Source of the DNA: Terriglobia bacterium
GTDB taxonomy: Bacteria > Acidobacteriota > Terriglobia > JAIQFV01
Direction of reading: 5' to 3'
Assembly (NCBI GenBank): GCA_028716525.1
Contig: JAQUPQ010000003.1
Coordinates: 1-64,000 of the forward strand
DNA length: 64,000 nucleotides
The position numbers were made by a program, and so were the translations under genes. Shown here piece after piece: positions 1 through 64,000 of this stretch (positions are counted from its first letter, which is position 1; the number at the start of each line of letters is the position of its first letter). The notes under the pieces were generated by a model. The model was not told the DNA's origin, did not search any database, and worked only from the letters and a program-made list of their open reading frames with translations.

Positions 1-44
1 ATGTTCACGTGCGGCTTGGATCGATCAAATTTCTCCTTCGCCAT
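1..44 (-). CDS. tuf: Elongation factor Tu, 5' end only (runs off the window start)
   Basis: The minus strand from 44 reads MAKEKFDRSKPHVN, the canonical first residues of bacterial EF-Tu, the GTPase that brings aminoacyl-tRNA to the ribosome. Only 14 codons and part of the next lie in the window. A GGAGAG ribosome-binding site sits about 7 nt upstream of the ATG. It follows tRNA-Thr(GGT) and a small PCP_red gene on the same strand; the order Thr-Tyr-Gly-Thr-tuf is the classical arrangement known from many bacteria, which makes the call firm despite the short length. Confidence 0.9.
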   Translation of the reverse strand, partial: MAKEKFDRSKPHVN

Positions 45-161
45 GGCTGTCTCTCCTGAATCGAATCAATGAATGTTTTTTGTTCACCGGATCGAGAAAC
101 ATTCGCCTCAACGACCGATGTTTGAAATCTGAACCGCTCACTTCTGTTATGACTTAAACAC

Positions 162-425
162 TCACGAACCAAATTCGGACGCATAGGTTGCGGGATCAAT
201 ACCGTGTCCCTGGAGCAGCTGCTTCACGGTCTCGCGAAAATCCGACGGCGTGGCGCGAATCATCCCTCGAATCAAATCATCAACGCTGACTTCGGTGGCG
301 CCGCGTTCGGCAGCCACACGCTCCGCTTCTGCACTCGCCATGGATCGGGCCATACCGCGCATCATCGCAGGAACATCGTTCAGCATGCTTTCAAACTGGG
401 TCGTCGCCTCGGTGCTCCAATTCAT
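162..425 (-). CDS. Small PCP_red-domain protein between tRNA-Thr and tuf
   Basis: An 87-residue protein beginning MNWSTEATTQFE. The order W, EA, then VPAMMRGMAR, AERGATEVSVDDL matches the small helical domain PF08369 (PCP_red), first described at the C terminus of the light-independent protochlorophyllide reductase B subunit but also found as a stand-alone protein in non-photosynthetic bacteria. Its function in that form is unknown. I chose the ATG at 425 because the longer open frame would run back into tRNA-Thr(GGT); an AAAGGG lies 8 nt before this ATG. It probably shares a transcript with the tRNAs and tuf. Domain assignment is by eye. Confidence 0.62.
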   Translation of the reverse strand: MNWSTEATTQFESMLNDVPAMMRGMARSMASAEAERVAAERGATEVSVDDLIRGMIRATPSDFRETVKQLLQGHGIDPATYASEFGS

Positions 426-473
426 CCTCAAAACCCTTTCAACAACCTGCCGTTCCGTCAACCGCCGAATTCC

Positions 474-549
<76 letters not shown>

Positions 550-561
550 GGCCTGAAAATC

Positions 562-650
562 AGTGACAAGTGACGAGTGATTAGTGACGAGAAAAAAACG
601 GCCAAACAAAGTGTGTACCTCTTGTCACTTGTCACTCATCACTCGTCACT
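562..650. repeat. Inverted heptad arrays between tRNA-Gly and tRNA-Thr(GGT)
   Basis: Positions 562-592 read as four 7-bp units (AGTGACA, AGTGACG, AGTGATT, AGTGACG) and 621-650 as the opposite orientation (TGTCACT, TGTCACT, CATCACT, CGTCACT). The two halves can fold into an imperfect hairpin with a loop of about 28 nt that fills the spacer: 7 nt after the tRNA-Gly 3' end and 12 nt before the tRNA-Thr 5' end. Could serve as an RNA-processing structure, or be a neutral insertion. Confidence 0.85.
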
Positions 651-656
651 GCCTCC

Positions 657-732
657 TGGAGCGGGAGACGGGACTCGAACCCGCGACCAACAGCTTGGAA
701 GGCTGTGACTCTACCAACTGAGTTACTCCCGC
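657..732 (-). tRNA. tRNA-Gly (anticodon TCC)
   Basis: Minus-strand cloverleaf with acceptor stem GCGGGAG/CTCCCGC, anticodon stem ACAGC/GCTGT around CTTCCAA, T-loop GTTCGAGTCC and encoded CCA. 76 nt. Second from last in the Thr-Tyr-Gly-Thr array. Confidence 0.95.
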
Positions 733-743
733 GGAATAACATA

Positions 744-970
744 AGTGACGAGTGGAGAGTGGCGAGTGACAAGAGAACCATCACACTCTTTTGTCTCACT
801 CTCATCGGTCCCCTGTATCTCGCCGGCCAGATCAAATCTTCATCCTGAAATCTTGTGACGTTTTGGCCCGTCACCTTGCTCCGTGCCCTTCTCGTCACTC
901 ATCACTTGTCACTGCATTTCTCGTCACTCGCCACTAGTCACTCATCACTGCATCACTGGCCACTCATCAC
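744..970. repeat. Inverted heptad arrays between tRNA-Tyr and tRNA-Gly
   Basis: Units AGTGACG, AGTGGAG, AGTGGCG, AGTGACA occupy 744-773. The inverted half at 891-970 is longer and slightly interrupted (CGTCACT, CATCACT, TGTCACT, then CGTCACT, CGCCACT, AGTCACT, CATCACT and more). The long half starts 8 nt after the tRNA-Tyr 3' end. The 117 nt between the halves holds no gene that I can see. Confidence 0.85.
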
Positions 971-977
971 GACTTGC

Positions 978-1066
978 TGGTGGACAGGGGAGGATTCGAA
1001 CCTCCGTAGCTCACAGGGAGCGACAGATTTACAGTCTGTTGCCATTAACCACTCGGCCACCTGTCC
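978..1066 (-). tRNA. tRNA-Tyr (anticodon GTA)
   Basis: Minus-strand type II tRNA of 89 nt with a long variable arm. Acceptor stem GGACAGG/CCTGTCC, D-arm GTGGCCGAGTGGTTAATGGC, anticodon loop CTGTAAA, T-arm GGTTCGAATCC, encoded CCA. Between tRNA-Thr(TGT) and tRNA-Gly. Confidence 0.95.
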
Positions 1067-1348
1067 GTGTTCCATCGCTCGGGGCGAACCACTGCCCGGC
1101 ACAAATCTTCACTGCAAGTACAGAGGGGTAATGAATTCAGGCAAACTTCGAGAATGGTCTTACGGAAGAGGCGCTTTACCCTGTTTCAACTTCAGTTGCA
1201 ATCCAGGCAACTCAGCGCCAAAATGCGAAGCAAATACTCGTCCAAGGCTCAAGAATCAAAACTCGAAAAACCCGTCCGCGATTCAATCAATGCCCAGCCG
1301 ACCCGCTCCGTCCCATCCCCGAAATCTGCTCGTCCCCCTCACCATAGC

Positions 1349-1424
1349 TGGAGCTGGCGAAGGGACTTGAACCCCCGACCCTCTGATTACAAATCAGATG
1401 CTCTACCAACTGAGCTACGCCAGC
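1349..1424 (-). tRNA. tRNA-Thr (anticodon TGT)
   Basis: Minus-strand cloverleaf of 76 nt: acceptor GCTGGCG/CGCCAGC, D-arm TAGCTCAGTTGGTAGAGC, anticodon loop TTTGTAA inside TCTGA/TCAGA, T-arm GGTTCAAGTCC, encoded CCA. First tRNA of the array. The 282-nt spacer down to tRNA-Tyr (1067-1348) shows no heptads and no gene I can support. Confidence 0.95.
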
Positions 1425-1510
1425 GTGGAATTCAAATCCTTACGTCCCAACGTCCGCCCCACGTATTGCCTCTCTACCGACACCATTCCCCCGGTAGAGA
1501 CAAAGCACGT

Positions 1511-1540
1511 AAATTACCATACTCTCTAAATTTTTGTAAA
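1511..1540 (-). promoter_or_regulatory. Candidate promoter for the tRNA-tuf array
   Basis: On the minus strand TTTACA (1540-1535) is followed after 18 nt by TAATTT (1516-1511) in a locally AT-rich stretch about 90 nt upstream of tRNA-Thr(TGT). The match to sigma-70 consensus is partial, so this is a candidate only. Confidence 0.3.
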
Positions 1541-1629
1541 CAGAAATTTTGCGGGATATTTCACGTGTCCAAAAGGCCCTCAAAAACAGCCCAAAACAGC
1601 CCTCTGAACAGCCTTCATCCGTTTCGGGG

Positions 1630-2373
1630 CTACTTGTCCCTCGATGCGCGCTGCCGCACCACCTCATACATCAAAATTCCTGCTGCCACGGAAACATTCA
1701 AGGAAGAAACACCGCCTCCCCGATTCAGAGGCAATGACACCACCCAGTCGCAGTGTTCGCGGACTAAACGGCGCATTCCCTCGCCCTCGCTCCCGAAGAC
1801 CAGCGCCACAGGATCGCGAAAATCCACCTCCGTCCAACGTTTTTCGGCGTCGGCTTCAACACCTACAATCCAGATATTGGCTTGCTTCAGCAGTTCGATC
1901 GCCTGCACCAGGTTCGTTACGCGAACCACGGGCACGTCCTCCAGCGCGCCCGTGGCGGCCTTGGCCACCGTGGAAGTCAATCCCACAGAACGCCGTTCAG
2001 TAATGATGAGGCCCTCCACGCCGGCAGCCGCCGCGGTCCGCAAGACGGCGCCCAGGTTGTGGGGATCTTCCACTTGATCCAGTAGGACGAAGAAAGCCGG
2101 ATCATGCTTCTTTGCAATCAAATCTTCCAGGGATGCATAGCGCTTGGCGCCGCACACGGCCACCACACCCTGGTGCGCTTTTGTCCGAGCCAGCCGGTCC
2201 AGCGCCAAATTTTTTTCAAAGCGCAAGGAGACCGACCTCTCCCGCGCCAATTGCAGAATCTGCTCGAGCCGTTCTGAACGCGCACCGGCGGCAATATGCA
2301 ACCGCTCCACGGGGCGACCCCGGGATCGCAGCAAGCTCTCCACGGCATGAATTCCGAAAACGACGTCGATCAT
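1630..2373 (-). CDS. rlmB: 23S rRNA (guanosine-2'-O-)-methyltransferase RlmB, SpoU/TrmH family
   Basis: 247 residues. The N-terminal substrate-binding part (about 1-80, beginning VFGIHAVESLL) is followed by a SPOUT knot domain. SpoU motif 1 is DQVEDPHNLGAVLRTA (99-114), motif 2 LVFGSEGEGM (191-200) and motif 3 GVSSLNVSVAAGILMYE (221-237). The family transfers a methyl group from S-adenosylmethionine to the ribose of G2251 in 23S rRNA; a TrmH-like paralogue acting on another site cannot be excluded. AGGG lies 4 nt upstream of the ATG. Immediately upstream of the tRNA array on the same strand, with about 200 nt between, so probably a separate transcript. Confidence 0.85.
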   Translation of the reverse strand: MIDVVFGIHAVESLLRSRGRPVERLHIAAGARSERLEQILQLARERSVSLRFEKNLALDRLARTKAHQGVVAVCGAKRYASLEDLIAKKHDPAFFVLLDQVEDPHNLGAVLRTAAAAGVEGLIITERRSVGLTSTVAKAATGALEDVPVVRVTNLVQAIELLKQANIWIVGVEADAEKRWTEVDFRDPVALVFGSEGEGMRRLVREHCDWVVSLPLNRGGGVSSLNVSVAAGILMYEVVRQRASRDK

Positions 2374-2594
2374 TTTTCCCTATCAACCTTTTTGGGTGGG
2401 GCGGTCTCAAACGCCTCATGCTAACATACGCCATGCTTCCACTGAAAATGCTGGCTGTCGTGGAGGTTGGATCATTCGGTTCGTTTGTGCAGAGAAGCCG
2501 CTCAGAAGCACCGGTAGAGCGTAGCCGGGCGTGTGGGTCCCGGCTTTGGGGAGCACACCGCCCCAGGGCAGGATGTCAAACGAAAAAACCTCAA

Positions 2595-2705
2595 TTCTGC
2601 CGCCCTGTCAGGGCGGTCGGATGTTGGAAGATGATGAGAACCGCGCCATTCTTCCTTGGGTCGCTGGCTTCGATAAAACTGAAGCCCTTGACCCAAGGCT
2701 ACCCC
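2595..2705. repeat. Two closely spaced palindromes upstream of the DUF3108-type gene
   Basis: A short palindrome, CCGCCCTG and CAGGGCGG around one base (about 2599-2616), is followed by a larger one whose arms are CCTTGGGTC and GACCCAAGG (about 2658-2702) with further partial pairing of GGCTTC/GAAGCC inside. No gene is visible in 2374-2759 apart from these. Possibly a REP-like element; only one copy is present in this window. Confidence 0.55.
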
Positions 2706-2759
2706 ATTTTGCCGCTCCGCGGCCGGAACCTATTGGAGATATTTGCGGGCCGCAACAAA

Positions 2760-3545
2760 ATGTTTCACTCCTGCACGTTGTTGCTGCTTCTTCTCCTCCT
2801 GCCGCTGGACAAGTTTTTCGCCGCCGAGCATTATCCCTTCTCCGAACATGAAACTCTCGAATATCAGGTGAAGTGGGATCCGCCGGCCTGGATGTTCTTC
2901 ATGCCGGAGATCAACGCCGGGAAAATTGTTTTTAAGGTGGTGTCGCGCTCCATGGAGAAGAACATTCCCATCCACCGCTTCGAAGGACAGGCGGTTTCGA
3001 CGTCTTCGCTCGTCAAAGTGAATGATGCCTACCAATCCACCGCTCGAGGAAATGATCTTTGTTCCGAGTGGACGAAAAAAATCGTCCACGAAGGCAAGCG
3101 CCATCGCGAAGTGGAGCTGCGTGTGGAAGGAGAAAAGAAAGCGGCGCTGGTGACGGAGAAAGATATCGCCGTCAACCCTCCCAAGATCATTCGAAATGAA
3201 ACACTCAAAGACTTTCCATCGTGTGTCAACGACTTGCTGGCGGGCGCCTATCGGGCGCGTTCCTTTCCCCTGAAACCCGGGGAAACCTATCGGCTGATCC
3301 TCACCGACAATGGAAAATACCACGAAGTATCACTCCGGCCTCTCCAAAAAGAAACAATCCAGACACCCGCCGGAACTTTCTCGACGCAAAAGGTGGAAGT
3401 GCTCTCGTTTCTGGGCGGACTGGTGAAACAGAAAGGAACGTTCTACATTTGGTTTGCCGACGACGCCCGCCATCTGCCGGTAAGATTTGATATGAAAGTG
3501 CGGCTCGGCCACATTCACGGATTTCTGACACGCGTCCAGGAATGA
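2760..3545 (+). CDS. Secreted DUF3108-type protein
   Basis: 261 residues from the ATG at 2760. Residues 1-20 (CTLLLLLLLLPLDKFFAAE) are a signal peptide, so the protein is exported. The body has the layout of the DUF3108 family: ETLEYQVKW near the start, then alternating beta strands, GETYRL, TPAGTFSTQKVEV, and a C-terminal FYIWFADDARHLPVRFDMKV. The family is predicted to be a beta-rich envelope protein of unknown role. The frame stays open far upstream through the palindromes and antisense to rlmB, but that part has no protein-like character; no strong ribosome-binding site precedes 2760, so the exact start is uncertain. Confidence 0.65.
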   Translation: MFHSCTLLLLLLLLPLDKFFAAEHYPFSEHETLEYQVKWDPPAWMFFMPEINAGKIVFKVVSRSMEKNIPIHRFEGQAVSTSSLVKVNDAYQSTARGNDLCSEWTKKIVHEGKRHREVELRVEGEKKAALVTEKDIAVNPPKIIRNETLKDFPSCVNDLLAGAYRARSFPLKPGETYRLILTDNGKYHEVSLRPLQKETIQTPAGTFSTQKVEVLSFLGGLVKQKGTFYIWFADDARHLPVRFDMKVRLGHIHGFLTRVQE

Positions 3546-3709
3546 AATGGGTCAGGCTTCATTATTTGTTTTCCCGCTCACCACTGTTGCTCGGCGCGCG
3601 ACCTCCTCAAAAAACCTTCAAACCGGGTGTCTCCTTCAGGGAGAAACCTGGAGTGAAGTCAGCGTCTGTTCAAATATTTCCGGCCTTGAGTGGATGGATA
3701 CTTCGAGGA

Positions 3710-4255
3710 TTATTTCGGGGCAGGCATGAAATCCTGATCCATACCAACATCGGTGGGAGACCTCTTGATCTGACCCAGCAAGGTCATCCTATCAATCTTG
3801 TCCTGCAAGCGCATGATGCCGTAAAGCAGCGCCTCGGGGCGTGGCGGGCACCCGGGGATGTAGACATCCACCGGGACAATACGATCGACTCCCTGGAGCA
3901 CGGCATAGGTTGGAAACGGGCCACCGCAACTCGAACAAGCGCCCATCGAGATGCACCACTTGGGATCCGGCATTTGATCCCAGACGCGGCGAACGACCGG
4001 AGCCATCTTCAACGCCACCGTTCCCGCCACAATCATCAAGTCCGATTGTCGCGGCGAGGGGCGAAACACTTCAGCGCCAAAACGCGCGATATCAAAACGG
4101 CCGGCGCCGGTGGCCATCATTTCAATGGCGCAACACGCCAATCCGAACGTCATGGGCCAGAGGGCCGATTTGCGCGCCCAATTGAAGACCTGGTCCACCG
4201 AGGTGACCAGAAAATTTCGTTCTGAAGGGTTCTCAATAAAAGAAGATGACGTCAT
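3710..4255 (-). CDS. nuoB: NADH-quinone oxidoreductase subunit B
   Basis: 181 residues. Subunit of respiratory complex I that carries the 4Fe-4S cluster N2, the last centre before quinone. Cluster ligands are visible as the adjacent pair C41-C42 in GLACCAIEM, a Cys in GACSSCGG and one in [12 protein letters not shown]. Start chosen at the ATG (4255) with GAGG about 11 nt upstream; the frame could also start at a TTG at 4276. It follows nuoA by 73 nt on the same strand. The other nuo genes are not in the window. Confidence 0.93.
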
Positions 4256-4328
4256 AAAAATGGGGACCTCAATCAAATCAAATTATGCGGCGCGTTCTTC
4301 CCGGGTTTCGATCTTTTCCAAGGACGTC

Positions 4329-4685
4329 CTAGACCCACTCCAGCGCGCCTTGTTTCCACAGCCAGACAAAGCCCACGATCAGGATTCCGAGAAACACCAG
4401 CATTTCCATCAGACCGAACAAACCCAAAACGTCATACCGAATCGCCCACGGGAACAGAAATACAGTTTCCACATCGAACACCACAAACAAGATCGCCACG
4501 ATGTAGTAGCGCACGGTGTAGCGTTCGCGGGGCTGGTAGACCGGATCGACTCCGCACTCGTAGGGACTCAGTTTGGCTTTGTGGGGAACGCTGGGACGCA
4601 CCCATCTCAAAATGGCGAGTGTCACGATGGGAAAGAGAAAAGCCAGCGTGATGAATATTAAGATCGGAATATAATTTCGCGGCAT
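4329..4685 (-). CDS. nuoA: NADH-quinone oxidoreductase subunit A
   Basis: 118 residues with three hydrophobic segments (about 5-25, 62-82, 88-110) and the family signature LSPYECGVDPV followed by RYTVRYYIVAILFVVFDVE. Membrane-arm subunit of proton-pumping complex I. AAAGG lies 8 nt upstream of the ATG. Forms an operon with nuoB. The genes upstream belong to molybdenum-cofactor synthesis, so this nuoAB pair stands apart from a full nuo operon. Confidence 0.93.
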   Translation of the reverse strand: MPRNYIPILIFITLAFLFPIVTLAILRWVRPSVPHKAKLSPYECGVDPVYQPRERYTVRYYIVAILFVVFDVETVFLFPWAIRYDVLGLFGLMEMLVFLGILIVGFVWLWKQGALEWV

Positions 4686-4780
4686 GAAGTCGGCCTTTCT
4701 TGCAGTCTCAAATCAGAAAGAGATTTTAAAACTATCGGCCGGAATTTAGCAAACCCAATTTGGCGCTGTTGCGCTTTCTC

Positions 4781-5272
4781 TCACGAATGTCGGGTCTTTC
4801 CGTGAATCAGATCGAGGGCGTGGGGTAACAGATCAGCCAGTACGTCCAGACACTGTTCGACACCTTGGGGGCTTCCCGGAAGGTTGACAATCAACGTCTC
4901 TTTTCTGACGCCGACCAGAGCTCGGGAGAGAAATGCAAATCGTGTATGGCGGCTCGTTTCGCTCCGCATCAACTCCGCCAGACCGGGGACTTCTTTCTCG
5001 ATGGCCGACCGCGTGGCTTCGGGTGTCACATCCCGAGGGCCGAGTCCGGTCCCGCCGGTGGTCACCACCAAGTCAACGTGCAACTCATCGGCGTAGCGCT
5101 CCAGGATTGCCCTGATGTCCGCGTGCACATCCGCGACGACCTTCGACTCCACGACCTCAAAACCCAGGGCTTGAAGTTTTTCGCGGGCCTTCAATCCCGA
5201 TACGTCCTGGCGGGAGCCTTCGGCCACCGAATCACTCACGGTGACGACCGCACATTGAAAATTGGATGCCAT
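4781..5272 (-). CDS. mog: Molybdopterin adenylyltransferase, MogA/MoaB family
   Basis: 163 residues, full length for the family. Shows TVSDSVAEGSRQDVSG near the N terminus, the pterin/nucleotide-binding TTGGTGLGPRDVTPEA (71-86) and the late NLPGSPQGVEQC. The family adenylates molybdopterin before MoeA inserts molybdate. It lies in a minus-strand group with a response regulator, moaC and moeA, which supports a role in cofactor synthesis. MogA and MoaB are hard to tell apart by eye. Confidence 0.85.
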   Translation of the reverse strand: MASNFQCAVVTVSDSVAEGSRQDVSGLKAREKLQALGFEVVESKVVADVHADIRAILERYADELHVDLVVTTGGTGLGPRDVTPEATRSAIEKEVPGLAELMRSETSRHTRFAFLSRALVGVRKETLIVNLPGSPQGVEQCLDVLADLLPHALDLIHGKTRHS

Positions 5273-5305
5273 AAATTCTTGGTGTCCTCAGGAAATGGAC
5301 CCGAT

Positions 5306-6031
5306 TCAAATTCGCTTGGATTCATCCAAGCGTCGGAGGCCCTCCATCAACAACGATTGAGTCGATTCCCCCACCGAATGCTGTGGAGATACCCCGTCAA
5401 AATCAATTTGAAATTGTCCTTCAGTCCAGGTCAGCGAGTCAAAAACCACCGCAGGTCCGCGTTCGCTTCCCCGCTCCGCGTCATAGATTTCCCCGTCACG
5501 AAAATACAGGACCGCCGGGTCGCCTGTCGATTGAACCTTCAGGGCGCAGGTTTTCTGGCCGAGGCCCAGAGCTTGAATCAAATCCACCGGGCTCATGTCC
5601 GCCAGTCTGCCGGATATAACGCCGTCTTTGACCGTCAGGGAATCGAGCCGAACTTGCGGAAGGCGGGACAAAATAGATCTCAGACGCTGCTTGACCTCCG
5701 CAGCGAAGAAGGGCTTCTGAATCCACTCGTCGGGCGTTCCTTCCAGCGTCTTGACCTCGTGGTCCATTTCATCGCGCGTCGCGAGCAACAGGTACGGGGT
5801 GCCCCGGTGCGTCGGCGATTCTTTCATTTTGCGAAACAGTTGGACGCCGTTCAGGATGGGCATGCTGAAATCTGCCACGACCAAATCAGGGGCAGCTTTT
5901 TGAATCTTCAGCAGGGCATCCGCTCCATCCGTCGCAGTGATGGTTTCGCAGCCCAGCTCGCGGGCCACTGAAATCAGAATCCGCAGTATCGACGAATTAT
6001 CATCCGCCAATAAGACTTTGACCGGAGTCAT
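5306..6031 (-). CDS. Response regulator: receiver domain plus PATAN/DUF4388 domain
   Basis: 241 residues. Receiver domain at 1-118 with acidic pair D10/D11, phosphoacceptor D54 (VVADFSMPILNG) and K106 in WIQKPFF. The C-terminal half (about 125-240) looks like DUF4388/PATAN: GRLADMSPVDLIQALGLGQKT, LYFRDGEIYDAERG, and a late TWTEGQFQIDF. Such proteins lack a DNA-binding domain and are thought to work by protein contact. AAAGGA precedes the ATG. Sits between mog and moaC with short gaps, an unexpected partner for cofactor genes. No cognate kinase is adjacent. Confidence 0.8.
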   Translation of the reverse strand: MTPVKVLLADDNSSILRILISVARELGCETITATDGADALLKIQKAAPDLVVADFSMPILNGVQLFRKMKESPTHRGTPYLLLATRDEMDHEVKTLEGTPDEWIQKPFFAAEVKQRLRSILSRLPQVRLDSLTVKDGVISGRLADMSPVDLIQALGLGQKTCALKVQSTGDPAVLYFRDGEIYDAERGSERGPAVVFDSLTWTEGQFQIDFDGVSPQHSVGESTQSLLMEGLRRLDESKRI

Positions 6032-6106
6032 GTCGCGGATCCTTTCCCTCCCGAAACTCCAATCCTGCTACGGTCTCGTTTCAGACTCCCTCCCGGTCGC
6101 CCCGCT

Positions 6107-6595
6107 TCAACGAGTGCGCGTGGATTTACGCCGGTAGGTTCCACTGCGGCCGCCGCGCTTCTCTACGAGATAGACTTCTGTGATTTCCATTCCCCGGTCC
6201 ATGGCTTTGCACATATCATAGATCGTCAGGGCCGCAACCGATGCGGCCGTCAGGGCCTCCATCTCCACTCCCGTCTCGCCTTTGGTGGTCACTGAACTTT
6301 CTACCTCGATTCCGGTTTTCACCAAACGGCATTCCACATCCACGTGAGTCAGCAACAAGGGATGGCATAGGGGGATCAAATCTGCAGTCCGTTTGGCGGC
6401 CGCGATGCCGGCCACGCGCGCCACTTCCAGCGGATTTCCTTTGGGATTCTTCAGGTGACGAATTGCCGAGAGCGCCTTGGAGGAGATTTTGATAAACCCA
6501 TGCGCTTTTGCTGTTCGCAGGGTCGCGGGTTTGCCGCTTACATCCACCATTCGGGCCCGGCCGGACCGATCGTAATGTGAGAGTTTGCGAGGCAT
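6107..6595 (-). CDS. moaC: Cyclic pyranopterin monophosphate synthase accessory protein MoaC
   Basis: 162 residues. Contains [16 protein letters not shown], the conserved [15 protein letters not shown] (with C77-H78) and [23 protein letters not shown] (D127, K130), all hallmarks of MoaC, which with MoaA converts GTP to cyclic pyranopterin monophosphate in molybdenum-cofactor synthesis. 28 nt downstream of moeA on the same strand. moaA is not in the window. Confidence 0.95.
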
Positions 6596-6623
6596 AAGAC
6601 TTTCGGAAGAGATCCGCCCTTTT

Positions 6624-7880
6624 TCAAGCCATCAGAATCTGCACGGTGCTTCCCTCGGTAAATTCTGCCTGATTTTCCGGGGCAATCAAGAGACAATTCG
6701 ATCTCGCCAAGCCGGCCAAATCGGAGGAACCCTTCCAACGAACCGTGCGAACATAGAGAGAATCCTGACGCAGGGTGAAATACGCCGGAAGATATCCCCG
6801 GCGTCCCGTGGGTTGCCGAAAGGAATTTTCCAAACGTGCATTGAGGATCATCGAATCCCCGGCTGTGGTTCCGGAAAGAAGGCCCAGAAGCGGCAAAACG
6901 AATAGTTGAAAGGTGACAATCGTGGACACTGGATTTCCAGGCAACGCAAACACGAACTGATTTCCCCGTGTTCCGAATACCGCCGGTTTTCCAGGACGGA
7001 TGGCAATGGAGTCAAAATGAAATACCACACCCAAGTCTTTCAAAACGGGTTCCACGAAGTCGTATTTTCCTGCCGATACACCCCCGGTCAGCAGCAGGCA
7101 TTCACAGCCCGAGGGATCGTTGAGAGCCTGTTCGACCTTCTTTCTTAAATCCGCCGGATCGTCTCTGGCGATGCCCAATTCATGTGAACAGCCCGCGTAA
7201 GCCTGTCTCACCAAGGCCGCGAGTGAACTGCTGTTGGAATTTCGAATTTGATTGGATGCGGGAGCGGCATCGATCGAGACCAACTCATCGCCGGTCGCCA
7301 GAATGGCGACGCGCGGGCGGGCAAACACTTCCACCACGGACAACCCGACGCTGGCTGCCAGCGAAATTTCGTGCACGCGCATTCGTGTGCCGGCCGGCGA
7401 CAGCTCTTCGCCGCATCGGGCTTCGCTGCCGCGAAAAGAAATATTGGCACCTTCGGAAAGGCTCTTCACAATCCGGATTGTCCCCGCTCCAAAAGAGTGG
7501 GCGACGTTTTCACGCGACGCGGAATCCGCCCTTTCGGTATCTTCCACCATGACGACCGCATCAGCCCCCGACGGAACCGCAGCACCGGTCATAATCTGAA
7601 TCGCTTCTCCGGCAGCAAGGACGGGAGTCTTCGCATCACCCGCCCTGCTCTCGCCCGCTACTCGGAGCGTCACAGGAACCGAACGGATATCGGCACTTCG
7701 AACGGCGAACCCATCTTTCACCGAGCGATTGAACGCCGGCACATCGGCATCCGCAACAATCGCTTGTGCCAACACACGCCCCAACGCCTCGCTGAGAGGC
7801 ACACGTTCTGTTTTTAAAGCGATCTTCCTGGCAAGAAATGTATCGAGGACAATTTGTCGAGCTTGATCGACGGAAATCAT
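6624..7880 (-). CDS. moeA: Molybdopterin molybdenumtransferase MoeA
   Basis: 418 residues from the ATG at 7880; the open frame extends further upstream but MISVDQARQIVL is the usual MoeA beginning. Motifs: PAFNRSVKDGFAV, MTGAAVPSGADAVV, ILATGDELV, LLTGGVSAGKYDFV and FALPGNPVSTIV, plus a C-terminal beta domain ending SDLAGLARSNCLLI. Inserts molybdate into adenylated molybdopterin. Head of the moeA-moaC-regulator-mog group; the iorAB hydroxylase at 59969-62679 is a plausible user of the product. Confidence 0.94.
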   Translation of the reverse strand: MISVDQARQIVLDTFLARKIALKTERVPLSEALGRVLAQAIVADADVPAFNRSVKDGFAVRSADIRSVPVTLRVAGESRAGDAKTPVLAAGEAIQIMTGAAVPSGADAVVMVEDTERADSASRENVAHSFGAGTIRIVKSLSEGANISFRGSEARCGEELSPAGTRMRVHEISLAASVGLSVVEVFARPRVAILATGDELVSIDAAPASNQIRNSNSSSLAALVRQAYAGCSHELGIARDDPADLRKKVEQALNDPSGCECLLLTGGVSAGKYDFVEPVLKDLGVVFHFDSIAIRPGKPAVFGTRGNQFVFALPGNPVSTIVTFQLFVLPLLGLLSGTTAGDSMILNARLENSFRQPTGRRGYLPAYFTLRQDSLYVRTVRWKGSSDLAGLARSNCLLIAPENQAEFTEGSTVQILMA

Positions 7881-7976
7881 GGCAGCAGATTGGACCAGAG
7901 CGGCACAATCATACCATTCTTTTCGATCAGGAAAAGTTTGAGAAAGGGACGAGGCGCGGCACACGCGCTTTCGCGG

Positions 7977-9287
7977 TCACTTCTTCTTAATGAGTTTCAG
8001 GATGGAGGAACCTTCTTTCACGATGGTCTGATTCCGTTCCGGCCCCGTGGAAACCATGGCAATCTCGGCCTCAGTCATTTCCGACAACACTTTCAGATAG
8101 TCCTGTGCAGCTTGCGGCATGGATTCCAACGCGGTGATGCCGACAGTTGACTTCTGCCAGCCGGGAAAATTCTTGTAAACGGGCTGAGCCTCCGCCAACA
8201 CATAGGTTTCCGCGGGCATTTCTTTCAAGTCGGAGTTCTTGTATCGATACCCGACGCACACCGGAATCTCTTTAAACACGTCCAGCACATCAATCTTGGT
8301 AATCGCCAGGGCATCGGCGCCCAGAATGGCGCGCGCATAGCGGACCGCCGGAACGTCAAACCACCCGCAACGGCGTGGCCGCCCGGTAGAGGCGCCATAT
8401 TCGTAACCGCGCCGGCGCAATTCTTCTCCGGCTGCATCTTTTACTTCGGTGGGAAAAGGGCCGCCGCCCACCCGGGTAGCGTAGGCCTTGGCAACGCCGA
8501 TGACGCCGTGAAGTCGCGTGGGCGCCACGCCGGTTCCGGTCAAGGCGCCGCCCGAACCGGCGCTGGAGGAGGTCACAAAAGGATACGTGCCGTGATCCAA
8601 ATCGAGGTGGATGGCTTGGGCGCCTTCAAACAACAGGCGCTTCCCGGCTTTCATGGCTTGGTCCAACCACATGGCGGTATCGGCCACATAGGGTTGCAAC
8701 TTGTCGGCCACGGCCTGCAAGGAATCGTAGATTGAAGCGGCGTCCAAAGGCTCGGCATGGTAGAGCGCCGCCAGAAGCGTGTTTTTCGTTTTTACATTAG
8801 CAAAAACTTTCTCATGCAGAACCTCGGGGTAAAAGAGATCGCATACCCGGATGCCGACACGCGCCGCTTTATCCTCGTAACAAGGGCCGATGCCGCGAAA
8901 GGTGGTCCCAATCTTCCGGTCGCCCAGAGCTTCTTCCGCAGCTTTTTCGACCGCGCGGTGGTAGGGGAGGATTAAATGAGCCCGATTGGAGATCAGCAAT
9001 CGTCCGTTAAACGAGATGCCGAGGGATTCCAGTTGCGCCATTTCGTTGAGGAGGTATTCCGGATCGATCACCACACCGTTTCCGATGACGCAGAATTTTC
9101 CGGGGTGCAGGATACCGCTGGGGATGAGATGCATGACGAACTGCCGCTCACCGATCTTGACGGTATGACCGGCATTGTGTCCGCCCTGGTAGCGCGCCAC
9201 GACGTCGAAGTGTTCACACAGCAGGTCGACAATCTTCCCTTTGCCCTCGTCACCCCACTGCGTTCCAACAATCGCCAAATTTGCCAT
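7977..9287 (-). CDS. purA: Adenylosuccinate synthetase
   Basis: 436 residues from the ATG at 9287 (MANLAIVGTQWGDEGKGK). The P-loop GDEGKGK, the GGHNAGHT segment and STGRPRRCGWFD are diagnostic. Makes adenylosuccinate from IMP, aspartate and GTP in the cytoplasm. The frame is open further upstream but the family starts here. Separated from moeA by about 95 nt on the same strand. Confidence 0.97.
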   Translation of the reverse strand: MANLAIVGTQWGDEGKGKIVDLLCEHFDVVARYQGGHNAGHTVKIGERQFVMHLIPSGILHPGKFCVIGNGVVIDPEYLLNEMAQLESLGISFNGRLLISNRAHLILPYHRAVEKAAEEALGDRKIGTTFRGIGPCYEDKAARVGIRVCDLFYPEVLHEKVFANVKTKNTLLAALYHAEPLDAASIYDSLQAVADKLQPYVADTAMWLDQAMKAGKRLLFEGAQAIHLDLDHGTYPFVTSSSAGSGGALTGTGVAPTRLHGVIGVAKAYATRVGGGPFPTEVKDAAGEELRRRGYEYGASTGRPRRCGWFDVPAVRYARAILGADALAITKIDVLDVFKEIPVCVGYRYKNSDLKEMPAETYVLAEAQPVYKNFPGWQKSTVGITALESMPQAAQDYLKVLSEMTEAEIAMVSTGPERNQTIVKEGSSILKLIKKK

Positions 9288-9615
9288 TGCGATGGGCCTC
9301 GATTTCTTTGGAAGGCGCGCCCAACCGCCCACCACGTCCGAATAGAACGCTTTCAAGGTGGGTCGTGAGGGTGCGTCAATCAGACCGCAAAAACCCGGCC
9401 GAAGACCAGATCACACACGGCTTCCTAAAAAGGATCTGCACCGTGTTGATTCGGGAATAGACCCGGGAATTCCAAAGAGGAGCGGTAGAAAAAACCTCGA
9501 TCCGCCTGAGAGCTTTCGGGATGGCGCCTCACCTGACCTTCCCCAAGAAACCCGCCATGATTACAGCGCCGGCGGAAGAGTCATCGGCAAGGCCCATTCC
9601 CCGCCGGCATAAGAT
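9288..9615. other. Non-coding interval between trxA and purA
   Basis: 328 nt. An 84-codon open frame on the plus strand (9358-9612) has no ribosome-binding site and a proline/arginine-rich sequence with no family resemblance, so I do not call it. No tRNA, repeat or known riboswitch is evident. It probably holds the purA promoter. Confidence 0.4.
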
Positions 9616-9948
9616 CTACAGATTCCGGTCAATCATCTGAGCGATGTTGTCCCGGCCGGCATTGCCCACAATCTGGTCTTTAGGCTCACCGTTCTTGAAC
9701 AGAATCAAAGTCGGTATGCCGCGCACATTGTAGCGGAACGACACATTCTGGTTTTCGTCGACATTGACTTTGCCGACCTTGATCTTTCCCTGATATTGAT
9801 TCGCGATGGCCTCGACCGTCGGGGCGAGCATGCGACAGGGGGCGCACCATTCCGCCCAAAAATCTACTAACACCGGAATCGGCGACTTCAAGACATCGTT
9901 TTCAAAACCGGATTCGGTGAAATGTGAAATATTAGAATTGTCCGACAT
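9616..9948 (-). CDS. trxA: Thioredoxin
   Basis: 110 residues, standard length, with the redox motif WCAPC in VDFWAEWCAPCRML and the cis-proline segment RGIPTLILFKNG. General cytoplasmic dithiol reductant. The start at 9948 is supported by GGAGGA 4 nt upstream. Between glgA and purA on the minus strand. Confidence 0.96.
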   Translation of the reverse strand: MSDNSNISHFTESGFENDVLKSPIPVLVDFWAEWCAPCRMLAPTVEAIANQYQGKIKVGKVNVDENQNVSFRYNVRGIPTLILFKNGEPKDQIVGNAGRDNIAQMIDRNL

Positions 9949-10040
9949 GCAATCCTCCAAAGAATTATGGCAGAAATTGACCGTTCATATTTCAACCGAC
10001 CCTCAGGTTCAAAACTCCATGGAGGCATCGGGGCGCGGCT

Positions 10041-11540
10041 CTAATCGGCGTGCCGCGAAAGCAATGTTTCGTACAATTGCAGATATCGTTCGGCCGACGC
10101 CGTCCAGGAAAAGTCTCGAGCCATTCCATTCCGCATCAGCCGGTTCCACGTCTCGCGTTGTCCGAACGCGTCCAACGCCTCCCGGACGCTCCGAAGAAGC
10201 GCCGAGGACGTGTAATCGTCGAATTTAAATCCGGTTCCTTCCCCGGTGGTGGAACTGAAGGGTTCCACGGTATCGTCCAATCCACCGGTCGCCCGGACCA
10301 CAGGAACCGTGCCGTATTTTAGGCTATAAATCTGGTTCAGTCCACACGGCTCGTAGCGCGACGGCATGAGAAAGATGTCGGCACCGGCCTCGATCTTGTG
10401 CGCCAGTTTGTTGTCGAAAGCCAGACGCAAACCGAAGCGCTGGGGCTGCAAATCAGAGATGCGTTGCAGTAGTTGTTGGTATTTCGTGTCACCCGATCCC
10501 AGAACCACGAAGGAGGCGTTGGTAGCCAGCAACTCTTGAATACCCTGAGCCACCAGGTCAAATCCCTTCTGATCGGCCAGCCGGGAGATCATTCCGATGA
10601 GGGGCCTATCGAGGTCCTCGGGCATATGAAATTCACGCAGCAGATCGCGCTTGCAGTCACGTTTACCCTCCAGATTCTTGGGATCGTACTTTTGCGCAAT
10701 GAAGGGATCGATGGCCGGCGACCATTCGGAATAATCGATGCCGTTTAATATTCCGTGGACATCGGCGGCACGCTCCCGGACAACACCGTCGAGTCCCTGG
10801 CCATACTCGGGTGTTTGAATTTCCTGGCTGTATTTTTTGCTGACGGTCGTGATGGCGTCTGCGTAAACGATTCCCCCTTTGAGATAATTCACCTGGCCGT
10901 AGAACTCCATACCGGCGGAATGGAAGGTGTGCACGGGGAGTCCGGCGGCGGGCAGGGCGTAGGAATCAAACAGACCCTGGTAGCCCATATTGTGAATCGT
11001 AAATACCGCGCAGGTTTTTCCGAAGAACCAGTCGCCGTTGTATTCGGTCTTCAGGAGGGCGGGAACCAAAGCCGCTTGCCAGTCGTGAGCATGGAAAATG
11101 TCGGGGGCCTCGTCGGAACGTTTCGAAAACTCAATGGCGGCGCGGGAGAGCATGGCGAAACGTTGGGCATTGTCTTTGTAATCGCCCGCCTTGTCTCCAT
11201 AGAGTTCCTCACGCTCGAAGTACTCCGGACAATCGATAAAATAAAGGGAGAGCCCAGTCACCGGCTGCTGATTGGCTTGCCAGACGGAACAAAATTTCAG
11301 ATTTTCTCCCATCGAAATAGAAAGGCTCGGGGCAACCAGATGCAGCCCCTCCCTGGAGATGCGGCCGTACCGTGGAAGCACCACATCCACCGTGTGTCCC
11401 AAACCCGCAATGAATTTCGGCAAAGCCCCGATGACATCTGCTAATCCGCCGGTCTTGGCGTAGGGGACGCATTCCGAAGCCACAAAAATAATTTTTCTTT
11501 TCGAGGGGGCGGACTGCTTCAAATTGTTTCGATTGGCCAT
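10041..11540 (-). CDS. glgA: Glycogen synthase (ADP-glucose type)
   Basis: 499 residues. GT5 family: N-terminal domain with YAKTGGLADVIGALPK and FHAHDWQAALVP, C-terminal Rossmann domain with GMISRLADQKGFDL and MPSRYEPCGLNQIYSLKYG, containing the catalytic Glu. Extends alpha-1,4-glucan from ADP-glucose. Start chosen at ATG 11540 (MANRNNLK); a TTG 14 codons earlier is possible. No other glycogen gene is adjacent. Confidence 0.94.
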   Translation of the reverse strand: MANRNNLKQSAPSKRKIIFVASECVPYAKTGGLADVIGALPKFIAGLGHTVDVVLPRYGRISREGLHLVAPSLSISMGENLKFCSVWQANQQPVTGLSLYFIDCPEYFEREELYGDKAGDYKDNAQRFAMLSRAAIEFSKRSDEAPDIFHAHDWQAALVPALLKTEYNGDWFFGKTCAVFTIHNMGYQGLFDSYALPAAGLPVHTFHSAGMEFYGQVNYLKGGIVYADAITTVSKKYSQEIQTPEYGQGLDGVVRERAADVHGILNGIDYSEWSPAIDPFIAQKYDPKNLEGKRDCKRDLLREFHMPEDLDRPLIGMISRLADQKGFDLVAQGIQELLATNASFVVLGSGDTKYQQLLQRISDLQPQRFGLRLAFDNKLAHKIEAGADIFLMPSRYEPCGLNQIYSLKYGTVPVVRATGGLDDTVEPFSSTTGEGTGFKFDDYTSSALLRSVREALDAFGQRETWNRLMRNGMARDFSWTASAERYLQLYETLLSRHAD

Positions 11541-11632
11541 TCCGTTCGACCGTGTGCGCTCCAGAAAGACATCTAAAATCAAGCCGCAGTAAGTTACAGA
11601 AGTGAAGCTCGGGTGTCAAGCCGCGCGCGTAT

Positions 11633-11692
11633 GGGGACAGGCACCTCTCCCTCGCTCAAGCGCGAATCCTGACCACAATGGTGCCTGTCCCC
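11633..11692. repeat. GGGGACAGGCACC palindromic element, copy 1
   Basis: Arms GGGGACAGGCACC (11633-11645) and GGTGCCTGTCCCC (11680-11692) are perfect complements around a 34-nt loop. Lies between the divergent starts of glgA and rsmA. The same arms and loop length recur at 24681-24754. Resembles REP-type elements that are moved by RAYT (Y1) transposases in other bacteria; no such transposase is in the window. Confidence 0.85.
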
Positions 11693-11729
11693 CTTCTTTC
11701 AAAAAGTCGCTGTGCTATCATTTCTTGCG

Positions 11730-12578
11730 ATGAAGAGGACCTTGCGTCAACACACCCGCCAACGGCTGGGCCAGCATTTTTTGATCGACTCGGGAATTCG
11801 GAACCGGATTCTCGAGAGCCTTCGACTGACTTCCACGGATGCCGTCGTTGAGATCGGCGCCGGCCGGGGCTTTTTGACGGAAGCGTTGGCCCATCAGGCA
11901 AAGAAGGTTTGGGCGGTCGAAATCGATCCTCAGTTGGCCCTGGGGTTGAAGGCCCAATTCATTTCAACTCCCCACGTCGAAATCATGGTAGAAGATATTC
12001 TTCAATTTGATTTCCGCGCGCTGGCCCGTCCGCTGGGTGGAGAGAAGAAATTACGCGTGGTCGGCAACGTTCCTTATTTCATCAGCTCACCGATCATTTT
12101 CAGGCTCTTGGACTGTGGCGATTGCATTCAGGATGCCACCCTGATGCTTCAAAAGGAGATGGCCGATCGCATCACGGCGTCTCCGACTTCACGGGATTAC
12201 GGGTACGCCTCCGTGGCCACGCAACTCTGTTCCCGCGCCACGCATCTCTTTGCAGTTCCTCCCAAGTCATTTTTCCCGCCGCCTCAAGTTCAATCGGCGG
12301 TCATTCAATTGACCATGGCCAGCCGCTCCCAAGAGCTGGCCATCTCCGACACAAAATCCTTCTTGAAATTTGCGCAACAAATTTTCACGGAAAAACGCAA
12401 GACCCTCCTCAACAATCTGAAGCGGTTTCTGCCGGGAAATCGGCCTGAGACTTCCCGGCAACTGATGGAAGTCTTCGATCAGTGCCAACTCGATTCTAAG
12501 ATCCGAGCGGAGAATCTTTCCTTGGAAGCGACGGCTCGCCTGTATGCCGTCTTGCGGCAGCGCGGAATGTTGTGTTAA
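11730..12578 (+). CDS. rsmA: 16S rRNA dimethyladenosine transferase
   Basis: 282 residues. RQRLGQHFLID at the N terminus, SAM-binding EIGAGRGFLTEALA, and catalytic NVPYFISSPI (the family's usual N-[LI]-P-Y) are seen, with a helical C-terminal domain. Dimethylates two adjacent adenines near the 3' end of 16S rRNA (also called KsgA). Start at ATG 11730; the six codons before it do not belong to the family. First of a plus-strand run with RNase J, uppP and ftsK. Confidence 0.95.
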   Translation: MKRTLRQHTRQRLGQHFLIDSGIRNRILESLRLTSTDAVVEIGAGRGFLTEALAHQAKKVWAVEIDPQLALGLKAQFISTPHVEIMVEDILQFDFRALARPLGGEKKLRVVGNVPYFISSPIIFRLLDCGDCIQDATLMLQKEMADRITASPTSRDYGYASVATQLCSRATHLFAVPPKSFFPPPQVQSAVIQLTMASRSQELAISDTKSFLKFAQQIFTEKRKTLLNNLKRFLPGNRPETSRQLMEVFDQCQLDSKIRAENLSLEATARLYAVLRQRGMLC

Positions 12579-12702
12579 TTTAACCGCGAGGCAAAGCATT
12601 CATGAGGCTTCGGAAGGGGCCGGAGAAATCGCGTCGGGTAGGGACTCCGGCGCTTGGCCATTCACCTCACATTCAACGAATCCATCGACTTAGGAACCAA
12701 CG

Positions 12703-14370
12703 TTGTCCAATCACAAGGTAGAAATCATTCCCCTGGGAGGCCTGGGCGAATTCGGAATGAACATGATGTTCATTCGCTCCGGATCCACGGCCGTGGTGGT
12801 CGACGCCGGGATCATGTTTCCCGATGACGAACTGCCCGGGGTGGACGTGGTGGTTCCCGACATCACTTATCTGCGCGAGCATCGCAGCGAAATCCAGGCC
12901 ATTCTCCTTACCCACGGTCACGAAGACCATATCGGCGCCCTGCCATTCGTGCTTCCGGAAATCAATGTTCCGGTCTATGGCACAGCATTCACATTGGCGT
13001 TGGCGGAAGATCGGCTGCGCGAACACGGCTTGCTGGAATCCGTGAAGCTGATCGAAATACATCCCTGTGATCGCATCACGCTGGGTGAAATGGAAGTCGA
13101 GTTCATCCAGGTGACCCACTCCATCGTGGATGCCGTGGCTCTGGCCATTACCACTCCGGCCGGTGTTCTGATCCACACCGGGGATTTCAAGATCGACCCG
13201 ACGCCCATCGACCATAAGAATTTCGACGCGGGGCGATTTGAGGAGTATGGACGCCGCGGCGTGCTGGCGTTGATGTCCGATTCGACCAATGTGGAGCGCA
13301 AAGGGAATACGCCCTCGGAACGCGCCGTCAATGCCCGCTTCGACGAAATCTTCAGTGCGGCGACGGGCGCCATCATCATCTCCTGCTTCGCCACTTCCAT
13401 TCATCGCATTCAAATTGTTCTCGACACGGCCCAGAAGTTCGGGCGCCGAGTCGCGTTGTTGGGCCGCGGCATGGTGCAGGTTTACCAGCTGGCCATGGAG
13501 ATGGGTTTGTTGCATCACGCCGAAGGGCTGTGCATCCGACCGGGTAACGATCGGCCGGTGCACCGCGATCGAGTCGTGTATCTGTCCACCGGCAGCCAGG
13601 GAGAACCCATGGCCGCGCTGGCGCGTATTGCCGTCGATGAAAACAAACATTACAAAGTTCAACGGGGAGACGTGGTCATCATTTCCGCCCGCATGATTCC
13701 CGGCAACGAAAAATCCGTTCTGCGAATGGTCAACCATCTTTACAAACGCGGCGCTGAAGTTTTCTACGACGACGGCTCCCAGCCGCCCATTCATGTTTCC
13801 GGGCATGCCAGCGCCGACGAATTGAAGTGGATGATCCAAACCGTGCGCCCCAAATATTTCATTCCGCTGCACGGAGAATATCGCCAGCTGATGCGCCACG
13901 CCCAACTGGCCGAGGAAACCGGCGCCGTAAGCGGCCAAATCATTGTCATGGAATCGGGCTGCCACCTGGTGCTGGATCAGGAGGCCGCCCGCCTCCTCGA
14001 CACCGTTCCCGTGGGCCGCATCTGCATTGACGAGGGCTCGCTCGAAGAGGTCGACGAAGTGGTGGTGCGCGAACGGCGCCACATTTCCGAAGACGGCATC
14101 GTATTGCCCATCATCGCCATCAATAAACACACCGGAGCCATCGAGCGCAGTCCGGAAATCGTGAGCCGCGGGTTTGTCACCATGGATCAGAACGAGGACT
14201 TGATCAGCAACGCCAGTGAGGTTGTGCGGAAAACCCTGGAAGACGCCAGCATCGAGGAGAAAACCGATCAAACCCTGATTCGCAACAAGATCACCCGCGA
14301 CTTGAAGAAGTTCTTTTTCAAACAAACACAGAAACGCCCCTTGGTTCTTCCGGTCATTTTGGAAATCTGA
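12703..14370 (+). CDS. rnj: Ribonuclease J
   Basis: 555 residues, beginning with TTG at 12703 and AGGA about 8 nt upstream. Metallo-beta-lactamase core with HGHEDH (H71, H73, D75, H76), VTHSIVDAVAL and HTGDFKIDPTP; beta-CASP part with SDSTNVERKG, STGSQGEPMAAL and HVSGHASADEL; then PLHGEYRQL and a C-terminal domain. The family has 5'-3' exo- and endonuclease activity on RNA and takes part in mRNA decay and rRNA maturation. A 582-codon open frame on the opposite strand is a shadow of this gene. Confidence 0.94.
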   Translation: MSNHKVEIIPLGGLGEFGMNMMFIRSGSTAVVVDAGIMFPDDELPGVDVVVPDITYLREHRSEIQAILLTHGHEDHIGALPFVLPEINVPVYGTAFTLALAEDRLREHGLLESVKLIEIHPCDRITLGEMEVEFIQVTHSIVDAVALAITTPAGVLIHTGDFKIDPTPIDHKNFDAGRFEEYGRRGVLALMSDSTNVERKGNTPSERAVNARFDEIFSAATGAIIISCFATSIHRIQIVLDTAQKFGRRVALLGRGMVQVYQLAMEMGLLHHAEGLCIRPGNDRPVHRDRVVYLSTGSQGEPMAALARIAVDENKHYKVQRGDVVIISARMIPGNEKSVLRMVNHLYKRGAEVFYDDGSQPPIHVSGHASADELKWMIQTVRPKYFIPLHGEYRQLMRHAQLAEETGAVSGQIIVMESGCHLVLDQEAARLLDTVPVGRICIDEGSLEEVDEVVVRERRHISEDGIVLPIIAINKHTGAIERSPEIVSRGFVTMDQNEDLISNASEVVRKTLEDASIEEKTDQTLIRNKITRDLKKFFFKQTQKRPLVLPVILEI

Positions 14371-14435
14371 GCGCGGGATCTTTGGGTCTGGAGTCCACGC
14401 CCGGGAACGGATTTTCACCATTTTGAGGAGGACGC

Positions 14436-15251
14436 GTGCCGCTGATTCAAGTCATTGTTTACGCCGTCATTCAGGGCCTGACGGAATTCTTGCCCGTCAG
14501 CTCGACCGCGCATTTGGTGTTGCTGCCCTGGTTGATGCACTGGGAAGATCCCGGTTTGACTTTTGACGTGGCCCTTCACCTCGGTACGCTCCTGGCCCTG
14601 GTGGCTTATTACTGGAAAGACTGGATTGATCTTTTGGGCGGCGCTGCGGGAATGCAGCCGGGACTTTCGCGCCAACATTACAGCCAACAGCGCTGGCTTC
14701 TCGGTTGGATGGTGGTGGCCACAATCCCTGCGGGAGTGGCGGGCTACCTGTTCGAGCACCGGGTGGAAACTCAGGCCCGACAGCCGATGGTGATTGCCGC
14801 GTCGCTGATCGGAGTGGCCGGCCTCATGATCTGGGCCGAACGGCGCGCCCATCAAGATAAACGCATCAGCCAAATCAGTTTTCTCGACACGCTCTGGATC
14901 GGTGTTTTACAGGCCTTGGCGCTGATTCCGGGTGTTTCCCGGTCCGGCATTACCATCACAGCGGGCTTGTTCCGCGGCTTGAATCGCGAAGCCTCGGCGC
15001 GTTTTTCTTTTTTGCTGGCCACGCCCATCATCGCCGGCGCGGCCCTCAAGAAAGCCCTGGAGATCCACCACACCGGCTTGAGCCCGGAAATGCGCGCCCC
15101 TTTCATTTGCGGTATCATCTTATCGGCCGTCGTGGGATGGATTACGCTTCGCATTCTGACGGTTTTTTACGAGAAACATTCGCTGGAAGGCTTTGCGTTT
15201 TATCGCGTGGCATTGGGCATTTTCATTCTTGCGATTGGATTTTTGCGGTAA
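14436..15251 (+). CDS. uppP: Undecaprenyl-diphosphatase
   Basis: 271 residues starting with GTG; a strong GAGGAGGA lies 4 nt upstream. Multi-pass membrane protein. Family motifs are QGLTEFLPVSSTAHL (13-27) and ALIPGVSRSGITITAGL. Recycles the C55 lipid carrier for peptidoglycan and O-polymer synthesis, also giving bacitracin resistance. Between rnj and ftsK on the same strand. Confidence 0.95.
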   Translation: MPLIQVIVYAVIQGLTEFLPVSSTAHLVLLPWLMHWEDPGLTFDVALHLGTLLALVAYYWKDWIDLLGGAAGMQPGLSRQHYSQQRWLLGWMVVATIPAGVAGYLFEHRVETQARQPMVIAASLIGVAGLMIWAERRAHQDKRISQISFLDTLWIGVLQALALIPGVSRSGITITAGLFRGLNREASARFSFLLATPIIAGAALKKALEIHHTGLSPEMRAPFICGIILSAVVGWITLRILTVFYEKHSLEGFAFYRVALGIFILAIGFLR

Positions 15252-15318
15252 GAATAGGGACGCGGGCAGCGGATCGGCCCTCGATTGTGTCACTGCACGA
15301 TAAGCCGCTTGAGGTTTC

Positions 15319-17610
15319 ATGTCGATATTATCGCCGACGCGCAATCACCATCGCTTGAACGAGCTGGTCGGCCTTCTGCTGGGAACCGTGGCTCTTCTGG
15401 CTCTGTTGAGCCTGATGTCTTACCATCCCACGGATCCCTCCTTCAATTGGATCGGCAGCACGGATTTAAAACCTCATCCTCAAAATTACATCGGATATGT
15501 GGGGTCCTACACCGCCGATGTGCTGATTCAAACCCTGGGATTTGCCGCTTTCCTGGGCCCGATCGGGCTGCTGATTTTTGCGTGGCGCTGGTTTTGGTCC
15601 AAGCCCATCGAGACGCCGCTGCTGAAACTCACCGGATTTTTGCTCCTGCTCTTTTCGATTTCGACATTGGCCGCGATTCTTCCCGGTGATTTGTTCTTGC
15701 GATGGAGATTGAAAACCAATTTCGGCGGACTGGTCGGGCAGCTTCTGGCGGAACAGATAGAGACGATTCTGAACCCCGCCGGGCGGCTGATTGTCCTGAC
15801 GTGCGCCTTGCTGGTTGCACTGTATATCACCACCTCCTTCTCCCTGCAGCGCTGGATGAACTGGCTGCACGGGCGATTACTGGGCGTCAAACAGCATTTC
15901 CGCGAATGGCGCGACCGGCGCGAAATTCACCGCAAAGAGAAGATGCGGGAAAAAATGGAGCGCGGTGAGGTTCCGGAAAAACAGCCGGTCATCAACGCCG
16001 TGATGCCGGCGGTTGAAGAAGAGGACCTGGCTGAAGAAGAAGTCGAGGAGCCCCCCGAGAAACCCCGCAAGCTTTTCCGCCGCAAACCCAAAAAATCCCA
16101 ATCCGACAAAGCCTCCACTCCGGCGCCGGAGACTTCCGGTGACAACGGAGACTTTCAGTTGCCGTCATTGGAACTGCTCCGCAAAAGCGAACGGCATTTC
16201 ACCCTGGAAGAAGATGAACTTCGGGAGCGCGCCAAGCAGGTGGTCGAAAAATGCGGGGAGTTTGGCGTTCAGGGCTCCGTGACCGACGTCCACCCCGGAC
16301 CCATCGTCACCACGTTTGAATTCAAGCCCGACGCCGGCATCAAGTACAGCCGCATCACCAATCTCGAAGACGATTTGTGTCTGGCGTTGAAAGCGGAATC
16401 CATTCTGATCGACCGCATTCCCGGTAAATCCACCGTCGGCATCGAAGTCCCCAACACGCAACGGGAAATCATCGCCGTCCGCGAGATTTTAGAATCGCAG
16501 GAATTTCAACAATCCAGCTCTCGCCTGACTTTGGGACTGGGAAAGGACATCACCGGACGCATCATCGTGGAAGACTTGACGACCATGCCGCATCTGCTGA
16601 TCGCCGGCTCGACCGGCTCCGGCAAAAGTGTGGCCATCAACGCCATGCTGATTTCCATTCTCTACAAATCGCGCCCGGACGAAGTGAAACTCATCCTGGT
16701 GGATCCGAAACGGTTGGAGCTGGGTTTGTATCGCGATATTCCGCATCTGTTGACGCCGGTGGTCGATGAGCCGAAAAAAGCATCCAATGCCCTGTTGTGG
16801 GCCACTCGCGAAATGGAAAATCGATATCGCAAGTTGGCTCAACAAGGCGTGCGCAATATCGATCAGTACAACAAAGTGGTGCGCGAGATGACCAGCCCGT
16901 CGCTCGAAGCCAATGGAGAGAACGGGGAAAACGGGCCCTTGCCTTACATCGTTATTGTGATCGACGAGTTGGCCGATCTGATGATGGTCGCCGCCAAAGA
17001 CGTGGAAACTTCCATTACCCGGCTGGCACAAATGGCCCGCGCCGTCGGCATCCACCTGATTCTGGCCACCCAACGTCCTTCCGTGGATGTTATCACCGGC
17101 TTGATCAAATCCAATTTCCCGTGCCGCATTTCGTTCCGCGTGGCTTCCAAGGTGGATTCACGAACCATTCTCGACTGCAATGGCGCGGAGCAGTTGCTGG
17201 GCCGCGGCGACATGTTGTTGCTGCCGCCCGGCTCCATGCGCCTGACGCGTGTCCATGGCGCCTTGGTCACGGAAACTGAAGCCACAGCGGTGGCGGAACA
17301 CCTGCGGGCTCAAGCGGTACCCTCCTATAATGAGCGCGTCCTTGATGATTTAAAGGAGAAAGAACAGCAGGAAGCCGATCTTGGTGAAAAAGATGAGATG
17401 TACGACGAAGCCGTCCGCTTGGTCGTGGAAATGGGAAAAGCGTCTACTTCCACCCTGCAACGCCGCTTGCGGCTGGGCTATAGCCGCGCCGCCCGCCTGA
17501 TTGACATGATGGAACGCGACGGCATCGTCGGCCCCGCCGACGGCAGCAAACCCCGCGAAGTCCTCGTTAAGAAGGATTACTTCCGAGAAATCGATGAATC
17601 GCTGCGATAG
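15319..17610 (+). CDS. ftsK: DNA translocase FtsK/SpoIIIE
   Basis: 763 residues. Four predicted N-terminal membrane segments (about 15-190), a charged Pro/Glu/Lys linker (about 210-270), then a motor domain with Walker A GSTGSGKSVAIN (about 430) and Walker B IVIVIDELADLMM (about 543), and a C-terminal gamma winged helix (about 695-763, STLQRRLRLGYSRAARLIDMME). Pumps chromosomes through the closing septum and activates dimer resolution. GAGG precedes the ATG. Followed by an AATTCCA heptad array pair. Confidence 0.95.
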   Translation: MSILSPTRNHHRLNELVGLLLGTVALLALLSLMSYHPTDPSFNWIGSTDLKPHPQNYIGYVGSYTADVLIQTLGFAAFLGPIGLLIFAWRWFWSKPIETPLLKLTGFLLLLFSISTLAAILPGDLFLRWRLKTNFGGLVGQLLAEQIETILNPAGRLIVLTCALLVALYITTSFSLQRWMNWLHGRLLGVKQHFREWRDRREIHRKEKMREKMERGEVPEKQPVINAVMPAVEEEDLAEEEVEEPPEKPRKLFRRKPKKSQSDKASTPAPETSGDNGDFQLPSLELLRKSERHFTLEEDELRERAKQVVEKCGEFGVQGSVTDVHPGPIVTTFEFKPDAGIKYSRITNLEDDLCLALKAESILIDRIPGKSTVGIEVPNTQREIIAVREILESQEFQQSSSRLTLGLGKDITGRIIVEDLTTMPHLLIAGSTGSGKSVAINAMLISILYKSRPDEVKLILVDPKRLELGLYRDIPHLLTPVVDEPKKASNALLWATREMENRYRKLAQQGVRNIDQYNKVVREMTSPSLEANGENGENGPLPYIVIVIDELADLMMVAAKDVETSITRLAQMARAVGIHLILATQRPSVDVITGLIKSNFPCRISFRVASKVDSRTILDCNGAEQLLGRGDMLLLPPGSMRLTRVHGALVTETEATAVAEHLRAQAVPSYNERVLDDLKEKEQQEADLGEKDEMYDEAVRLVVEMGKASTSTLQRRLRLGYSRAARLIDMMERDGIVGPADGSKPREVLVKKDYFREIDESLR

Positions 17611-17677
17611 TGGCACCGCATCGGCGCTTCCGGTCCGCACTTCAACGACAATATTTCAGTTAAGAATTCGCGCCGAT

Positions 17678-17842
17678 AAATTCCAAATTCCAAGCACCAA
17701 AGTCCAAATAAGTTCCAGAATCCAAGTTCCAATAAGCTGAGCCGAAATTTGAGTAAAACCGCTTGGCAAAAATAGGTCCTGTTTGGATTTTGGAATTTGG
17801 AATTTATTTGGAATTTGGCGTTTGGGATTTGGAATTTATTAA
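17678..17842. repeat. Inverted AATTCCA heptad arrays downstream of ftsK
   Basis: Left half 17678-17733: units AAATTCC, AAATTCC, AAGCACC, AAAGTCC, an 11-nt unit AAATAAGTTCC, then AGAATCC, AAGTTCC. Right half 17781-17842 in the opposite orientation: GGATTTT, GGAATTT, an 11-nt unit GGAATTTATTT, GGAATTT, GGCGTTT, GGGATTT, GGAATTT. The 11-nt departure from the 7-nt period occurs in both halves. Otherwise the 346 nt between ftsK and the next gene hold only a promoter near 17930. Confidence 0.85.
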
Positions 17843-17929
17843 TGTCCCTGTTCAACGCTGAAGTTGAAATGATTAATCCCTGCTTCTGCTAAATTGCACC
17901 TCTTCTCACCGGTCTTCTTTGGTATAATC

Positions 17930-17938
17930 CACGCATTC
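17930..17938 (+). promoter_or_regulatory. Extended -10 promoter of the secreted protein gene at 17957
   Basis: TTTGGTATAAT places a perfect TATAAT at 17933-17938 with TG one base upstream, the extended -10 form that needs no good -35. It is 19 nt before the start codon, so the leader would be very short. Confidence 0.4.
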
Positions 17939-17956
17939 AAAATTTTCGGAGGAATT

Positions 17957-18676
17957 ATGCGTCCAATGAGTCAACGTTCTTGGTGTTTGGGAACACTTGC
18001 AGTGCTGGGTGTGATGATTTACATGGGTTCGATCGCTTTCGCGCAACCGCGCGGCGGCATGATGGGCGGCGGACCGATGCTGTCGGGATTGCTGCATCCC
18101 AAGGTGGGCTATGGCGCCGTTTATGAATCGGTCAACGGCCAGGGGGAAACCTCCCGCATGTCGATGGCCGTCGTGGGCAAAGAAGAAGTTCAGGGCACCA
18201 CGGGATATTGGATGGAAATTTCGTTTGCCGATCCTCGAAGCGGCGGCGATATGGTCATGAAGTACCTCCTGGCCCCACAAGGCACCAGCGTTCACTTCTA
18301 TCGCGTCATCATGAAGAATGCGGCTTTGGGTGTGGTGGAGATGCCGGAAATGATGACGGACCGGATCAATCAGACGGTGGGCCAAGGACTCAGCACGACA
18401 CTGGCAGGCATGGGAAAGAATCTCGGCACGGAAGTGATCACGACCAAAGCCGGACCCAAGAAATGTACGCATTGGCAGCGAGAAAACAACGGGGTCACCT
18501 CCGACGTCTGGATCAACGAAGACGTCTACCCGACCTCACTGGTGAAGAGCGTAACCAAGACGGCTAATGGCACGCATACCATGACCTTGATCGAAGAATT
18601 GTCCAATGCCACTACCAAGATCATCGAACAACCCAAACCGTTTGCCATGCCGGGAATGCGGCCTCCAGGAAACTAG
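17957..18676 (+). CDS. Secreted protein of unknown function, methionine-rich
   Basis: 239 residues from ATG 17957, with GGAGG 4 nt upstream. Signal peptide about 1-29 ending SIAFAQ. The mature start PRGGMMGGGPML is Gly/Met-rich, followed by a beta-rich body (VGYGAVYESVNGQGETSRM, TGYWMEISFADP) and a C-terminal Pro/Met segment. I do not recognise the family; it resembles small exported proteins of the DUF4412 kind only in layout. The start was moved in from a longer frame because of the signal peptide and ribosome-binding site. Confidence 0.6.
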   Translation: MRPMSQRSWCLGTLAVLGVMIYMGSIAFAQPRGGMMGGGPMLSGLLHPKVGYGAVYESVNGQGETSRMSMAVVGKEEVQGTTGYWMEISFADPRSGGDMVMKYLLAPQGTSVHFYRVIMKNAALGVVEMPEMMTDRINQTVGQGLSTTLAGMGKNLGTEVITTKAGPKKCTHWQRENNGVTSDVWINEDVYPTSLVKSVTKTANGTHTMTLIEELSNATTKIIEQPKPFAMPGMRPPGN

Positions 18677-18700
18677 CCGCCTCGGCGCGTCCTCGGATTA

Positions 18701-18733
18701 ACGGGCTCCGCTTGGAGCCCGTTATTATTTTCA
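18701..18733. terminator. Rho-independent terminator, probably bidirectional
   Basis: Perfect 9-bp stem ACGGGCTCC/GGAGCCCGT with a GCTT loop, followed by TATTATTTT on the plus strand. It separates the converging genes at 17957-18676 and 18745-19200. Confidence 0.85.
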
Positions 18734-18744
18734 GGAGCGAGTAT

Positions 18745-19200
18745 TTATTGCTTTTTCGTAGGATTCGGAGAGTTTTGAGAGGGGTCCGCGCCGGAATGAG
18801 CGGCCCCCGAGTTGTGGGAAGAGTTATTCGCGCCGTGGTTGGAGGGAAGCACAACCACGATCTCTCCCTGCTTCCCCATCTGACCTTCTTCCCGAGCAAT
18901 GCGTTCCACGCCTTCAGGACTGCGCAACTCGTCGATTTCCTTCTTCAATCGTTGCTGTTCCTGGCGGGCCCGTTCCCGCTGCGTCTCCAACCGTTCCAAC
19001 GCCTGCCTCTGGTGGTGCAAAGCCAGAAAACCATTCTGGCCGAAAATCGCAGTCAATAGAATCAGGATGGAGATGCCGATAACCACCACCGACACCGCGG
19101 TCCGTGGGCGAATAATTTCCGACCACTCTCGAGGGGTTGGACGAAAGGGCTTACGGCGACTCTTACGCGATGGCCGCCGGGTGTTGTAAACAATTCTCAT
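18745..19200 (-). CDS. Septum formation initiator family protein (FtsB/DivIC-like)
   Basis: 151 residues: basic cytoplasmic N terminus, one membrane span (about 34-54, AVSVVVIGISILILLTAIFG), a coiled coil (about 62-92, RQALERLETQRERARQEQQR), then SPEGVERIAREEGQMGKQGEIVVVL, the typical DivIC/FtsB end. A low-complexity Ser/Asn/Pro tail of about 30 residues follows. Works with FtsL and FtsQ in the divisome. The next gene upstream on the same strand is a phosphohexomutase, about 28 nt away. Confidence 0.8.
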   Translation of the reverse strand: MRIVYNTRRPSRKSRRKPFRPTPREWSEIIRPRTAVSVVVIGISILILLTAIFGQNGFLALHHQRQALERLETQRERARQEQQRLKKEIDELRSPEGVERIAREEGQMGKQGEIVVVLPSNHGANNSSHNSGAAHSGADPSQNSPNPTKKQ

Positions 19201-19227
19201 GAAAGTTTCTCTCGAGACGGGTGAAAC

Positions 19228-20652
19228 TCAGACCGCCAGCAGTTGATTCAAAGCCCGCTGCAGTTTTCGGAGCTGTGCCGGTGTCGAGGCCTCACAATAA
19301 CACCGCGCCACGGGTTCAGTTCCCGACAGCCGGACCAGCACCCAGGCGCCATCTTTAAAGATCACTTTTCGGCCGTCGATGGAAATTTCCCGCTCCACGG
19401 CGGGGAATCCGGCCAGATTATTGAATAGCCCGGGGAGGTTTTCAATCTTTTTCTGGACGAATTTGCGATCGTCTTGAGACACCTGGATGTTTATCCGGGA
19501 GTTGTAGAACGCTCCGACACGACGGAATAATTCGCGGCGTTGTTGTTGCAGGGATTTCCTCCGAACCGCCACCATTTCAGCCGCCAAAAGACACGCCAGA
19601 ATGCCATCCTTTTCCGGAACGTGACCGCGAATCGACAAGCCGGCGCTCTCCTCGCCGCCGATTACAAGCTCATCGTGCTTGATCAAATCCCCCACGTACT
19701 TGAAACCCACGGGTGTCTCTAAGAGTTTTCGATCATGGTACGCCGCGACCGCATCAAGAAGGTGGGTGGTCGCAACCGAGCGTCCGATTCCGCCCTTCAG
19801 GCGGCGTTCCACGATCAAGTAATCCGCGGCCAGGCCAATCAAATCGTTGGGTATGATAAACGATCCGTCGCGATCCAGGACGCCGAAGCGGTCGGCGTCG
19901 CCATCAGTCGAAATTCCCAACCCTGCGCGCGACGCTTTCATGGCTTGACGCAGATCTTGAAGATGATTTTCAGAAGGGTCGGGCGCGTGTCCACCAAATG
20001 AGGGATCCGGATTGTCGTTAACACACTCCAGAAGAATTCGAAACTGTTTGGCAATTTGCTTGATCACGCTTGCACCCACACCGTGCTGAGGATCATAAAC
20101 AAGATGCAGCTTCGATTTTCGGATGGCATCAAAATCAACCAGCCGGGCCAAATGATCGATATACGGTTGCTCCAGTTTCACGATGTGAAGATGGGGATGT
20201 TGCAATTGTGGAACCTGTTGGACATCTTTCGAAGTGAGTTTCTCCAGCACCGTTTCGATGGCGTGAGTCACCTGCGGCAGGGCCGGTCCTCCATCGGAAG
20301 AAGAAAACTTTATTCCATTGTATTCCGGGGGATTATGACTGGCGGTAATGTTGAGCGCGCCGGAGACTGTGGCGCGCTTGTCGTGAATCACTCCATATGC
20401 TATGGTCGGCGTCGGCGTTGGAGCATGACACAAATCCACACGCACATTGTGGGCCAGCAGGGTGCGGGCGGCTTCTTCAGCAAAAGCCCGCGACAAGAAG
20501 CGCGTGTCGTATCCAATAATCACGCGGCCCGCGGCCCCGGATGTGCCCTGCAGATATCGGGCGATGGCTTCAACCACCAAACGAACGTTTGCAAAGGTGA
20601 CTTCCTCGGCAATAATGCCGCGCCAGCCGGAAGTCCCGAATCTCAGCGCCAT
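19228..20652 (-). CDS. Phosphoglucomutase/phosphomannomutase family protein
   Basis: 474 residues from ATG 20652 (MALRFGTSGWRG), AAGGAG about 10 nt upstream. Alpha-D-phosphohexomutase: phosphoserine loop ALNITASHNPPEYNGIKF, metal loop STDGDADRFG, sugar loop GGEESAGLSIRGH and phosphate-binding RLSGTEP. Interconverts hexose 1- and 6-phosphates; whether glucose, mannose or glucosamine is the substrate cannot be told from sequence. The gene for a divisome protein lies downstream. Confidence 0.9.
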   Translation of the reverse strand: MALRFGTSGWRGIIAEEVTFANVRLVVEAIARYLQGTSGAAGRVIIGYDTRFLSRAFAEEAARTLLAHNVRVDLCHAPTPTPTIAYGVIHDKRATVSGALNITASHNPPEYNGIKFSSSDGGPALPQVTHAIETVLEKLTSKDVQQVPQLQHPHLHIVKLEQPYIDHLARLVDFDAIRKSKLHLVYDPQHGVGASVIKQIAKQFRILLECVNDNPDPSFGGHAPDPSENHLQDLRQAMKASRAGLGISTDGDADRFGVLDRDGSFIIPNDLIGLAADYLIVERRLKGGIGRSVATTHLLDAVAAYHDRKLLETPVGFKYVGDLIKHDELVIGGEESAGLSIRGHVPEKDGILACLLAAEMVAVRRKSLQQQRRELFRRVGAFYNSRINIQVSQDDRKFVQKKIENLPGLFNNLAGFPAVEREISIDGRKVIFKDGAWVLVRLSGTEPVARCYCEASTPAQLRKLQRALNQLLAV

Positions 20653-20705
20653 GCCAGGTCGCTCCTTGAACCCCTTCGCGTCCTGCCCCACCTCGGGAGA
20701 ATGTT

Positions 20706-21032
20706 ATGACTGACAAGATCATCGTTTTTGTGACCGCTGGAAAAATCACGGAGGCCAAACGAATTGCGCGCCGCCTGGTAGAAAAACGCCTGGCCGCCTG
20801 TGTCAGCGTGATTCCAAAAATCACATCCGTCTACACCTGGAAAAACCGCGTTGAAACTCAGGAGGAATGTCTGTTGCTCATCAAAACGCGACGGCAGCGC
20901 TTTGATGAATTGCGTCAGTGTATCGAGAGCCTGCATAGCTACGAAGTGCCCGAGATCATCGCCGCGCCGATCGTTGAAGGCGCCGCCAACTACCTGAACT
21001 GGATCGAACAAGTCGTGCCCGCCGAAGGCTGA
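20706..21032 (+). CDS. cutA: CutA family divalent-cation tolerance protein
   Basis: 108 residues, full length. FVTAGKITEAKRIARRLVEKRLAACVSV-type N terminus (here AKRIARRLVEKRLAACVSVI), then SVYTWKNRVETQEE and the C-terminal SYEVPEIIAAPIVEG. A trimeric ferredoxin-like protein linked to copper tolerance in E. coli; its general role is unclear. Divergent from the phosphohexomutase and convergent with the transsulfuration gene. Confidence 0.92.
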   Translation: MTDKIIVFVTAGKITEAKRIARRLVEKRLAACVSVIPKITSVYTWKNRVETQEECLLLIKTRRQRFDELRQCIESLHSYEVPEIIAAPIVEGAANYLNWIEQVVPAEG

Positions 21033-21065
21033 ATCGAATCCCCGGCCGGCAGGATCATGCCTTCG

Positions 21066-22205
21066 TCAAATTCTTCCCAGCGCCGTCTTCAAATCTTCGA
21101 CCAAGTCTTCCACATTCTCAAGGCCCACCGAGAGGCGCACCAATCCGTCCGAAATACCCAGCCGCAGGCGTTCTTCCCGCGGCACGCTGGCGTGCGTCAT
21201 GGTGGCGGGATGAGAGATCAAACTTTCCACGCCGCCCAAACTCTCAGCCAGCGAAAATAACTTCGTCCCTTCCAAAACCTTTCTGGCCCTTCCGAGCGAA
21301 CCCGTTTCGAACGATATCATGCTGCCAAAGCCCGACATTTGACGCTTCGCCAATGCAAACTGGGGGTGGGTCTTCAGTCCGGGATAATACACCTTTTTGA
21401 CTCCGGGGTGACGCGCCAGAAAAGCGGCGATTTTTCGGCCGTTGAAATCGTGCTGCCGCATGCGCACGCCCAGAGTCTTGGTACCGCGCAACAACAACCA
21501 GGAATCGAAGGGCGAAAGAATGGCGCCCACGGCATTCTGCAAAAATTTCACGCGTTCGGCATCTTCGGCGTGCTTCAGCACCACCATTCCTCCGACCGAG
21601 TCGCTGTGTCCGTTCAGAAATTTGGTGGTCGAATGGACTACGATGTCGGCGCCCAACGCCAACGGCCGCTGAAAATAGGGCGACATGAAGGTATTGTCGA
21701 CCACCAGCGTGGCCTTGGCGCGGCGGCTGGTCTTGGCAGCCGCTCGCAAGTCGGTCAGCGACATGACCGGATTGGTCGGCGTTTCCACATAAATCATACG
21801 GGTGGTTTCACGGACCGCCGCCTGCACCGCCGTCAGATTCGAAGTATCCACAAACGTGAATTGCAATCCGAATCGCTCCAGCACAAATCGAAACAAACGG
21901 AAGGTGCCGCCGTAAGTATTGTCGGAGCATATGACGTGATCTCCGGCTTTGAGCAATTTCAGGACGGTGTCGATGGCCGCCATTCCTGAAGAGAAGGCAT
22001 ACGCGGCTGTTCCCCCTTCCAGGATGCAGACATTTTTTTCCGCGGCCGCCCGTGTCGGATTTTGCGTTCGGGCATACTCGTACCCTTTGTGTTTGCCCAA
22101 ACCTTCTTGAACGTAAGTTGAAGTTTGAAAAATGGGAGTAATGATGGCGCTCGTCGCAGGATCGGGAATCTGCCCTCCATGAATGGCCTCGGTATCAAAA
22201 CCCAT
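21066..22205 (-). CDS. Cystathionine gamma-synthase/lyase family PLP enzyme
   Basis: 379 residues from ATG 22205, AAGGAG 5 nt upstream. Cys/Met metabolism PLP family: YEYARTQNPTR, SSGMAAI, the PLP-Lys segment VVHSTTKFLNGHSD and late SLGGVESLISHPATMTH. Either makes cystathionine from an activated homoserine or cleaves it to cysteine. The adjacent cysK (72 nt upstream, same strand) suggests a cysteine-supply pair; which direction it runs is not clear from sequence. Confidence 0.88.
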   Translation of the reverse strand: MGFDTEAIHGGQIPDPATSAIITPIFQTSTYVQEGLGKHKGYEYARTQNPTRAAAEKNVCILEGGTAAYAFSSGMAAIDTVLKLLKAGDHVICSDNTYGGTFRLFRFVLERFGLQFTFVDTSNLTAVQAAVRETTRMIYVETPTNPVMSLTDLRAAAKTSRRAKATLVVDNTFMSPYFQRPLALGADIVVHSTTKFLNGHSDSVGGMVVLKHAEDAERVKFLQNAVGAILSPFDSWLLLRGTKTLGVRMRQHDFNGRKIAAFLARHPGVKKVYYPGLKTHPQFALAKRQMSGFGSMISFETGSLGRARKVLEGTKLFSLAESLGGVESLISHPATMTHASVPREERLRLGISDGLVRLSVGLENVEDLVEDLKTALGRI

Positions 22206-22276
22206 AAGGACTCCTTTGAATCTCATAAACATTAAAGGGATGAAGCTCGCATCTCCAAATTCGGATAAGCGAGAAC

Positions 22277-23197
22277 CTAATCAAAGATATTTTTGCTGAG
22301 ATAGCGCTCGCCGCTGTCGGGAATAATGGTGACCACGTTTTTCCCCGGCCCCAGCCGCTTGGCAATTTGCACGGCAGCGAACACATTCGCGCCGCCGGAT
22401 CCTCCCGCCAAAACACCTTCCTCATGAGCCAAGCGCTTGAGCGTGGCAAACGAGTCGGCGTCCATCACCGTAACGACTTCGTCGGCCAGACCCATATCCA
22501 GTGTTTTCGGAACAAAGCTGTTTCCAATCCCTTCCACCTTGTGCGAGCCGGCTTTTCCGCCGCCAAATATCGATCCCTGGGGCTCTACCACCGCCGCCCA
22601 CAAGGTCGGGATGCGTTCTTTCAAATATCGCGCCACGCCGGTAAACGTGCCGCCGGTACCGGCCCCGATGGCGATGGCGTCGACCTTACCGTCCATTTGC
22701 TGAAAGATTTCAGGCCCCGTGGTCTCGTAATGAATCTTGGGATTGGAAGGATTCTCGAATTGTTGGGGGACGTAGGAATCGGGAATTTGATCGGCTTTCT
22801 CGAAGGCCCGGCGGATGGCGCCCTCCATTCCTTCGGACCGCGGCGTAATGACGACTTCGCCGCCCAAGGCCCGCATCAGCGTCATTTTTTCCTGACTGAA
22901 ACCCTCCGGCACCATCAGGATGACGCGATATCCAAGTTTCACGCCGATCAAGGCCAGGCCGACTCCGGTGTTTCCGGCGGTCGGCTCGATGATCGTTCCG
23001 CCCTTCTTCAAATGCCCGCCGGCTTCGGCGTCACGGATCAAACCTACGGCGGTGCGGTCCTTAATCGATCCGCCGGGATTGAACGTTTCCATTTTGACCC
23101 AAATGGCTGCCGCCGGTTCCTTGCAAATTTTTTCCAGATGAAGAATCGGAGTATTCCCGATCAGATCCTGAATACTTTCTGTCCGAGACAAATGCAT
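22277..23197 (-). CDS. cysK: Cysteine synthase
   Basis: 306 residues. Fold-type II PLP enzyme: K46 in NPGGSIKDRTA is the Schiff-base lysine, TAGNTGVGLAL binds substrate and GAGTGGTFTGV the phosphate of PLP. Forms cysteine from O-acetylserine and sulfide. Length and lack of a CBS domain favour CysK over cystathionine beta-synthase, though short bacterial CBS enzymes look alike. GAGGGG lies 3 nt before the ATG. Operon with the downstream cystathionine enzyme. Confidence 0.88.
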   Translation of the reverse strand: MHLSRTESIQDLIGNTPILHLEKICKEPAAAIWVKMETFNPGGSIKDRTAVGLIRDAEAGGHLKKGGTIIEPTAGNTGVGLALIGVKLGYRVILMVPEGFSQEKMTLMRALGGEVVITPRSEGMEGAIRRAFEKADQIPDSYVPQQFENPSNPKIHYETTGPEIFQQMDGKVDAIAIGAGTGGTFTGVARYLKERIPTLWAAVVEPQGSIFGGGKAGSHKVEGIGNSFVPKTLDMGLADEVVTVMDADSFATLKRLAHEEGVLAGGSGGANVFAAVQIAKRLGPGKNVVTIIPDSGERYLSKNIFD

Positions 23198-23300
23198 GGG
23201 CCCCTCGCTTGGATGATTGCGCACATCAGGTAAGATAATCAGCAGACAAACCGTTCGAAGTTATCCGAATCATTTGGGAGTGTCAACCCGAAAGTCCGCC

Positions 23301-23330
23301 TTGGCAATGACCCGCGAAAAGAGTTTTAAT
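23301..23330 (+). promoter_or_regulatory. Candidate promoter for the amidohydrolase gene
   Basis: TTGGCA (23301-23306) and TTTAAT (23325-23330) with 18 nt between, about 130 nt before the start codon. Five of six and four of six matches to consensus. Confidence 0.3.
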
Positions 23331-23459
23331 AGTGCGGCTCCGGCACGGATTCGATATTGAACGGTGGCCACAATCTTTCGAAGCACACCTCACAGGAAAT
23401 CAGGCGGGCCCGTGGTTTCCGGGTTTTTAAAAATTTCGCCTTTCGAGAAAGGAACCGCC

Positions 23460-24671
23460 ATGAAATGGATCCATTCCGCGTTTCTCTTTTTGTTGATGGT
23501 CTCCATCAATTTTGCTCAATCGAAGCCTATTACCATTCACGTGGGAACACTTCTGGACGGCCAGGGTGGGATATTACAAAATGTGACGCTCGTCATCACC
23601 GATTCCAAAATTACGAAAATCGAACCTTCTCGTCCGGGACCCGCCGATTACGATTTTTCAAAACTCACCGTTCTGCCCGGCCTCATCGACACCCATAATC
23701 ATCTTTCCTGGCACTTTGGACCGGATGGCCGCTTTGTCGCTCACGATACGTCGCCCGCTGAGACGCTGGGTTACACCCTGGAAAATGGTTTCGTCACCAT
23801 AGAAAGTGGCGTCACGACGGTTCAAGAACTGGGCAGCGCTATCGATAAAGACGCCCGGGCTGCTTTTGCGCGCGGCGTTCTGCCCGGCCCGCGTGTGATC
23901 ACGTCTTTGCAACCCATCACAAATTCAAAACTCTCACCTGAAGAAATTCGAGAACAGGTGCGGCAACGCAAAGCCGAGGGCGCCGATGTCACTAAAATTT
24001 TTGCGTCCAAGAGCATTCGCGATGGAGGAGGAGCTACCCTCACGCGCGAACAGATCGAAGCCGCCTGCGGGGAAGCCAAAGCTCAGGGATTGCGGTCCGT
24101 CGTTCATGTCTACGGCGACGAAACCATCCGGCAGGTGGTGGAGGCCGGTTGCACCAGCGTCGAACATGGGACGTTTGTGAGCGATGAGACTCTTAAGCTG
24201 ATGGCTTCGCGGGGGACGTATTTCGATCCGAATGTTGGACTTGTGGCCCAAAACTACCTGTTGAATCGCTCCCGCTACCAGGGCATCGGCAATTACGACG
24301 AGGCCGGATTTGCAGCCATGGAGAAGGTTATTCCCCAAAATCTGGAAATGTTCAAAAGAGCGCTCCGAATCCCGGGATTAAAAATCATCTTTGGAACCGA
24401 CGCCGTAGCCGGTGCACATGGAAGAAATGTGGAGGAATTGATTTTCCGGGTTCAGGCCGGAGGGCAGGACCCGCAGGCAGCCATTATTTCAGCCACTTCC
24501 CTGGCTGCGCAGTCGTTGCATTTAGAAAACCAGATTGGGACGATCCGTCCCGGAATGCAAGCCGATCTCATCGCGGTGGAAGGAGACCCGCTGAAAGATA
24601 TGACAGCCTTGCGGCGAGTGGTTTTCGTGATGAAGGGCGGGGACGTGATCAAGTATCGCCCTTCCCGATGA
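23460..24671 (+). CDS. Secreted metal-dependent amidohydrolase
   Basis: 403 residues. Signal peptide 1-20 (SAFLFLLMVSINFAQ). Amidohydrolase superfamily (imidazolonepropionase-like): metal ligands in GLIDTHNHLSWH, a lysine in ADVTKIFASKS likely to be carboxylated, SVVHVYGDE, SVEHGTFV and the Asp in IFGTDAV. The complete metal site suggests an active hydrolase of C-N bonds, perhaps a dipeptidase; the substrate is unknown. AAAGGA precedes the ATG. Converges on dienelactone hydrolase with a palindrome between. Confidence 0.85.
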   Translation: MKWIHSAFLFLLMVSINFAQSKPITIHVGTLLDGQGGILQNVTLVITDSKITKIEPSRPGPADYDFSKLTVLPGLIDTHNHLSWHFGPDGRFVAHDTSPAETLGYTLENGFVTIESGVTTVQELGSAIDKDARAAFARGVLPGPRVITSLQPITNSKLSPEEIREQVRQRKAEGADVTKIFASKSIRDGGGATLTREQIEAACGEAKAQGLRSVVHVYGDETIRQVVEAGCTSVEHGTFVSDETLKLMASRGTYFDPNVGLVAQNYLLNRSRYQGIGNYDEAGFAAMEKVIPQNLEMFKRALRIPGLKIIFGTDAVAGAHGRNVEELIFRVQAGGQDPQAAIISATSLAAQSLHLENQIGTIRPGMQADLIAVEGDPLKDMTALRRVVFVMKGGDVIKYRPSR

Positions 24672-24680
24672 ATGCAGACG

Positions 24681-24754
24681 AAAGAGTGGGGACAGGCACC
24701 TTTTACTCAATCCATCACGAATTTTCAGCGGGCGGGTGCCTGTCCCCACTCTTT
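24681..24754. repeat. GGGGACAGGCACC palindromic element, copy 2
   Basis: Perfect 20-bp arms, 24681-24700 and 24735-24754, around a 34-nt loop, the same loop length as copy 1 and with CGAAT at the same loop positions (18-22). Lies between convergent genes; its right arm ends at the first base of the dienelactone hydrolase stop codon. May act as a two-way terminator. Confidence 0.9.
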
Positions 24755-25467
24755 CAATCTAAGTTCTTGTGTAAGAACTCCAGCACACGACGCCAAGCGT
24801 CGGCGGCGGCATCGGCGTTGTAGACTTCCGGTCGCATATTGTTGAAGAACGCGTGCTGGGCCTTCGGATAAATGAACACTTCCCCCTGAATGCCATACTT
24901 CTTAATGGCCGCTGTCAACCGCTCCATCTTGGCAATGGTGATCCATTGATCGAGTCCGGCCCCAATAAAAAGAAGCGGACAGTGAATGTTCTTGACGGGA
25001 TCGTCGGGATCAGGAATATCGCCATAAAACGGTGCAGCCGCCTTTAAATCCGATATGTGGCACGCCGCCAGCAACGCGATGCTGCCGCCCATGCAAAACC
25101 CGGTAATACCGATGCGCCCCGCTTTGACGAATGTCTGCGGCTTCAAGTGATTGAACGCGGCGCGCACGCGTTTTAATGCTTCTTCAGATTTCATTTCGTT
25201 CATGAACTTGGCCGCTTCATCCTTGTCCTTGGCCACTCGGCCGTCGTAAAGGTCGACCGCCAAAGTCACAAAACCTTCCCGGGCATATCGCCGTGCCACA
25301 TCTTTAATGTGATCGTTCAGGCCATACCACTCGTGCGTCAGCAACAGCCCCGGCAGCGCCAAAGCGGTCTTCGGATGCGCCAGATAACCACCGACCTCCA
25401 AGTCGCCCTCCTTGAATTTGACGAACTGGGCTTCAATTTCGGATTCCGGATATTTAGACGATGTCAT
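24754..25467 (-). CDS. Dienelactone hydrolase family protein
   Basis: 237 residues from ATG 25467 with AAGGAG upstream. Alpha/beta hydrolase: nucleophile C125 in GFCMGG, acid D173 in GAGLDQW and H205 in PKAQHAF form the Cys-Asp-His triad of dienelactone hydrolases. No signal peptide, so cytoplasmic. Other ring-cleavage genes are absent, so it need not act on dienelactone. Confidence 0.87.
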   Translation of the reverse strand: MTSSKYPESEIEAQFVKFKEGDLEVGGYLAHPKTALALPGLLLTHEWYGLNDHIKDVARRYAREGFVTLAVDLYDGRVAKDKDEAAKFMNEMKSEEALKRVRAAFNHLKPQTFVKAGRIGITGFCMGGSIALLAACHISDLKAAAPFYGDIPDPDDPVKNIHCPLLFIGAGLDQWITIAKMERLTAAIKKYGIQGEVFIYPKAQHAFFNNMRPEVYNADAAADAWRRVLEFLHKNLD

Positions 25468-25583
25468 TCCTTTTCTCCTTGAACACATTCATTATTACAA
25501 CACTTAATGTCGGATGGACTTTCATCTATGACACCTTGCACGCAGAACCATGAAAATGAAAACCCGAGCAACCCACATCCATC

Positions 25584-26366
25584 CTATTTATTTTTGGCAG
25601 TTCGGCTCGATAGAAAATAGCTTTTCAACTTAACGAGAGACGGCCAGGCATTGCCCATGGCCTTTTTGAAACGCGAAGAGCCTTCGGGCATCCAACGGGT
25701 GCTGCGTTCTTTGCCGGGGTTCGGGTCCAGCGAATAGGCATAGGCGGCGATGGAACGGCGAAACTCTCCCTCCGGAAAATTAATAGAGCTGTATCCATGC
25801 AGCGTGTAATCCCGGGTGAACATGATGACGCAGCGATTGAATCGCGGCTCCACCTCCGCCGCTCTCTCTGTGACGCGGTGCTTCAGCTTCAGCTCTCCGC
25901 CAAACTCCTTCTTCCAACCCTGGTTCAGATACAACAGGATATTCAGATTCCGGCGCCAGTTTCGATGCAGTGGATGATAATTGAAATCCACATGCATATC
26001 GAGAAAGCTGTTTCGGCCGCCCAGATGAATGCCTCCGCCAAAGAATTCCGAGTCGACAAAGACCTCCTGCCCTGTGATTCCAGCCAGCAGCAGCTGAAAA
26101 CGCTCCGAAGTAAAGTCGTCGTATAGTTCCCGGCACTCCGGGGAAAATTTCTTGAAATCGCCCTTCTCGAATTTATTCCGCGCGAAAATGTAATCGCGAC
26201 TCTTGTTGACGGGGTCTCTTCCGGGAACCGGCAAGGTCGGAATTGTCCGGAGCAATCGCGCGGCATCCGCAAAATCGTCGATGACGATGTGCTCGAAGGG
26301 CTCCGCAGCGAGAAACTGCCGCGTCAGCAATTCGCGTCTTTCTTCAATGGCCGTGAAGTTGATCAT
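25584..26366 (-). CDS. 2-oxoglutarate/Fe(II)-dependent oxygenase family protein
   Basis: 260 residues. The iron triad appears as H125-x-D127 (DMHVDFNYH) and H190 (DYTLHGYSS), with an Arg at 203-204 to bind 2-oxoglutarate. The layout matches prolyl-4-hydroxylase-type enzymes with a 2OG-FeII_Oxy_3 fold, including NILLYLNQGW and the GGELKL strand. Substrate unknown; proteins like this often modify sugars or proteins and lie near glycan genes, but none is adjacent here. Confidence 0.8.
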   Translation of the reverse strand: MINFTAIEERRELLTRQFLAAEPFEHIVIDDFADAARLLRTIPTLPVPGRDPVNKSRDYIFARNKFEKGDFKKFSPECRELYDDFTSERFQLLLAGITGQEVFVDSEFFGGGIHLGGRNSFLDMHVDFNYHPLHRNWRRNLNILLYLNQGWKKEFGGELKLKHRVTERAAEVEPRFNRCVIMFTRDYTLHGYSSINFPEGEFRRSIAAYAYSLDPNPGKERSTRWMPEGSSRFKKAMGNAWPSLVKLKSYFLSSRTAKNK

Positions 26367-26502
26367 GAAAAATCATCCTGCCGGATCGAAGCGAAATGTC
26401 TGGAATCACCGCCGGCACCTGCCTCGATGATTCACCTGAACAGAAGATCCTATCTTCTGCCCGCAAATATTATATGAAAGATGGGTGGACCTTTTTTGCA
26501 TC

Positions 26503-26594
26503 TGGCGGAGGCGGTAGGATTCGAACCCACGATCCCACTTCCGCGGGATAACGGTTTTCAAGACCGCCGCCTTCAACCACTCGGCCACGCCTCC
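26503..26594 (-). tRNA. tRNA-Ser (anticodon TGA)
   Basis: Minus-strand type II tRNA of 92 nt with a long variable arm: acceptor GGAGGCG/CGCCTCC, D-arm GTGGCCGAGTGGTTGAAGGC, anticodon loop CTTGAAA, T-arm GGTTCGAATCC, encoded CCA. Lies about 220 nt downstream of serS on the same strand. Confidence 0.95.
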
Positions 26595-26815
26595 GCACGA
26601 CATGGCAGTGTAACGAGGCCACTCGACATATGTCAATCAGACCGATTTTAAGGGGACGTGTAGTGCCAGCTCACTGAAGCGGCGGGTGCAATTCGCTCAC
26701 GGGTCAGCGAATCGATGGTGTTTCTTTCCAGCTCTTTGTCTGCTTTCTGACGACCGCCGCCTTATAAAACAGGCGGCGCCACCCGAGCATCAGCAGATTA
26801 GGGTTGCACCTCAAA

Positions 26816-28108
26816 CTATCCCACCCGCTCGATGACTTCTAAACCATCCAAATACGGACGCAGAACCTCCGGAATAACGACGCTCCCGTCTTTCTGCTGG
26901 TAATTTTCAATGATCGCGAGCCAGGTGCGCCCTACCGCCAAGCCGCTGCCATTGAGCGTGTGCAGGAAATCGACCTTCCCCTTTCCATCCGGTCGAAACC
27001 GGATGTTGGCCCGTCGGGCTTGGAAGGCTTCAAAGTTGGAACACGAAGAGATTTCTCGAAACCCCTTCTGCGACGGCAACCACACTTCCAGGTCGTAGGT
27101 CTTGGCGGAGCTGAATCCGGTGTCGCCGGTGCACAGAGTGATCACCCGGTAATGAAGGTTCAACTTCTGCAAAATGGTTTCGGCATCGCGCGTCAACCTC
27201 TCGTGTTGTTCGTAGGAGGTTTCAGGAAGGGCGAATTTCACGAGCTCGACCTTATTGAACTGATGCAGACGAATGAGACCGCGCGTATCTTTACCGTAAC
27301 TCCCCGCCTCACTTCGAAAACAAGGCGTATAAGCGCACAGTGAAATCGGCAAGCGGGAAGTTTCCAAAATTTCGTCACGGTAAATATTGGTTACCGGAAC
27401 TTCCGCCGTGGGAATCATCCAAAGATCGCGAGTTTCTTCACCCACTTTCAGACGAAACAAATCCTCTGCAAATTTCGGCAGGTTTCCCGTCCCAATGAGC
27501 GAGGCGGAGTTCACGGCGAACGGAGGCAGCACCTCGGTGTATCCATTCTCTTTGGTTTGCACGTCCAGCATGAAATTGATGAGGGCACGCTCCAGCCTCG
27601 CCCCGATCCCGGTGTACAGGGCAAAACGCGCACCGGCAATTTTCGATGCCCGCCCGAAATCCAAGATTCCCAGCGCCTCACCCAAGTCCGTATGATCTTT
27701 GGGAGTGAAACCCAGCGAGGGCGGATCCCCCCAGCGACGTTCCTCACGGTTTTCCTCAGAACTCCGGCCGAATGGCACTGTGGCATGGGGAATATTGGGG
27801 ACAAAAAGCAACCAGTCGTGCAGCTTCTGCTCCACTTCGCGCACCTGGGAGTCAAAGCCGGCGATTTGATCCGATACTTCTTTCATGGCGGCGATGGGAG
27901 CCGTGGCGTCCTGTTTGTTCTTCTTCAAACGGGCAATTTCTTCGGAGGCCTTATTGCGCCGCGCCTTCAGTTCCTCACTCTTCGTAAGCAGCTCGCGACG
28001 CTGCTTGTCCAGTGCCAGAAATTCGTCAAGCTTGAGGGTGATGCCGCGCTGCGCGATCTTCTCCACCACCATATCCGGATGATTGCGAACTAAAGCCACA
28101 TCGAGCAT
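26816..28108 (-). CDS. serS: Seryl-tRNA synthetase
   Basis: 430 residues. N-terminal long antiparallel coiled coil (about 28-100) that grips the tRNA-Ser variable arm, then a class II core: motif 2 [18 protein letters not shown], and motif 3 [19 protein letters not shown]. Charges tRNA-Ser, and also tRNA-Sec, which matters because selA is nearby. Upstream of tRNA-Ser(TGA) on the same strand. Confidence 0.97.
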
Positions 28109-28224
28109 AGGTACCCCACTTCCATTGGATTCTTCATCATGATGAGCGTGCTGAAATGATTACTGCCCCGCCGTCGAAGCGACTCTAACGCACCCCTAAA
28201 AGTTCTGTCAAACAGAGAACGGTC

Positions 28225-28268
28225 TGGATAGACTGGATAGACTGAACTGTGTGCTTTTCAGCTATAAT
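28225..28268 (+). promoter_or_regulatory. Candidate promoter with 9-bp direct repeats before the histidine kinase
   Basis: Three near-identical direct repeats (TCTGGATAG, ACTGGATAG, ACTGAACTG; about 28223-28249) end just upstream of a perfect TATAAT at 28263-28268. The repeats cover the place of the -35 element, so they could be a regulator-binding site for the two-component operon or for the divergent serS. Confidence 0.35.
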
Positions 28269-28300
28269 GCCCACTTGCCTCGATTTTCGATCTTGAACTT

Positions 28301-29908
28301 ATGATGAAATCGATCCGCCACAATCTGCGCCTCAGAACAAAGATTATTGGTCTGGTGACCATCGTCATGATCTCCGTTCTGGCGATTTCCACCTACATCG
28401 GCCACTTCATCACGCAGTTGCTGGTGGAAGAGGATCAATACCATCGCGCTGTGGAATTGGCCTTCGCCAACGCCGATCGCTTAGCAAAGCGGGGAGTCTA
28501 TCTGGACCCCGCCATGCTGGCGCAGGAATTTCAGATTATTCAACGCGACCACGCGGATGTTCAGGGAATCGCCCTCTACCGCCACGGGCCGGGTGGCGCG
28601 CATATCTTGGAATTGGCGGCACCGGCGGGACCCCCGTTGTTGGAGCTGGATGCCCAACCGAAAGTTCAATCAATGTTTGAGTATTACAGCCCCTTTGAAG
28701 GTGTTCAGTCCATCGAAACCGGCCGGGGGAAGGCTCTGGCTTGGATTGTCGGCTCCGAAATCACCGTGAATGGAAAATCAGTGGCTTGTTTGAATCTGAA
28801 AGTGTCCAAGTCCGGCATCAACGTTATTTCGTATGAGCTGATCAAATACAACGTGTTGGTTTTGTTGGTTGCGATTCTCGCGATCGTCATTTTATTAAGC
28901 CTGTCGTTCCACCAGCTGGTCAATCGGCCCATCGAACGCATGCTGGATGCCATGCGGCGGGCCGAAGAGGGAGCGCTCGACACCCGGGTCGATGTGCACC
29001 GCGAAGACGAACTGGGCACCATTGCATTGCGTTTCAATCATATGATGGACCGCGTGAAGGCGCTGAACGAAGCCCTGGCCACTCGGGTGGCGGAGGCCAC
29101 GGACAAACTGCAACAGCGCAACGTGGAGCTTTTGCGGATCAACGAGGAGCTGTTCGAAACACAGCGCCTGCTGGCACGCTCCGAACGATTCGCCATTGCA
29201 GGACAATTGGCGGCGGGCTTGGCACACGAAATCGGAACTCCTCTGAACGCCATCTCCGGTCACGTGCAATTGCTGGCCAAGGCCATCCCGCTTCAAGATG
29301 AAGCCACACGCAAGCGTCTGAAAGTCATTGAGACCCAAATCGAGAACATTGTGCGCGTGGTGAAGGATCTGTTGGCCTCCACTCGAGATACTTCTCTGAC
29401 GCGTTCGGCCACATCCCTGCGCCAATTTTTGGAGGAGATCCTGCTCTTTGCGAAACCGACGCTCGACATGAAGCACATCCACGTGCACACGGAGTTCGAT
29501 TCGAAGCTTCCCCCGATTCCGCTCGACACCCTGCGGATGCAGCAGGTTTTTCTCAATCTCATCAATAATTCCATTGATGCCATGCCGGGCGGTGGAACCA
29601 TCCGTCTGCGGACGCGATTGCGTCCCCCGACGCACGGAGCAGATGCGGTCGTCATCGAATTTTCAGACACGGGAACGGGCATCGCCCACGAACACTTGCA
29701 ACGAATCTTTGAAGCTTCCTTTACGACCAAACGCATTGGAAGTGGCGCCGGATTGGGGCTGGCCATTTCCAAGCAAATTATCAAAGCCCACGGCGGCGAC
29801 ATCGTCGCGGAAAGGCCTGAAGAAGGCGGGGCCCGCTTCATCATCGAGCTCCCGCTCTCTGCCACCGAAACAATCCATGCCAACACCGTTGAATATTCTC
29901 GTCGTTGA
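28301..29908 (+). CDS. Sensor histidine kinase, NtrB/ZraS type
   Basis: 535 residues. Membrane segments at about 14-37 and 181-204 enclose a periplasmic sensor region; HAMP about 205-257; a coiled coil; HisKA with H309 in LAAGLAHEIGTPLNAI; HATPase_c with N-box FLNLINNSIDAM, G1 FSDTGTGI and G2 GSGAGLGLAIS. Signal unknown. It overlaps the regulator gene by 32 nt, so the two are translationally coupled. No clear ribosome-binding site at the ATG. Confidence 0.9.
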   Translation: MMKSIRHNLRLRTKIIGLVTIVMISVLAISTYIGHFITQLLVEEDQYHRAVELAFANADRLAKRGVYLDPAMLAQEFQIIQRDHADVQGIALYRHGPGGAHILELAAPAGPPLLELDAQPKVQSMFEYYSPFEGVQSIETGRGKALAWIVGSEITVNGKSVACLNLKVSKSGINVISYELIKYNVLVLLVAILAIVILLSLSFHQLVNRPIERMLDAMRRAEEGALDTRVDVHREDELGTIALRFNHMMDRVKALNEALATRVAEATDKLQQRNVELLRINEELFETQRLLARSERFAIAGQLAAGLAHEIGTPLNAISGHVQLLAKAIPLQDEATRKRLKVIETQIENIVRVVKDLLASTRDTSLTRSATSLRQFLEEILLFAKPTLDMKHIHVHTEFDSKLPPIPLDTLRMQQVFLNLINNSIDAMPGGGTIRLRTRLRPPTHGADAVVIEFSDTGTGIAHEHLQRIFEASFTTKRIGSGAGLGLAISKQIIKAHGGDIVAERPEEGGARFIIELPLSATETIHANTVEYSRR

Positions 29909-31238
29909 CGACGATCCCACCACGCTGCAGCTGCTGCACGAATCCCTGGCCGGCGAGGGACATGCGGTCACCACCTCGACCAGCGGCGAGGAAGCCTTAA
30001 AACTCGGGCACGAGCAGGCGTTCGACGTCGTCATCAGCGACATCAAGATGGGTCTGGGAGTGAGTGGACTGGACGTGTTGAAGAGTTTTCGACAGATCAA
30101 TCCCCAGGCCGACGTGATTCTTATGACCGCGTTCGGCTCGATGGAAACCGCCATCGAAGCGGTCAAGGCCGGGGCCTACGACTACATTTCCAAACCTTTT
30201 CGCTTGGAAGAAATCCTCCTGATGCTGGAACGCCTGGTGGAGCGGCAACGGCTGCAAAGTGAAAACATAAACCTGCGGCATCAACTGGAAGAACGCTTTT
30301 CACTCTCTTCCATCGTGGGACGTTCTCCGCAGATGGTCGAGGTCTTCAAGAAAATCGGCTATGTCGCCGATAGCCGCTCGACCGTACTGATTACCGGGGA
30401 AAGCGGAACCGGCAAGGAACTGGTCGCCAAGGCGATCCATTACAACAGCGGTCGGGCTTCCAAAAAATTCCTCGCCATCAACTGCGGCGCGTTAACGGAG
30501 TCATTGCTGGAATCGGAGTTGTTCGGACACGTCCGCGGCGCCTTTACCGGCGCCATGACAAACAAGAAAGGGATCTTTGAAGCGGCGGAAGGCGGGACGG
30601 TCTTCCTGGATGAAGTATCGGAGATGTCTACGGCGCTGCAGGTGAAATTGCTCCGGGTGCTGGACGAACAGGAAGTTCGTCCGGTGGGCGGATCCAACTC
30701 GATTCATTTCGATGTCCGCATTATTGCCGCCAGCAACAAGGACCTCCAGGAGACCGTGGAACAAGGAAAATTCCGGCACGATCTCTTGTACCGGCTGAAC
30801 GTCATCAACATTCACTTGCCGCCGCTCCGCGAACGCCGCGACGATATTCCCCTGTTGATCGGACACTTCCTGAAAAAATTCAGTCAACCGTCTTCCTCTC
30901 CTTTGACTCTGGCCGACGATGCCCTCGATGTCTTGACCCATTATTCCTGGCCCGGCAATGTCCGAGAATTGGAAAATACCATCGAATCCTCTGTGGCCTT
31001 GACTCGCACCGGTGTGATTACCGCCAAGGAATTGCCCGCCCGCCTCAGAGAACAGCCTTCCACGGCCCCCACCGAAAACATCTTCTCCGATATGCCTTCA
31101 CTGGATGAGCTTGAACGCCGCTATCTGCTGCGCGCCTTGGAGGCTGCCGGAAACAACAAATCCCGTGCCGCTGAAATTCTGGGCGTCAATCGAAAAACCT
31201 TGTACCGCATGGCGGAACGGTATGGAATTAAGATCTGA
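29877..31238 (+). CDS. Sigma-54-dependent response regulator, NtrC family
   Basis: 453 residues from ATG 29877; the frame continues upstream antisense-free inside the kinase but the receiver domain starts here (NILVVDDDPTT). D55 is the phosphoacceptor and K106 the conserved lysine. AAA+ domain: Walker A GESGTGKE (174-181), the sigma-54 contact loop GAFTGA (221-226), Walker B TVFLDEVSEM. Fis-type helix-turn-helix at the C terminus (NNKSRAAEILGVNRKTLYR). The intact GAFTGA means it should activate sigma-54 promoters. Its TGA stop merges into a heptad array. Confidence 0.93.
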   Translation: MPTPLNILVVDDDPTTLQLLHESLAGEGHAVTTSTSGEEALKLGHEQAFDVVISDIKMGLGVSGLDVLKSFRQINPQADVILMTAFGSMETAIEAVKAGAYDYISKPFRLEEILLMLERLVERQRLQSENINLRHQLEERFSLSSIVGRSPQMVEVFKKIGYVADSRSTVLITGESGTGKELVAKAIHYNSGRASKKFLAINCGALTESLLESELFGHVRGAFTGAMTNKKGIFEAAEGGTVFLDEVSEMSTALQVKLLRVLDEQEVRPVGGSNSIHFDVRIIAASNKDLQETVEQGKFRHDLLYRLNVINIHLPPLRERRDDIPLLIGHFLKKFSQPSSSPLTLADDALDVLTHYSWPGNVRELENTIESSVALTRTGVITAKELPARLREQPSTAPTENIFSDMPSLDELERRYLLRALEAAGNNKSRAAEILGVNRKTLYRMAERYGIKI

Positions 31239-31288
31239 GTGACGAGTGGCGAGGAGACAGTGGTTAGTGACGAGTGATTAGTGGCGAG
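31238..31288. repeat. Heptad array at the ntrC-type stop codon (left half)
   Basis: Seven units on a strict 7-bp register: AGTGACG, AGTGGCG, AGGAGAC, AGTGGTT, AGTGACG, AGTGATT, AGTGGCG. The first base is the last base of the regulator's TGA stop. The first four units (28 bp) recur as a perfect inverted repeat at 31749-31776. Confidence 0.9.
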
Positions 31289-31322
31289 AAAGGAATGCTG
31301 CGGCTAGTTGACTCTTAGCGTG

Positions 31323-31703
31323 TTATGCAGCGCGCACATTGAGTTTCCGACGCAACCCATTCAGCATTTTGCGCACTTCTTCCAAAATTGCAGTTGCTAA
31401 TACTGCTTGTTGAGGTGAACAAAGACTGAGGTCCTGGGCGAGCATTAATTGGGTATCAAGTTCTGCAGCCGAACCCTGAGCATGGGAAATGAATTGAATG
31501 AATTCTTTCGTTGTGTGTCGTGCCTGCCCCTCTGCGATGTTCGAAGGGACAGAAACCGCAGCACGACGCAACTGCGAAACCAGGCCAAATCTTTCATCTT
31601 GTGGAAACCCCCGCGTCAACTCGTAAATCTCTTTCACCAACAGCATGGCCTTTTGCCAGACCAGTAGATCCCGATAACTCTTCGGCCCGTCGGCATTCTC
31701 CAT
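31323..31703 (-). CDS. Four-helix-bundle protein, S23 / 23S-rRNA intervening-sequence family
   Basis: 126 residues. SYRDLLVWQKAMLLVKEIY, then RFGLVSQLRRAAVSVPSNIAEG and FIQFISHAQGSAAELDTQL are the signature of the four-helix-bundle family (TIGR02436), first seen in open frames inside 23S rRNA intervening sequences of spirochaetes; structurally related to the Avd accessory protein of diversity-generating retroelements. The start at 31703 has AGAGGAG 5 nt upstream. Here it is not in an rRNA gene but alone in the loop of a heptad inverted repeat. Function unknown; RNA or nucleic-acid binding is suspected for the family. Confidence 0.88.
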   Translation of the reverse strand: MENADGPKSYRDLLVWQKAMLLVKEIYELTRGFPQDERFGLVSQLRRAAVSVPSNIAEGQARHTTKEFIQFISHAQGSAAELDTQLMLAQDLSLCSPQQAVLATAILEEVRKMLNGLRRKLNVRAA

Positions 31704-31727
31704 AGAATCTCCTCTGGGGGGTGTTCT

Positions 31728-31853
31728 GGTCACTTTTCACTTATCAATAACCACTGTCTCCTCGCCACTCGTCACTAACCACTGTCTCCTCGGCACTGAT
31801 TTCTCGTCACCATCCACTCATCACTAACCACTAATCACTTCTCACTAACCACT
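31728..31853. repeat. Heptad array at the purH 3' end (right half)
   Basis: Eighteen consecutive 7-bp units with no slip in register, mostly of the form NNNCACT (AACCACT five times, CGTCACT, CGCCACT, CATCACT) and with GTCTCCT twice. Ends 5 nt from the purH stop codon. Contains the complement of the 28-bp block at 31238-31265. Confidence 0.9.
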
Positions 31854-31858
31854 GCTCT

Positions 31859-33454
31859 TCAATGCCGAAAATGCCGCACTCCGGTGAACACCATCGCCAA
31901 GTTCCTCTCATTGGCGGCGGCGATGACTTCGGCGTCCCGCACGGAACCACCGGGTTGGATGATGGCTCGCGCACCCGCCTCGGCAGCAGCGTCAACTCCA
32001 TCGCGGAACGGAAAGAAGGCGTCAGAAGCCACCACACTTTCGGCCAACGACAATTGGCCGGCCGCGGCCTTCATCACGGCCAACTTCACGGAATCGACGC
32101 GGCTCATTTGACCCGCCCCGATGCCCAGCGTGTGTTGATCTTTTGCAAATACGATGGCGTTCGACTTCACATGCTTTACCACGCGCCAGGCAAAACGCAA
32201 CGCCGCCCATTCCGCTTCCGAGGGGTCCCGCTGACTCACCACTTGAATCTTCGACTCATCGAGCAAGGTGGCATTGTGTGTCTGCGCCAGAAACCCGCCG
32301 TCAATTTGCCGCCAATCGATCTGCCCCACCGCGTCCCCGGATTTTTCTGAAGATCGCTCCAACAATCTCAAATTCTTTTTCTTCATGAAAATCTCGAATA
32401 CCTCGGTTTCATATTGCGGGGCCACTATCGCTTCCACAAAAATCTTCGAAACCTCTTCAGCCAGGGTGCGGTTCACGGGGCGATTGAAAGCCATCACGGA
32501 ACCAAAGGCCGACACAGGATCGCAGGCCAGAGCCAACTTGTACGCCCCCGTCACGTCTTCGGCTGAGGCCACACCACAGGGATTGTTGTGTTTCATCAAT
32601 ACCGCCGTGGGGACATCAAATTCCATCGCCAGACGCCACGCCGAATCCAGATCCAACAGATTGTTGTAAGAGAGTTCTTTGCCTTGCAGGGGTTCGGCGG
32701 CGGCCAGGCAATCTCTGGAACGTCCCGCCTCCAAATACACGGCCGCCAACTGGTGGGGGTTTTCTCCATAGCGCAGCTCCCGGACTTTCTTCATGGAAAG
32801 AACCCGCTCATACGGGAAAGAGGGGATCGACCGATTAACGGATTGGCCGTCGTCGGAGACCCTCCAGTCTCCCATCTGTTGTTGAATGGCGGCGTCATAA
32901 GCAGTGGCGGTTTCAAACGCTTGCTGGGCCAAACGCAACCGACGGTCCAGCGACAAGGACCCCTCGTTCTTTTTCAAATCGCGCACCACCTCGGCGTACT
33001 GACGCGGAGCCACCACCACGGCCACATCCATAAAATTTTTTGCCGCAGCGCGAATCAGGGTGACGCCGCCGATGTCGATGTTCTCAATCAGTTCATCGCA
33101 CCGGGCGGCCGGCAAGGCCGCCACCAGTTCGAAGGGATACAAATTCACAACCACCATGTCGATGGGTTCAATGCCCAGCGATTTCAGGGCTTCCATGTGC
33201 GTCGGGTTGGATCGGTTCGCCAACAATCCTCCGTGGATGGCGGGATGAAGAGTCTTCACGCGTCCGTCTAAAATTTCCGGAGATTGCGTCACTTGCGACA
33301 CATCGCGCACCGGAATGGAGGCTTCCCGCAGCATCCGGGCGGTGCCGCCGGTGGATATAATGTGAATACCAAAATCCACCAGACGTTTGGCGAAATCCGT
33401 CAGTCCGGTCTTGTCATGAACACTGATCAGGGCGGTCTGAATGCGACGATTCAT
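31859..33454 (-). CDS. purH: Bifunctional AICAR transformylase/IMP cyclohydrolase
   Basis: 531 residues. N-terminal MGS-like cyclohydrolase domain ([41 protein letters not shown]) and C-terminal transformylase domain with [14 protein letters not shown] and the late [15 protein letters not shown]. Catalyses the last two steps of IMP synthesis. Start at ATG 33454; a GTG six codons earlier is possible. Its stop lies beside a heptad array. Confidence 0.96.
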
Positions 33455-33512
33455 AATTGTTTTCCCGGTCACACAAGGTCATGGGATTCGAAAATCGGTT
33501 GGTTGACGCGCA

Positions 33513-34154
33513 CTAACTATTTTCCGCGGGAGGAGAATCCGGCGGTGTGTCCGGCGACACAGACGGCGTCTTGACCGGAGCGGCCTGGAATTTCACTTTC
33601 GGGCCATCCAACACCACCATAAAAGCCACGGCGCGGCACTGGTTCGACTGAATCATGTGCCGCGTCTTCTGGTCCACAAAGGAGGCGAAAGCTTCAAACG
33701 AAGGAACTTTCGAAGTGTCGTGAAACTCGTCCCGACACTCCTTGAGTGCTTCGTACAATCTCAAAATCTTCTGAACATCGTTTTCCGGCCGGGCCACGAC
33801 TTGTCGAAACAGAACCGCCCGCATCGATCCGCGTCTTGCTGCGGAGGAAGTATCGGGGCTCGGACGCGCTCCCGGAGTCAGGGAATAAGGGCGCAGTCGC
33901 CCTTCTTCCAGCATTCTCATCCGTGTCCGCCACAAATCGCTGAAGACGGAGAACCGGGCCGCCAGGGTGTTATACCGGAAGCGCAGGTGCGAACTCAGCT
34001 TTTGTGTATCGCTGAATTTCTTGAGACCGAATTCCACGCGGGTCTGGCGATCCAGCGGCGGCTTCTTGGCTCCGCCATTGAAAAAGACGTCGTACTCGAT
34101 CTTGAGACGCCGGAGGTTGTCGGCCACCAAATCCAATTCTTCATCGACCGTCAT
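33513..34154 (-). CDS. Conserved protein resembling the MXAN_5187 C-terminal domain
   Basis: 213 residues, no signal peptide. LRRLKIEYDVFFNGGAKKPP, LSSHLRFRYNTLAARFSVFSDLW and RMLEEGRL are the pattern of a family named after MXAN_5187 of Myxococcus, as I remember it. A variable linker (about 92-110) precedes a helical segment and a Pro/Ser tail. Function unknown. 58 nt upstream of purH on the same strand and divergent from selA. Confidence 0.5.
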   Translation of the reverse strand: MTVDEELDLVADNLRRLKIEYDVFFNGGAKKPPLDRQTRVEFGLKKFSDTQKLSSHLRFRYNTLAARFSVFSDLWRTRMRMLEEGRLRPYSLTPGARPSPDTSSAARRGSMRAVLFRQVVARPENDVQKILRLYEALKECRDEFHDTSKVPSFEAFASFVDQKTRHMIQSNQCRAVAFMVVLDGPKVKFQAAPVKTPSVSPDTPPDSPPAENS

Positions 34155-34237
34155 AAAAAATCGAGTCTAGAGCCTGCCGTTGGAGGCCGTCAATCAAAAA
34201 TTTGACACTTCAATTTTGCCTGTGATTGAATGCTCCA

Positions 34238-35701
34238 ATGCCTCAATCAACCCCTGCTGTGCGACGTCCCAAACACGCAAAAAGAAATTCCAATGCCCCG
34301 GAAGAACTGCTCCGCCAAATACCCGCGGTGGATCAAATTCTGCGTCAGACGGCCTGGGTGCAGCTTCTCGAACGTTTCCCCCATGGGGCGGTAGTGGAGG
34401 TTTTGCGGAGTCAGCTCACCCGCATGCGTCAACAAGCACGTCTCGGAAAACTGGATCGAGAAGCATTCGGCCGGGCATTGGAGGCCTTGCCGGAGAGCAC
34501 GCGTCTATTGCTCGAAAAACAATTTCTCCCCTCGCTTAAAAAAGTGATCAACGCCACGGGCGTGATCCTCCACACCAACCTGGGACGCGCGCCGCTCGGG
34601 AAAGCAGCGCTGGAGAGAATTCACGAGGTGGCGACCTCCTACTCCAATCTGGAATTTGATCTTGAAAGGAATGAGAGGGGTCGGAGGGATGTTCACGCGG
34701 CACGTCTCCTCACGCGCCTGCTTCCCGCCGAAGCAGCGTTGGTGGTTAACAACAACGCCGCCGCGGTGTGGCTGGCGTTGAACTCCTTGGCGGAGGGCGG
34801 CGAGGTGATTGTCTCCCGGGGCGAATTGGTGGAAATCGGCGGGTCCTTTCGAATTCCTGAAATCATGCGTAAAAGCGGGGCCGTGCTTCGCGAAGTCGGC
34901 ACCACCAACCGGACCCGGGTGAGCGATTACGCCCGCGCTATCAACAAGAACACGCGGTTGATCCTGCGCGTGCATCGCAGCAACTTCCGCGTGGTGGGCT
35001 TTACCGAGCAACCGCCGCTTCAGGAACTCGTCCGGCTGGCCCACAAGAAAAAACTTCGGGTGCTCGAAGATCTCGGCAGCGGATGCCTGGTGGACTTGAA
35101 ATCGTCCGGCCTTTCAGAAGAACCCACGGTCGAGGAGAGCTTAAAAGCGGGAGTCGATGTGGTGACGTTCAGCGGCGACAAGCTGTTGGGCGGTCCGCAA
35201 TCCGGCATCATTTTGGGTCGAAGGAAGCTGATTGAACCCCTGCGGGCCAATCCCATTTACCGTGCTCTGCGCGTCGATAAGCTCACCTTGGCAGCGCTTG
35301 AAGCCACACTTCTGGCTTACCTTCGGAAAGACGAAAGAGAGACCCTGCCGATCTTGAAAATGATCTTTGCTCCGGCGAATGAGATCCGACTTCGTTCGGA
35401 ACGCTTTGTCGAGAAAGCTCAGAATGCGCTTCCTTACAATTCCGGTATTTCATTCCAGATCATCGAGGGAAAATCCGTTATGGGCGGGGGGTCCACACCC
35501 GGGGAAAGCCTCCCCACGTTTCTGATTTCTGTTCGCGCCGCTTCCTATTCTGCCGGAAATCTGGAAAAGCATTTCCGCACTCAGCTCATTCCCATCCTTG
35601 TTCGCGTTGAACACAATCAGGTTTTAATTGATCTTCGGACCGTCTTCCCCACCGAAGAAGACCATCTTCTCAATCATCTCGTTCTCTTGTTGAATTCGTG
35701 A
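34238..35701 (+). CDS. selA: L-seryl-tRNA(Sec) selenium transferase (selenocysteine synthase)
   Basis: 487 residues, usual length. RQIPAVDQILRQ at the N terminus, NATGVILHTNLGRAPLG, VNNNAAAVWLALN, EIGGSFRIPEIM, and PLP lysine K315 in FSGDKLLGGPQSGI. Converts seryl-tRNA(Sec) to selenocysteyl-tRNA(Sec) using selenophosphate. ATG 34238 chosen over a TTG 4 codons earlier; neither has a clear ribosome-binding site. selB, selD and tRNA-Sec are not in the window. A decayed second SelA C terminus lies at 36599-36773. Confidence 0.95.
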   Translation: MPQSTPAVRRPKHAKRNSNAPEELLRQIPAVDQILRQTAWVQLLERFPHGAVVEVLRSQLTRMRQQARLGKLDREAFGRALEALPESTRLLLEKQFLPSLKKVINATGVILHTNLGRAPLGKAALERIHEVATSYSNLEFDLERNERGRRDVHAARLLTRLLPAEAALVVNNNAAAVWLALNSLAEGGEVIVSRGELVEIGGSFRIPEIMRKSGAVLREVGTTNRTRVSDYARAINKNTRLILRVHRSNFRVVGFTEQPPLQELVRLAHKKKLRVLEDLGSGCLVDLKSSGLSEEPTVEESLKAGVDVVTFSGDKLLGGPQSGIILGRRKLIEPLRANPIYRALRVDKLTLAALEATLLAYLRKDERETLPILKMIFAPANEIRLRSERFVEKAQNALPYNSGISFQIIEGKSVMGGGSTPGESLPTFLISVRAASYSAGNLEKHFRTQLIPILVRVEHNQVLIDLRTVFPTEEDHLLNHLVLLLNS

Positions 35702-36022
35702 CACCTCGGCATCACAGACGCATTTGTGGAATGAGCTGAAAAGGCGGAGTTCACCGTTTTTGGATTTTTGCGGGGCGTGAACCTGCGCCTTGCCGAGAGG
35801 ACCACGCCTCCCAAGAAAAAACAACCCCGGGGGGTCCAAGGAAAGCATTTGGAGGTATACTTGTCTTATGCCGTGGACCAATATGGAAGTCCCGGTTAAT
35901 CCGATAAAATAAGTGGCGTTGCTGATCATCAGCAGCCCCCGTGTCGAAATCGAAGTCGGACATTGTCGTCCTTAACCGGCTTGAAGGTCGGCGCGATCAC
36001 ATGTCTCAGGAGAGGAACATAA
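35702..36022. other. Interval between selA and the secreted protein at 36023
   Basis: 321 nt with no gene I can support. It has a 13-bp perfect palindrome, GCTGATCATCAGC, at 35931-35943, and the ribosome-binding site of the next gene. No selB start is visible. Confidence 0.4.
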
Positions 36023-36550
36023 ATGCGAAACACATTGATGATTACAACAATACTGGCAACTGTCCTCACGCTGTCGACAGCCCGACCTGCCTACGCCGGG
36101 GCCCTCAAATCAGCACAAGACTGCGTCCTCGGCAAGCGCGTGGTGACGAGCGACGGACACAAAGGAAAGATCACCCGCGTGGATCGCGCCTGGAGCTACT
36201 GTTATGTCTTGCAGGATGATACGGGCAAGGAAGTCAGTTATCTGTACTCGCTGCTTCAAACCGACGACGCCAACAGCCCGAAGAGCGATCATAACGACAA
36301 GCTGGTCATCGGCAAGTACAACTGCTGGGTCGGGACTGAGGGCGCAGCCTCAGGATTTCAGGTCACCGGGCCTTCCACGTACGAAAGCGATGGTAAGAAA
36401 GGCACGTACCAATTGGAACCGTCCGGAAAAATTGTGTTTAAAAGCGGACCGTTTTCGACTTTCCACGCCAAGCTTCTCTCCGACCGGAGGGTCGGGCTGA
36501 ATATGACCGGCGGTACGTTCTACAACATGACCTGTGATCCGCCTAAATAG
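36023..36550 (+). CDS. Secreted protein of unknown function
   Basis: 175 residues. Signal peptide 1-25 (TILATVLTLSTARPAYAG). The mature protein has four cysteines (DCVLG, SYCYV, YNCWV, NMTCDPP) that could form two disulfides. The N-terminal half resembles an SH3-like fold (GKRVVTSDGHKGKITRV, WSYCYVLQDDTGKE); the C-terminal half has STYESDGKKGTYQLEPSGKIVFKSG, a pattern of small exported proteins. GGAG and GGAAC precede the ATG. It sits between intact selA and a selA remnant. Confidence 0.65.
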   Translation: MRNTLMITTILATVLTLSTARPAYAGALKSAQDCVLGKRVVTSDGHKGKITRVDRAWSYCYVLQDDTGKEVSYLYSLLQTDDANSPKSDHNDKLVIGKYNCWVGTEGAASGFQVTGPSTYESDGKKGTYQLEPSGKIVFKSGPFSTFHAKLLSDRRVGLNMTGGTFYNMTCDPPK

Positions 36551-36598
36551 ACGGTCCGCCGCGGCTCAGCGAGAAACCATTCCCTCTTCTTGATTGAG

Positions 36599-36773
36599 GT
36601 CCGCGGGGCCTTGCGCTCCGCGGCCTCCTTCAAGAAACAGTTTCAGGACCAACCAGCCCTGCTCCTCGTTCGCGTCCAACACAATCATAGTCTTAGTTGA
36701 TCTTAGGGCAGCCTTCCCAACCGAAGAAAATTTCCTCATTGCAGTCATTCGGCATCGCTTCACTGCAGCTTGA
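36599..36773 (+). pseudogene. Decayed 3' end of a second selA
   Basis: Read from 36599, the frame gives VRGALRSAASFKKQFQDQ and PALLLVRVQHNH; after one extra base at 36689 it continues VLVDLRAAFPTEENFLIAV and ends at TGA 36771-36773. This parallels the intact SelA end (VRAASYSAGNLEKHF, LIPILVRVEHNQ, VLIDLRTVFPTEEDHL). Nucleotide similarity is plain but far from identical, so this is an older or foreign copy rather than a fresh duplication. Its end overlaps the 3' end of the minus-strand gene at 36760. Confidence 0.75.
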
Positions 36774-37617
36774 ACACCGTCGGATCCACGGGTTGGTTGA
36801 AAGAAGCCTTCGAATAATTCATATCCCACTCGGTTCTCGCGGAGCCCTCTGCTTCCACAAGAAAATGGATGTTCCAATGCAAGGGAAGCATCAGCCCCTC
36901 CACTTCCTGAAAATTATCGAAGTGCTCTTCAATTTCCCATCGGGTGTCCGGTTGGCGGGCCGATTCTTCGGGCCTCCCGGTGACCAGTTGAGCCGACTTC
37001 ACCAATCGATAAATCGATCCCACATGTCGAAAAGTGTCCGGGTCAAAATACAACAGAATGTTGAGATCGCCGGCACCCTTCGGCATATACCGCAGTTCGT
37101 GAGCCGGCTTTCCGTTGAATTTCTTGATGCCGTTATAACTCACCTTGGCGTCCAACCTGGGGCGATTTGTTAATGCCCAGCCGGTGGAGAGCACTCCGCC
37201 CAACAATCCTTGTTTCACCAGAACACTATGGTCAAAGAGGAACTGGCCGAGGCGGGAACGAAAACCCACCTGGACAAATCCCGTGTCAAACATCTTCCCA
37301 TCAAAAGCAAATTGCTCCGCCGGATAGTTGGTGTGATTGAACTTTATGTTGAAACGAATCTTATCGTCTTCGGAAACAAAGATCGCTTTCCCCGACAAGG
37401 AACCCAAACTCCCCGTCAGATTTCTCCAAGCCCCATCCCCTTCCAGAATACATGACTTGCGGGCCTGCAGTTTTTCCGCCGGGCCGATCGCCTTCAAGTG
37501 ATTCGAAATCAATTCCTCGGGGTTGATTTTGTCTTTGGCCGATAGAGAAATACCCGACATTAAGACTAGAATCGGAATTAAAAGTTTCTGAATGGTTTTC
37601 TGATTATGGCGAATCAT
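36760..37617 (-). CDS. Secreted protein of unknown function (LolA/lipoprotein-sorting-like layout)
   Basis: 285 residues from ATG 37617, with AAGGAGG 10 nt upstream. Signal peptide about 1-27 (LLIPILVLMSGISLSA). NPEELISNHLKAIGPAEKLQA is the kind of start seen in exported proteins with an outer-membrane-lipoprotein-sorting fold, followed by beta strands and FDPDTFRHVGSIYR, TRWEIEEHFDNFQEVEGLMLP. No lipobox. The family is common in acidobacteria as far as I know; function is not known. Confidence 0.6.
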   Translation of the reverse strand: MIRHNQKTIQKLLIPILVLMSGISLSAKDKINPEELISNHLKAIGPAEKLQARKSCILEGDGAWRNLTGSLGSLSGKAIFVSEDDKIRFNIKFNHTNYPAEQFAFDGKMFDTGFVQVGFRSRLGQFLFDHSVLVKQGLLGGVLSTGWALTNRPRLDAKVSYNGIKKFNGKPAHELRYMPKGAGDLNILLYFDPDTFRHVGSIYRLVKSAQLVTGRPEESARQPDTRWEIEEHFDNFQEVEGLMLPLHWNIHFLVEAEGSARTEWDMNYSKASFNQPVDPTVFKLQ

Positions 37618-37836
37618 TGCAGTCAAGCCTCCTTAGTTGCTGTTATCTTAGAAGATATTTGCGGCGGGGAAAAGCAATTAAACGTCCGTGTGTTTGCTGA
37701 ACTCCATCGGCGCTTGGGGCAAAACTGAAACCCCGTATAGACTTTTGAACCGAGTAGTGGGAATGGGGGCGGGGCACCGGGCAGCGCCCTCGCTTCCTGT
37801 GAAAAGTATCTGAACAACAAGCCTCGAGGTTTGCTC

Positions 37837-38400
37837 TTACCTCACCCGTTCCAAGTAGGTGCCTTCTTCGGTGTCGACGCGCACCACGTCGCCTTCATTA
37901 ATGAAGGCCGGCACCTGGACGATGATGCCGGTTTCGACCGTCGCCGGCTTGCCCACATTCGAAACCGTTGCGGACCGCAAGCCCGGCTCGGTCTTCAGAA
38001 CCTTCAAATCCACTGTGGCCGGGAGTTCCGCCCCAATTGGCCGGCCCTCAAAAATCATCACTTTGATTTTCAAGTTGGGTGTCAAATAGTCTTTGTTTTC
38101 GCCGAGCAGTTCTTCGGGAATGTTGATCTGCTCGTACGTTTCCGTATTCATGAAATAGTAATCGCTGCCGTCCTTGTACAAAAACTCCATCTCGGACTCA
38201 TCGACATTGACCCTTTCGACGGAATCCTGGGAGCGAAAACGATGCTCATAGATGGCCCCCGTTCGCAGGTTGCGAAGCTTGGCTTGCACGAAGGCCCGCA
38301 GATTCCCCGGCGTGCGGTGCTCCACGCTGAATACCATGTGCAATTCGTTGTTGTGTCTGATCAAATTTCCTCGACGCAGGTCGTTGGCCATCACGAACAT
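37837..38400 (-). CDS. efp: Translation elongation factor P
   Basis: 187 residues: KOW-like N domain and two OB domains, ending VVRVDTEEGTYLERVR. Relieves ribosomes stalled on polyproline. GGAGG lies 11 nt before ATG 38400; MANDLRRG at 38391 is an alternative start. The tip of the domain-I loop, where E. coli carries the beta-lysylated K34 in PGKG, reads TPGNLRAFV here, placing Asn at that position, so neither the EpmA-type lysine nor the EarP-type arginine is present. Confidence 0.93.
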   Translation of the reverse strand: MFVMANDLRRGNLIRHNNELHMVFSVEHRTPGNLRAFVQAKLRNLRTGAIYEHRFRSQDSVERVNVDESEMEFLYKDGSDYYFMNTETYEQINIPEELLGENKDYLTPNLKIKVMIFEGRPIGAELPATVDLKVLKTEPGLRSATVSNVGKPATVETGIIVQVPAFINEGDVVRVDTEEGTYLERVR

Positions 38401-38428
38401 AAAATTCAAATCCTCCGTTTAGATTTCT

Positions 38429-39970
38429 TTAAAATGATTTTCGGGATTGAGAAGGAGGCTCTGATTCAGGCGCCGCCGCTTTCTTGATCGGCTCGGCCTT
38501 CATCATGCGTTCCACCTCCTCAATGGAGCTCCCCAAGCGCGCCGAAAGTTTGATCACCCGGCCCTGATCGTCGACCGCATAATCGTCCTCAATCCGCACA
38601 CCCAGTTTCTCATCCGGAATGTAAATTCCCGGTTCGATGGTAAACACCATGTTCTTGTCGATGGGGTGGCTGCTGTCCCCCACATCATGAACGTTCAGAC
38701 CGATCCAGTGACCGATGCCGTGGATAAAATAATTATCCAGAGTGTCGGTCGGCCCCTTGGGTCCGCGGAGCGGGCTCTTTTTGAAATATTCCCTCGCCAG
38801 GTCCGTCAAATCCCGCAGCGTCGTCTTTCCCGGAAGGATGGACTTGAAAGCCGCGTTCTGCGCGCCTAAAACCAATTCATATATTTCCTTCTGACGCGGC
38901 GAAAATTTTCCACTCACCGGGAAGGTGCGCGTGATGTCGGCGGCATACCCTCCACATTCCGCCGCGGCATCAATCACCACGGTGTCGCCGGATTTCATCT
39001 CGGCGGAATTCTTGTTGTAATGCAGAGTTGTGGAATTGATGCCGGAGCCGACAATCGGCGCATAGGCGGCACGATCGCAGCCTTCCGATTCCCAGGTGTA
39101 CCTCAGTCGAGCCGCGATCTGGTATTCCATGACTCCGCTCCGGATTTCGCGGGCCGCGTCCAAATGCGCGTCCACAGACGCTTCCACGGCCTTCCGGAGA
39201 AGTTCCATCTCACTCTTGTCCTTCGTCAGACGCAAGTTGTCGAGGGAGCGCCGGACATCGTGAATTTCAGCGAAAGGCGCAGCCGTCCGGAGCATCTCGA
39301 CCTTTTCCTCTTCCCTCGAGATCCGAATATCCGATCCCGGCGCCGGAAACAAGGTGTAGATGCGGCCTCCCGATGACAGAGCGTTGGTCAATTCACCTGG
39401 AAAGCGGCCCAAGGGAAGAACCAGAGGAAGACCGGTTACCTCCAAAGCCTGTTTGTTCAAGGCATCCATTTTGGGGCCGGTGTAGCGCTCCCGTACGGGG
39501 TCGCGCTCAGGGAGAAACAGAATTTCACGCACCGTGTGTTCGCTGGGAAACAAGGCCGTGGCGATATTCTGTCGGCCCTTGGGAAGCAGCATCAGGACGG
39601 CGCCCGGTTCTTGCCATCCCGTCAGATAGTAGAATTCATCCTCCTGACGGAAAGGTGTCAGATCGGCGCCGGGATTCTCGGATTCTTTCAGACCAAATAG
39701 CACGATCACCCCGTCTTTGACCTGATCCATCAATTTCACGCGGCGCGCGTGGAACACTTCCGAGGGTTCACCGGCCCGCAGCGGTAAAGCGCCGCTTGCC
39801 CACAACAGGAGCACCAATGCGGCCGTTCGAATAGATGTTCGAATCCCATGCCGACTTACGGCACCAACAAAAAACCCAGCGCAACTTGATGATCGCTGGG
39901 TGGAGGGGCGGACACGTCGAACCGTGCAATAGGACGAACGAACCTGTATCGGACCGCTGCGTGGAAACAT
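38429..39970 (-). CDS. Exported M24 metallopeptidase (Xaa-Pro aminopeptidase type)
   Basis: About 513 residues. N-terminal aminopeptidase-P domain (about 65-220, RRVKLMDQVKDGVIVLFG) and a pita-bread catalytic domain with the five metal ligands in order: Asp in TVVIDAAAE, Asp in YAADITRTF, His in FIHGIGHWIG, Glu in FTIEPGIY, Glu in RIEDDYAV. A hydrophobic stretch at about 45-66 (TAALVLLLWASGALPLRAG) is a signal peptide or anchor, so the true start may be later than the ATG at 39970. It starts next to the stop of the GT2 gene, with which it is probably cotranscribed. Confidence 0.82.
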   Translation of the reverse strand: MFPRSGPIQVRSSYCTVRRVRPSTQRSSSCAGFFVGAVSRHGIRTSIRTAALVLLLWASGALPLRAGEPSEVFHARRVKLMDQVKDGVIVLFGLKESENPGADLTPFRQEDEFYYLTGWQEPGAVLMLLPKGRQNIATALFPSEHTVREILFLPERDPVRERYTGPKMDALNKQALEVTGLPLVLPLGRFPGELTNALSSGGRIYTLFPAPGSDIRISREEEKVEMLRTAAPFAEIHDVRRSLDNLRLTKDKSEMELLRKAVEASVDAHLDAAREIRSGVMEYQIAARLRYTWESEGCDRAAYAPIVGSGINSTTLHYNKNSAEMKSGDTVVIDAAAECGGYAADITRTFPVSGKFSPRQKEIYELVLGAQNAAFKSILPGKTTLRDLTDLAREYFKKSPLRGPKGPTDTLDNYFIHGIGHWIGLNVHDVGDSSHPIDKNMVFTIEPGIYIPDEKLGVRIEDDYAVDDQGRVIKLSARLGSSIEEVERMMKAEPIKKAAAPESEPPSQSRKSF

Positions 39971-39972
39971 CC

Positions 39973-41610
39973 TCAACCCACCTTGGCTGTGTTCTTCGAA
40001 AACCAGCCGGTTAAATTGCCTAAAAAAGCCTGGCGTATGGCCCGCAGATTGGCCATATAGGTCTGCATCAGAGACATGAACCCGGTGTACAAATACCCGA
40101 TCACAAACAAAAGCAGGAACGGCGTTACCGCGTAATCTTCGTTGATGATGAGGTAATAGACCGTCACAGCAAAGTAAGTTCCCAGCAACAATTCGATGTA
40201 AGGGGTAAACCCGCTCTTGCGCCGGTACTTCTTCACGGTCCAGGTGTCTTTCTGATTTTCAATGCGATATTTCGGAGTCCGTTTGAAACTGGTTTGAATT
40301 CCCAACAGGGCTTCGATCACCGCGCGCGTGTTGGAAATGGAAAGACCAATCCCCACCGACATCAAAAACGGCAGATACTTGATTTTTCGCCACCAGGTGT
40401 CCGGAAAGAGCTCCCGCTGTGAGACCAGATAAAATGACGAAATCGAAAACGTGGAAGCCATGAACAACGGCAGGTCGATCCACAACATCTGCGACCAGCC
40501 CTGATAGAAGCGCACGATGGTGGCCGGCAACAGGATGAGCGACAGGATGACCATCAAGGGATAAGCGATGTTGGCGGTGAGATGAAAGAAGGCCTCAATC
40601 TTCACGCGCAGGGGAAGCTGGGCGCGCAAAATCATGGGCAGATCCTTCTTGGCGCATTGAATCAACCCTTTGGCCCATCGGAACTGCTGCACCTTGAAGG
40701 CATTCATCTCCACGGGCAACTCGGCATCGCACACAATCTCCGGAACGTAAACAAACTTCCATCCCTGCATCTGGGCGCGATAACTCAAATCGGTATCTTC
40801 GGTAAGGGTGTCGTGTTCCCATCCTCCGGCAGTTTCAATCGCTTTGCGGCGCCAGATCCCGGCCGTTCCGTTGAAGTTGAAAAACCGTCGGGCCAAGAAT
40901 CGGGCCCCGTGTTCGATCACAAAGTGGCCGTCGAGGAGAATTGATTCCACCTGTGTCAGGAAGGAATAATTGCGATTGATATGCCCCCATCGCGTCTGCA
41001 CCATGCCGACCTTGGGCTCGGTAAAATAGTGGATCGTGCGCTCTAAGAAATCCGCCGGGGGCGTGAAATCGGCGTCAAAAATGGCGATGAATTCTCCCGT
41101 GGCGGTCTTCAGGCCCTCTTCCAGGGCGCCCGCCTTGAACCCGGTACGATTGCTGCGGTGATGATAGGAGATGTCGAGGCTTGTTCCGTGATATCGTTCG
41201 ACCACTTGACGCGCAATTTCCTGGGTCTCATCGGTGGAGTCATCCAACACCTGCACCTGCAGCAGCTCCCGCGGATATTGAAAGTGACTGACCGCCTCGA
41301 CCAGGCGGTCTACCACATAGAGCTCGTTGAATATAGGAAGTTGAATGGTCACACGAGGCAGGGAATCGAACCGCGACGTAATCTTGGCGCGGTTGGCGCG
41401 GTGCTTGAAATAGAGATAGACAAGATGATAACGGTGAAATCCGTACATCGCCAGGATGGTCAACACGGTGAAGTACGGGATCAGGAGCATCAGGTCAAAA
41501 CCATTTGCCTGATACAGGCCGACGAAACGATCATGTGGAAATACGGAGCGCCACGCCTTATCCCAAGGCGAAAGGGGCGCCATCACGATTAACAGATTCA
41601 TCCAACTCAT
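39973..41610 (-). CDS. Membrane GT2 glycosyltransferase, cellulose-synthase-like
   Basis: 545 residues from ATG 41610. One membrane span near the N terminus, a cytoplasmic GT-A domain with RVTIQLPIFNE, VLDDSTDET, the metal DxD in IFDADFTPP, TEDTDLSYR and the processive-type QQFRW, then four or more C-terminal spans. Builds or transfers a polysaccharide, probably beta-linked; ceramide glucosyltransferase-like bacterial enzymes share the layout. No PilZ domain. A consensus promoter lies at 41827-41854 with a 210-nt leader. Confidence 0.85.
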   Translation of the reverse strand: MSWMNLLIVMAPLSPWDKAWRSVFPHDRFVGLYQANGFDLMLLIPYFTVLTILAMYGFHRYHLVYLYFKHRANRAKITSRFDSLPRVTIQLPIFNELYVVDRLVEAVSHFQYPRELLQVQVLDDSTDETQEIARQVVERYHGTSLDISYHHRSNRTGFKAGALEEGLKTATGEFIAIFDADFTPPADFLERTIHYFTEPKVGMVQTRWGHINRNYSFLTQVESILLDGHFVIEHGARFLARRFFNFNGTAGIWRRKAIETAGGWEHDTLTEDTDLSYRAQMQGWKFVYVPEIVCDAELPVEMNAFKVQQFRWAKGLIQCAKKDLPMILRAQLPLRVKIEAFFHLTANIAYPLMVILSLILLPATIVRFYQGWSQMLWIDLPLFMASTFSISSFYLVSQRELFPDTWWRKIKYLPFLMSVGIGLSISNTRAVIEALLGIQTSFKRTPKYRIENQKDTWTVKKYRRKSGFTPYIELLLGTYFAVTVYYLIINEDYAVTPFLLLFVIGYLYTGFMSLMQTYMANLRAIRQAFLGNLTGWFSKNTAKVG

Positions 41611-41826
41611 CTCACCAACCCCAATCGAAAACACCCCTCTCAGCACTTTGTGAGGAGATGAAGAAGACCCAAATCCGAGAATCTCAAGCCATGGGTTTGG
41701 GTGGCTCTGATTTCTTGATGCTTGCGCGAACCAACCGGCCACAGAAACGAAACCGACAGCGGTTGAGACTGTCGGTCAGGACGGCGCGATGTCTAACGGC
41801 CTCTTCGTGGCCACCGGAGCTTTCTG

Positions 41827-41854
41827 ATTATAGAGGTTCAGGCCAAATTGTCAA
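41827..41854 (-). promoter_or_regulatory. Consensus sigma-70 promoter for the GT2 gene
   Basis: On the minus strand TTGACA (41854-41849) and TATAAT (41832-41827), both perfect, with 16 nt between. Transcription would begin near 41820, giving a leader of about 210 nt before the GT2 start codon. Confidence 0.65.
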
Positions 41855-42051
41855 CGGAAGGACGGCCTCTGTGGCTTCACCCGCGTTGATTCAAAGAGAT
41901 CTATTTCAGACATAAAATGGCCTGATTAGGGATTCCCCATTCCCCACGTTTTCGTGCCCGGAAAGACCCTGAAATACACCAAATCGTGTATTCGAAAACC
42001 CCTGTAAAATATGGGTCAAATTTAAATTCGGAAGCTGCAACCTGTGCCTTA

Positions 42052-42057
42052 TAATCT
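42052..42057 (+). promoter_or_regulatory. Candidate -10 element for the FecR/DUF6600 gene
   Basis: Perfect TATAAT 51 nt before the start codon; no good -35 at the usual distance (TTCGGA at 42029 is poor). Confidence 0.3.
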
Positions 42058-42108
42058 TCATCTACACGGGGTGTAAGGCAGGTAGAAGCCGCAAGGAGGA
42101 GGGCCATC

Positions 42109-44361
42109 ATGAGACAACATTTCCTGAAATTCATTGCGACGAGCATTGCAGTATTCGCGCTGGCGGTTTCAGTGAACGGATTGTGGGCTCAGGACTCCGG
42201 TTACCCGCAACCTGACTACACTCAGAATGGGGACAGCTCCTACCACGGCCGCGTCGTTCGCCTCAGTTTGGTGGAAGGCGATGTATCGTTACAGCACGGA
42301 TCGGATGGCCAATGGCTGGACGCGACTATCAACGCGCCCTTAGTGCAGGGCGACCGCATTTGGGTGGGAGCGCAGGGGCGTACGGAAGTCGAATTCGACG
42401 ACGGGACTTATGTCCGTCTGGCCTCGAACAGTGTTTTGGAGATTCAAAATCTGGATCTCAACTCCGACGGCCGATACAGCCAAGTCTTTCTGAGCCAGGG
42501 GTTGGCCTACGTCAACGTGCGCGACAGTTATAACGACACCTTCCGCGTGACCACGCCCTCCATGGCGGCCGATGTTTATCGGGGAGCTCGCTTCAGCATT
42601 GGCGTGAATGGCAACGACGACGTGACGGTGTTCCGCGGCGAAGTGGTGGTCAACAGTCCTTCCGGCGAGGTCAAGCTTCATGCCAACGACTCCTTCTCTT
42701 TGGCGACCGATGGATCCGGTCATTACGATTTGAGTCAGGCGTCTTCACCCGATAGTTGGGCGCGATGGAATTTTGATCGCGACAGCTATCTCACCCGCGC
42801 CTCCAGTTCCCAGTATGTGCCGTCATCGGTTTCCTATGGCACTTACGATTTGGACCACTACGGGCGCTGGGCCTACGAAAACGATTATGGTTATGTGTGG
42901 CAACCCTATGGCGTCGACTCCTCCTGGATTCCCTACAGCTACGGCCGCTGGGTGTGGTACCCCGGCATTGGATACACCTGGGTTTCCTATGAACCTTGGG
43001 GATGGTTGCCTTATCACTATGGCAGCTGGGCTTACATTTCCGGCTTTGGCTGGGGATGGCACCCGGGTGCAAGTTTTGCTTATTGGAGCCCCGCGCGCGT
43101 GTTCTTTTTCAATTACGGATCGTACGTGGGATGGTGCCCCTTCTCTCCGTTCGACAATTTCTTTGGAGGGGGAACGTTTATCAATATTAACGTATTTCGC
43201 CCGCGCAACTTCTTTGTGAATCGCGTGGTGGTGGTCAACAACAATACCTTCATCAACAACGTCATTACGCGGGAAAATTTAGTCCGGAATCGTGAAGTGA
43301 TCACGCAGGCGACATCGGCCCGGAACGTGCAGTTTGCTTCGCAACCTCGTGTGGAACGCACGCGAGCTTCCGAGGTCCTGCGTCCGTCGACCTTCGCGGG
43401 CGGGGCCAGTGCCCGGCTTGCGACCGACTCCAAAGGATGGAATCGTGAAGACAACATCCGCGGCACCGGAGCTCGTCCCAGTGAAGCTCTCAGGAGTCCG
43501 CAGCCATTCGCCGGCGCCAACAGGTCCCCTGTGAATCGCGAAGCCATGAATACACCTTCGGGCCAGAACAACGGCACATGGAATCGCGAAGGCACGAACC
43601 GACAAGCTCCGAACACCGTAACGCGGCCCGAGCTCAACAACCGCAGCCGCGAACAAACGTCCGGTCGAGGCACCTATAGCGCCCCACCGCCAAGCCGCGA
43701 AGCTTACGGCTCGCAGGGGAACCGCGGGGCGTATACTCCGCCTCCGGCACGAACCGAGGCGGCTCGGCCTCAGGGGCAAGGAACACCCTACAATGCTCCG
43801 CCTCCGAAGAATGAGCGGAGCGTCACGCCACAGCAGAATCGCAACCGCGAGGAAAGCCGGCCGAAGACTGATCCACGGTCTCCCAATGGCAGCAACTTTG
43901 TTCCTCAAAGAGAGGGGTGGCAGTCCTCTCCAGCCAATCGGGGAAACTACAATCCCCCGCCGGTTCAATCGCGCTCTTACATCAACTCTTATAACGGATC
44001 AAACCAGATGAGCACGCTGGCCCGGCAATCCGTAGAGCGCCCCAGCACTTCGGCCCCGGCGCAGCGCTATCAGTCGCAAGCACCGCGATCTTATCAATCT
44101 GCGCCCATGCCGCGGGAATCATTTTCGAGACCCACGTACTCGGCGCCTGCTGCGCCGCAACAATCCTACTCAAGACCGACTTACTCGGCGCCTTCGATGC
44201 CGCGAGAAACGTTCTCGCGACCCAGTTATTCTGCGCCCAGTTACTCAGCCCCCAGTTATCGCAGCGCTCCGGCAGCGCCCCAGGCCCGATCCTTCTCAGC
44301 CCCGCGCTCGGAATCAAGACCCAGCAACAATTCCGGTTCCAATAAGAATTATCGGCGCTGA
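42109..44361 (+). CDS. Exported FecR-domain and DUF6600-type protein with a Pro/Ser/Tyr-rich tail
   Basis: 750 residues. Signal peptide 1-27 (ALAVSVNGLWAQ). FecR-like beta domain (about 48-200: VEGDVSLQHGSDGQW, EVEFDDGTYVRLASNS). An aromatic repeat region (about 240-350) with YGRWAYENDYGYVWQP, YGRWVWYPGIGYTWVS and YGSWAYISGFGWGWHP, typical of DUF6600. The rest is low-complexity, rich in Pro, Arg, Asn and Gln, ending in repeats of RPTYSAP, RPSYSAP. AGGAGG precedes the ATG. Probably an outer-surface or periplasmic structural protein; divergent from the GT2 gene. Confidence 0.8.
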   Translation: MRQHFLKFIATSIAVFALAVSVNGLWAQDSGYPQPDYTQNGDSSYHGRVVRLSLVEGDVSLQHGSDGQWLDATINAPLVQGDRIWVGAQGRTEVEFDDGTYVRLASNSVLEIQNLDLNSDGRYSQVFLSQGLAYVNVRDSYNDTFRVTTPSMAADVYRGARFSIGVNGNDDVTVFRGEVVVNSPSGEVKLHANDSFSLATDGSGHYDLSQASSPDSWARWNFDRDSYLTRASSSQYVPSSVSYGTYDLDHYGRWAYENDYGYVWQPYGVDSSWIPYSYGRWVWYPGIGYTWVSYEPWGWLPYHYGSWAYISGFGWGWHPGASFAYWSPARVFFFNYGSYVGWCPFSPFDNFFGGGTFININVFRPRNFFVNRVVVVNNNTFINNVITRENLVRNREVITQATSARNVQFASQPRVERTRASEVLRPSTFAGGASARLATDSKGWNREDNIRGTGARPSEALRSPQPFAGANRSPVNREAMNTPSGQNNGTWNREGTNRQAPNTVTRPELNNRSREQTSGRGTYSAPPPSREAYGSQGNRGAYTPPPARTEAARPQGQGTPYNAPPPKNERSVTPQQNRNREESRPKTDPRSPNGSNFVPQREGWQSSPANRGNYNPPPVQSRSYINSYNGSNQMSTLARQSVERPSTSAPAQRYQSQAPRSYQSAPMPRESFSRPTYSAPAAPQQSYSRPTYSAPSMPRETFSRPSYSAPSYSAPSYRSAPAAPQARSFSAPRSESRPSNNSGSNKNYRR

Positions 44362-44400
44362 TCCGGAATTGCCATCAAATTCAAAATGCATTTTTAAATG

Positions 44401-44430
44401 AAAGTCCGCCCTGGGGCGGACTTTCTGTTT
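44401..44430 (+). terminator. Rho-independent terminator after the FecR/DUF6600 gene
   Basis: Stem AAAGTCCGCC/GGCGGACTTT around CTGG, followed by CTGTTT; 40 nt after the stop codon. Confidence 0.8.
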
Positions 44431-44628
44431 AAGACCATCTCATGTTTAATCGACACCCCGCTTCAGAATCATCAAATTCCCTCTTCCTGTTTCTTAATTC
44501 GCTCGCTACAATGAACTGTCCAGCTTAATCCAACTTCGGCCACGAATATTCCGTCTCAATTCCCCAGGAATTGGTTCTTGGAAAATGGATCGGCCGCTTG
44601 AGAAACACAATTTGAAAAGGAGATTTCG

Positions 44629-45153
44629 ATGAACGATCCTCGTTACCCCATCGGCAAATTTGAATTTCCACCCGAGGTCACGCCGCAGTTGCGGGCCCGG
44701 TTTCTTGACGACATCGAACACACTCCGGCCCGATTGCGAGAAGCCGTGAAAGGGCTCTCTCAGGAACAGATCAATCAGCCCTATCGGGAGGGAGGCTGGA
44801 CGGTTCGCCAAGTGGTCCATCATCTCGCCGACAGCCACTTGAATGCCTATGTCCGATTTAAATTGGGTATCACCGAGAACAATCCCGCCATCAAAACCTA
44901 CGACGAAGCGCTGTGGGCGGAACTGTCGGATGCCAAGGAAGCAGACATACAGGTCTCATTAAGCTTGCTTGAAGCGTTACACCAGCGATTGACTCAATTC
45001 CTGCGCCAATTGAAGGAGGATGAATTCTCCCGCACCATCAACCATCCGGATTTTGGGGTTGTGCCGCTCGAAAAGTATCTGGCCATGTATGCCTGGCATG
45101 GACGCCACCACGTCGCTCATATCACGGCGCTGCGGCAAAGCCGGGGATGGTGA
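44629..45153 (+). CDS. DinB/YfiT family putative metal-dependent hydrolase (bacillithiol-transferase-like)
   Basis: 174 residues. PRYPIGKFEFPPEVTP start, TVRQVVHHLADSHLNAY (metal His 64 or 65) and YAWHGRHHVAHI (H157 and H160/161) give the three-histidine site of YfiT/BstA in Bacillus. In firmicutes that protein uses bacillithiol; some acidobacteria and Bacteroidetes are reported to carry related thiols, so this role is a possibility only. AAGGAG precedes the ATG. Confidence 0.85.
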   Translation: MNDPRYPIGKFEFPPEVTPQLRARFLDDIEHTPARLREAVKGLSQEQINQPYREGGWTVRQVVHHLADSHLNAYVRFKLGITENNPAIKTYDEALWAELSDAKEADIQVSLSLLEALHQRLTQFLRQLKEDEFSRTINHPDFGVVPLEKYLAMYAWHGRHHVAHITALRQSRGW

Positions 45154-45179
45154 TGGGGATGTTGATTCGGAGCGCAAAT

Positions 45180-45225
45180 TAAAAACACAACGGCCTGGAG
45201 GAGATGAAATTCTCACTCCAGGCCG
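45180..45225 (-). terminator. Rho-independent terminator for the Rho_N-like gene
   Basis: On the minus strand a 10-bp stem CGGCCTGGAG/CTCCAGGCCG with a 15-nt loop is followed by TTGTGTTTTT. Lies between converging genes and may also serve the plus-strand gene. Confidence 0.75.
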
Positions 45226-45295
45226 TGAAAGAACCTTCGCGGCGTTCGATCCAATGAAAATCTGAACTTCCAGCCGCCGGCTCAACCATCCTGCC

Positions 45296-45619
45296 TTAAA
45301 TCAAAGCCCGGCGAACCTTTCGGCGTAGGCCGTGCAATTCCCGGCGAAGGGTATGCAGGCTCTTATGATCATGCGCCGCCAGGGCCGCCTCTCTTTTTTT
45401 CTTGAGCTCCTTCATCTGCGCTTTAATCTTGGATTTGTCCACACCCACGACTTCGTGATGAACGTGCATGTCAATATGCAGCGCCTTGCACAAAGCCTCG
45501 AGCAAATGCTCCTTGTTCAGTTGGGTGTAGCCTTGGACGACTTCTTCACCCAATCCCTTGGCGATTTCGCGCAGTTCGGTCACATCCTTGTGCTTCAGTT
45601 CTTCGAAAGTGAATGACAT
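45296..45619 (-). CDS. Small protein with a Rho-terminator N-terminal-like (SAP-type) domain
   Basis: 107 residues. FEELKHKDVTELREIAKGL and GYTQLNKEHLLEALCKAL resemble the helix-extended-loop-helix fold of Rho_N/SAP domains, followed by a His-rich IDMHVHHEVVGV and a very basic coiled C terminus (KKKREAALAAHD, LRRELHGLRRKVRRAL). Probably binds nucleic acid. Found in delta-proteobacteria and acidobacteria as far as I recall; function unknown. Confidence 0.6.
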   Translation of the reverse strand: MSFTFEELKHKDVTELREIAKGLGEEVVQGYTQLNKEHLLEALCKALHIDMHVHHEVVGVDKSKIKAQMKELKKKREAALAAHDHKSLHTLRRELHGLRRKVRRALI

Positions 45620-45753
45620 GGATGGCTTCCTTTCTTGGTGTCCATTGAGCCCCCGATTCTAATCACCCCTGGCCGGGCTTTCAAGAGGAAAGCGTCATCG
45701 AAGACCCGATCCGCAAAAACAGCCGCCGTGGATCGGGCGCGTTCATCAAAACT

Positions 45754-46671
45754 TTAAAACCCGAGCTTTTGAAACCCGTCTGCCGGAATCGAAAGGGTAG
45801 AAGCCAAATCGGGATGAATCATGACGGCCATCATTTCCAAACTGTCCACGATGCGCGGGCCGGGGCGGCTGAAGTATTGATTCCCATCGGCCACAAAGAT
45901 CCGTCCCTGGCGTACGGCGGGAAGCCGATTCCATGCCTCGATGTTTTTCAACAGGGGCGTCTCGCGCAACGTCCGTTCGATCGAGAAACCGCAACAACTG
46001 ACCACCACGATTTCGGGCGCAAACGATTCAATCTCTTCCCAGGTCAGGCGACGAGAGGGTTTCTTGAATTGGGCCAGGCGATCCACCCCGCCGGCGATTT
46101 CCACCAGTTCACCGTTCCAGTGTCCCCCGCAAAACGGCGGGTCGATCCACTCCATCAATAAGGTCCGGGGGTGATTGTTAAACCGTGCAACGGCCTCGCG
46201 CACCCGGTCGATGCGGCCCTTCAGATCTTGAACCAGCTTCTCGGCGCGCTCCTGGCGTCCCGTCAATTGCCCCACCGTCAGAATGTTTTCGAGAATATCG
46301 TTCAAGCAGGTCGGCTCCAGATTGACTACCGTGGGAGACGACCGCAATCCTTTGACGGCATCGCGGACATACTCGTAGGAGACCGCACACACGTCACACA
46401 ACTGCTGGGTCAGGATCACATCGGGCTGAACTTTTTGCAGAAGATCAAAATCCAGATCGTAAATGCTGCCGCTCTCATGCAGTGTGCTGGATACGAGCGT
46501 GTCGATTTCGTGGCTGGATAGGTTCGAGTCTACTCGCGCCCGGGTCATCTTGGGTTTATTCATTGCCTCCGGAGGAAAATCACACTCGTGCGATACGGCC
46601 ACCAACTCGTCACCGAGCCCGAGGGCGTAAACGATTTCCGTGCTGCTGGGAAGCAGCGAAGCGATTTTCAT
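45754..46671 (-). CDS. BtuF-like (cobalamin-binding) ABC substrate-binding protein without signal peptide
   Basis: 305 residues. MKIASLLPSSTEIVYALGLGD at the very N terminus is the start of a mature BtuF/FepB-type fold; DVILTQQLCDVCAVSY and SRPGPRIVDSLEMMA follow the family. There is no signal peptide or lipobox, so as read it is cytoplasmic, unlike BtuF at 52609. No upstream in-frame start would add one. Downstream of the BtuB-like receptor in the cobalamin locus, so a B12-related intracellular role is likely but unproved. Confidence 0.8.
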   Translation of the reverse strand: MKIASLLPSSTEIVYALGLGDELVAVSHECDFPPEAMNKPKMTRARVDSNLSSHEIDTLVSSTLHESGSIYDLDFDLLQKVQPDVILTQQLCDVCAVSYEYVRDAVKGLRSSPTVVNLEPTCLNDILENILTVGQLTGRQERAEKLVQDLKGRIDRVREAVARFNNHPRTLLMEWIDPPFCGGHWNGELVEIAGGVDRLAQFKKPSRRLTWEEIESFAPEIVVVSCCGFSIERTLRETPLLKNIEAWNRLPAVRQGRIFVADGNQYFSRPGPRIVDSLEMMAVMIHPDLASTLSIPADGFQKLGF

Positions 46672-46801
46672 AAGATCGACAGAATTATTTCATTCTCGAC
46701 TCGGCAGACGGGTTGAGAAAAGCATAACCGCTTTCGAAAAGCGGGATGGCCCCTCGGGCCGGTTCATCCCAAGGGTTCTGCTCTCTTGTACAATCTCGTG
46801 C

Positions 46802-46963
46802 TCATTGGGATTTTGAAGAGCGCTTCTTTTTTCGGTGGTATCCACCCCTGGGTCCAAGCCGTCCTTCGCGCCCCATGTTCATGGCCTCGGCAACCGCCTG
46901 TTTTTCCGGAACTCCTTCATGCCGGAGTTTTTTGATTTTTTTCGAAACGCGATCGTTTGCCAT
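46802..46963 (-). CDS. Small basic conserved-looking protein (53 aa)
   Basis: From ATG 46963, with AGGA about 8 nt upstream, the frame reads MANDRVSKKIKKLRHEGVPE, then KQAVAEAMNMGREGRLG, PRGGYHRKKKRSSKSQ and TGA at 46802-46804. KLRxEGxPxKQAVAxAxxM followed by GRLGPRGGY is a pattern I associate with short conserved bacterial proteins related to DUF6496. It is very basic. Function unknown. It fills the gap between the BtuF-like gene and the receptor. Confidence 0.55.
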   Translation of the reverse strand: MANDRVSKKIKKLRHEGVPEKQAVAEAMNMGREGRLGPRGGYHRKKKRSSKSQ

Positions 46964-47028
46964 AATTTTATCCTATCTCGCAAGAGGTTCTTGTTAACGT
47001 CTCAGGCATTCTCCCCCGCTTCCCAAGC

Positions 47029-49347
47029 CTATTTCAAGCTCCAACCCTTTTCTCCGCCCAATTGGATGCGAATGCCGGCCAGAAAGTTGAGTCGGTAAGC
47101 CGGGAAGCCCAACACTTCCTCATAACGCCGATTCAGGAAATTGTTAACTCGCGCGTACCCCGTCACTGCGTTCGTGAATTGATACGAACCGCCCACGTTG
47201 GCGTCGACATATCCGGTGCCATGAAAAAGGCAGGGCAATCCCAAGTCGCAGGCAAATGTTCCCAAGTTGGGCTCGACCTCCAGTGTCGGGCCGCGGAAAT
47301 AAGCATCTGCGGTCAGGGTCAAACGCTTCCGGGTCCAAGCCGCTTGCAGCGCGCCCGAGTGAGCCGGGCGGCGCAGCAGCGGGTCGCCGACCTTGAAGAT
47401 CGACTGAACGCGCCCCGGCGCCCCTGTCAACGAAAGAATTTCCGCGTGCAGGAAGGTGTACTGTCCGCTGAATCGCAGGCTTCGATTCGGTTGGACCGAC
47501 ACCACGCACTCCAGCCCCTGCGCCCGGGCGTTCCCCAAATTGTCGGAAGAGAAGGTGGACAGATTTCGAAGATCGCCGGTCAGCGTCACAATTTGATCTT
47601 TAAAATCATTGAAGAAGTAGGTCACATCCGCAACCACGCGGGTGTTCCACCAGGCCGTTTCCACACCGCCATCGAAACTCAAGGACCGCTCGGGCTTCAA
47701 CCGGGGATTGGAGGTAAACGCCAGCTCAAACCCATTGGGTTCTCGAATACCGGTGCCGAACGAGCCGTGAAGCTTGGCGTGACTAAAACCACTGCCGGTC
47801 GCCGGGGAGCGCAAAAAATAGGCCGCTGAAACTTTTGGATTTACTGAAACGATCCCGGAAGGCGAAATCGCCTGATCATGAGAAAAGGGTACGGCCGGAA
47901 TGCCATCCGTTCGAAAATTTTCAATACGCAGCCCCGCGGTAATAAACAACCGCTGCTGCCAATTCCACCGGTTCTCGGCGAAATATCCGAAATCATTGCG
48001 CCTCAGTGCAAAGATGGCTCCCGACGGTTCCGCCACAAAGCTGTTGAAAAATCGCTCGTGTTGGTATTCAAACCCGAACGCCAGCACATCATGGGGTGAT
48101 ATCAAGACGTTGGTTTCGCTTCGAAGTCCGGCCCGAAGATTGTCGGTGAACGAATCGCCGAAGATCGGACTGATAAAACGAAAGTTGTTTGAAACGACGC
48201 TGGATTCCAGGCGTTCCCGAATTTTCGGGGAAAACTCATGCTCCAAATAACCGCCGGTGGCGTAATTGTTATTTTTGTCCCGGGAAAACAGATCCAATCC
48301 AAAAAAAGTCTGATCGGGGTCGCTCCCGTAAGCGCCCGGCACCCCGGAATCGTTGGCATTGGCGTTGAAATTCAATCCCAGGCGGGTTCGCTCGGAAATT
48401 TCCCGCGACAGATGCGCGAAGAGGTTCTGGTTGCGGTAGTTGTCGTTGAAATTGGCGCCTTCGCTCTGGAGCCGGGAAAGATTCAAATCCCAATCAAAGC
48501 CGCGGTTCAAACCGTTGGCGCCGAAGGCGAACCGCCGCATTTCAAAGCTTCCTCCTTCACTTTGAAACGTCACGGCCGGAGCCCCCTCGCCGTGCGGGGT
48601 CACGATGTTGATGGTGGCGCCGATGGCTTCCGATCCGTACAAGGCACTTTGCGGCCCACGCACGACTTCAATGGATTGGACATCGTCTGCGGTCAAGTGA
48701 GCAAAATCGAATCCCAGACCGCCACCAAAATCGTTGAGTTTGATCCCATCCAGCAAAACCAAATCGTAATTGGAGTTTCCACCGCGCGCAAACATGGAAG
48801 TGACTCCACCCCGCCGCCCGGCATCACTGACCGCCAGCCCGGGAATCTGCCTCACGATATCGGACACCAATTGCGCGGCTTGTTGATCCAACTCCTCCTT
48901 CGAAATCACCGTCATGGAACTCCCCACTTGCGTGATCGGTTGATCTGACAAGGAGGCCGACACCACAACGGAATCATTTCGGCCGCTGAGCCGAAGCTTG
49001 ATCTCCAGGGTTTTGGCTTCACCCGGGCGAACGGGATCCACCAGAATGGTCCCTGAGGTAAATCCCGGTTTGTTCACGACCAATTGATAGGACCGCCGGG
49101 GAGAAATAGCACAGCGAAAGTAACCTTGAGAGTTGGTGGTGGTGGTGACCCGAGTTCCCAATTGATCGATGCAATCCACGGCCGCACCGGGAACCACGGC
49201 ACCCGTCAAATCCTTGACTGTCCCGTCAATGGCGCTTCCCGGAGCCGCGCTGGTTTTTACGGTGAGAGAACAAACCCCCAGCAAGATCCCCAAACCCAGA
49301 ACTACCTTGAGACCGAGTCGACGGTGTCGTACGCATGTACTGTTCAT
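47029..49347 (-). CDS. btuB: TonB-dependent outer-membrane receptor, BtuB-like
   Basis: 772 residues, AAAGGAG 5 nt before the ATG. Signal peptide about 1-34; a carboxypeptidase-regulatory-like domain (about 38-125, GTVKDLTGAVVPGAAV); TonB box region and plug (about 140-255, MTVISKEELDQQAAQ, VRGPQSALYGSEAIG, ATINIVTPHG); 22-strand barrel ending in an aromatic-basic tail. Vitamin B12 is the likely substrate because a cobalamin riboswitch lies directly upstream and btuFCD beyond it; the sequence alone does not fix the ligand. Confidence 0.85.
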   Translation of the reverse strand: MNSTCVRHRRLGLKVVLGLGILLGVCSLTVKTSAAPGSAIDGTVKDLTGAVVPGAAVDCIDQLGTRVTTTTNSQGYFRCAISPRRSYQLVVNKPGFTSGTILVDPVRPGEAKTLEIKLRLSGRNDSVVVSASLSDQPITQVGSSMTVISKEELDQQAAQLVSDIVRQIPGLAVSDAGRRGGVTSMFARGGNSNYDLVLLDGIKLNDFGGGLGFDFAHLTADDVQSIEVVRGPQSALYGSEAIGATINIVTPHGEGAPAVTFQSEGGSFEMRRFAFGANGLNRGFDWDLNLSRLQSEGANFNDNYRNQNLFAHLSREISERTRLGLNFNANANDSGVPGAYGSDPDQTFFGLDLFSRDKNNNYATGGYLEHEFSPKIRERLESSVVSNNFRFISPIFGDSFTDNLRAGLRSETNVLISPHDVLAFGFEYQHERFFNSFVAEPSGAIFALRRNDFGYFAENRWNWQQRLFITAGLRIENFRTDGIPAVPFSHDQAISPSGIVSVNPKVSAAYFLRSPATGSGFSHAKLHGSFGTGIREPNGFELAFTSNPRLKPERSLSFDGGVETAWWNTRVVADVTYFFNDFKDQIVTLTGDLRNLSTFSSDNLGNARAQGLECVVSVQPNRSLRFSGQYTFLHAEILSLTGAPGRVQSIFKVGDPLLRRPAHSGALQAAWTRKRLTLTADAYFRGPTLEVEPNLGTFACDLGLPCLFHGTGYVDANVGGSYQFTNAVTGYARVNNFLNRRYEEVLGFPAYRLNFLAGIRIQLGGEKGWSLK

Positions 49348-49353
49348 GTTTTT

Positions 49354-49372
49354 CTCCTTTGCCCTCGAAAGG
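49354..49372 (-). promoter_or_regulatory. Hairpin that can mask the btuB ribosome-binding site
   Basis: On the minus strand CCTTT (49372-49368) can pair with AAAGG (49360-49356), the core of the AAAGGAG ribosome-binding site. A second small stem, CCGTTC/GAACGG, lies just upstream (49373-49388). This fits a translational expression platform for the adjacent riboswitch, by inference. Confidence 0.4.
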
Positions 49373-49399
49373 CCGTTCGAATGAACGGTGTTTTAGTTT

Positions 49400-49558
49400 T
49401 GTCACCGGCCCGATCTCCTGACTTGAGGGCGCCGCAGTTGTTTTCGCCTTCCCGCCGGAAAACTTTGGAGCCGGCAGTGACGAAAACCGGAATTGAACCC
49501 TCATACAGTTGCGGGGCAGTCGCCGCTTTTCACGGCGTTCCCGAACCGATGACGTGAT
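49400..49558 (-). promoter_or_regulatory. Cobalamin riboswitch upstream of btuB
   Basis: The minus strand shows GGGAACGCCGTGAAAAGCGG, then GACTGCCCCGCAACTGT and, at the 3' end, the B12 box AAGTCAGGAGATCGGGCC (about 49404-49425). These are the conserved parts of the cobalamin aptamer. The 3' end is about 50 nt from the start codon. Confidence 0.93.
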
Positions 49559-49560
49559 TT

Positions 49561-49801
49561 CAGACATCAGACATCAGACCCAAGACCAAAGACCCAAGAC
49601 CCGAAACTTAAAACTGGAACCATAGAAGAGCAGCTTTCCGATAAAACTTTTGGATGATTCGATTGATGAGATTTGAGATGGCACTTATTTCCTTCAGTCA
49701 AGAATCAAGAATTGTCCTCAAGGATCGACTCTTAATATCTGCTCTTAGTCTTGGGTCCTGGGTCTTGTGTCTTGGGTCTCTCTTCCCGGGTCTTGGTTCT
49801 C
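49561..49801. repeat. Inverted AGACCCA heptad arrays between btuB and the DUF71 gene
   Basis: Left half 49561-49616: CAGACAT, CAGACAT, CAGACCC, AAGACCA, AAGACCC, AAGACCC, GAAACTT, AAAACTG. Right half 49746-49801 in the opposite orientation: TAGTCTT, GGGTCCT, GGGTCTT, GTGTCTT, GGGTCTC, TCTTCCC, GGGTCTT, GGTTCTC. Strict 7-bp register. The right half ends 4 nt from the stop codon of the DUF71 gene, and the left half abuts the btuB riboswitch. Confidence 0.88.
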
Positions 49802-49805
49802 TCTC

Positions 49806-50477
49806 TCATTCTTCCGGAATCAAATCGCAGTAATAGAATCGTTCATCCCGCAAGGTGATTTCACCCTTGCGCCAGGCGATGCGTTTCTGGAGGTTGGGGC
49901 CGGCATATACAAAGGAGTGAAACTCTCCATTCTCTCCGCACGGATCCACGCCTTCCGGAAGATCTGACAAGAAAGCCGCATCGAATTCGCGACCGACAAA
50001 CGTTCCATCCAGTGCCTTCGAATCGACACAGCTGATTACGGTGTGGAACCCGGCGGCGAAAAACGATTCCGCCAGATCGTGTGTGTTCCGTTTCCAGATG
50101 GGGAATATGCCGCGCATCCCGATTTTTGCAAGGTTGGTTTCACGGTACTGGCGCAAGTCTTCCAGAAAGATATCGCCGAAGGCCACCGACTGTATTCCTC
50201 TTTGCGAGTATTTTTCGAGCAGCGCTTGCATTTTGGATTCATATTCCCGGTTGTCGGCTTGGGGAGTGATCCAGACGATTTCCAAAGGAATTCCCAGGGA
50301 GGCCGCTTGTTGCTCCAACAGCGTTCGCCGGACCCCATGCATGCTGATGCGGTCGTATTTCTCTGTGACGGTCGTAATGAGAGCGGCAATCTCGTACCGG
50401 CCGGAGCGTTGCAACTCAAAAAGGGAATAGGCGCTGTCCTTCCCACCGCTCCATGATAAGAGAATTTTTTCCTTCAC
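49806..50477 (-). CDS. DUF71/COG2102 PP-loop ATPase (Dph6-like), B12-associated
   Basis: 223 residues. N-terminal PP-loop LSWSGGKDSAYSL (SGGKDS), a middle ESKMQALLEKYSQRGI and a C-terminal VDPCGENGEFHSFVY, the family signature. In eukaryotes and archaea Dph6 amidates diphthine; a bacterial branch has been predicted from gene neighbourhood to act in B12 salvage (de Crecy-Lagard and co-workers). Its position directly after btuD in a riboswitch-controlled operon agrees with that prediction. Cytoplasmic. Confidence 0.87.
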   Translation of the reverse strand: MKEKILLSWSGGKDSAYSLFELQRSGRYEIAALITTVTEKYDRISMHGVRRTLLEQQAASLGIPLEIVWITPQADNREYESKMQALLEKYSQRGIQSVAFGDIFLEDLRQYRETNLAKIGMRGIFPIWKRNTHDLAESFFAAGFHTVISCVDSKALDGTFVGREFDAAFLSDLPEGVDPCGENGEFHSFVYAGPNLQKRIAWRKGEITLRDERFYYCDLIPEE

Positions 50478-50525
50478 ATTGTCCTCCGATCACCCGCAAC
50501 ATCTCGCCAATGCCTCGGCGAATCG

Positions 50526-51398
50526 CTAATCAACGCTCTCGTGATGCGAACTCGCCGATCGATCGCTTTTTCTCAAAGGAGTAATTCGACACGCGCCGGT
50601 CACAGGATTTTGATCGACCAATAATTCTGAATCAAACACCTGGTGCAACCGCTCTTCTGTCATGACCTCGGCGGGTGAACCGAACGCCAGGGAATTGCCG
50701 TTCTTCAGCAACAGAACCTTGTGAGCAAACTCGGAGGCCAAATTCAGCTCGTGCGTTACCATGACGACCAAAAGGCCTTGTTCTCGAGTCAGGCGGTCCA
50801 CCAGCTCCAACAACTCAATTTGAAACGCCACATCGAGGTTGATCGTGGGTTCATCCAACAACAGCAAACGTGGTTGTTGAGCCAGCGCGCGCGCCAGGAT
50901 GACCCGTTGGCGCTCACCGCCTGAGAGTTCGTTCATCCAGCGACGCTCGAAAGGCGCGGCGCGAGTCATCTGCAGCGCCTGATGAACGATTTCGAGGTCT
51001 TCCGCACCGGCCAATTGCAACCCCTCCACAAAGGGATGCCGCGCCATGAGGCAATATTCCAAGACCGTCATCGGGAAATGCAGGGCGCTTTCCTGTGCCA
51101 CGACGGCAACCTGTCGAGCCCTTTGACGGCCTTTCATGGAGTGAATAGAAACGCCGTCCAGGTGCACGACGCCGGCATCCGGTTTCGAATAACCGCTGAT
51201 AATTTTCAGGAGAGTTGATTTTCCGGAACCGTTGGGTCCCAAAATCCCGGTCAAGGTGCCTGTAGTCCCTTCAAAGGAAACCGGAGACAGCCGAAAATTT
51301 CCCTGTCGCAACGCAACCTCTCGAACCTCCAACCGAAGATCGCCGGGTGGATTCGAGGGTGGGGTCATTCCAACGGGATTTTTAGTTGCCGAATTCAT
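50526..51398 (-). CDS. btuD: ABC transporter ATPase for cobalamin/iron-complex uptake
   Basis: 290 residues from ATG 51398, which overlaps the btuC stop as ATGA. Walker A LGPNGSGKSTLL, Q-loop VVAQES, signature LSGGERQRV, Walker B LLLLDEPTINLD and H-loop VTHEL. The frame continues upstream inside btuC, but that part is a shadow. Powers the BtuFC importer. Whether the substrate is cobalamin rather than an iron chelate rests on the riboswitch. Confidence 0.9.
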   Translation of the reverse strand: MNSATKNPVGMTPPSNPPGDLRLEVREVALRQGNFRLSPVSFEGTTGTLTGILGPNGSGKSTLLKIISGYSKPDAGVVHLDGVSIHSMKGRQRARQVAVVAQESALHFPMTVLEYCLMARHPFVEGLQLAGAEDLEIVHQALQMTRAAPFERRWMNELSGGERQRVILARALAQQPRLLLLDEPTINLDVAFQIELLELVDRLTREQGLLVVMVTHELNLASEFAHKVLLLKNGNSLAFGSPAEVMTEERLHQVFDSELLVDQNPVTGACRITPLRKSDRSASSHHESVD

Positions 51399-52411
51399 TG
51401 CTCCACCCGGTCTCTTCGCAATAAATAAATGAATACCGGAGCACCGGCGAGTGCCGTAATGGCCCCCACAGGCAATTCGATGGGAGCGGCCACACTTCGG
51501 GCGATCAAGTCTGCGGTCACGGTCAGCATAGCGCCCACCAAGGCGCTCGCCGGAATCAACAAACGGTAATCGTTTCCGAAAAGAAGCCGCACGAGGTGCG
51601 GCACAATCAATCCCACAAAACCGATGGATCCGCTGACGGAAACAGCCAACCCCGTCAGCAGCGCCGATAACACAAACACACCTCGCCGCACCCATTCCAC
51701 GTTCACTCCCAGATGCGTGGCTTCACGATCGCCGATCAGCATGACATTGAGGCTGCCCGCCAGACGGTAAATCAAAAACACGCTCGCCAATGCTGCGATC
51801 GCGACCCACTTCAAATAGGGAACATGCACGCCGGAAAAATCGCCCATTAACCAGAATGTCGCTTCCCGTAATTGATGACCGCTCATGAAGGGTTCGAGAA
51901 AGATGATAATCGAAGAGAAAAACGAAGCCGCGATGATGCCGGCCAGAATCAAGGTGTGGGGAGAGGTCTTTCCGCTGCGGCTCCCCAGCGAATACACCAG
52001 AAAAATGGTGATCAAACCTCCGATGAAAGCAGCGATGGGAAGAGGTAGAGGAATGAATCTCGAAAAGGCAATCGACAAGATGGCCGCAAGCGCGGCGCCG
52101 CTCGAGACTCCCAGCACATGCGGATCGGCCAAAGGATTTCGCAACAAGGCTTGGAAGCCCGCACCTGCGACCGCCAGCGACATTCCCACCAGCATGGCCA
52201 GGTAAATCCGCGGCAATCGCAATCCAAAAAGAATGACCGCGACGTCTGAAGGCAGGGGTTGATGAGGAAAGAACCTTCCCAAGACCAGGCTGACGACCTG
52301 CATGAAGGGAATGCGAGTGCTGCCGATGGACAAGGCCAAAGCGCCGGTCACCATCAGCAACACGACCAGTAACAGGAGCGCCGAAGCTATTTTTTTCTTA
52401 GTAAGCACCAT
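51395..52411 (-). CDS. btuC: FecCD-family ABC permease, cobalamin type
   Basis: 338 residues, about ten membrane segments. RLPRIYLAMLVGMSLAVAGAGFQ, NPLADPHVLGVSSGAALAA and GFVGLIVPHLVRLLFGNDYR are hallmarks of the BtuC/FecCD family. Forms the inner-membrane channel of the B12 importer. Follows btuF after an intergenic repeat of about 200 nt and overlaps btuD. Confidence 0.92.
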   Translation of the reverse strand: MVLTKKKIASALLLLVVLLMVTGALALSIGSTRIPFMQVVSLVLGRFFPHQPLPSDVAVILFGLRLPRIYLAMLVGMSLAVAGAGFQALLRNPLADPHVLGVSSGAALAAILSIAFSRFIPLPLPIAAFIGGLITIFLVYSLGSRSGKTSPHTLILAGIIAASFFSSIIIFLEPFMSGHQLREATFWLMGDFSGVHVPYLKWVAIAALASVFLIYRLAGSLNVMLIGDREATHLGVNVEWVRRGVFVLSALLTGLAVSVSGSIGFVGLIVPHLVRLLFGNDYRLLIPASALVGAMLTVTADLIARSVAAPIELPVGAITALAGAPVFIYLLRRDRVEQ

Positions 52412-52451
52412 TAACTCGCTTGATTCGGAAATCCAAACCGGAACAATTCAC

Positions 52452-52592
52452 CGCAGAGACGCAGAGAACGCAGAGCAAACGCAGAGACAAATGACGGATC
52501 AAAAACAAGCACTCGCGTGTCTTGAATAATTCCAATATTGAACATCCACAAGATCTCTGCGCAATCCCCGCGACCTCTGCGTCTCTGCGGTG
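52452..52592. repeat. Inverted CGCAGAG repeats between btuF and btuC
   Basis: CGCAGAG occurs four times at 52452-52486 (spacings 8, 9 and 11 nt) and the complement CTCTGCG three times at 52554-52592. The halves face each other around about 67 nt. The right half begins 17 nt after the btuF stop. Similar text-like CACAGAGAC repeats are common in other genomes; the period here is looser than in the other families. Confidence 0.75.
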
Positions 52593-52608
52593 AGTTCTTC
52601 CCGACTCC

Positions 52609-53583
52609 TCATTTCCCTTCCGGATGCAAAATCTTCGAAATCTCCTCCAAGGCATCAAACAATCGCGGGCTGGGGTGATTGGCGTCATCCTGGACCTCAT
52701 ATACCTTTTGTGTGCGCACCGCCGTCGTTGAGTCCCAACCCGCCCACTGTTTCAATTGCTTCGATACCGGCAGTCCTTCATTGCTGCGAGGTATCAAAAT
52801 GACTTCGGGATCGCGCCGCACGATTTCTTCCAACGACATCTGGGCCCAATCCTGTTTGAGATCGGCGCTGATGGATTGTCCTCCGGCCAAAGTGATCAGG
52901 CTGGTGATAAAAGAATTTTTTCCCGGCACGCTGATGGGGTGGTACCACACCAGATACAGAACCCGCGGCCGGGGATGGCCTGCCACTCGACGGACCACGG
53001 CGTCGCGACGCGCCTCCAGCGATCGTACGACTTCGACCGCTTGCCCGCTCGTGCCCAGGAGCGCGCCCAGATCCTTCAAAGAACTCAAGACATCGTCCAA
53101 GCTGCGGGCGTGAACCCCGTACAACGGAATGTGAAAGCGCGCCAGCTGATCCGCGACCTCAATCTTGTTGATCTCCGGGGTTCCGATCACCAAATCCGGC
53201 CGCAGCGAAACAATCATCTCCACATTCGGATTAATGACTCCACCGATACTCGGCTTCCGGCGAACTTGCGGGGGATAATCACAGTAGTCCGTGCGCGCGA
53301 TCACGCGGTCACCGGCTCCCAACGCATAAAGCGTTTCCGTGACACTGGGGGCCAGAGAGACAATGCGGCGCGGGTTGGCAGGAACTTCCACTCTTCTTCC
53401 AGTCTCGTCGATGACCCAGCGGTTGGAAAAAGCGATTCCAATTGTTGCAGGTGTCAGAAGAAGCCAGAAAACAGAGATCAGAAGCCAGAAACGAGTGGCC
53501 CGTGGCCAATGAACAGGCGTCCGATTACACCTCACCTTCGTGTCATCGATTCTATGGACTTCACCAGTTCTGAAGAAATTCAA
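52609..53583 (-). CDS. btuF: Periplasmic cobalamin-binding protein of the BtuFCD importer
   Basis: 324 residues. Hydrophobic segment 31-52 (FWLLISVFWLLLTPATIGI) is a signal peptide or anchor; the mature BtuF fold starts RRIVSLAPSVTETLYALGAG, with ARTDYCDYPPQV and DLVIGTPEI. Binds B12 and hands it to BtuC. The first 20-odd residues look unlike protein and may not be translated; start uncertain. Bases coding about residues 26-43 form a 7-bp repeat. Preceded by a cobalamin riboswitch and terminator. Confidence 0.87.
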   Translation of the reverse strand: MNFFRTGEVHRIDDTKVRCNRTPVHWPRATRFWLLISVFWLLLTPATIGIAFSNRWVIDETGRRVEVPANPRRIVSLAPSVTETLYALGAGDRVIARTDYCDYPPQVRRKPSIGGVINPNVEMIVSLRPDLVIGTPEINKIEVADQLARFHIPLYGVHARSLDDVLSSLKDLGALLGTSGQAVEVVRSLEARRDAVVRRVAGHPRPRVLYLVWYHPISVPGKNSFITSLITLAGGQSISADLKQDWAQMSLEEIVRRDPEVILIPRSNEGLPVSKQLKQWAGWDSTTAVRTQKVYEVQDDANHPSPRLFDALEEISKILHPEGK

Positions 53584-53628
53584 TTAAGAATTCACCTCTT
53601 GCTTGCAGCCAGCGCAAATTCGTTCGCA

Positions 53629-53670
53629 CAAACAAAAACCCCGTGCGTCTTCCTTGGAAAGCGCACGGGG
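53629..53670 (-). terminator. Terminator in the btuF leader (riboswitch expression platform)
   Basis: On the minus strand a perfect 9-bp stem CCCCGTGCG/CGCACGGGG is followed by TTTTTGTTTG, 46 nt before the btuF ATG and about 130 nt after the aptamer. This is the layout of transcriptional control by the riboswitch. Confidence 0.8.
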
Positions 53671-53765
53671 CAAAAACTTGTCCACGGGCTCCTTTTTCGC
53701 GAAGAGCGCTACGTTTGACGATTAAGACCCGGACGCCAGACTGCCCACCCAAACCTCTTCGTTTC

Positions 53766-53793
53766 GGGTCTCGGGTCTTTGGTCCTGGATCTT
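53766..53793. repeat. Single AGACCCA-family heptad array inside the btuF leader
   Basis: GGGTCTC, GGGTCTT, TGGTCCT, GGATCTT on a 7-bp register, directly 3' of the aptamer on the minus strand. A lone AAGACCCG at about 53724-53731 could pair with it. Same family as at 49561-49801, next to the other B12 riboswitch. Confidence 0.65.
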
Positions 53794-53799
53794 CTATTG

Positions 53800-53960
53800 A
53801 TTGTCGGCAGATTTCCTGACTGGGTCACTTCGTCCAGCGTTCTCGCCTTCCCAATCCTGGAAAGAATCAGTGGCTTTGAACTTGGGATCGTGACGTCACA
53901 GTGGCGCGACCGTCGCCGAATTTCACGGCGTTCCCTTTTGGCTCCTTCAATTCGGAGACC
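53800..53960 (-). promoter_or_regulatory. Cobalamin riboswitch upstream of btuFCD
   Basis: Minus strand: GGGAACGCCGTGAAATTCGG, then CGCCACTGTGACGTCACG, ATTGGGAAGGCGAGAAC and the B12 box CAGTCAGGAAATCTGCC (53803-53822). The conserved aptamer parts match those of the btuB riboswitch. Confidence 0.92.
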
Positions 53961-54036
53961 GGCAATCGTTGAGAAAGATCAATGAGAAAATTCAAGCTAA
54001 CAGAATCTGCGGGGTGATGTCAAACGGATTAAGAGC

Positions 54037-54361
54037 AGTGGGGAGTGGCAAGTGACTAGTGTTCAGTGATGAGTGATCAGTGAGCAGTGACGAGTGATCA
54101 GTGACAAGTGAACAGTGATCTAACAGGCTGCTGTCAGGCGGGATTCAAGATCTTTGCCTGTGCGGGTTCGATTTTTAGAAATTGATTTTCAGGGCAGCGT
54201 TCTTGCGGCCACCCCATTGGCGTAGCAAGCGCCAACTCATTTTGCGCAAGAAATGGCACAACTCTTCACTGATCACTCGTCACTGCTCACTGATCACTCA
54301 TCACTCGTCACTTGTCACTGAACACTGATCCCTCGCCACTCGTCACTAACCACTGATTACT
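54037..54361. repeat. Inverted AGTGACG heptad arrays after the ADOP permease
   Basis: Left half 54037-54120: twelve units on a strict register, including AGTGGCA, AGTGACT, AGTGATG, AGTGATC, AGTGACG, AGTGACA. Right half 54264-54361: fourteen units (GATCACT, CGTCACT, GCTCACT, CATCACT, TGTCACT, CGCCACT, AACCACT and others). The right half runs into the permease stop codon (54357-54359). The 143 nt between the halves have no recognised gene. Confidence 0.9.
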
Positions 54362-56795
54362 CATATCTCAGCGCCACCAGCGGATCGACGCGAGTGGCCC
54401 GCTGCGCCGGAACCGCACACGCCAAAATGGCGACGAGACACAGCCCCAGCGATAGCCCGATGAAGGTCAAGGGATCGGCGGGATTAACGCCGTACAACAG
54501 GTTTCGCGCGAATCGCATGACGCCAAACGCTCCCGCCAGCCCAATCACAATGCCAATCGCGGTGAGGGACAGGGCGTGTCTTGCCACCAAACCCAGCACA
54601 TCCCACCGTTTTGCTCCCAGGGCCATGCGGATTCCGATTTCATGGGTCCGTTGCGCCACGGAATAAGCCAGTACGCTATAAAGCCCCAAGGTGGCCAAGA
54701 CCAGCGCCAAGAATCCCAATAAGCCCAGGAACGAAGCTGCCATACGCGAGGCAAACAGAGGAACATTCATGTAATCGGTCAAGCGAACAATATCAAAGAG
54801 CGCCAAACCGGGATCCATCGAGCGCAACACCTCCCGAATGCTGGAGATATAAGCGGCGGGATCGCCCGCTCCTCGTACCAGCAAGGTGGCATCGGATTGG
54901 TAGAATTGGGAGACGGGAAGGTACATATACGGAATCGGCTCTTCGTTCAAACTCTGGTATTTTCCGGTTTGAACCACTCCAATGACCTGGCAATTGGTGG
55001 ATCCTATCCTCAAGGTTGTCCCCACCGGATCCCGGCCACTCCAATAGCGCCGCGCCATGGTTTCATTAATGATGATGTATCGCTGCGTGGAGGATTCGTC
55101 GGCGGGCAAAAACTCCCGGCCTTGAAGTACCTTCGTGTGCATCGTCCGAAAATAATTCGGGCCGATCCAGTTCATCTCGATCACGACTTCTTCATTGGGC
55201 TTGGGCGTATAGCCGTCAATCGCGACGGAATTCGAACTTCCTCCCGTAAAACCCAGTGGAAGGTGGCGAATCAAGCTGGCGCTCTGGACGCCGGGGATCG
55301 CTTGAACGCGTTCCAACAAATTTCTCTCAAAGATTTTCCCACGCTCCGAGTTATAGCCATTCGGACGCAAATCGAAAGAGGCCGCCAGGACGTGGTTGGG
55401 ATCGAATCCCGGATCAATGGTTTGGGCCTTGCGCAGCCCTTCCACAAACAACGCCGCAGCGATCAGAAGAATCAGCGACAGAGCCACTTGAACCACCACC
55501 AGCATATTGCGCATGCGGGCGTGTCCCCGGGCGCGACCGAAGTGAGCCGTTTCATCTTTGAGCACACCCACAATGCGCGGATTCGACGCCTGCAATGCCG
55601 GCACCAAACCAAACAACAGCCCCGTGAGAACCGAAATGATGAAAGTGAAAAGCACGACGCGCGTGTCCGTTTCAATGACCAAATGAATGGGTAGACTCGC
55701 CGGAGGAGAAAAGGTGCCAAGCAACTGCGTGCCCCAACGGACGAGCAGTAATCCGGCGGCGCCACCCAGCAGGGCCAACAGCGTGCTCTCCGTCAAAAGC
55801 TGTCGCACCAGCCGCAGACGGTTGGCGCCGACGGAAAGCCGAATGGCAATTTCTTTTCTTCGACCGACGCTGCGCGCCAAAAGCAAATTGGCGACATTGG
55901 CGCAGGCGATTAATAGAACGACTCCTACCACCAAACTCAGGATAATCAGGACGGGCCGAAAAATCATGGTCCCGCCGAAAGGCGCCTTCCAAATCGGCAG
56001 CAGTGAGAGCGATCGACCGGCGTTGGTTTTCGGATACTGTTTGCTCAGTTCAGCGCCGATCGTTTGAAGCGTCGTTTGGGCCTGCGTCATGCTTACACCG
56101 CTCTTGGGACGCACAAACACCAACATCCAATGGCTGCCTCTTTCATTCAGCATTCCCTCTCGGGAATTCATCGTGGCTTGCATCGCAATGGGAATCCACA
56201 AGTCCATCGACAACCCCACAAAGGATCCATAAAAATCCTTGGGCGTCACACCGACAACCGTGAAAGGATGGTCGTTTAATGAGATGGTTTTTCCCACAAT
56301 CTGCGGATCTGAACTAAACCGCCCGGCCCACAAACCGTAACTCAAAACGGTGACCGGCGCGCCTCCCGGTTTGAGATCTTCATCCGGCTGGAAGCCGCGG
56401 CCCAGCACGGGCTTCACTCCCAAAACGTCAAAATAATTCGCGGAGACGGGTTCACTCCAAACTCGATCGGTTCGCTCCCCGGAGTTGAGGCCGATGGGTT
56501 CCATTGTGTAGGCCGCCAGATCGACCTTGGCTGCCGCATTCTTTTGAAAATCTTTGAAATCCGGGTAGGAGGTACTGGTGAATTCCATCGAGCGACTTCG
56601 TTCCGCCATCAACACTAATCGACCCACATCCGATACGCCGGGCAACGGCCGAAGCAAAATGGATTTCACCCAGCTGAAAATGGTGCTGTTGGCCCCGATT
56701 CCCAGCGCTAGGGAAATGACCGCAACCAAGGTAAATCCCCAACTCTTCATCATCATGCGGATGGCATAACGCATATCCTGAAACAAGGCGTCCAT
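54357..56795 (-). CDS. Acidobacterial duplicated orphan permease (ADOP), MacB/FtsX type
   Basis: 812 residues. Two copies of a MacB periplasmic core plus FtsX permease: first membrane segment 20-42 (TLVAVISLALGIGANSTIFS), FtsX block about 280-400 (IACANVANLLLARS, RRKEIAIRLSVGANR), second core about 450-640, last block about 680-812 (RTHEIGIRMALGAKRWDVL). This matches TIGR03434, permeases expanded in acidobacteria that lack an adjacent ATPase gene; none is adjacent here. Substrate unknown. GGGAGG precedes the ATG. Confidence 0.92.
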   Translation of the reverse strand: MDALFQDMRYAIRMMMKSWGFTLVAVISLALGIGANSTIFSWVKSILLRPLPGVSDVGRLVLMAERSRSMEFTSTSYPDFKDFQKNAAAKVDLAAYTMEPIGLNSGERTDRVWSEPVSANYFDVLGVKPVLGRGFQPDEDLKPGGAPVTVLSYGLWAGRFSSDPQIVGKTISLNDHPFTVVGVTPKDFYGSFVGLSMDLWIPIAMQATMNSREGMLNERGSHWMLVFVRPKSGVSMTQAQTTLQTIGAELSKQYPKTNAGRSLSLLPIWKAPFGGTMIFRPVLIILSLVVGVVLLIACANVANLLLARSVGRRKEIAIRLSVGANRLRLVRQLLTESTLLALLGGAAGLLLVRWGTQLLGTFSPPASLPIHLVIETDTRVVLFTFIISVLTGLLFGLVPALQASNPRIVGVLKDETAHFGRARGHARMRNMLVVVQVALSLILLIAAALFVEGLRKAQTIDPGFDPNHVLAASFDLRPNGYNSERGKIFERNLLERVQAIPGVQSASLIRHLPLGFTGGSSNSVAIDGYTPKPNEEVVIEMNWIGPNYFRTMHTKVLQGREFLPADESSTQRYIIINETMARRYWSGRDPVGTTLRIGSTNCQVIGVVQTGKYQSLNEEPIPYMYLPVSQFYQSDATLLVRGAGDPAAYISSIREVLRSMDPGLALFDIVRLTDYMNVPLFASRMAASFLGLLGFLALVLATLGLYSVLAYSVAQRTHEIGIRMALGAKRWDVLGLVARHALSLTAIGIVIGLAGAFGVMRFARNLLYGVNPADPLTFIGLSLGLCLVAILACAVPAQRATRVDPLVALRYE

Positions 56796-57014
56796 TTCAT
56801 CATCCTCCCGGAATTTTTAAGGCGGGCTCAAACTGCGGCAGCCTCCGTGCATATACCGTACTAAACGAAGCCGGATTTGGGAAAGTTCCATTTGAAATGT
56901 CGCTCGGAGATCCTCCCTGTAAGTTGCGCTGTTGCACCAGGTTGTGAAGTTCAGCAGACATTCTGGATTGAAGTTTGCCTGTTCGAGACGTAAAATGAGT
57001 TTGTAAGCAGTCCT

Positions 57015-58274
57015 ATGGAACCGCGGATTGGCCGCCCGAGCGGCGGTGAATACCGAAACCCCCGGCGTCTGGTGCAAAAGAGAATTTATTTGGAACGCAA
57101 TGTCGTCGTTCTTTCGGCGGCCGTCTTTCTATTCGCATTCGGCGAAGAGCTCTGGAACAGCTTTCTGCCGAAGTACATGGAAACCTGGGGGGCATCCATT
57201 GCAGTCATTGCGGTGTTCGGAACCTTTAAGGATTTCCTGGACGCCCTCTATCAATATCCCGGGGGTGTTATTTCGGATCAGATAGGAGAGCGGCGGGCGT
57301 TGATGTTATTTGCCGGATTCGCGGCGGTGGGCTATGCCGTCTATCTTTTAGCGGAACGCCCTTGGGTATTTTTCATAGGAGTTTTGTTCGTGATGGCGTG
57401 GGGATCGCTGGGACTTCCGGCGCTGTTTTCGATGATCGGAGCCGCCGTCTCTGCGGAGCGCCGAACCTGGGGGTTTTCCTGGCAATCGCTTCTGAAACGT
57501 CTGCCCATGGTGTTTGCTCCCGCCCTGGGGGGATGGATGATCGTTCATTGGGGAATGATTCGCGGAGTTCGTTCCGGGTTAACGCTCGCCGTCGTCATTG
57601 CGCTACTCACATTGTTCCTGCAGAAATGGTTTTATGTGGATCACCGCATGGCCCCCGGAGCCCCGGTGCTTCGCCCACAGAAAGTATTCCAGCAACTTTC
57701 CCCCGCCCTCAAGCGGCTTTTGATTTCCGATATTTTTGCCCGACTGGCCGAAGGAATCGCCGAAATCTTCATCGTGCTTTATGCCATGAATCATCTGGGT
57801 TTGAGCGCTCAACAATTCGGCCTGTTGGTCGGCATTCAAATGGCGGTCGCCATTGCCGGATACCTGCCGGCGGCGGCGTTGGCGGAACGCTTTGGAAGAA
57901 AACCCGTGGTGTCGTTCACCTTTGTGTGTTTTGCACTCTTTCCTTTGCTCGTGTTGTTGGCCCATAATTTTCTCCAAATGGCGGGAGCGTTTGTGGTGGG
58001 TGGACTCCGGGAATTCGGCGAGCCGGCTCGAAAGGCCATGATCGTCAATCTCTCGGAACCCAAGGCGCGTGGCGCGCATGTGGGCTTGTATTACCTCATC
58101 CGAAACCTCTCCGTCACACCGGCCGCCGCTCTGGGGGGATTTTTGTGGCACCTCATTTCTCCCCGCGCTACTTTTGAAACCGCTTTCTTCTGCGGCATCG
58201 TCGGAGTTTTGCTTTTCGCCGTTGCAGTTCGAGAACCGCAACCGGAGGTTCGCTATGAAATGGATCACGCGTGA
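57015..58274 (+). CDS. Major facilitator superfamily transporter
   Basis: 419 residues with twelve likely membrane spans. Motif A-like YPGGVISDQIGERRALMLF after the second span and AERFGRKPVVSF in the second half. It overlaps the chromate-resistance gene by 20 nt, so it may export a metal oxyanion or a related stress compound; the substrate is not evident. Weak ribosome-binding site at the ATG. Divergent from the ADOP gene with 219 nt between. Confidence 0.85.
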   Translation: MEPRIGRPSGGEYRNPRRLVQKRIYLERNVVVLSAAVFLFAFGEELWNSFLPKYMETWGASIAVIAVFGTFKDFLDALYQYPGGVISDQIGERRALMLFAGFAAVGYAVYLLAERPWVFFIGVLFVMAWGSLGLPALFSMIGAAVSAERRTWGFSWQSLLKRLPMVFAPALGGWMIVHWGMIRGVRSGLTLAVVIALLTLFLQKWFYVDHRMAPGAPVLRPQKVFQQLSPALKRLLISDIFARLAEGIAEIFIVLYAMNHLGLSAQQFGLLVGIQMAVAIAGYLPAAALAERFGRKPVVSFTFVCFALFPLLVLLAHNFLQMAGAFVVGGLREFGEPARKAMIVNLSEPKARGAHVGLYYLIRNLSVTPAAALGGFLWHLISPRATFETAFFCGIVGVLLFAVAVREPQPEVRYEMDHA

Positions 58275-58716
58275 GAACGTCAAAGTGGATCGGGTCGCCT
58301 GTCCCTGGCTCATCCGAAAATTCATCGATTCTGAAGCGGAGTTTTTCTTCGTGGAGGAAGCCGCGGTGAACGCCCAAGCGCGCGCCTTGCAGGCCACTCC
58401 GTTCGACGTCCCCAAAAATCCCGACGTGAAATTGAATCATCGCAACGGACGCTGTTCGTTTGAAACGATCCTGGAAAGTTATCAATTGACCTCCGACCCG
58501 GCGCTGGTCGCGCTGGGACGAATCGTCCACGGCGCCGACGTTCCCAAGGAAATGGACATTGCTCCGGAAAGCGCCGGATTGTATGCCCTGGCGAACGGCT
58601 TTTCCTTGACCTGCGCCGGGGACGAAGAACGATTGCGATTGCAATTTCCGCTCTACGACGCGCTGTATGCGTTTTGCCAGTCGCGAATTAAGAATTCACC
58701 TTCATCACAAGGATGA
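58255..58716 (+). CDS. chrB: Chromate resistance protein ChrB domain
   Basis: 153 residues from ATG 58255, GGAGG 6 nt upstream. KVDRVACPWLIRKFIDSEAEF and the later RIVHGADVPKEMDIAPESAGL match the ChrB C-terminal domain (PF09828). ChrB proteins regulate or assist chromate efflux; this short form lacks the N-terminal half. Coupled to the MFS gene (20-nt overlap) and followed by a DUF1259 gene. The last residues (RIKNSPSSQG) are coded by AATTAAGAATTCACC, also found at 53582. Confidence 0.82.
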   Translation: MKWITRENVKVDRVACPWLIRKFIDSEAEFFFVEEAAVNAQARALQATPFDVPKNPDVKLNHRNGRCSFETILESYQLTSDPALVALGRIVHGADVPKEMDIAPESAGLYALANGFSLTCAGDEERLRLQFPLYDALYAFCQSRIKNSPSSQG

Positions 58717-58754
58717 AAACACAACTGCAGTTTGACGACAGAAAGGAGCACATC

Positions 58755-59654
58755 ATGAAAAACAAAATCCAATCTCCCCTTTTCCTTTTGATCTTGTTTC
58801 TGTGCGCACTGATGGTATCGACGGCGTGGCCGTTGGCGCTGGCTGCTGCCGACTGGTCCAAGGTCGAAGTGGTTCTGGGCCGCAAAGGCGCCGTCAGCGG
58901 AGACACCATCAAGTTCGGATTCCCGCGGACCGATCTACACGTCCTGATCGGTACGGTGGCTCTCAAACCCACACTGGCCCTGGGATCGTGGGTGGCGTTT
59001 TCGGGCTCTGAAGACTCCGCCATGATGATGGGCGATTTGGTTCTATTGCAACAGGAGGTCGAACCGGTGATGGATCAGCTGCAATCGGGCGGTGTCATGA
59101 TTACGGCGCTTCACAATCACTTGCTCCTCGAACGGCCGCATGTCATGTACATGCACTACATGGGCCATGGCAAGGCTGAAGAATTGGCCAAGACCTTCAA
59201 AGCCGCTTTGGAACACAGCGCCACTCCTATGAAAGCGCCTGCCGCTCCTGCGGCGGAACCCAAAGTCCGGATGAGCCAGTCGAAGATCGAAGAAATTCTA
59301 GGCCAGCATGGCACTTTGAAGGGTGGGGTGTTGTCGTTTGGAGTTCCTCGGGCCGAACCGATCCAGGAAAACGGCACAATGTTGCCTCCCGCTTTGGGTG
59401 TCGCCAATTCCATCAATATTCAAGATTCACCCAAGGGCATTGCGACCACCGGAGACTTCGTTTTAATTGCCAGTGAAGTCAATCCCGTGATTCATGCGCT
59501 GCGGTCGCATGGCATTATGGTGACCGCTCTGCATAACCACATGCTTCAGGATAACCCGCGGCTCTTTTTCATGCACTTTTGGGGAAATGGACCTGCCGGC
59601 GAGGTGGCTGCCGGTCTGAAAGCCGCATTGGATGACGTCCACACAAAGAAATAA
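58755..59654 (+). CDS. Exported protein with two DUF1259 repeats
   Basis: 299 residues from ATG 58755 (AAAGGAG 7 nt upstream); an ATG at 58713 overlapping chrB is possible but would bury the signal peptide. Signal peptide about 1-32 (LILFLCALMVSTAWPLALA). Two DUF1259 repeats (about 33-165 and 180-295), each with a LHNH motif (MITALHNHLLLERPHVMY; MVTALHNHMLQDNPRLFF) and a following MHYMGHG or MHFWGNG. The family is known as LppY/LpqO-like in mycobacteria and often accompanies ChrB and MFS genes. Function unknown; the His motifs suggest metal binding. Confidence 0.82.
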   Translation: MKNKIQSPLFLLILFLCALMVSTAWPLALAAADWSKVEVVLGRKGAVSGDTIKFGFPRTDLHVLIGTVALKPTLALGSWVAFSGSEDSAMMMGDLVLLQQEVEPVMDQLQSGGVMITALHNHLLLERPHVMYMHYMGHGKAEELAKTFKAALEHSATPMKAPAAPAAEPKVRMSQSKIEEILGQHGTLKGGVLSFGVPRAEPIQENGTMLPPALGVANSINIQDSPKGIATTGDFVLIASEVNPVIHALRSHGIMVTALHNHMLQDNPRLFFMHFWGNGPAGEVAAGLKAALDDVHTKK

Positions 59655-59968
59655 GAAGGTGCGTGGTGTGAGGGACGGTGGATTGGTTGTTGGATCCCAC
59701 GGCAACAAATTCACTGTCCCAGGTCTCCCAAAAGCGGGACTGCCTGTGGAATGAGAGAGGGCGCGACAATTTGCATTTCTTTACTTTGAAATTGGAACAA
59801 GCTGTTGGAGAATGGCGTCAATTAAAGCACTTCTCTTTTGAAATCTTGTAAAGGTTGAAGGTCATGCACCTTCGATGCTTGTGGGTTCGCAAAGTAGAAC
59901 TGTAATCCAGGCAGGTTTTGTTTCACCCCGCAATGCCGTAGGACTTCTTCTCGATGGAGGAGGATTTC
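59655..59968. other. Interval before the molybdenum hydroxylase genes
   Basis: 314 nt with no gene, tRNA or repeat I can support. Carries the GGAGGAGG ribosome-binding site of iorA at its end and probably the iorAB promoter. Confidence 0.4.
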
Positions 59969-60433
59969 ATGGCCCCTCTCAGTCTAACCATCAATGGAAA
60001 ACACTATTCCGCAAGCGTCGACCCGGGCACGCCGATTCTCTGGGTTCTGCGCGATACCTTAGGACTTACTGGAACCAAGTTTGGATGCGGCATGGCGCTG
60101 TGCGGCGCTTGCACCATTCATCTTGACGGTGAAGCCGTTCGATCCTGTATGACGCCGGTATCAGAGGCGGTCGGCAAGAAAATTACAACCATCGAAGGGC
60201 TTTCAACCGATCGCAGCCATCCCCTCCAAAAAGCCTGGATGGCCCAGGAGGTGCCGCAATGCGGATACTGCCAGTCGGGGCAAATCATGACGGCTGCCGC
60301 GCTCCTCCAAAAGAAACCTCATCCCACGGATGAAGAAATCGATGCCGCCATGTCCGGCAACATCTGCCGGTGCGGCACGTATTTGCGCATTCGTGCGGCC
60401 ATTCACCAGGCTGCCAAAGGAGGTGCGCAATGA
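59969..60433 (+). CDS. iorA: Molybdenum hydroxylase small subunit, two [2Fe-2S] clusters (IorA-like)
   Basis: 154 residues. Plant-ferredoxin cluster in [16 protein letters not shown] and a second cluster in [14 protein letters not shown] and GNICRCGTY. Xanthine-oxidase family small subunit; passes electrons from the molybdenum site. A strong GGAGGAGG precedes ATG 59969. Overlaps iorB as ATGA, so the two subunits are coupled. Isoquinoline 1-oxidoreductase is the best-known relative, but the substrate of this enzyme is unknown. Confidence 0.9.
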
Positions 60434-62679
60434 GCCGCTCTCTTCTGGTGACGCGTCGCACGATGCTGAAGACCGGCTTGGCGGGCGCCCCGGCATTGAT
60501 CCTGGGTTTCTATCTGCCCCGGAATCTCTTCTCAGCGTCTCCCACAAAAAGTCCGACTGCAAAAACATCGGCCGTCTTTTCTCCAAACGCCTGGCTGCGA
60601 ATTGATTCCCGAGGGGGCATTACGCTGTTGGTTGAACCGGCTGAAATCGGCCAGGGCGTCCGCACCTCCATGCCCATGCTGCTGGCTGAAGAACTGGATG
60701 CCGACTGGACCAAAATCAAAATCCAGCAGGCCCCGACGAAGCCCGACATTTACAAACATCTCGGAACGGGCGGCAGCAGTTCCGTCCGTGAGAATTACTT
60801 GCCGCTGCGACAAGCCGGTGCGGCCGCTCGCGCTTTGCTGATCACTGCGGCGGCCCAGACTTGGAAGGTGGAGCCAAGCGCTTGCCATACGGCGGATGGC
60901 GCTGTGGTGCACAGCGCCTCCAAACGTCGTCTCACCTACGGTACGCTCGCAGAAGCCGCTTCAAAACTTCCTGCTCCCGATCCCAAGAAGATCTCTCTGA
61001 AGCAACCGAAGGACTTTCGATTTCTGGGAAAACCGGTCCACCGACTGGACACACCTTCCAAAGTCGACGGCAGCGCGAAGTTCGGATTGGACGTGAAAGT
61101 CCCGGGCATGTTGTATGCCGTCATTGCCCGATGTCCAACCTTTGGCGGAAAGGCTGTGAAATTCGATGACTCCAAAGCCAAGGCCGTTGCGGGAGTCCAC
61201 GCTGTTGTACAGATTAATCCTGTTCCCAGCCCCGCCAACACCGCCGGAGGAGTTGCGGTCGTCGCGGATTCGACTTGGGCTGCAATTAAGGGCCGGAAGG
61301 CGCTCCAGATTGATTGGGACCGCGGTGAGAATGCGAGTGAAAACACCGCTTCCATGCGAAAGCAAATGGCCGAGCTGGCCGGCAAGTCCCCACTCTATGT
61401 GGCTCGCACCGTGGGCGACGCCGCGTCGGCGATTTCAAAGGCTCCAAAGAAAATCGAGGCCGTGTATGAATTGCCTTTCCAGCCGCACGCCACCATGGAG
61501 CCGATGAATTGCACCGCCCACGTGGAAAAAGATCGCGTCGAAATTTGGGCGCCGACCCAGAGCCCGGATTGGATTCAGGGCGTCGTCGCCGGCTTGGTGC
61601 AATTGAATCACGAATCGGTCATGGTTCACGAAACGCTCTCGGGCGGAGGTTTTGGACGCCGTTACCAAACCGACTACGCCGTCGAAGCCGTTCAAGTCTC
61701 CAAGGCCGTGGGCAAACCGGTGAAGCTGCTGTGGACTCGGGAAGACGATATGCAGCACGATTTTTATCGACCGGCGTCTTATCACCGGCTCAGCGCCGGG
61801 TTGGATCATCAAAACAAATTGGTGGGATGGTCGCGTCGCATAATGTCCACCTCCATTCGGCAGATTTTTGCACCTCCGGAAGCCCTGAAGAATCCCGCCA
61901 CAGTAGCCGCTCAGGAACTTGAGGGAGCGGTGGACGTTCCCTACGAAAGCCCCAATCTGCAAGTGGAATACTCCGCAGTGAAATCGGGCGTGCCGCGCGC
62001 CTGGTGGCGGTCCGTGGCCTGCTCCTTCAACTCCTTCGCGGTGGAAAGTTTTATCGACGAACTTGCGGCCGAAGCCCATCTCGACCCGCTGGATTTTCGA
62101 ATCAAGTTGTTGGGGGGCGATCGCCAGCTGCCCAACCCCAGAGATAAGGAGGACATCCTGGACACTCGACGGCTTCGCGGAGTGCTGGCTCTAGCCGCCG
62201 AGAAATCGGGCTGGGGAAAATCGTTGCCCCAACACTGGGGCCGGGGAATCGCCGCCCAGTATTCCTTTGGCAGTTACATCAGCCACGTGGCGGAAGTCGA
62301 GGTGAAACCGGATCACACAGTTCAAGTTCACCGCGTCGTTACGGCGGTCGATTGCGGCAGCATCATCAACCCCGATACCATCAAAGCGCAAATGGAAAGC
62401 GCCGTGATCTTCGGATTGACGGCGGCGATGACAGGCGAAATCGAAGTGGAGAACGGCGCGATCAAAAACGGGAATTTCGATGACTTTCCCGTTGTGCGTA
62501 TGAAACAGGCGCCCCGCCGGCATGAGGTGTATATCGTCTCCAGCACAGAAAAACCGGGAGGGATCGGCGAGCCGGGAGTCCCGCCTATTGCTCCGGCATT
62601 AACGAACGCCATTTATGCCGCCACCGGGAAGCGATTGCGACGCCTGATCATTCGCCCTGAAGATTTGAAGCAGGCCTGA
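60430..62679 (+). CDS. iorB: Molybdenum hydroxylase large subunit (IorB-like)
   Basis: 749 residues from ATG 60430. Twin-Arg type N terminus ([16 protein letters not shown]) points to Tat export with its partner. Molybdopterin-binding motifs [15 protein letters not shown] and GSSSVREN; the catalytic Glu is in [15 protein letters not shown]. Oxidises an N-heterocycle or aldehyde using water. Needs molybdopterin cytosine dinucleotide and usually an XdhC/CoxI-type maturation factor; none is adjacent. The mog/moaC/moeA group in this window could supply the cofactor. Confidence 0.9.
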
Positions 62680-62870
62680 AGATACTGGGGACAACACTTC
62701 GGTGAGTTGCAGCGGAACTCAACGACCCGTTATAGAAAGTTTCTATCACCCTCTTTTGCGTGACAAGGGGTCAGTCCAAGACTTCTTTGTTACCGAATCC
62801 CATCCAACGGCGTCCTTAGGCTTTGTGTCCTTAAAACTGATGAGAAAACGGAGGAGGTCTTGAATTCTTT

Positions 62871-63941
62871 ATGAAAATCCAGAATCGAAATTCGCGTTTC
62901 ATTGTTTCTCCATCCGCAAAGACAATTATTTTGATGGTTCTGGCCCTTTCTGCGCTGATGTTCTCGACGGCGGCGGCGTTGGCTGCCTCCGGTTATCACG
63001 AGATCAATCGATTTAAGCTGGGCGGCGAAGGATTTTGGGATTACTTGACATTCGACCCCTCGGGCAACCGCGTTTTCATTTCCCGCGGCACACATGTAAT
63101 GGTGGTGGATGCCAAAAGTGGAAAAGTCGTAGGCGACATTCCGGACACCCCGGGAGTTCACGGAATCGCGCTGGCCCCGGAGTCGCATCGCGGTTTCACA
63201 TCCAACGGTCGGAATGCCACGGTCACAATTTTCGATCTCGAGAACCTGAAAACCCTGGGCAGTGTCACGACTGAAGCAGGTCCGGACGCCATCATTTACG
63301 ATTCGAAAACGCAGTCGGTCCTCACCATGAACGGACGGGGCCAGTCCGCAACGGTGATTGACGCAGCGACCGGCAAAGTAAAAGGCAGCGTCCCGCTCGG
63401 GGGCCGGCCTGAATTTGCGCAAGCCGACGGCAAGGGAAAGGTGTTCATCAATCTTGAAGACAAGAGCGAACAGGTTGAACTCGACCCGGCGGCCCTCAAA
63501 GTTACACGCCGGTGGTCGCTGGCGCCATGCGAGGAGCCCAGTGGACTGGCAATTGACCGCCAGCATCGGCGTTTATTCGCCGGGTGCCACAACAAAATGA
63601 TGGCGGTGGTGGATATTGATGCCGGAAAGGTTATCGCCACGCCGGCCATTGGCCAGGGAGTCGATGCCAATGGCTTTGATCCCGCCACTCAGTTCGCGTT
63701 CAGTTCGAATGGCGATGGCACGCTGACGGTGGTCCATGAAGACTCGCCCGACAAATTCACCGTGGTTGAAAATGTAAAGACAGCACCCCGCGCCCGCACC
63801 ATGACATTGGACGAGAAGACGCACAACGTTTTTTTGGTGACCGCCGAGTTTGGGCCGGCACCGACCGCGACCACAGAAAACCCCCGGCCGCGTCCGCCCA
63901 TGCTTCCAGATTCTTTTGTTCTCCTGGTGTTCGGTCGATGA
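62871..63941 (+). CDS. Exported YncE-like beta-propeller protein
   Basis: 356 residues. Signal peptide about 18-39 (ILMVLALSALMFSTAAALA). Repeated strands of the YncE/NHL-like seven-bladed propeller: VMVVDAKSGKVVGDIPDTPG, VTIFDLENLKTLGSV, ATVIDAATGKVKGSVPLGG, AVVDIDAGKVIATPAIGQG. Such proteins bind or scaffold in the periplasm; function unknown. Follows the iorAB pair by about 190 nt. A GGAGG sits 13 nt before the ATG, rather far. Confidence 0.8.
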   Translation: MKIQNRNSRFIVSPSAKTIILMVLALSALMFSTAAALAASGYHEINRFKLGGEGFWDYLTFDPSGNRVFISRGTHVMVVDAKSGKVVGDIPDTPGVHGIALAPESHRGFTSNGRNATVTIFDLENLKTLGSVTTEAGPDAIIYDSKTQSVLTMNGRGQSATVIDAATGKVKGSVPLGGRPEFAQADGKGKVFINLEDKSEQVELDPAALKVTRRWSLAPCEEPSGLAIDRQHRRLFAGCHNKMMAVVDIDAGKVIATPAIGQGVDANGFDPATQFAFSSNGDGTLTVVHEDSPDKFTVVENVKTAPRARTMTLDEKTHNVFLVTAEFGPAPTATTENPRPRPPMLPDSFVLLVFGR

Positions 63942-63966
63942 GGATGAGGGCAGAACGAAGGTAACG

Positions 63967-64000
63967 TTGTTTGCGATGATTGCGGTTTCGATTACTTCAC
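63967..64000 (+). CDS. Possible start of a further gene, cut by the window end
   Basis: From TTG 63967 (or ATG 63976) the frame reads LFAMIAVSITS, hydrophobic like the beginning of a signal peptide, with AAGG just upstream. Only eleven codons are visible, so this is weak. Confidence 0.2.
   Translation, partial: MFAMIAVSITS

Follow-up and report, generated by a model that had tools for sequence, protein, structure and literature searches.

Inverted heptad arrays at bacterial gene ends are probably the termini of a small mobile element carrying an S23 gene

Introduction

What places paired, oppositely oriented arrays of degenerate 7-bp repeats, in several differing sequences, beside the 3′ ends of tRNA and protein-coding genes? 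The question is raised by a window of bacterial DNA (the whole stretch analysed, 64,000 nt), in which TRF and a period-7 detector find six or seven such pairs and confirm the places at which an earlier note had located them. With a probability of about three in four, these arrays mark both termini of a small mobile element of bacteria that, when complete, contains a single S23 gene (PF05635, TIGR02436), an estimate that covers the joint reading in which pairs lacking an ORF are derivatives or remnants of S23 elements. Both the link to S23 and the mobile-element reading appear to be new. To our knowledge, no function has been assigned to S23 proteins since they were first found in rRNA intervening sequences (IVS), and we know of no transposase, nuclease or reverse transcriptase (RT) domain in them.

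Inverted heptad arrays and their placement

The distances to 3′ ends given in the earlier note agree with the ORF and tRNA coordinates (Table 1): 8 nt for tRNA-Tyr, 7 nt for tRNA-Gly, 17 nt for btuF, 2–5 nt for purH, about 4 nt for DUF71 and 68 nt for ftsK, with the stops of the NtrC-type and ADOP genes overlapped. Its looser CGCAGAG family (52452–52491/52553–52592) holds up as a genuine inverted repeat but not as a strict heptad array, its units being spaced 8–11 nt apart. The ORF inside the 31237–31857 pair had been overlooked there. For the first two pairs, the detected repeats span 562–588/624–650 and about 744–774/889–970.

Table 1. Coordinates of the arrays and of the S23 gene in the window (a full stop marks features without a strand)
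Feature	Position	Strand	Context
AGTGACG left arm	558..592	.	between tRNA-Thr and tRNA-Gly; partner 615–653
Right arm of 558..592 pair	615..653	.	7 nt off tRNA-Gly 3′ end (657); DNA hairpin with left arm, fold z −5.3
AGTGACG left arm	740..778	.	upstream side of tRNA-Gly
Right arm of 740..778 pair	889..970	.	8 nt off tRNA-Tyr 3′ end (978)
AATTCCA left arm	17678..17735	.	68 nt past ftsK stop
TTGGAAT right arm	17782..17837	.	DNA hairpin with left arm 17678..17735, z −7.2
S23-coding element, left end	31237..31288	.	overlaps NtrC-type gene stop codon (31236–31238)
S23/23S-rRNA intervening-sequence four-helix-bundle gene	31323..31733	-	PF05635, TIGR02436
S23-coding element, right end	31744..31857	.	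2–5 nt off purH 3′ end (31859)
AGACCCA left arm	49560..49615	.	overlaps 5′ side of cobalamin-riboswitch match (49390–49598, minus)
TGGGTCT right arm	49744..49801	.	~4 nt off DUF71 (Diphthami_syn_2) 3′ end (49806)
CGCAGAG-unit left arm	52452..52491	.	spacing 8–11 nt; looser relative
CTCTGCG-unit right arm	52553..52592	.	17 nt off btuF 3′ end (52609)
AGTGACG/CAGTGAT left arm	54036..54120	.	partner 54261..54364
Right arm of 54036..54120 pair	54261..54364	.	overlaps ADOP stop codon (54357); DNA hairpin z −12.8

The window arrays are beyond chance. In 2.02 Mb of the source genome, which contains 39 inverted pairs in all, a comparison of periods shows such pairing to be peculiar to period 7, with 36 pairs as against 0–3 at periods 4–6 and 8–13. 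The 3′-end placement survives a genome-wide test, based on gene calls from a simple purpose-written caller: 21 elements in tandem spacers lie nearer a 3′ end and 4 nearer a 5′ end (2.02 Mb), the preference is 15/18 where at least 60 bp of spacer is free (p = 0.0075), and divergent 5′/5′ spacers hold 2/38 pairs, yet make up 22% of intergenic bases. Two observations had been named in the earlier note as fatal to its view, namely arrays equally common at 5′ ends and arrays without inverted partners; the first is contradicted by the preference for 3′ ends, while the second is seen in part, 46/136 intergenic arrays being partnerless within 1 kb.

The differing heptads share a common core, N-Y-A-G-K-N-N, which carries 4.09 bits of information versus 2.53 ± 0.07 after column shuffling (A 0.82, G 0.95), and ORF-less pairs shared the S23 heptads of their own genome beyond any foreign draw in 15/19 cases. 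The number of units varies, with perfect runs in two loci (L169 and L205), and slippage may lengthen arrays, as at L169 with ~24 perfect units per arm. Between phyla, the type of heptad bears little relation to the phylogeny of S23 (Mantel r 0.047, p 0.19), so sequence co-evolution of heptad and S23 at that level was rejected, and any recognition more specific than the shared core is conjectural. Likewise rejected were strongly concerted evolution of the arms, whose matching within elements is in modest excess only, and a ‘universal stop cassette’, in which a period of 7 (1 mod 3) would supply stops in all frames (33% versus 26 ± 6 for column-shuffled heptads, and 12% versus 21% in the source genome's pairs, thus not above the shuffled heptads).

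The S23 gene inside the arrays

Between the NtrC-type gene and purH, the arrays at 31237–31288 and 31744–31857 flank a gene whose protein matches PF05635 (E 1.3e-39; 135.1 bits, cut-off 33.8) and TIGR02436 (127.2 bits, cut-off 24); it had no match among INPHARED phages. The source genome holds 10 PF05635 genes, 9/10 of which lie by eye between inverted arrays, each with its own heptad, and 5/9 under a strict test. Across ~15 phyla, an inverted period-7 pair surrounds the S23 gene at 58/77 loci, as against 3/541 random intervals and 0–5 at other periods, and is not detectable at the other 19/77. Such pairs were found at 16/25 S23 loci of class relatives and 16/26 of a phylum sample (null 0/167), the array period at S23 loci being 7, sometimes 8. 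Four S23-free genomes yielded 0 pairs in 400 kb, for which P = 0.0006 at the source genome's own density. S23 elements are placed at or directly before stop codons, and their arms are able to pair into a long hairpin.

Filled and empty sites

Cyanobacterial plasmids, whose S23 genes lie in STRR-type heptamer arrays, offer sites with and without the element. One site is empty in Tolypothrix and Aulosira (AAAAAGTAATTAAC) versus filled in Trichormus (AAAAAGTAAT[element]GTAATTAAC), where the BLAST overlap is 5 bp and an exact 5-bp flanking duplication includes a stop codon; its equivalents hold an ORF-less hairpin in Brasilonema and a shortened (truncated) S23 in Nostoc C052. Two Nostoc plasmids are reciprocally filled and empty at neighbouring sites. 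Filled and empty sites differ by the whole unit, gene included, and 50-kb plasmid alignments searched for further indels gave only the one S23 site. Only a single site shows the 5-bp duplication clearly, and a general target-site duplication was rejected, since flank 5-mers agreed at 15/59 loci versus 9.4 expected, with 15 in the inverted control and 3/39 in the source genome's pairs. One Acidobacteriota genus offered a candidate empty site (G017 versus G009 and G031), which was discarded as not clean, other sequence lying in between.

Relation to known systems

The closest likeness is to the 23S rRNA IVS, which, like the present elements, consist of one S23 ORF within an inverted-repeat stem. 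In Coxiella burnetii, the IVS has an S23 ORF with 2–3 units of the heptamer GACAGAT directly upstream, and has been termed a selfish element (PMC4990558). Although an S23 ORF inside inverted repeats is found at 31237–31857, this locus is not in a 23S or 16S rRNA gene, and 23S words occur in none of the S23 loci compared. Unlike IVS, the present elements sit at the 3′ ends of protein and tRNA genes, have heptads on both sides, usually in at least three units, and commonly occur as ORF-less copies.

The 3′-anchored inverted form, which the earlier note had thought undescribed, has a precedent in the 70 and 75 inverted GGGAATC heptad pairs of two xanthomonads, lying on average 28 nt from the 5′-neighbouring ORF (Rehm et al. 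2015, PMC4692102). The GGGAATC and GGGGA(C/T)T arrays of Xanthomonas and Nostoc resemble those described here in being intergenic, in forming many inverted pairs, in lying near ORF ends and in being rare between divergent genes (PMC4692102), and the source genome's pairs have all of these properties together with period 7. The Xanthomonas and Nostoc arrays were tied to G-quadruplexes, with no mobile-element association and S23 unmentioned (PMC4692102). Speaking against mobility, 90% of the Xanthomonas heptads have the same flanking ORFs in both species compared, which suggests low mobility there (Rehm et al., PMC4692102). The STRR of filamentous cyanobacteria are 7-bp repeats that fold into hairpins close to the ends of genes (PMC2670836), but have been described merely as repeats, with neither ends nor gene.

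REP/RAYT systems, with their Y1 transposase, and MITEs likewise consist of small hairpins scattered through intergenic DNA, with copies that lack an ORF, but no transposase lies inside the present elements, and the source genome's Y1 genes have their own non-heptad repeats, heptads flanking 0/5 of those inspected. As for terminal inverted repeats with target-site duplication, the mark of IS and MITEs, the single clean 5-bp duplication stands without a population signal. The four-helix-bundle fold of Avd, from diversity-generating retroelements, is related to that of S23 (weak matches to PF22296 and NF033474, the latter at 34.7 versus a cut-off of 80 bits), but S23 genes have no RT nearby, and several S23-bearing genomes, including the source genome, have none at all.

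Alternative explanations

The earlier note had favoured either a selected RNA structure or replication slippage at terminator hairpins. Selection of the hairpins as terminators, stabilisers or processing sites at transcript 3′ ends would accord with the 3′-end preference, the highly stable folds (z −5.3, −7.2 and −12.8) and the proposal of a cyanobacterial STRR hairpin as a terminator (PMC2670836). It is nonetheless improbable, because wobble-type G.U mismatches, read in the transcribed sense, are no commoner in the stems than mirror-type A.C (59 versus 69 in S23 loci, 45 versus 63 in the source genome's pairs), so that the wobble-tolerant covariation expected of an intrinsic terminator or selected RNA stem is missing; moreover, the arms also flank S23 genes of ~350 nt and hence stand far apart, and the hairpins are absent from relatives' orthologous ends and from S23-free genomes. 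Still less credence is due to the view that replication slippage and template switching, both at hairpins, leave the pairs behind as immobile by-products, with the S23 genes incidental. The variation in unit number, seen also in Coxiella, whose strains have 2 or 3 (PMC4990558), speaks for it, but slippage at terminators is inadequate because the S23 gene is enclosed across phyla, ORF-less pairs reuse coding heptads, and plasmid sites are filled or empty by the whole unit with its gene.

Were S23 and hairpin instead a host-beneficial operon device, such as a translational coupler or mRNA-processing module, one would understand why most S23 ORFs are conserved and intact, and why the insertions are mostly co-directional, directly past the stop of the upstream operon gene. 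The neighbours, however, vary (guaB/guaA, sdhA/sdhB, sufA/sufB, cmr2/cmr3, nrdA/nrdB and others) with none in common, presence among relatives is scattered, and genomes hold several independent copies, which leaves this non-selfish alternative with a slim chance. Units mobilised by an enzyme encoded elsewhere, whether a transposase (DDE, HUH or other) or an RT, with S23 as passenger or accessory, are a weightier alternative, albeit an unlikely one. It draws on the absence of a recognised catalytic domain in S23, the 10 Y1 transposase genes of the source genome and the Avd-like fold (PF22296 and NF033474 matches below cut-off). Yet one enzyme family would be required in ~15 phyla; an RT acting in trans was rejected, as RT (PF00078) is lacking in the source genome, in a complete genome that has S23 in 10 copies (G160) and in four more S23 genomes; and mobilisation by Y1/RAYT was rejected, since all five Y1 genes inspected have REP-like repeats of their own and no heptads.

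Proposed mechanism and significance

Under the mobile-element reading, the hairpin or heptad array would be the site acted on, as DNA and not as RNA, because the stem mismatches are without RNA wobble bias. The S23 pentamer may bind this hairpin or array, and copies would enter DNA beside gene ends, helped by replication or by an unlinked enzyme. The 23S rRNA IVS would then be the occasional copies whose point of insertion was an rRNA helix and which RNase III removes from the transcript. Counting against the reading, S23 has no known catalytic domain, and movement is inferred from sequence only; the S23 loci without an inverted pair (19/77), the partnerless arrays (46/136), the lack of a general target-site duplication, the weak tie of heptad type to S23 phylogeny and the modest excess of arm matching weigh on the same side. 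That S23 is itself the mobility protein, recognising YAGK-heptad hairpins and putting copies at gene ends, in an element of many phyla without a recognisable transposase, recombinase or RT, and with the Xanthomonas GGGAATC repeats, cyanobacterial STRR and rRNA IVS as its traces, is a tentative proposal to which we give less than even odds.

Should the arrays prove to be the termini of S23 elements, the function of S23 and the hitherto unexplained heptads of Xanthomonas and cyanobacteria would become one testable system. Many bacterial genes that bear the annotation ‘four helix bundle protein’ would belong to mobile elements, and theirs would be a DNA element moving by no known transposase or reverse transcriptase.

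Inverted heptad arrays in the window and the genome

Inverted arrays of degenerate 7-bp repeats in several families, which an earlier note had described, mostly with one half beginning at a gene 3′ end, are seen in the window by TRF, by a period-7 detector and by reading of the sequence, and their arm polarity is constant across pairs. Single-strand DNA folding of three of these pairs lies far above shuffles (z -5.3, -7.2 and -12.8), and the CGCAGAG pair is a looser relative of the heptad pairs. The distances reported from the arrays to 3′ ends hold when checked against window tRNAs and ORFs.

Features in and around the heptad pairs of the window
Feature	Position	Strand	Description
Pair family 1			AGTGACG ... 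CGTCACT
Pair family 2			AATTCCA ... TTGGAAT
Pair family 3			AGACCCA ... TGGGTCT
Pair family 4			CGCAGAG ... CTCTGCG; units 8-11 nt apart
S23 ORF	31323-31733	minus	between arms 31237-31288 and 31744-31857
Cobalamin riboswitch	49390-49598	minus	adjoins heptad pair; RF00174 (Rfam), 76.4 bits
Cobalamin riboswitch	53789-53978	minus	adjoins heptad pair; RF00174 (Rfam), 99.6 bits
Left arm	49560-49615		overlaps edge of a cobalamin riboswitch match
Hairpin remnant	53724-53793		short, AGACCC/GGGTCT, beside riboswitch; right half resembles unpaired array; apparently a decayed pair

The genome-wide check proposed in the note covered 2.02 Mb of a genome of 4.2 Mb, with genes taken from a simple codon-usage caller and ARAGORN, by which individual distances may be off. 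Depending on the threshold, period 7 gave 36 inverted pairs or 39 pairs that do not overlap, and periods 4-6 and 8-13 gave 0-3. Nearly all arrays are intergenic (136/144), 46 of these 136 having no partner within 1 kb. Anchoring at 3′ ends survives this wider test: 21 pairs in tandem spacers are closer to a 3′ end and 4 to a 5′ end, and the preference persists where the free spacer is at least 60 bp (15/18, p = 0.0075). Divergent spacers make up 22% of intergenic bases, yet hold only 2 of 38 pairs.

S23 genes between the arms

One window pair encloses a clear gene for S23, the 23S-rRNA intervening-sequence (IVS) four-helix-bundle protein (PF05635, E 1.3e-39; TIGR02436 match). The genome has 10 PF05635 matches and, by eye, inverted arrays enclose nine of them, each copy having a heptad of its own (CAGGTGT, AGACCCA, TCAGCTA, AATTCCA, CAAGCTN, ATTTGGN, AATCCGA and others); under the strict detector five of nine loci pass. 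The sole match outside such arrays (L011) is also the weakest. It is close to certain that S23 genes are located between inverted heptads.

Rotation-aligned left-arm heptads of 61 loci have the common form N-Y-A-G-K-N-N (A 0.82, G 0.95), with 4.09 bits of information vs 2.53 +/- 0.07 in column-shuffled heptads, although the AATTCCA family fits this core poorly. Because the core is common to them, the seemingly unrelated families can have one cause. Among ORF-less pairs in the genome, 15 of 19 match the heptad of one of the genome's own S23-coding elements better than any foreign S23 heptad draw, and several of the ORF-less copies share one skeleton, with identical phase jumps and TTTTGTTTG ahead of the right arm. 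The arrays are best read as the ends and remnants of S23 elements.

Association across phyla

In GTDB genomes, a scan yielded 80 S23 loci in about 15 phyla, as named in record titles (Acidobacteriota, Bacteroidota, Planctomycetota, Pseudomonadota, Desulfobacterota, Chloroflexota, Verrucomicrobiota, Bacillota, Fibrobacterota, Hydrogenedentota, Gemmatimonadota, Actinomycetota, Patescibacteria, Cloacimonadota and Kiritimatiellota), 77 of them with enough flank for the array test. Period-7 arrays stand on both sides of the gene at 60 of the 77 and form an inverted-complementary pair at 58; other periods gave 0-5, and of 541 random intervals of 315 bp taken from these loci, 3 had an inverted pair. 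Independent sets gave pairs at 16/25 S23 loci of the class and 16/26 of the phylum (null 0/167). S23-free genomes of the phylum contained no inverted pair in 400 kb (P = 0.0006), the density in this genome being 1.85 per 100 kb. Unit length is mostly, not always, 7, since period-8 inverted arrays flank 7 of the 26 genes in the phylum sample. Heptads are also visible around cyanobacterial plasmid S23 genes; since arrays there are short, no more than about half of these genes pass the strict test for a pair. Phyla are intermixed in the S23 tree, which is poorly resolved: it has 37 label changes, where the minimum is 15 and shuffling gives 58.8.

Some arrays are very long, which suggests recent expansion by slippage: in L169 both arms carry a near-perfect TCAGTTC array of about 24 units, and in L205 (Vreelandella sedimenti) one arm carries a near-perfect CTCACAA run whose length is well above 50 units.

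Empty and filled sites

The gene pair flanking an S23 gene in Trichormus is uninterrupted in Tolypothrix and Aulosira plasmids (~98% identity), the empty site AAAAAGTAATTAACAAATAA corresponding to the filled AAAAAGTAAT-[element]-GTAATTAACAAATAA. The BLAST overlap there is 5 bp, and the duplicated GTAAT includes the upstream gene's stop codon; a search of element flanks gave no support for a general target duplication. At the same site a heptad hairpin without an ORF is present in Brasilonema, and the S23 copy of Nostoc C052 is truncated. Two Nostoc plasmids carry S23 at different, neighbouring junctions, each being the other's empty site. At L278 (vs L280 and L281) and L275 (vs L279) the element is placed a few codons ahead of the native stop codon, and a new stop comes from the element itself. 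At other loci the left array begins within a few nucleotides of the stop codon of the gene before it; guaB|guaA is an example, in Methyloversatilis and Thiobacillus alike. The unit is likely to be mobile.

In an Akkermansia-binned MAG (L130, ~2400-2900), an S23 element apparently lies inside a PglX-like DNA methyltransferase CDS and not at its end, as read from the translation only. At the cas6|cas4 junction, Anabaena sp. 90 has an S23 element and Dolichospermum a different inverted-repeat insert, GTAGGTTGGGTTG...CAACCCAACCTAC (L211 vs L220).

Relation to known systems

In the Coxiella 23S IVS, an S23 ORF occurs together with 2-3 GACAGAT heptamers and a stem formed by inverted repeats (PMC4990558). 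Inverted heptad pairs near ORF ends have been counted in Xanthomonas, with no function assigned, and related heptads occur in Nostoc (PMC4692102); cyanobacterial STRR hairpins near gene ends have also been described (PMC2670836). No paper connecting heptad pairs outside rRNA with an S23 gene was found in the open-licence literature, a coverage that does not prove the link to be new.

Possible mechanism

Slippage at terminator hairpins and a selected RNA structure at 3′ ends, the causes previously proposed for the arrays, fail testing. A stem selected as RNA should show an excess of G.U over A.C mismatches in the transcribed sense, and none is seen at S23 loci (59 G.U, 69 A.C) or in the genome's own pairs (45 and 63). 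A role of the arrays as DNA, whether as hairpin or as repeated binding site, would therefore fit these mismatch counts better.

No RT was found in this genome or in a complete genome that carries 10 copies of S23. Y1 transposases are present, but each of the five examined is accompanied by its own repeats. These RAYT-like genes (contig:position C1:169287, C2:180934, C3:86206, C5:74792 and C6:54445) are flanked by distinct REP-like palindromes, such as GGGGACAGACACC and AGTCCCGC..GCGGGACT, and constitute a second, separate small-repeat system of the genome.

S23 could itself be the mobility protein of the unit. By sequence, the only PDB relatives of S23 are 2gsc and 2rld, and a pentameric ring has been reported for a Xanthomonas member (PMC4990558). 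Most simply, S23 would act on the heptad ends, and the chemistry may be done by replication or by an unlinked enzyme.

Follow-up and report, generated by a model that had tools for sequence, protein, structure and literature searches.

A remnant of a second selA gene beside the intact selA of a Terriglobia bacterium

Gene order at the selA locus

Between selA and efp, the window (the whole stretch of 64,000 nucleotides analysed here) holds about 2.1 kb comprising a spacer, a gene for a secreted-type protein, the remnant of a second selA and a convergent gene for a 288-aa protein (Table 1). The window belongs to a contig of 183,505 bases in a draft genome of 4.2 Mb and 104 contigs. selA and efp are arranged tail to tail in 12 relatives from families f1, f3, f4, f5, f8 and f14, and the distance between them (14 measured loci from 12 genomes) is ≤281 bases in 10, including one locus (L089) whose gene ends overlap by 6 bases, and about 1 kb in 2. 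These loci come from 102 examined for efp, many of which have just 1.5 kb of flank, where a missing efp says nothing. The two loci with about 1 kb between selA and efp (L011 and L024, family f4) carry no second SelA tail. Beyond efp, the genes in the two other genomes of the same family (G001 and G002) keep the order seen in the window.

Table 1 Features of the selA-efp region, with positions in the window
Feature	Position	Strand	Basis
Intact selA, L-seryl-tRNA(Sec) selenium transferase, 491 aa	34226..35701	+	TIGR00474, PF03841
Spacer between selA and secreted-protein gene, no similarity found	35702..36022		Similarity searches
Secreted-type protein gene, 175 aa, signal-peptide-like start (judged by eye)	36023..36550	+	ORF
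Remnant of second selA, residues 422 to end, front missing	36563..36773	+	tblastn, DNA alignment
Hairpin inside remnant, 20 pairs, -34.7 kcal/mol	36587..36636		Folding; strongest 51-mer in window
Extra base breaking remnant frame (exact base alignment-dependent)	36689	+	Alignment
Convergent lipoprotein-like gene, 288 aa	36760..37626	-	Weak LolB/DUF4292 resemblance below cut-off
efp, elongation factor P, ancestral convergent neighbour of selA	37837..38409	-	Pfam; order in relatives

The secreted-type protein belongs to no Pfam or NCBIfam family. Among 399 genomes of the class, 4 besides that of the window have a clear homologue of its gene, all of them in family f5; both same-family genomes lack it, giving a patchy distribution. 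No selA was found in the 8-12 kb around each of the 4 homologues and no donor arrangement that joins selA to this gene, and PLSDB, searched for the protein on plasmids, returned no match. The 288-aa gene, the end of which overlaps the end of the remnant by 14 bases, has two paralogues in the same genome (contigs C49 and C1) and no Pfam family over the cut-off. Among the 61 nearest genomes, which include no other member of genus g1, relatives of its product are confined to G001, G002 and G003, and the best of those in G001 and G002 are encoded on other contigs than the selA of these genomes. The insert has no second copy in the genome, and a search of positions 30000-42000 gave no RNA families.

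The resident SelA passes TIGR00474 at full length (575.8 bits against a cut-off of 267.9, positions 1-453 of 455), and a PF03841 search finds one SelA in the genome. The selenocysteine pathway is complete, with SelA, selB (137562-139439 on the same contig), selD and a tRNA-Sec gene, and the same set is present in G001 and G002. In all three genomes selD carries an in-frame TGA (G000:C101:2480-3406, locus L123, in the genome of the window), and its product is probably itself a selenoprotein. The best tRNA-Sec match of the genome is on contig C9; a tRNA-Ser gene at 26503-26594 also narrowly passes the Rfam tRNA-Sec cut-off (47.6 versus 47 bits). The SelA matches of four relatives (G009:C56, G035:C15, G042:C190 and G046:C31) contain an in-frame stop, TGA in two and TAA in two.

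Extent and kinship of the remnant

A tblastn search of the window with the resident SelA (491 aa) finds, besides selA itself, one significant place (E 3e-7), composed of two linked pieces that cover residues 422-465 (36563-36688) and 466-482 (36690-36740); the next-best match has an E value of 0.59. The preliminary description, made from the letters and reading frames, had recognised here a SelA C terminus interrupted by a single additional base, with the secreted-protein gene at 36023 lying between it and selA, and both points are borne out. It had placed the start of the remnant at 36599, whereas similarity to the resident SelA begins near 36563, next to unrelated sequence and 12 bases past the stop of the secreted-protein gene (36550). 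Lenient tblastn for selA sequence upstream of 36563 gave noise only. The remnant thus matches the last ~70 residues of a SelA (resident residues 422-491) and ends in a stop codon of its own (TGA, 36771-36773), one codon later than that of the resident. At the DNA level, 54 of 66 positions are the same as in the selA 3' end (82%, E 4e-13 for 260 versus 1797 bases searched).

A database match to SelA, on which the preliminary reading of the remnant depended, was found. Read across the break, the remnant peptide matches the C-terminal end of TIGR00474 (positions 400-454 of 455) weakly, at E 0.017 and 14 bits, and no other NCBIfam family; this lies below the curated cut-off, marking a fragment and not a SelA gene, and a Pfam search with the peptide gave no match. 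The best match of the remnant in any other genome has an E value of 5e-5. Matches at E ≤ 0.01 occur in 79 of 399 class genomes, only that of the window having more than one, and among 103 loci with a tail match (105 given) a second tail is present at this locus only. With homology to a known gene, truncation and a broken frame, the remnant has the marks of a pseudogene, and we read it as the dead tail of a second selA copy.

Kinship was assessed with an alignment of 90 SelAs (102 loci offered, 97 past the length filter, 90 after removal of identical sequences). Trees included 53 of these, chosen by locus number and mainly from Acidobacteriota, with one Alicyclobacillus record (L033), together with the resident and, in the tail tree, the remnant. 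Over 51 residues the remnant is 55% identical to the resident, versus ≤33% to the 90 other SelAs (33% to G002 and 29% to G001), and the two have family-rare residues in common (for example, H at 0.01 and F at 0.04). The tree of 55 tails pairs them with modest support from 51 columns (SH-aLRT 90, below the 95 mark), and gives end branches of 0.78 for the remnant and 0 for the resident. Because of this identity, the common rare residues and the pairing, the remnant is best described as a faster-changing sister of the resident gene and not as a deep or foreign copy. The suggestion that it is older or foreign is not supported, since its nearest relative is the resident and the change in the pair lies on the remnant side. 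Of 29 majority positions of the family, the remnant differs at 18 and the resident at 10; departures as large as that of the remnant (up to 0.68) also occur in some distant SelAs that are intact.

The resident SelA groups with G001 and G002 in trees of residues 1-360 and of residues 361-491 (SH-aLRT 82 to 94; 90). Owing to this family grouping in both halves and to the tail-to-tail order with efp, kept as in the 12 relatives, we regard the resident selA as inherited; it falls with the relatives of the organism and not outside them, as xenologous displacement would require, and it is unlikely that a selA from another family took its place, since the resident also sits in the ancestral position. 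One result fits this less well: across residues 361-460 its identity to G001 and G002 is hardly above that to other families. A foreign 3' third of the resident SelA was considered and dropped, given that the tree of residues 361-491 still groups it with G001 and G002; a tail exchange with a close relative is possible.

Decay of the remnant and the hairpin within it

Decay was examined with a codon model that takes site preferences from the SelA family and allows one stretch of evolution under those preferences plus one neutral stretch. The best fit for the resident and the remnant is 0.8 substitutions per site under selection and 0.15 neutral. Selection alone fits less well by 5.9 log units (by 3.8 if the hairpin codons are removed), a sign of relaxed constraint. 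Setting neutral and functional time equal, which a clock would predict if the copy had been dead since it arose, loses 4.9-5.3 log units over codons 1-51. The observed gain was reached in 0 of 200 simulations under each simpler model. Eight settings, differing in base composition, transition rate, pseudocounts or family membership, all left the two-part model ahead, with a margin of 3.3-9.0 units against selection alone and of 4.5-5.4 units against equal times. For control pairs of intact genes (resident-G001, resident-G002 and G001-G002) the fit calls for no neutral stretch. The functional part of 0.8 resembles the distance between G001 and G002 (0.75-0.9), which are two species of one genus. 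Without the 17 hairpin codons (1-17), the equal-time model costs just 1.9 log units, so decay from birth, that is, plain duplication followed at once by decay, is possible.

Codons 26-47 are more alike between resident and remnant than the flanks are, at silent sites too (scan-corrected P 0.02): among same-residue codons, 5 of 16 differ in this block and 9 of 11 in codons 1-25. Gene conversion of the block was set aside as an explanation, since hairpin remodelling of the flank can explain the pattern.

The remnant is an ordinary one with one odd feature, a strong hairpin formed by the first 51 bases of its aligned part (36587-36637), which begin 36 bases past the stop of the secreted-protein gene. 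Its folding energy was reached by 0 of 12,790 window 51-mers (sampled every five bases), and for a 58-base stretch around it the z-score relative to shuffled sequences is -7.0. The matching stretch of the resident folds weakly (-10.4), the best fold in the aligned DNA of the 90 relatives is -30.5, and no comparable hairpin was found past the stop codons of the 4 homologous secreted-protein genes (best -24.2). Translated, the 17 hairpin codons agree with the resident SelA at 9 residues, and ~127,600 other window 51-mers reach ≤7; on this match the hairpin is read as having arisen within selA-derived DNA. Of its 20 pairs, 12 are already possible in the resident. The resident stretch given the same number of random changes folded to ≤ -30 in 0 of 20,000 trials, and shuffling the new bases of the remnant among the changed sites did so in a fraction of 0.00015. 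No second copy of the hairpin was found in the genome.

The hairpin is strong, G+C-rich and placed past a stop codon, as expected of an intrinsic terminator hairpin. It lies between convergent genes and may end the transcript of the secreted-protein gene; no T run is visible 3' of it and it was not listed by the terminator scan. A stop codon between convergent genes is also the setting of two further strong hairpins in the window, at 45191 and 18676. Across 45 window genes, 7 pass the 5% background level for a hairpin past the stop codon, and there is no mean shift towards stronger hairpins (P 0.87).

Selection for a transcript end and template switching at an imperfect inverted repeat would each explain the hairpin, and the data cannot separate them. 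Template switching at imperfect inverted repeats is described as making hairpins (PMC8794818), and the remnant resembles that account in having changes grouped so that a weak inverted repeat became a strong hairpin; the event at this locus is putative, and selection for a terminator would look alike. We raise only tentatively the idea that the dead selA tail was remodelled into a terminator that stops transcription of the incoming gene and protects it from its convergent neighbour. The remodelling would perhaps have come about by template switching from one arm to the other of a weak inverted repeat that selA already contained. If the hairpin is a working terminator, coding DNA would have turned into a regulatory structure with its starting sequence still readable next door.

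Origin of the second tail

The reading we favour, and consider reasonably probable, is that a second selA copy of the resident's own lineage existed here and that its tail died after DNA had joined in beside selA. The locus started with selA tail to tail with efp, and the ~2.1 kb came between them later, in this lineage. Incoming DNA with the secreted-protein gene would have joined the end of selA on one side by homology pairing with selA and on the other illegitimately, at about codon 422, leaving a complete selA to the left of the new gene and, to its right, a front-truncated tail, displaced or duplicated. This tail has since decayed through one frame-breaking base and changes at conserved residues. 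As regards the joining itself, we infer that one-sided insertion, the simplest account with one event, is the most likely mechanism. Its left crossover was not located in the sequence comparison. The remnant would then be a scar recording how, in one lineage, a patchily distributed gene arrived next to selA while the selenocysteine pathway stayed intact.

Remnants at Vibrio cholerae T6SS effector genes are proposed to stem from homology-facilitated illegitimate, or one-sided, recombination, and similar one-sided recombination has been proposed for Rhs loci, as cited in the same source (PMC5361080). Like the effector loci described there, the present locus combines an intact gene, a newly arrived gene and an orphan 3' end; it differs in that selA is a housekeeping gene, the event is single, and the mechanism is a candidate one, for which no anchor or donor was found.

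The main rival to insertion is a tandem selA duplication in which one of the copies later lost its front; this would leave a similar picture. Somewhat doubtful, though far from negligible, is a local duplication, in which a selA tail was copied within the genome to a place next to the secreted-protein gene and never coded thereafter. Such a copy would have the resident as its nearest relative and nearly all amino-acid change on its own branch, as is the case, and by our own reasoning the differences by codon position (22, 19 and 40 over 60 codons) are near those expected from one neutral and one constrained branch; the small cost of the equal-time model once the hairpin codons are removed also favours it. 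Over all of codons 1-51, however, that model is 4.9 log units worse, a difference that 0 of 200 simulations reach, and the sequence 3' of the remnant does not repeat that found 3' of selA.

The preliminary description had proposed that the present selA replaced a former one. Replacement of an older selA by a foreign gene, with the remnant as the rest of the older one, is improbable: a second copy did exist and residues 361-460 of the resident are hardly closer to G001 and G002 than to other families, but both halves of the resident place it with its family, its position is the ancestral one, and the remnant is closer to it than to anything else. Still less probable is the relic of an integrated element for which the selA 3' end served as attachment site and which brought a replacement tail with it. 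The geometry fits, with an intact gene that has one tail, a cargo gene and a displaced tail, but the insert has no integrase-sized open frame besides its two genes and no identical core longer than about ten bases at its two ends (the common stretch is just 82% identical over 66 bases), and it lacks a second copy in the genome. An assembly or binning artefact is scarcely credible, for although the genome is a draft of many contigs, this contig is long, its flanking gene order is as in relatives, and there is no second copy of the insert elsewhere in the genome.

A literature search found no report of a comparable selA remnant, which is no proof of absence. A frame-shifted selB pseudogene is described in Yersinia pestis strains (PMC1273633); it is likewise a frame-broken gene of the selenocysteine pathway, but at the present locus an intact selA remains, the pathway is complete and the trait is kept.

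Follow-up and report, generated by a model that had tools for sequence, protein, structure and literature searches.

A fold-back heptad element as the probable source of the export-signal core of a BtuF-like protein in Terriglobia

The N-terminal codons of a btuF-like gene in a Terriglobia genome contain a tandem array of 7-bp units which, with a probability of about 0.77 in our estimation, represents the translated arm of a fold-back heptad element that now forms the core of the protein's export signal. The array is real, lies in the reading frame of the gene, is followed by no standard start codon and, in one relative, pairs with an arm in the 5' leader. Among the orthologs examined, such an N-terminal array is restricted to three genomes of a single family of soil Acidobacteria. 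These are the source genome (G000), from which the 64,000-nucleotide window analysed here is drawn, and the two other genomes of its family (G001 and G002) found among 100 relatives.

The heptad array within the btuF-like gene

The array and the gene that contains it are as follows:

53459..53507, minus strand: heptad array of seven 7-bp units, coding-strand consensus (TTCTGGC)n, occupying btuF codons 26-42
52609..53583, minus strand: btuF-like ORF of 324 aa with a TTG start; the Peripla_BP_2 domain covers residues 74-300

On the plus strand, positions 53459-53507 read AGAAGCC AGAAAAC AGAGATC AGAAGCC AGAAACG AGTGGCC CGTGGCC. The original prediction of 7-bp units in these codons was right in substance, though the units number seven rather than six and run in phase from 53459 rather than 53456; the 7-residue echo that it described (RFWLLIS, then VFWLLLT) is present in the ORF. 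The self-identity of the array is 28/42 (67%) at lag 7, 57% at lag 14 and 71% at lag 21, as against 21-38% at the remaining lags. Across the 64-kb window, a lag-7 score of at least 28/42 is attained by just six clusters, and five attain 28/42 at lag 14, with none doing so at lags 4-6 and 8-13. Upon synonymous recoding with the codon usage of the genome, the observed value of 28/44 was reached in 29/20000 trials (null mean 19.7 of 44, sd 2.7), while the same null applied to the G001 and G002 orthologs gave 0/20000 each. Further, sixteen equal-length pieces of the mature part of btuF have lag-7 scores of just 7-16. As the synonymous nulls are exceeded, the repeat is a feature of the DNA that is read as protein rather than the by-product of a repetitive peptide; a chance or codon-composition origin was rejected on the basis of the lag scan together with these nulls.

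Identity and genomic neighbourhood of the gene

The product matches the Peripla_BP_2 fold (PF01497, E 4.8e-36) and passes the TroA_like subfamily cut-off (78.8 vs 30). It misses the strict NCBIfam BtuF equivalog cut-off (NF002894, 105 bits vs 234 required), and 'BtuF-like' is therefore the safe name. The following features surround it:

53789..53978, minus strand: cobalamin riboswitch RF00174, 99.6 bits
53634..53671, minus strand: GC-rich hairpin followed by a U-run, conserved in G001 and G002
51395..52411, minus strand: btuC-like FecCD permease, downstream of btuF
50526..51695, minus strand: btuD-like ABC ATPase, given from its longest-ORF start, which is probably too far upstream

Thus, the gene lies in a B12 context, with a cobalamin riboswitch and with FecCD and ABC ATPase neighbours, in the order riboswitch, hairpin-plus-U terminator, btuF, and FecCD and ABC genes. 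A role of the protein in B12 uptake would rest on this riboswitch and operon, and the hairpin with its U-run is likely to be the expression platform, or terminator, of the riboswitch. Elsewhere in the window, a second, paralogous BtuF-like ORF (45754-46671) begins at the domain and has no signal peptide, and a second cobalamin riboswitch (49390-49598) is found upstream of a TonB-dependent-receptor-like ORF (47029-49347). The latter riboswitch is overlapped by a CAAGACC heptad arm (49549-49626) with an inverted partner at 49747-49779.

Predicted translation of the array

Three features bear on the site of initiation:

53581..53583, minus strand: likely TTG start codon, in a TTGAATxTCxTCAGAA context common to G002
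53533-53535, minus strand: alternative in-frame GTG, codon 17
53592..53599, minus strand: Shine-Dalgarno-like element AGAGGTGA, 8 nt upstream of the TTG

Between the array and the mature domain there is no ATG, GTG or TTG in G000, G001 or G002, and the next such codon past the GTG at codon 17 of G000 is already inside the conserved domain, with the same situation in both relatives. Since no standard start lies downstream of it, any standard start would place the array within the protein; hence, it is predicted to be translated unless initiation employs a rarer near-cognate codon.

Comparison of btuF orthologs

The BtuF-like protein of G000 shows 61-62% identity to its orthologs in G001 and G002. 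In both of these, the N terminus is encoded by (CAACTGG)n, and in G001 a (TTCTGGC)n stretch comes after it. Over the 250 bp that precede the mature motif, the maximal lag-7 score is 28 of 42 in G000, 29 in G001 and 32 in G002, as compared with 13-21/42 in 23 other Terriglobia orthologs; those N termini that were read among the non-family orthologs resemble ordinary signal peptides. The alignment of BtuF from relatives, which had been proposed as the check on the idea, thus recovers heptad-built N termini in both same-family orthologs (29/42 and 32/42) and in none of the 23 others. The contrary pattern, i.e., relatives whose conserved signal peptide has the same sequence and non-repetitive codons, was not encountered among the orthologs examined. 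The claim that a non-coding repeat supplied the export segment is accordingly strengthened by the ortholog pattern and the absent standard start, with export as such being suggested by hydropathy and position. Between G001 and G002, pN and pS are 0.26 and 0.45 for the N terminus and 0.06 and 0.29 for the mature part. With its faster evolution relative to the mature part, the N terminus is under weak sequence constraint; this constraint appears weaker than that on the mature part, yet the pattern would not be that of frame-free drift.

Properties of the predicted export signal

53428..53490, minus strand: FWLLISVFWLLLTPATIGIAF, predicted to form the hydrophobic core of the export signal; its first 11 residues are encoded by heptad DNA; max KD15 2.14

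The hydrophobicity of this core is that of a Sec signal peptide, its maximum KD15 falling within the range of ordinary orthologs (2.03-2.83). It departs from the heptad consensus at six bases and has a hydropathy of 2.45, versus 1.78 for the consensus, with only 1.8% of random six-base mutants of the consensus being as hydrophobic. In this one short sequence, the difference may reflect selection for a more hydrophobic segment. The stretch preceding the core comprises 33 aa if counted from the TTG or 17 aa from the GTG, the n-region of the relatives being 33-56 aa in length, and the 33-residue version carries a net positive charge (+7/-3). No AxA cleavage site stands out clearly in G000 (AFS|N); plausible sites are seen in G002 (PAAN) and G001 (TAAT). 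Taken together, hydropathy and position suggest that the heptad-coded segment is the export segment.

The array as a probable arm of a fold-back element

In 463 kb of the G000 genome, 9/10 heptad arrays are accompanied within 700 bp by an inverted partner that scores better than shuffles, the sole exception among the ten being the btuF array. The corresponding figures are 23/35 arrays in G001 and 19/34 in G002 (440-450 kb each, with the btuF contigs put into the sample by choice), and 26/35 and 30/34 of these arrays, respectively, lie outside ORFs. The leader of G001 btuF contains, after the terminator, a 59-nt arm with 80% complementarity to the intragenic arm, and the two arms pair in the predicted RNA fold (z -4.2). 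In G002, as in G000, the partner of the btuF array scores no more than marginally above shuffles. The closest G000 counterpart is the following:

53759..53787, minus strand: short heptad stretch in opposite orientation, a possible partner-arm remnant; not significant, 501/2000 shuffles being as good

As an inverted partner, the G000 candidate at 53759-53781 (23 nt, 74%) was rejected, being no better than shuffles. Judging from G001, the btuF array is one arm of an inverted fold-back element rather than a free tandem repeat. The simplest reading is that this element entered before the family split, after which the untranslated arm decayed and the translated arm stayed. Three further inverted heptad pairs occur in the window, at 17676-17839, 31238-31776 and 54036-54355; their arms, of 57, 53 and 85 nt, are 78-87% complementary and belong to differing unit types.

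Alternative readings

The DNA repeat might be questioned as a coincidence of amino-acid composition, given that signal peptides rich in L, F, A and W, with their CT-rich codons, could echo by chance. The core is indeed rich in Leu, Phe and Trp, and the synonymous null by itself already averages 19.7 of 44; however, the rarity of the observed scores under the nulls for all three orthologs, the ceiling of 21/42 in the 23 other btuF upstream regions and the extension of the G001 array through hydrophilic sequence largely refute this reading, which we consider scarcely tenable. A different function for the same repeat would be that of a phase-variation switch, in which BtuF would alternate between on and off states through frame shifts as units are gained or lost. 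The unit length is not a multiple of 3, the array lies shortly after the start, and repeats near coding N termini have been linked to phase variation (PMC4692102). Against this, the units are degenerate (67% lag-7 identity) rather than near-perfect and slip-capable as in phase-variable loci, so that slippage should be rare; further, all three orthologs are in frame, and the aligned arrays of G001 and G002 differ in size by seven codons, which equals 21 bp or three units. A switch of this kind is hence highly improbable.

Alternatively, the array might be an untranslated leader, with BtuF starting downstream at a non-standard codon to yield either a leaderless protein or one whose short signal derives from the ATTGGAATC region. 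Such an arrangement would accord with the location of most heptad arrays of the G000 genome outside genes and with the paralogous BtuF-like protein that has no signal peptide. It is nevertheless unlikely in view of the lack of ATG, GTG and TTG from the array to the start-like codon within the conserved domain in all three orthologs, the upstream TTG with its good Shine-Dalgarno-like sequence and its context common to G002, and the maintenance of both hydrophobicity and reading frame in all three. A reading that has the repeat origin in common with the favoured one, the fate of the segment being the sole difference, is that the translated array serves as an uncleaved N-terminal anchor, tethering BtuF to the inner membrane. 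The long n-region and the unclear AxA site in G000 would be compatible with such an anchor, but the net positive charge before the core, which is like that of ordinary signal peptides, the plausible cleavage sites in G002 and G001, and the ordinary signal peptides of the other orthologs make it a minor, if genuine, possibility.

Frame-independent reading of heptads and the proposed origin of the signal

The favoured reading, i.e., a translated arm of a fold-back heptad element as the export-signal core, draws on a general property of 7-bp repeats. As 7 is coprime to 3, the unit runs through three frames per 21 bp, and any heptad array encodes one 7-residue peptide that is cyclically permuted across the three frames. 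Computation shows that (TTCTGGC)n contains no stop in any of the six frames; it reads as the hydrophobic LLASGFW / FWLLASG in every frame of one strand and as the hydrophilic ARSQKPE in every frame of the complement. Hence, a membrane-crossing segment needs no particular insertion frame. About half of all heptads (8264/16384) are stop-free on both strands. The AGTGATC type, which is common in the 64-kb window, carries a stop on each strand, so that its arrays cannot be read as protein in this way.

Under the proposed scenario, an inverted-pair heptad element would have landed, in the family ancestor, downstream of the B12-riboswitch terminator and ahead of the mature btuF domain. Its pyrimidine-rich 3' arm would then have become translated, presumably replacing an older signal peptide, and would now supply the hydrophobic core of the export signal, which may direct Sec export and may be retained by selection. 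Given a stop-free repeat whose unit is coprime to three and whose hydrophobic peptide is the same in any frame, spacer DNA beside a gene could become a signal peptide in few steps.

Heptad-built segments in other genes and genomes

Further heptad-built signal peptides were recovered in L062 (G095), in L151, in L149 (G055), in L061 (G020) and in L112 (G030), the last being that of an NHL-repeat protein. L062, L151 and L149 are homologs within one genus, with L151 being a paralog of L062 and L149 a homolog; in L151 and L061, an inverted arm additionally precedes the hydrophobic one. Hydrophilic heptad-derived inserts occur in frame in QueG of G027 (L110 438-1877), where the insert is absent or different in most relatives, and in RecG of G016 (L072). 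This RecG region differs in length among relatives, so that the heptad occupies a loop that is variable in any case. A comparable hydrophilic insert lies between the RNA-binding and HD domains of the PcnB/CCA nucleotidyltransferase of G001 (L171 14853-16394). These cases come mostly from heptad-directed searches and hence show occurrence rather than frequency.

Some candidates were discarded: the ATG after the N-terminal array of a CcmB ORF (L084 1386-2144) fits the start of the family, and the ORFs preceded by arrays in L046 and L105 each have a plausible later start. In MurG of G008 (L050 3-1172), two heptad types account for the first 42 residues and the start is ambiguous; an ATG follows the array, but it lies beyond the likely first strand. 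The QueG proteins of G027 (L110 438-1877), L142 and L144 have long, variable in-frame inserts with RSQESEVRSQKPE-like heptad readings. Matches to the TTCTGGC 21-mer number 207 in G060, far above every other genome sampled.

A broader proposal, to which we assign even odds, is that the fold-back heptads of Terriglobia are recurrent frame-independent donors, with the pyrimidine-rich strand giving rise to export signals and the complement to hydrophilic linkers. One spacer-type repeat would in this manner repeatedly found both signal peptides and loops. The comparison of family members renders the origin of a signal peptide testable and offers a route to studying how signal peptides and linkers arise.

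Relationship to known systems

The heptameric repeats of Xanthomonas and Nostoc and the heptanucleotides of Calothrix are 7-bp tandem arrays dispersed genome-wide and mostly non-coding, the 7-bp units studied there being of the G-rich quadruplex type (PMC4692102). The Terriglobia arrays are likewise short, genome-wide and mainly non-coding, but unlike them comprise several unrelated heptads, often as inverted pairs with some protein-coding arms. No reports of heptamers in Acidobacteria were found in an open-access collection of papers, nor, to our knowledge, have heptad arrays been described there as donors of signal peptides.

Repeated elements that give in-frame protein segments to unrelated genes are represented by the Rickettsia palindromic elements. 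The same holds for the palindromic amphipathic repeat coding sequence (PMC2996958). Both are defined elements with a sequence of their own. By comparison, the donor here is a simple heptad with a frame-invariant product, the orientation of which flips it between hydrophobic and hydrophilic. Random sequences can also serve as secretion signals, many sufficiently hydrophobic N-terminal segments being functional. In the present case, by contrast, the source of the segment is identified as a repeat with a built-in hydrophobic reading, and a heptad origin of the btuF signal would thereby provide a concrete source for new export signals.
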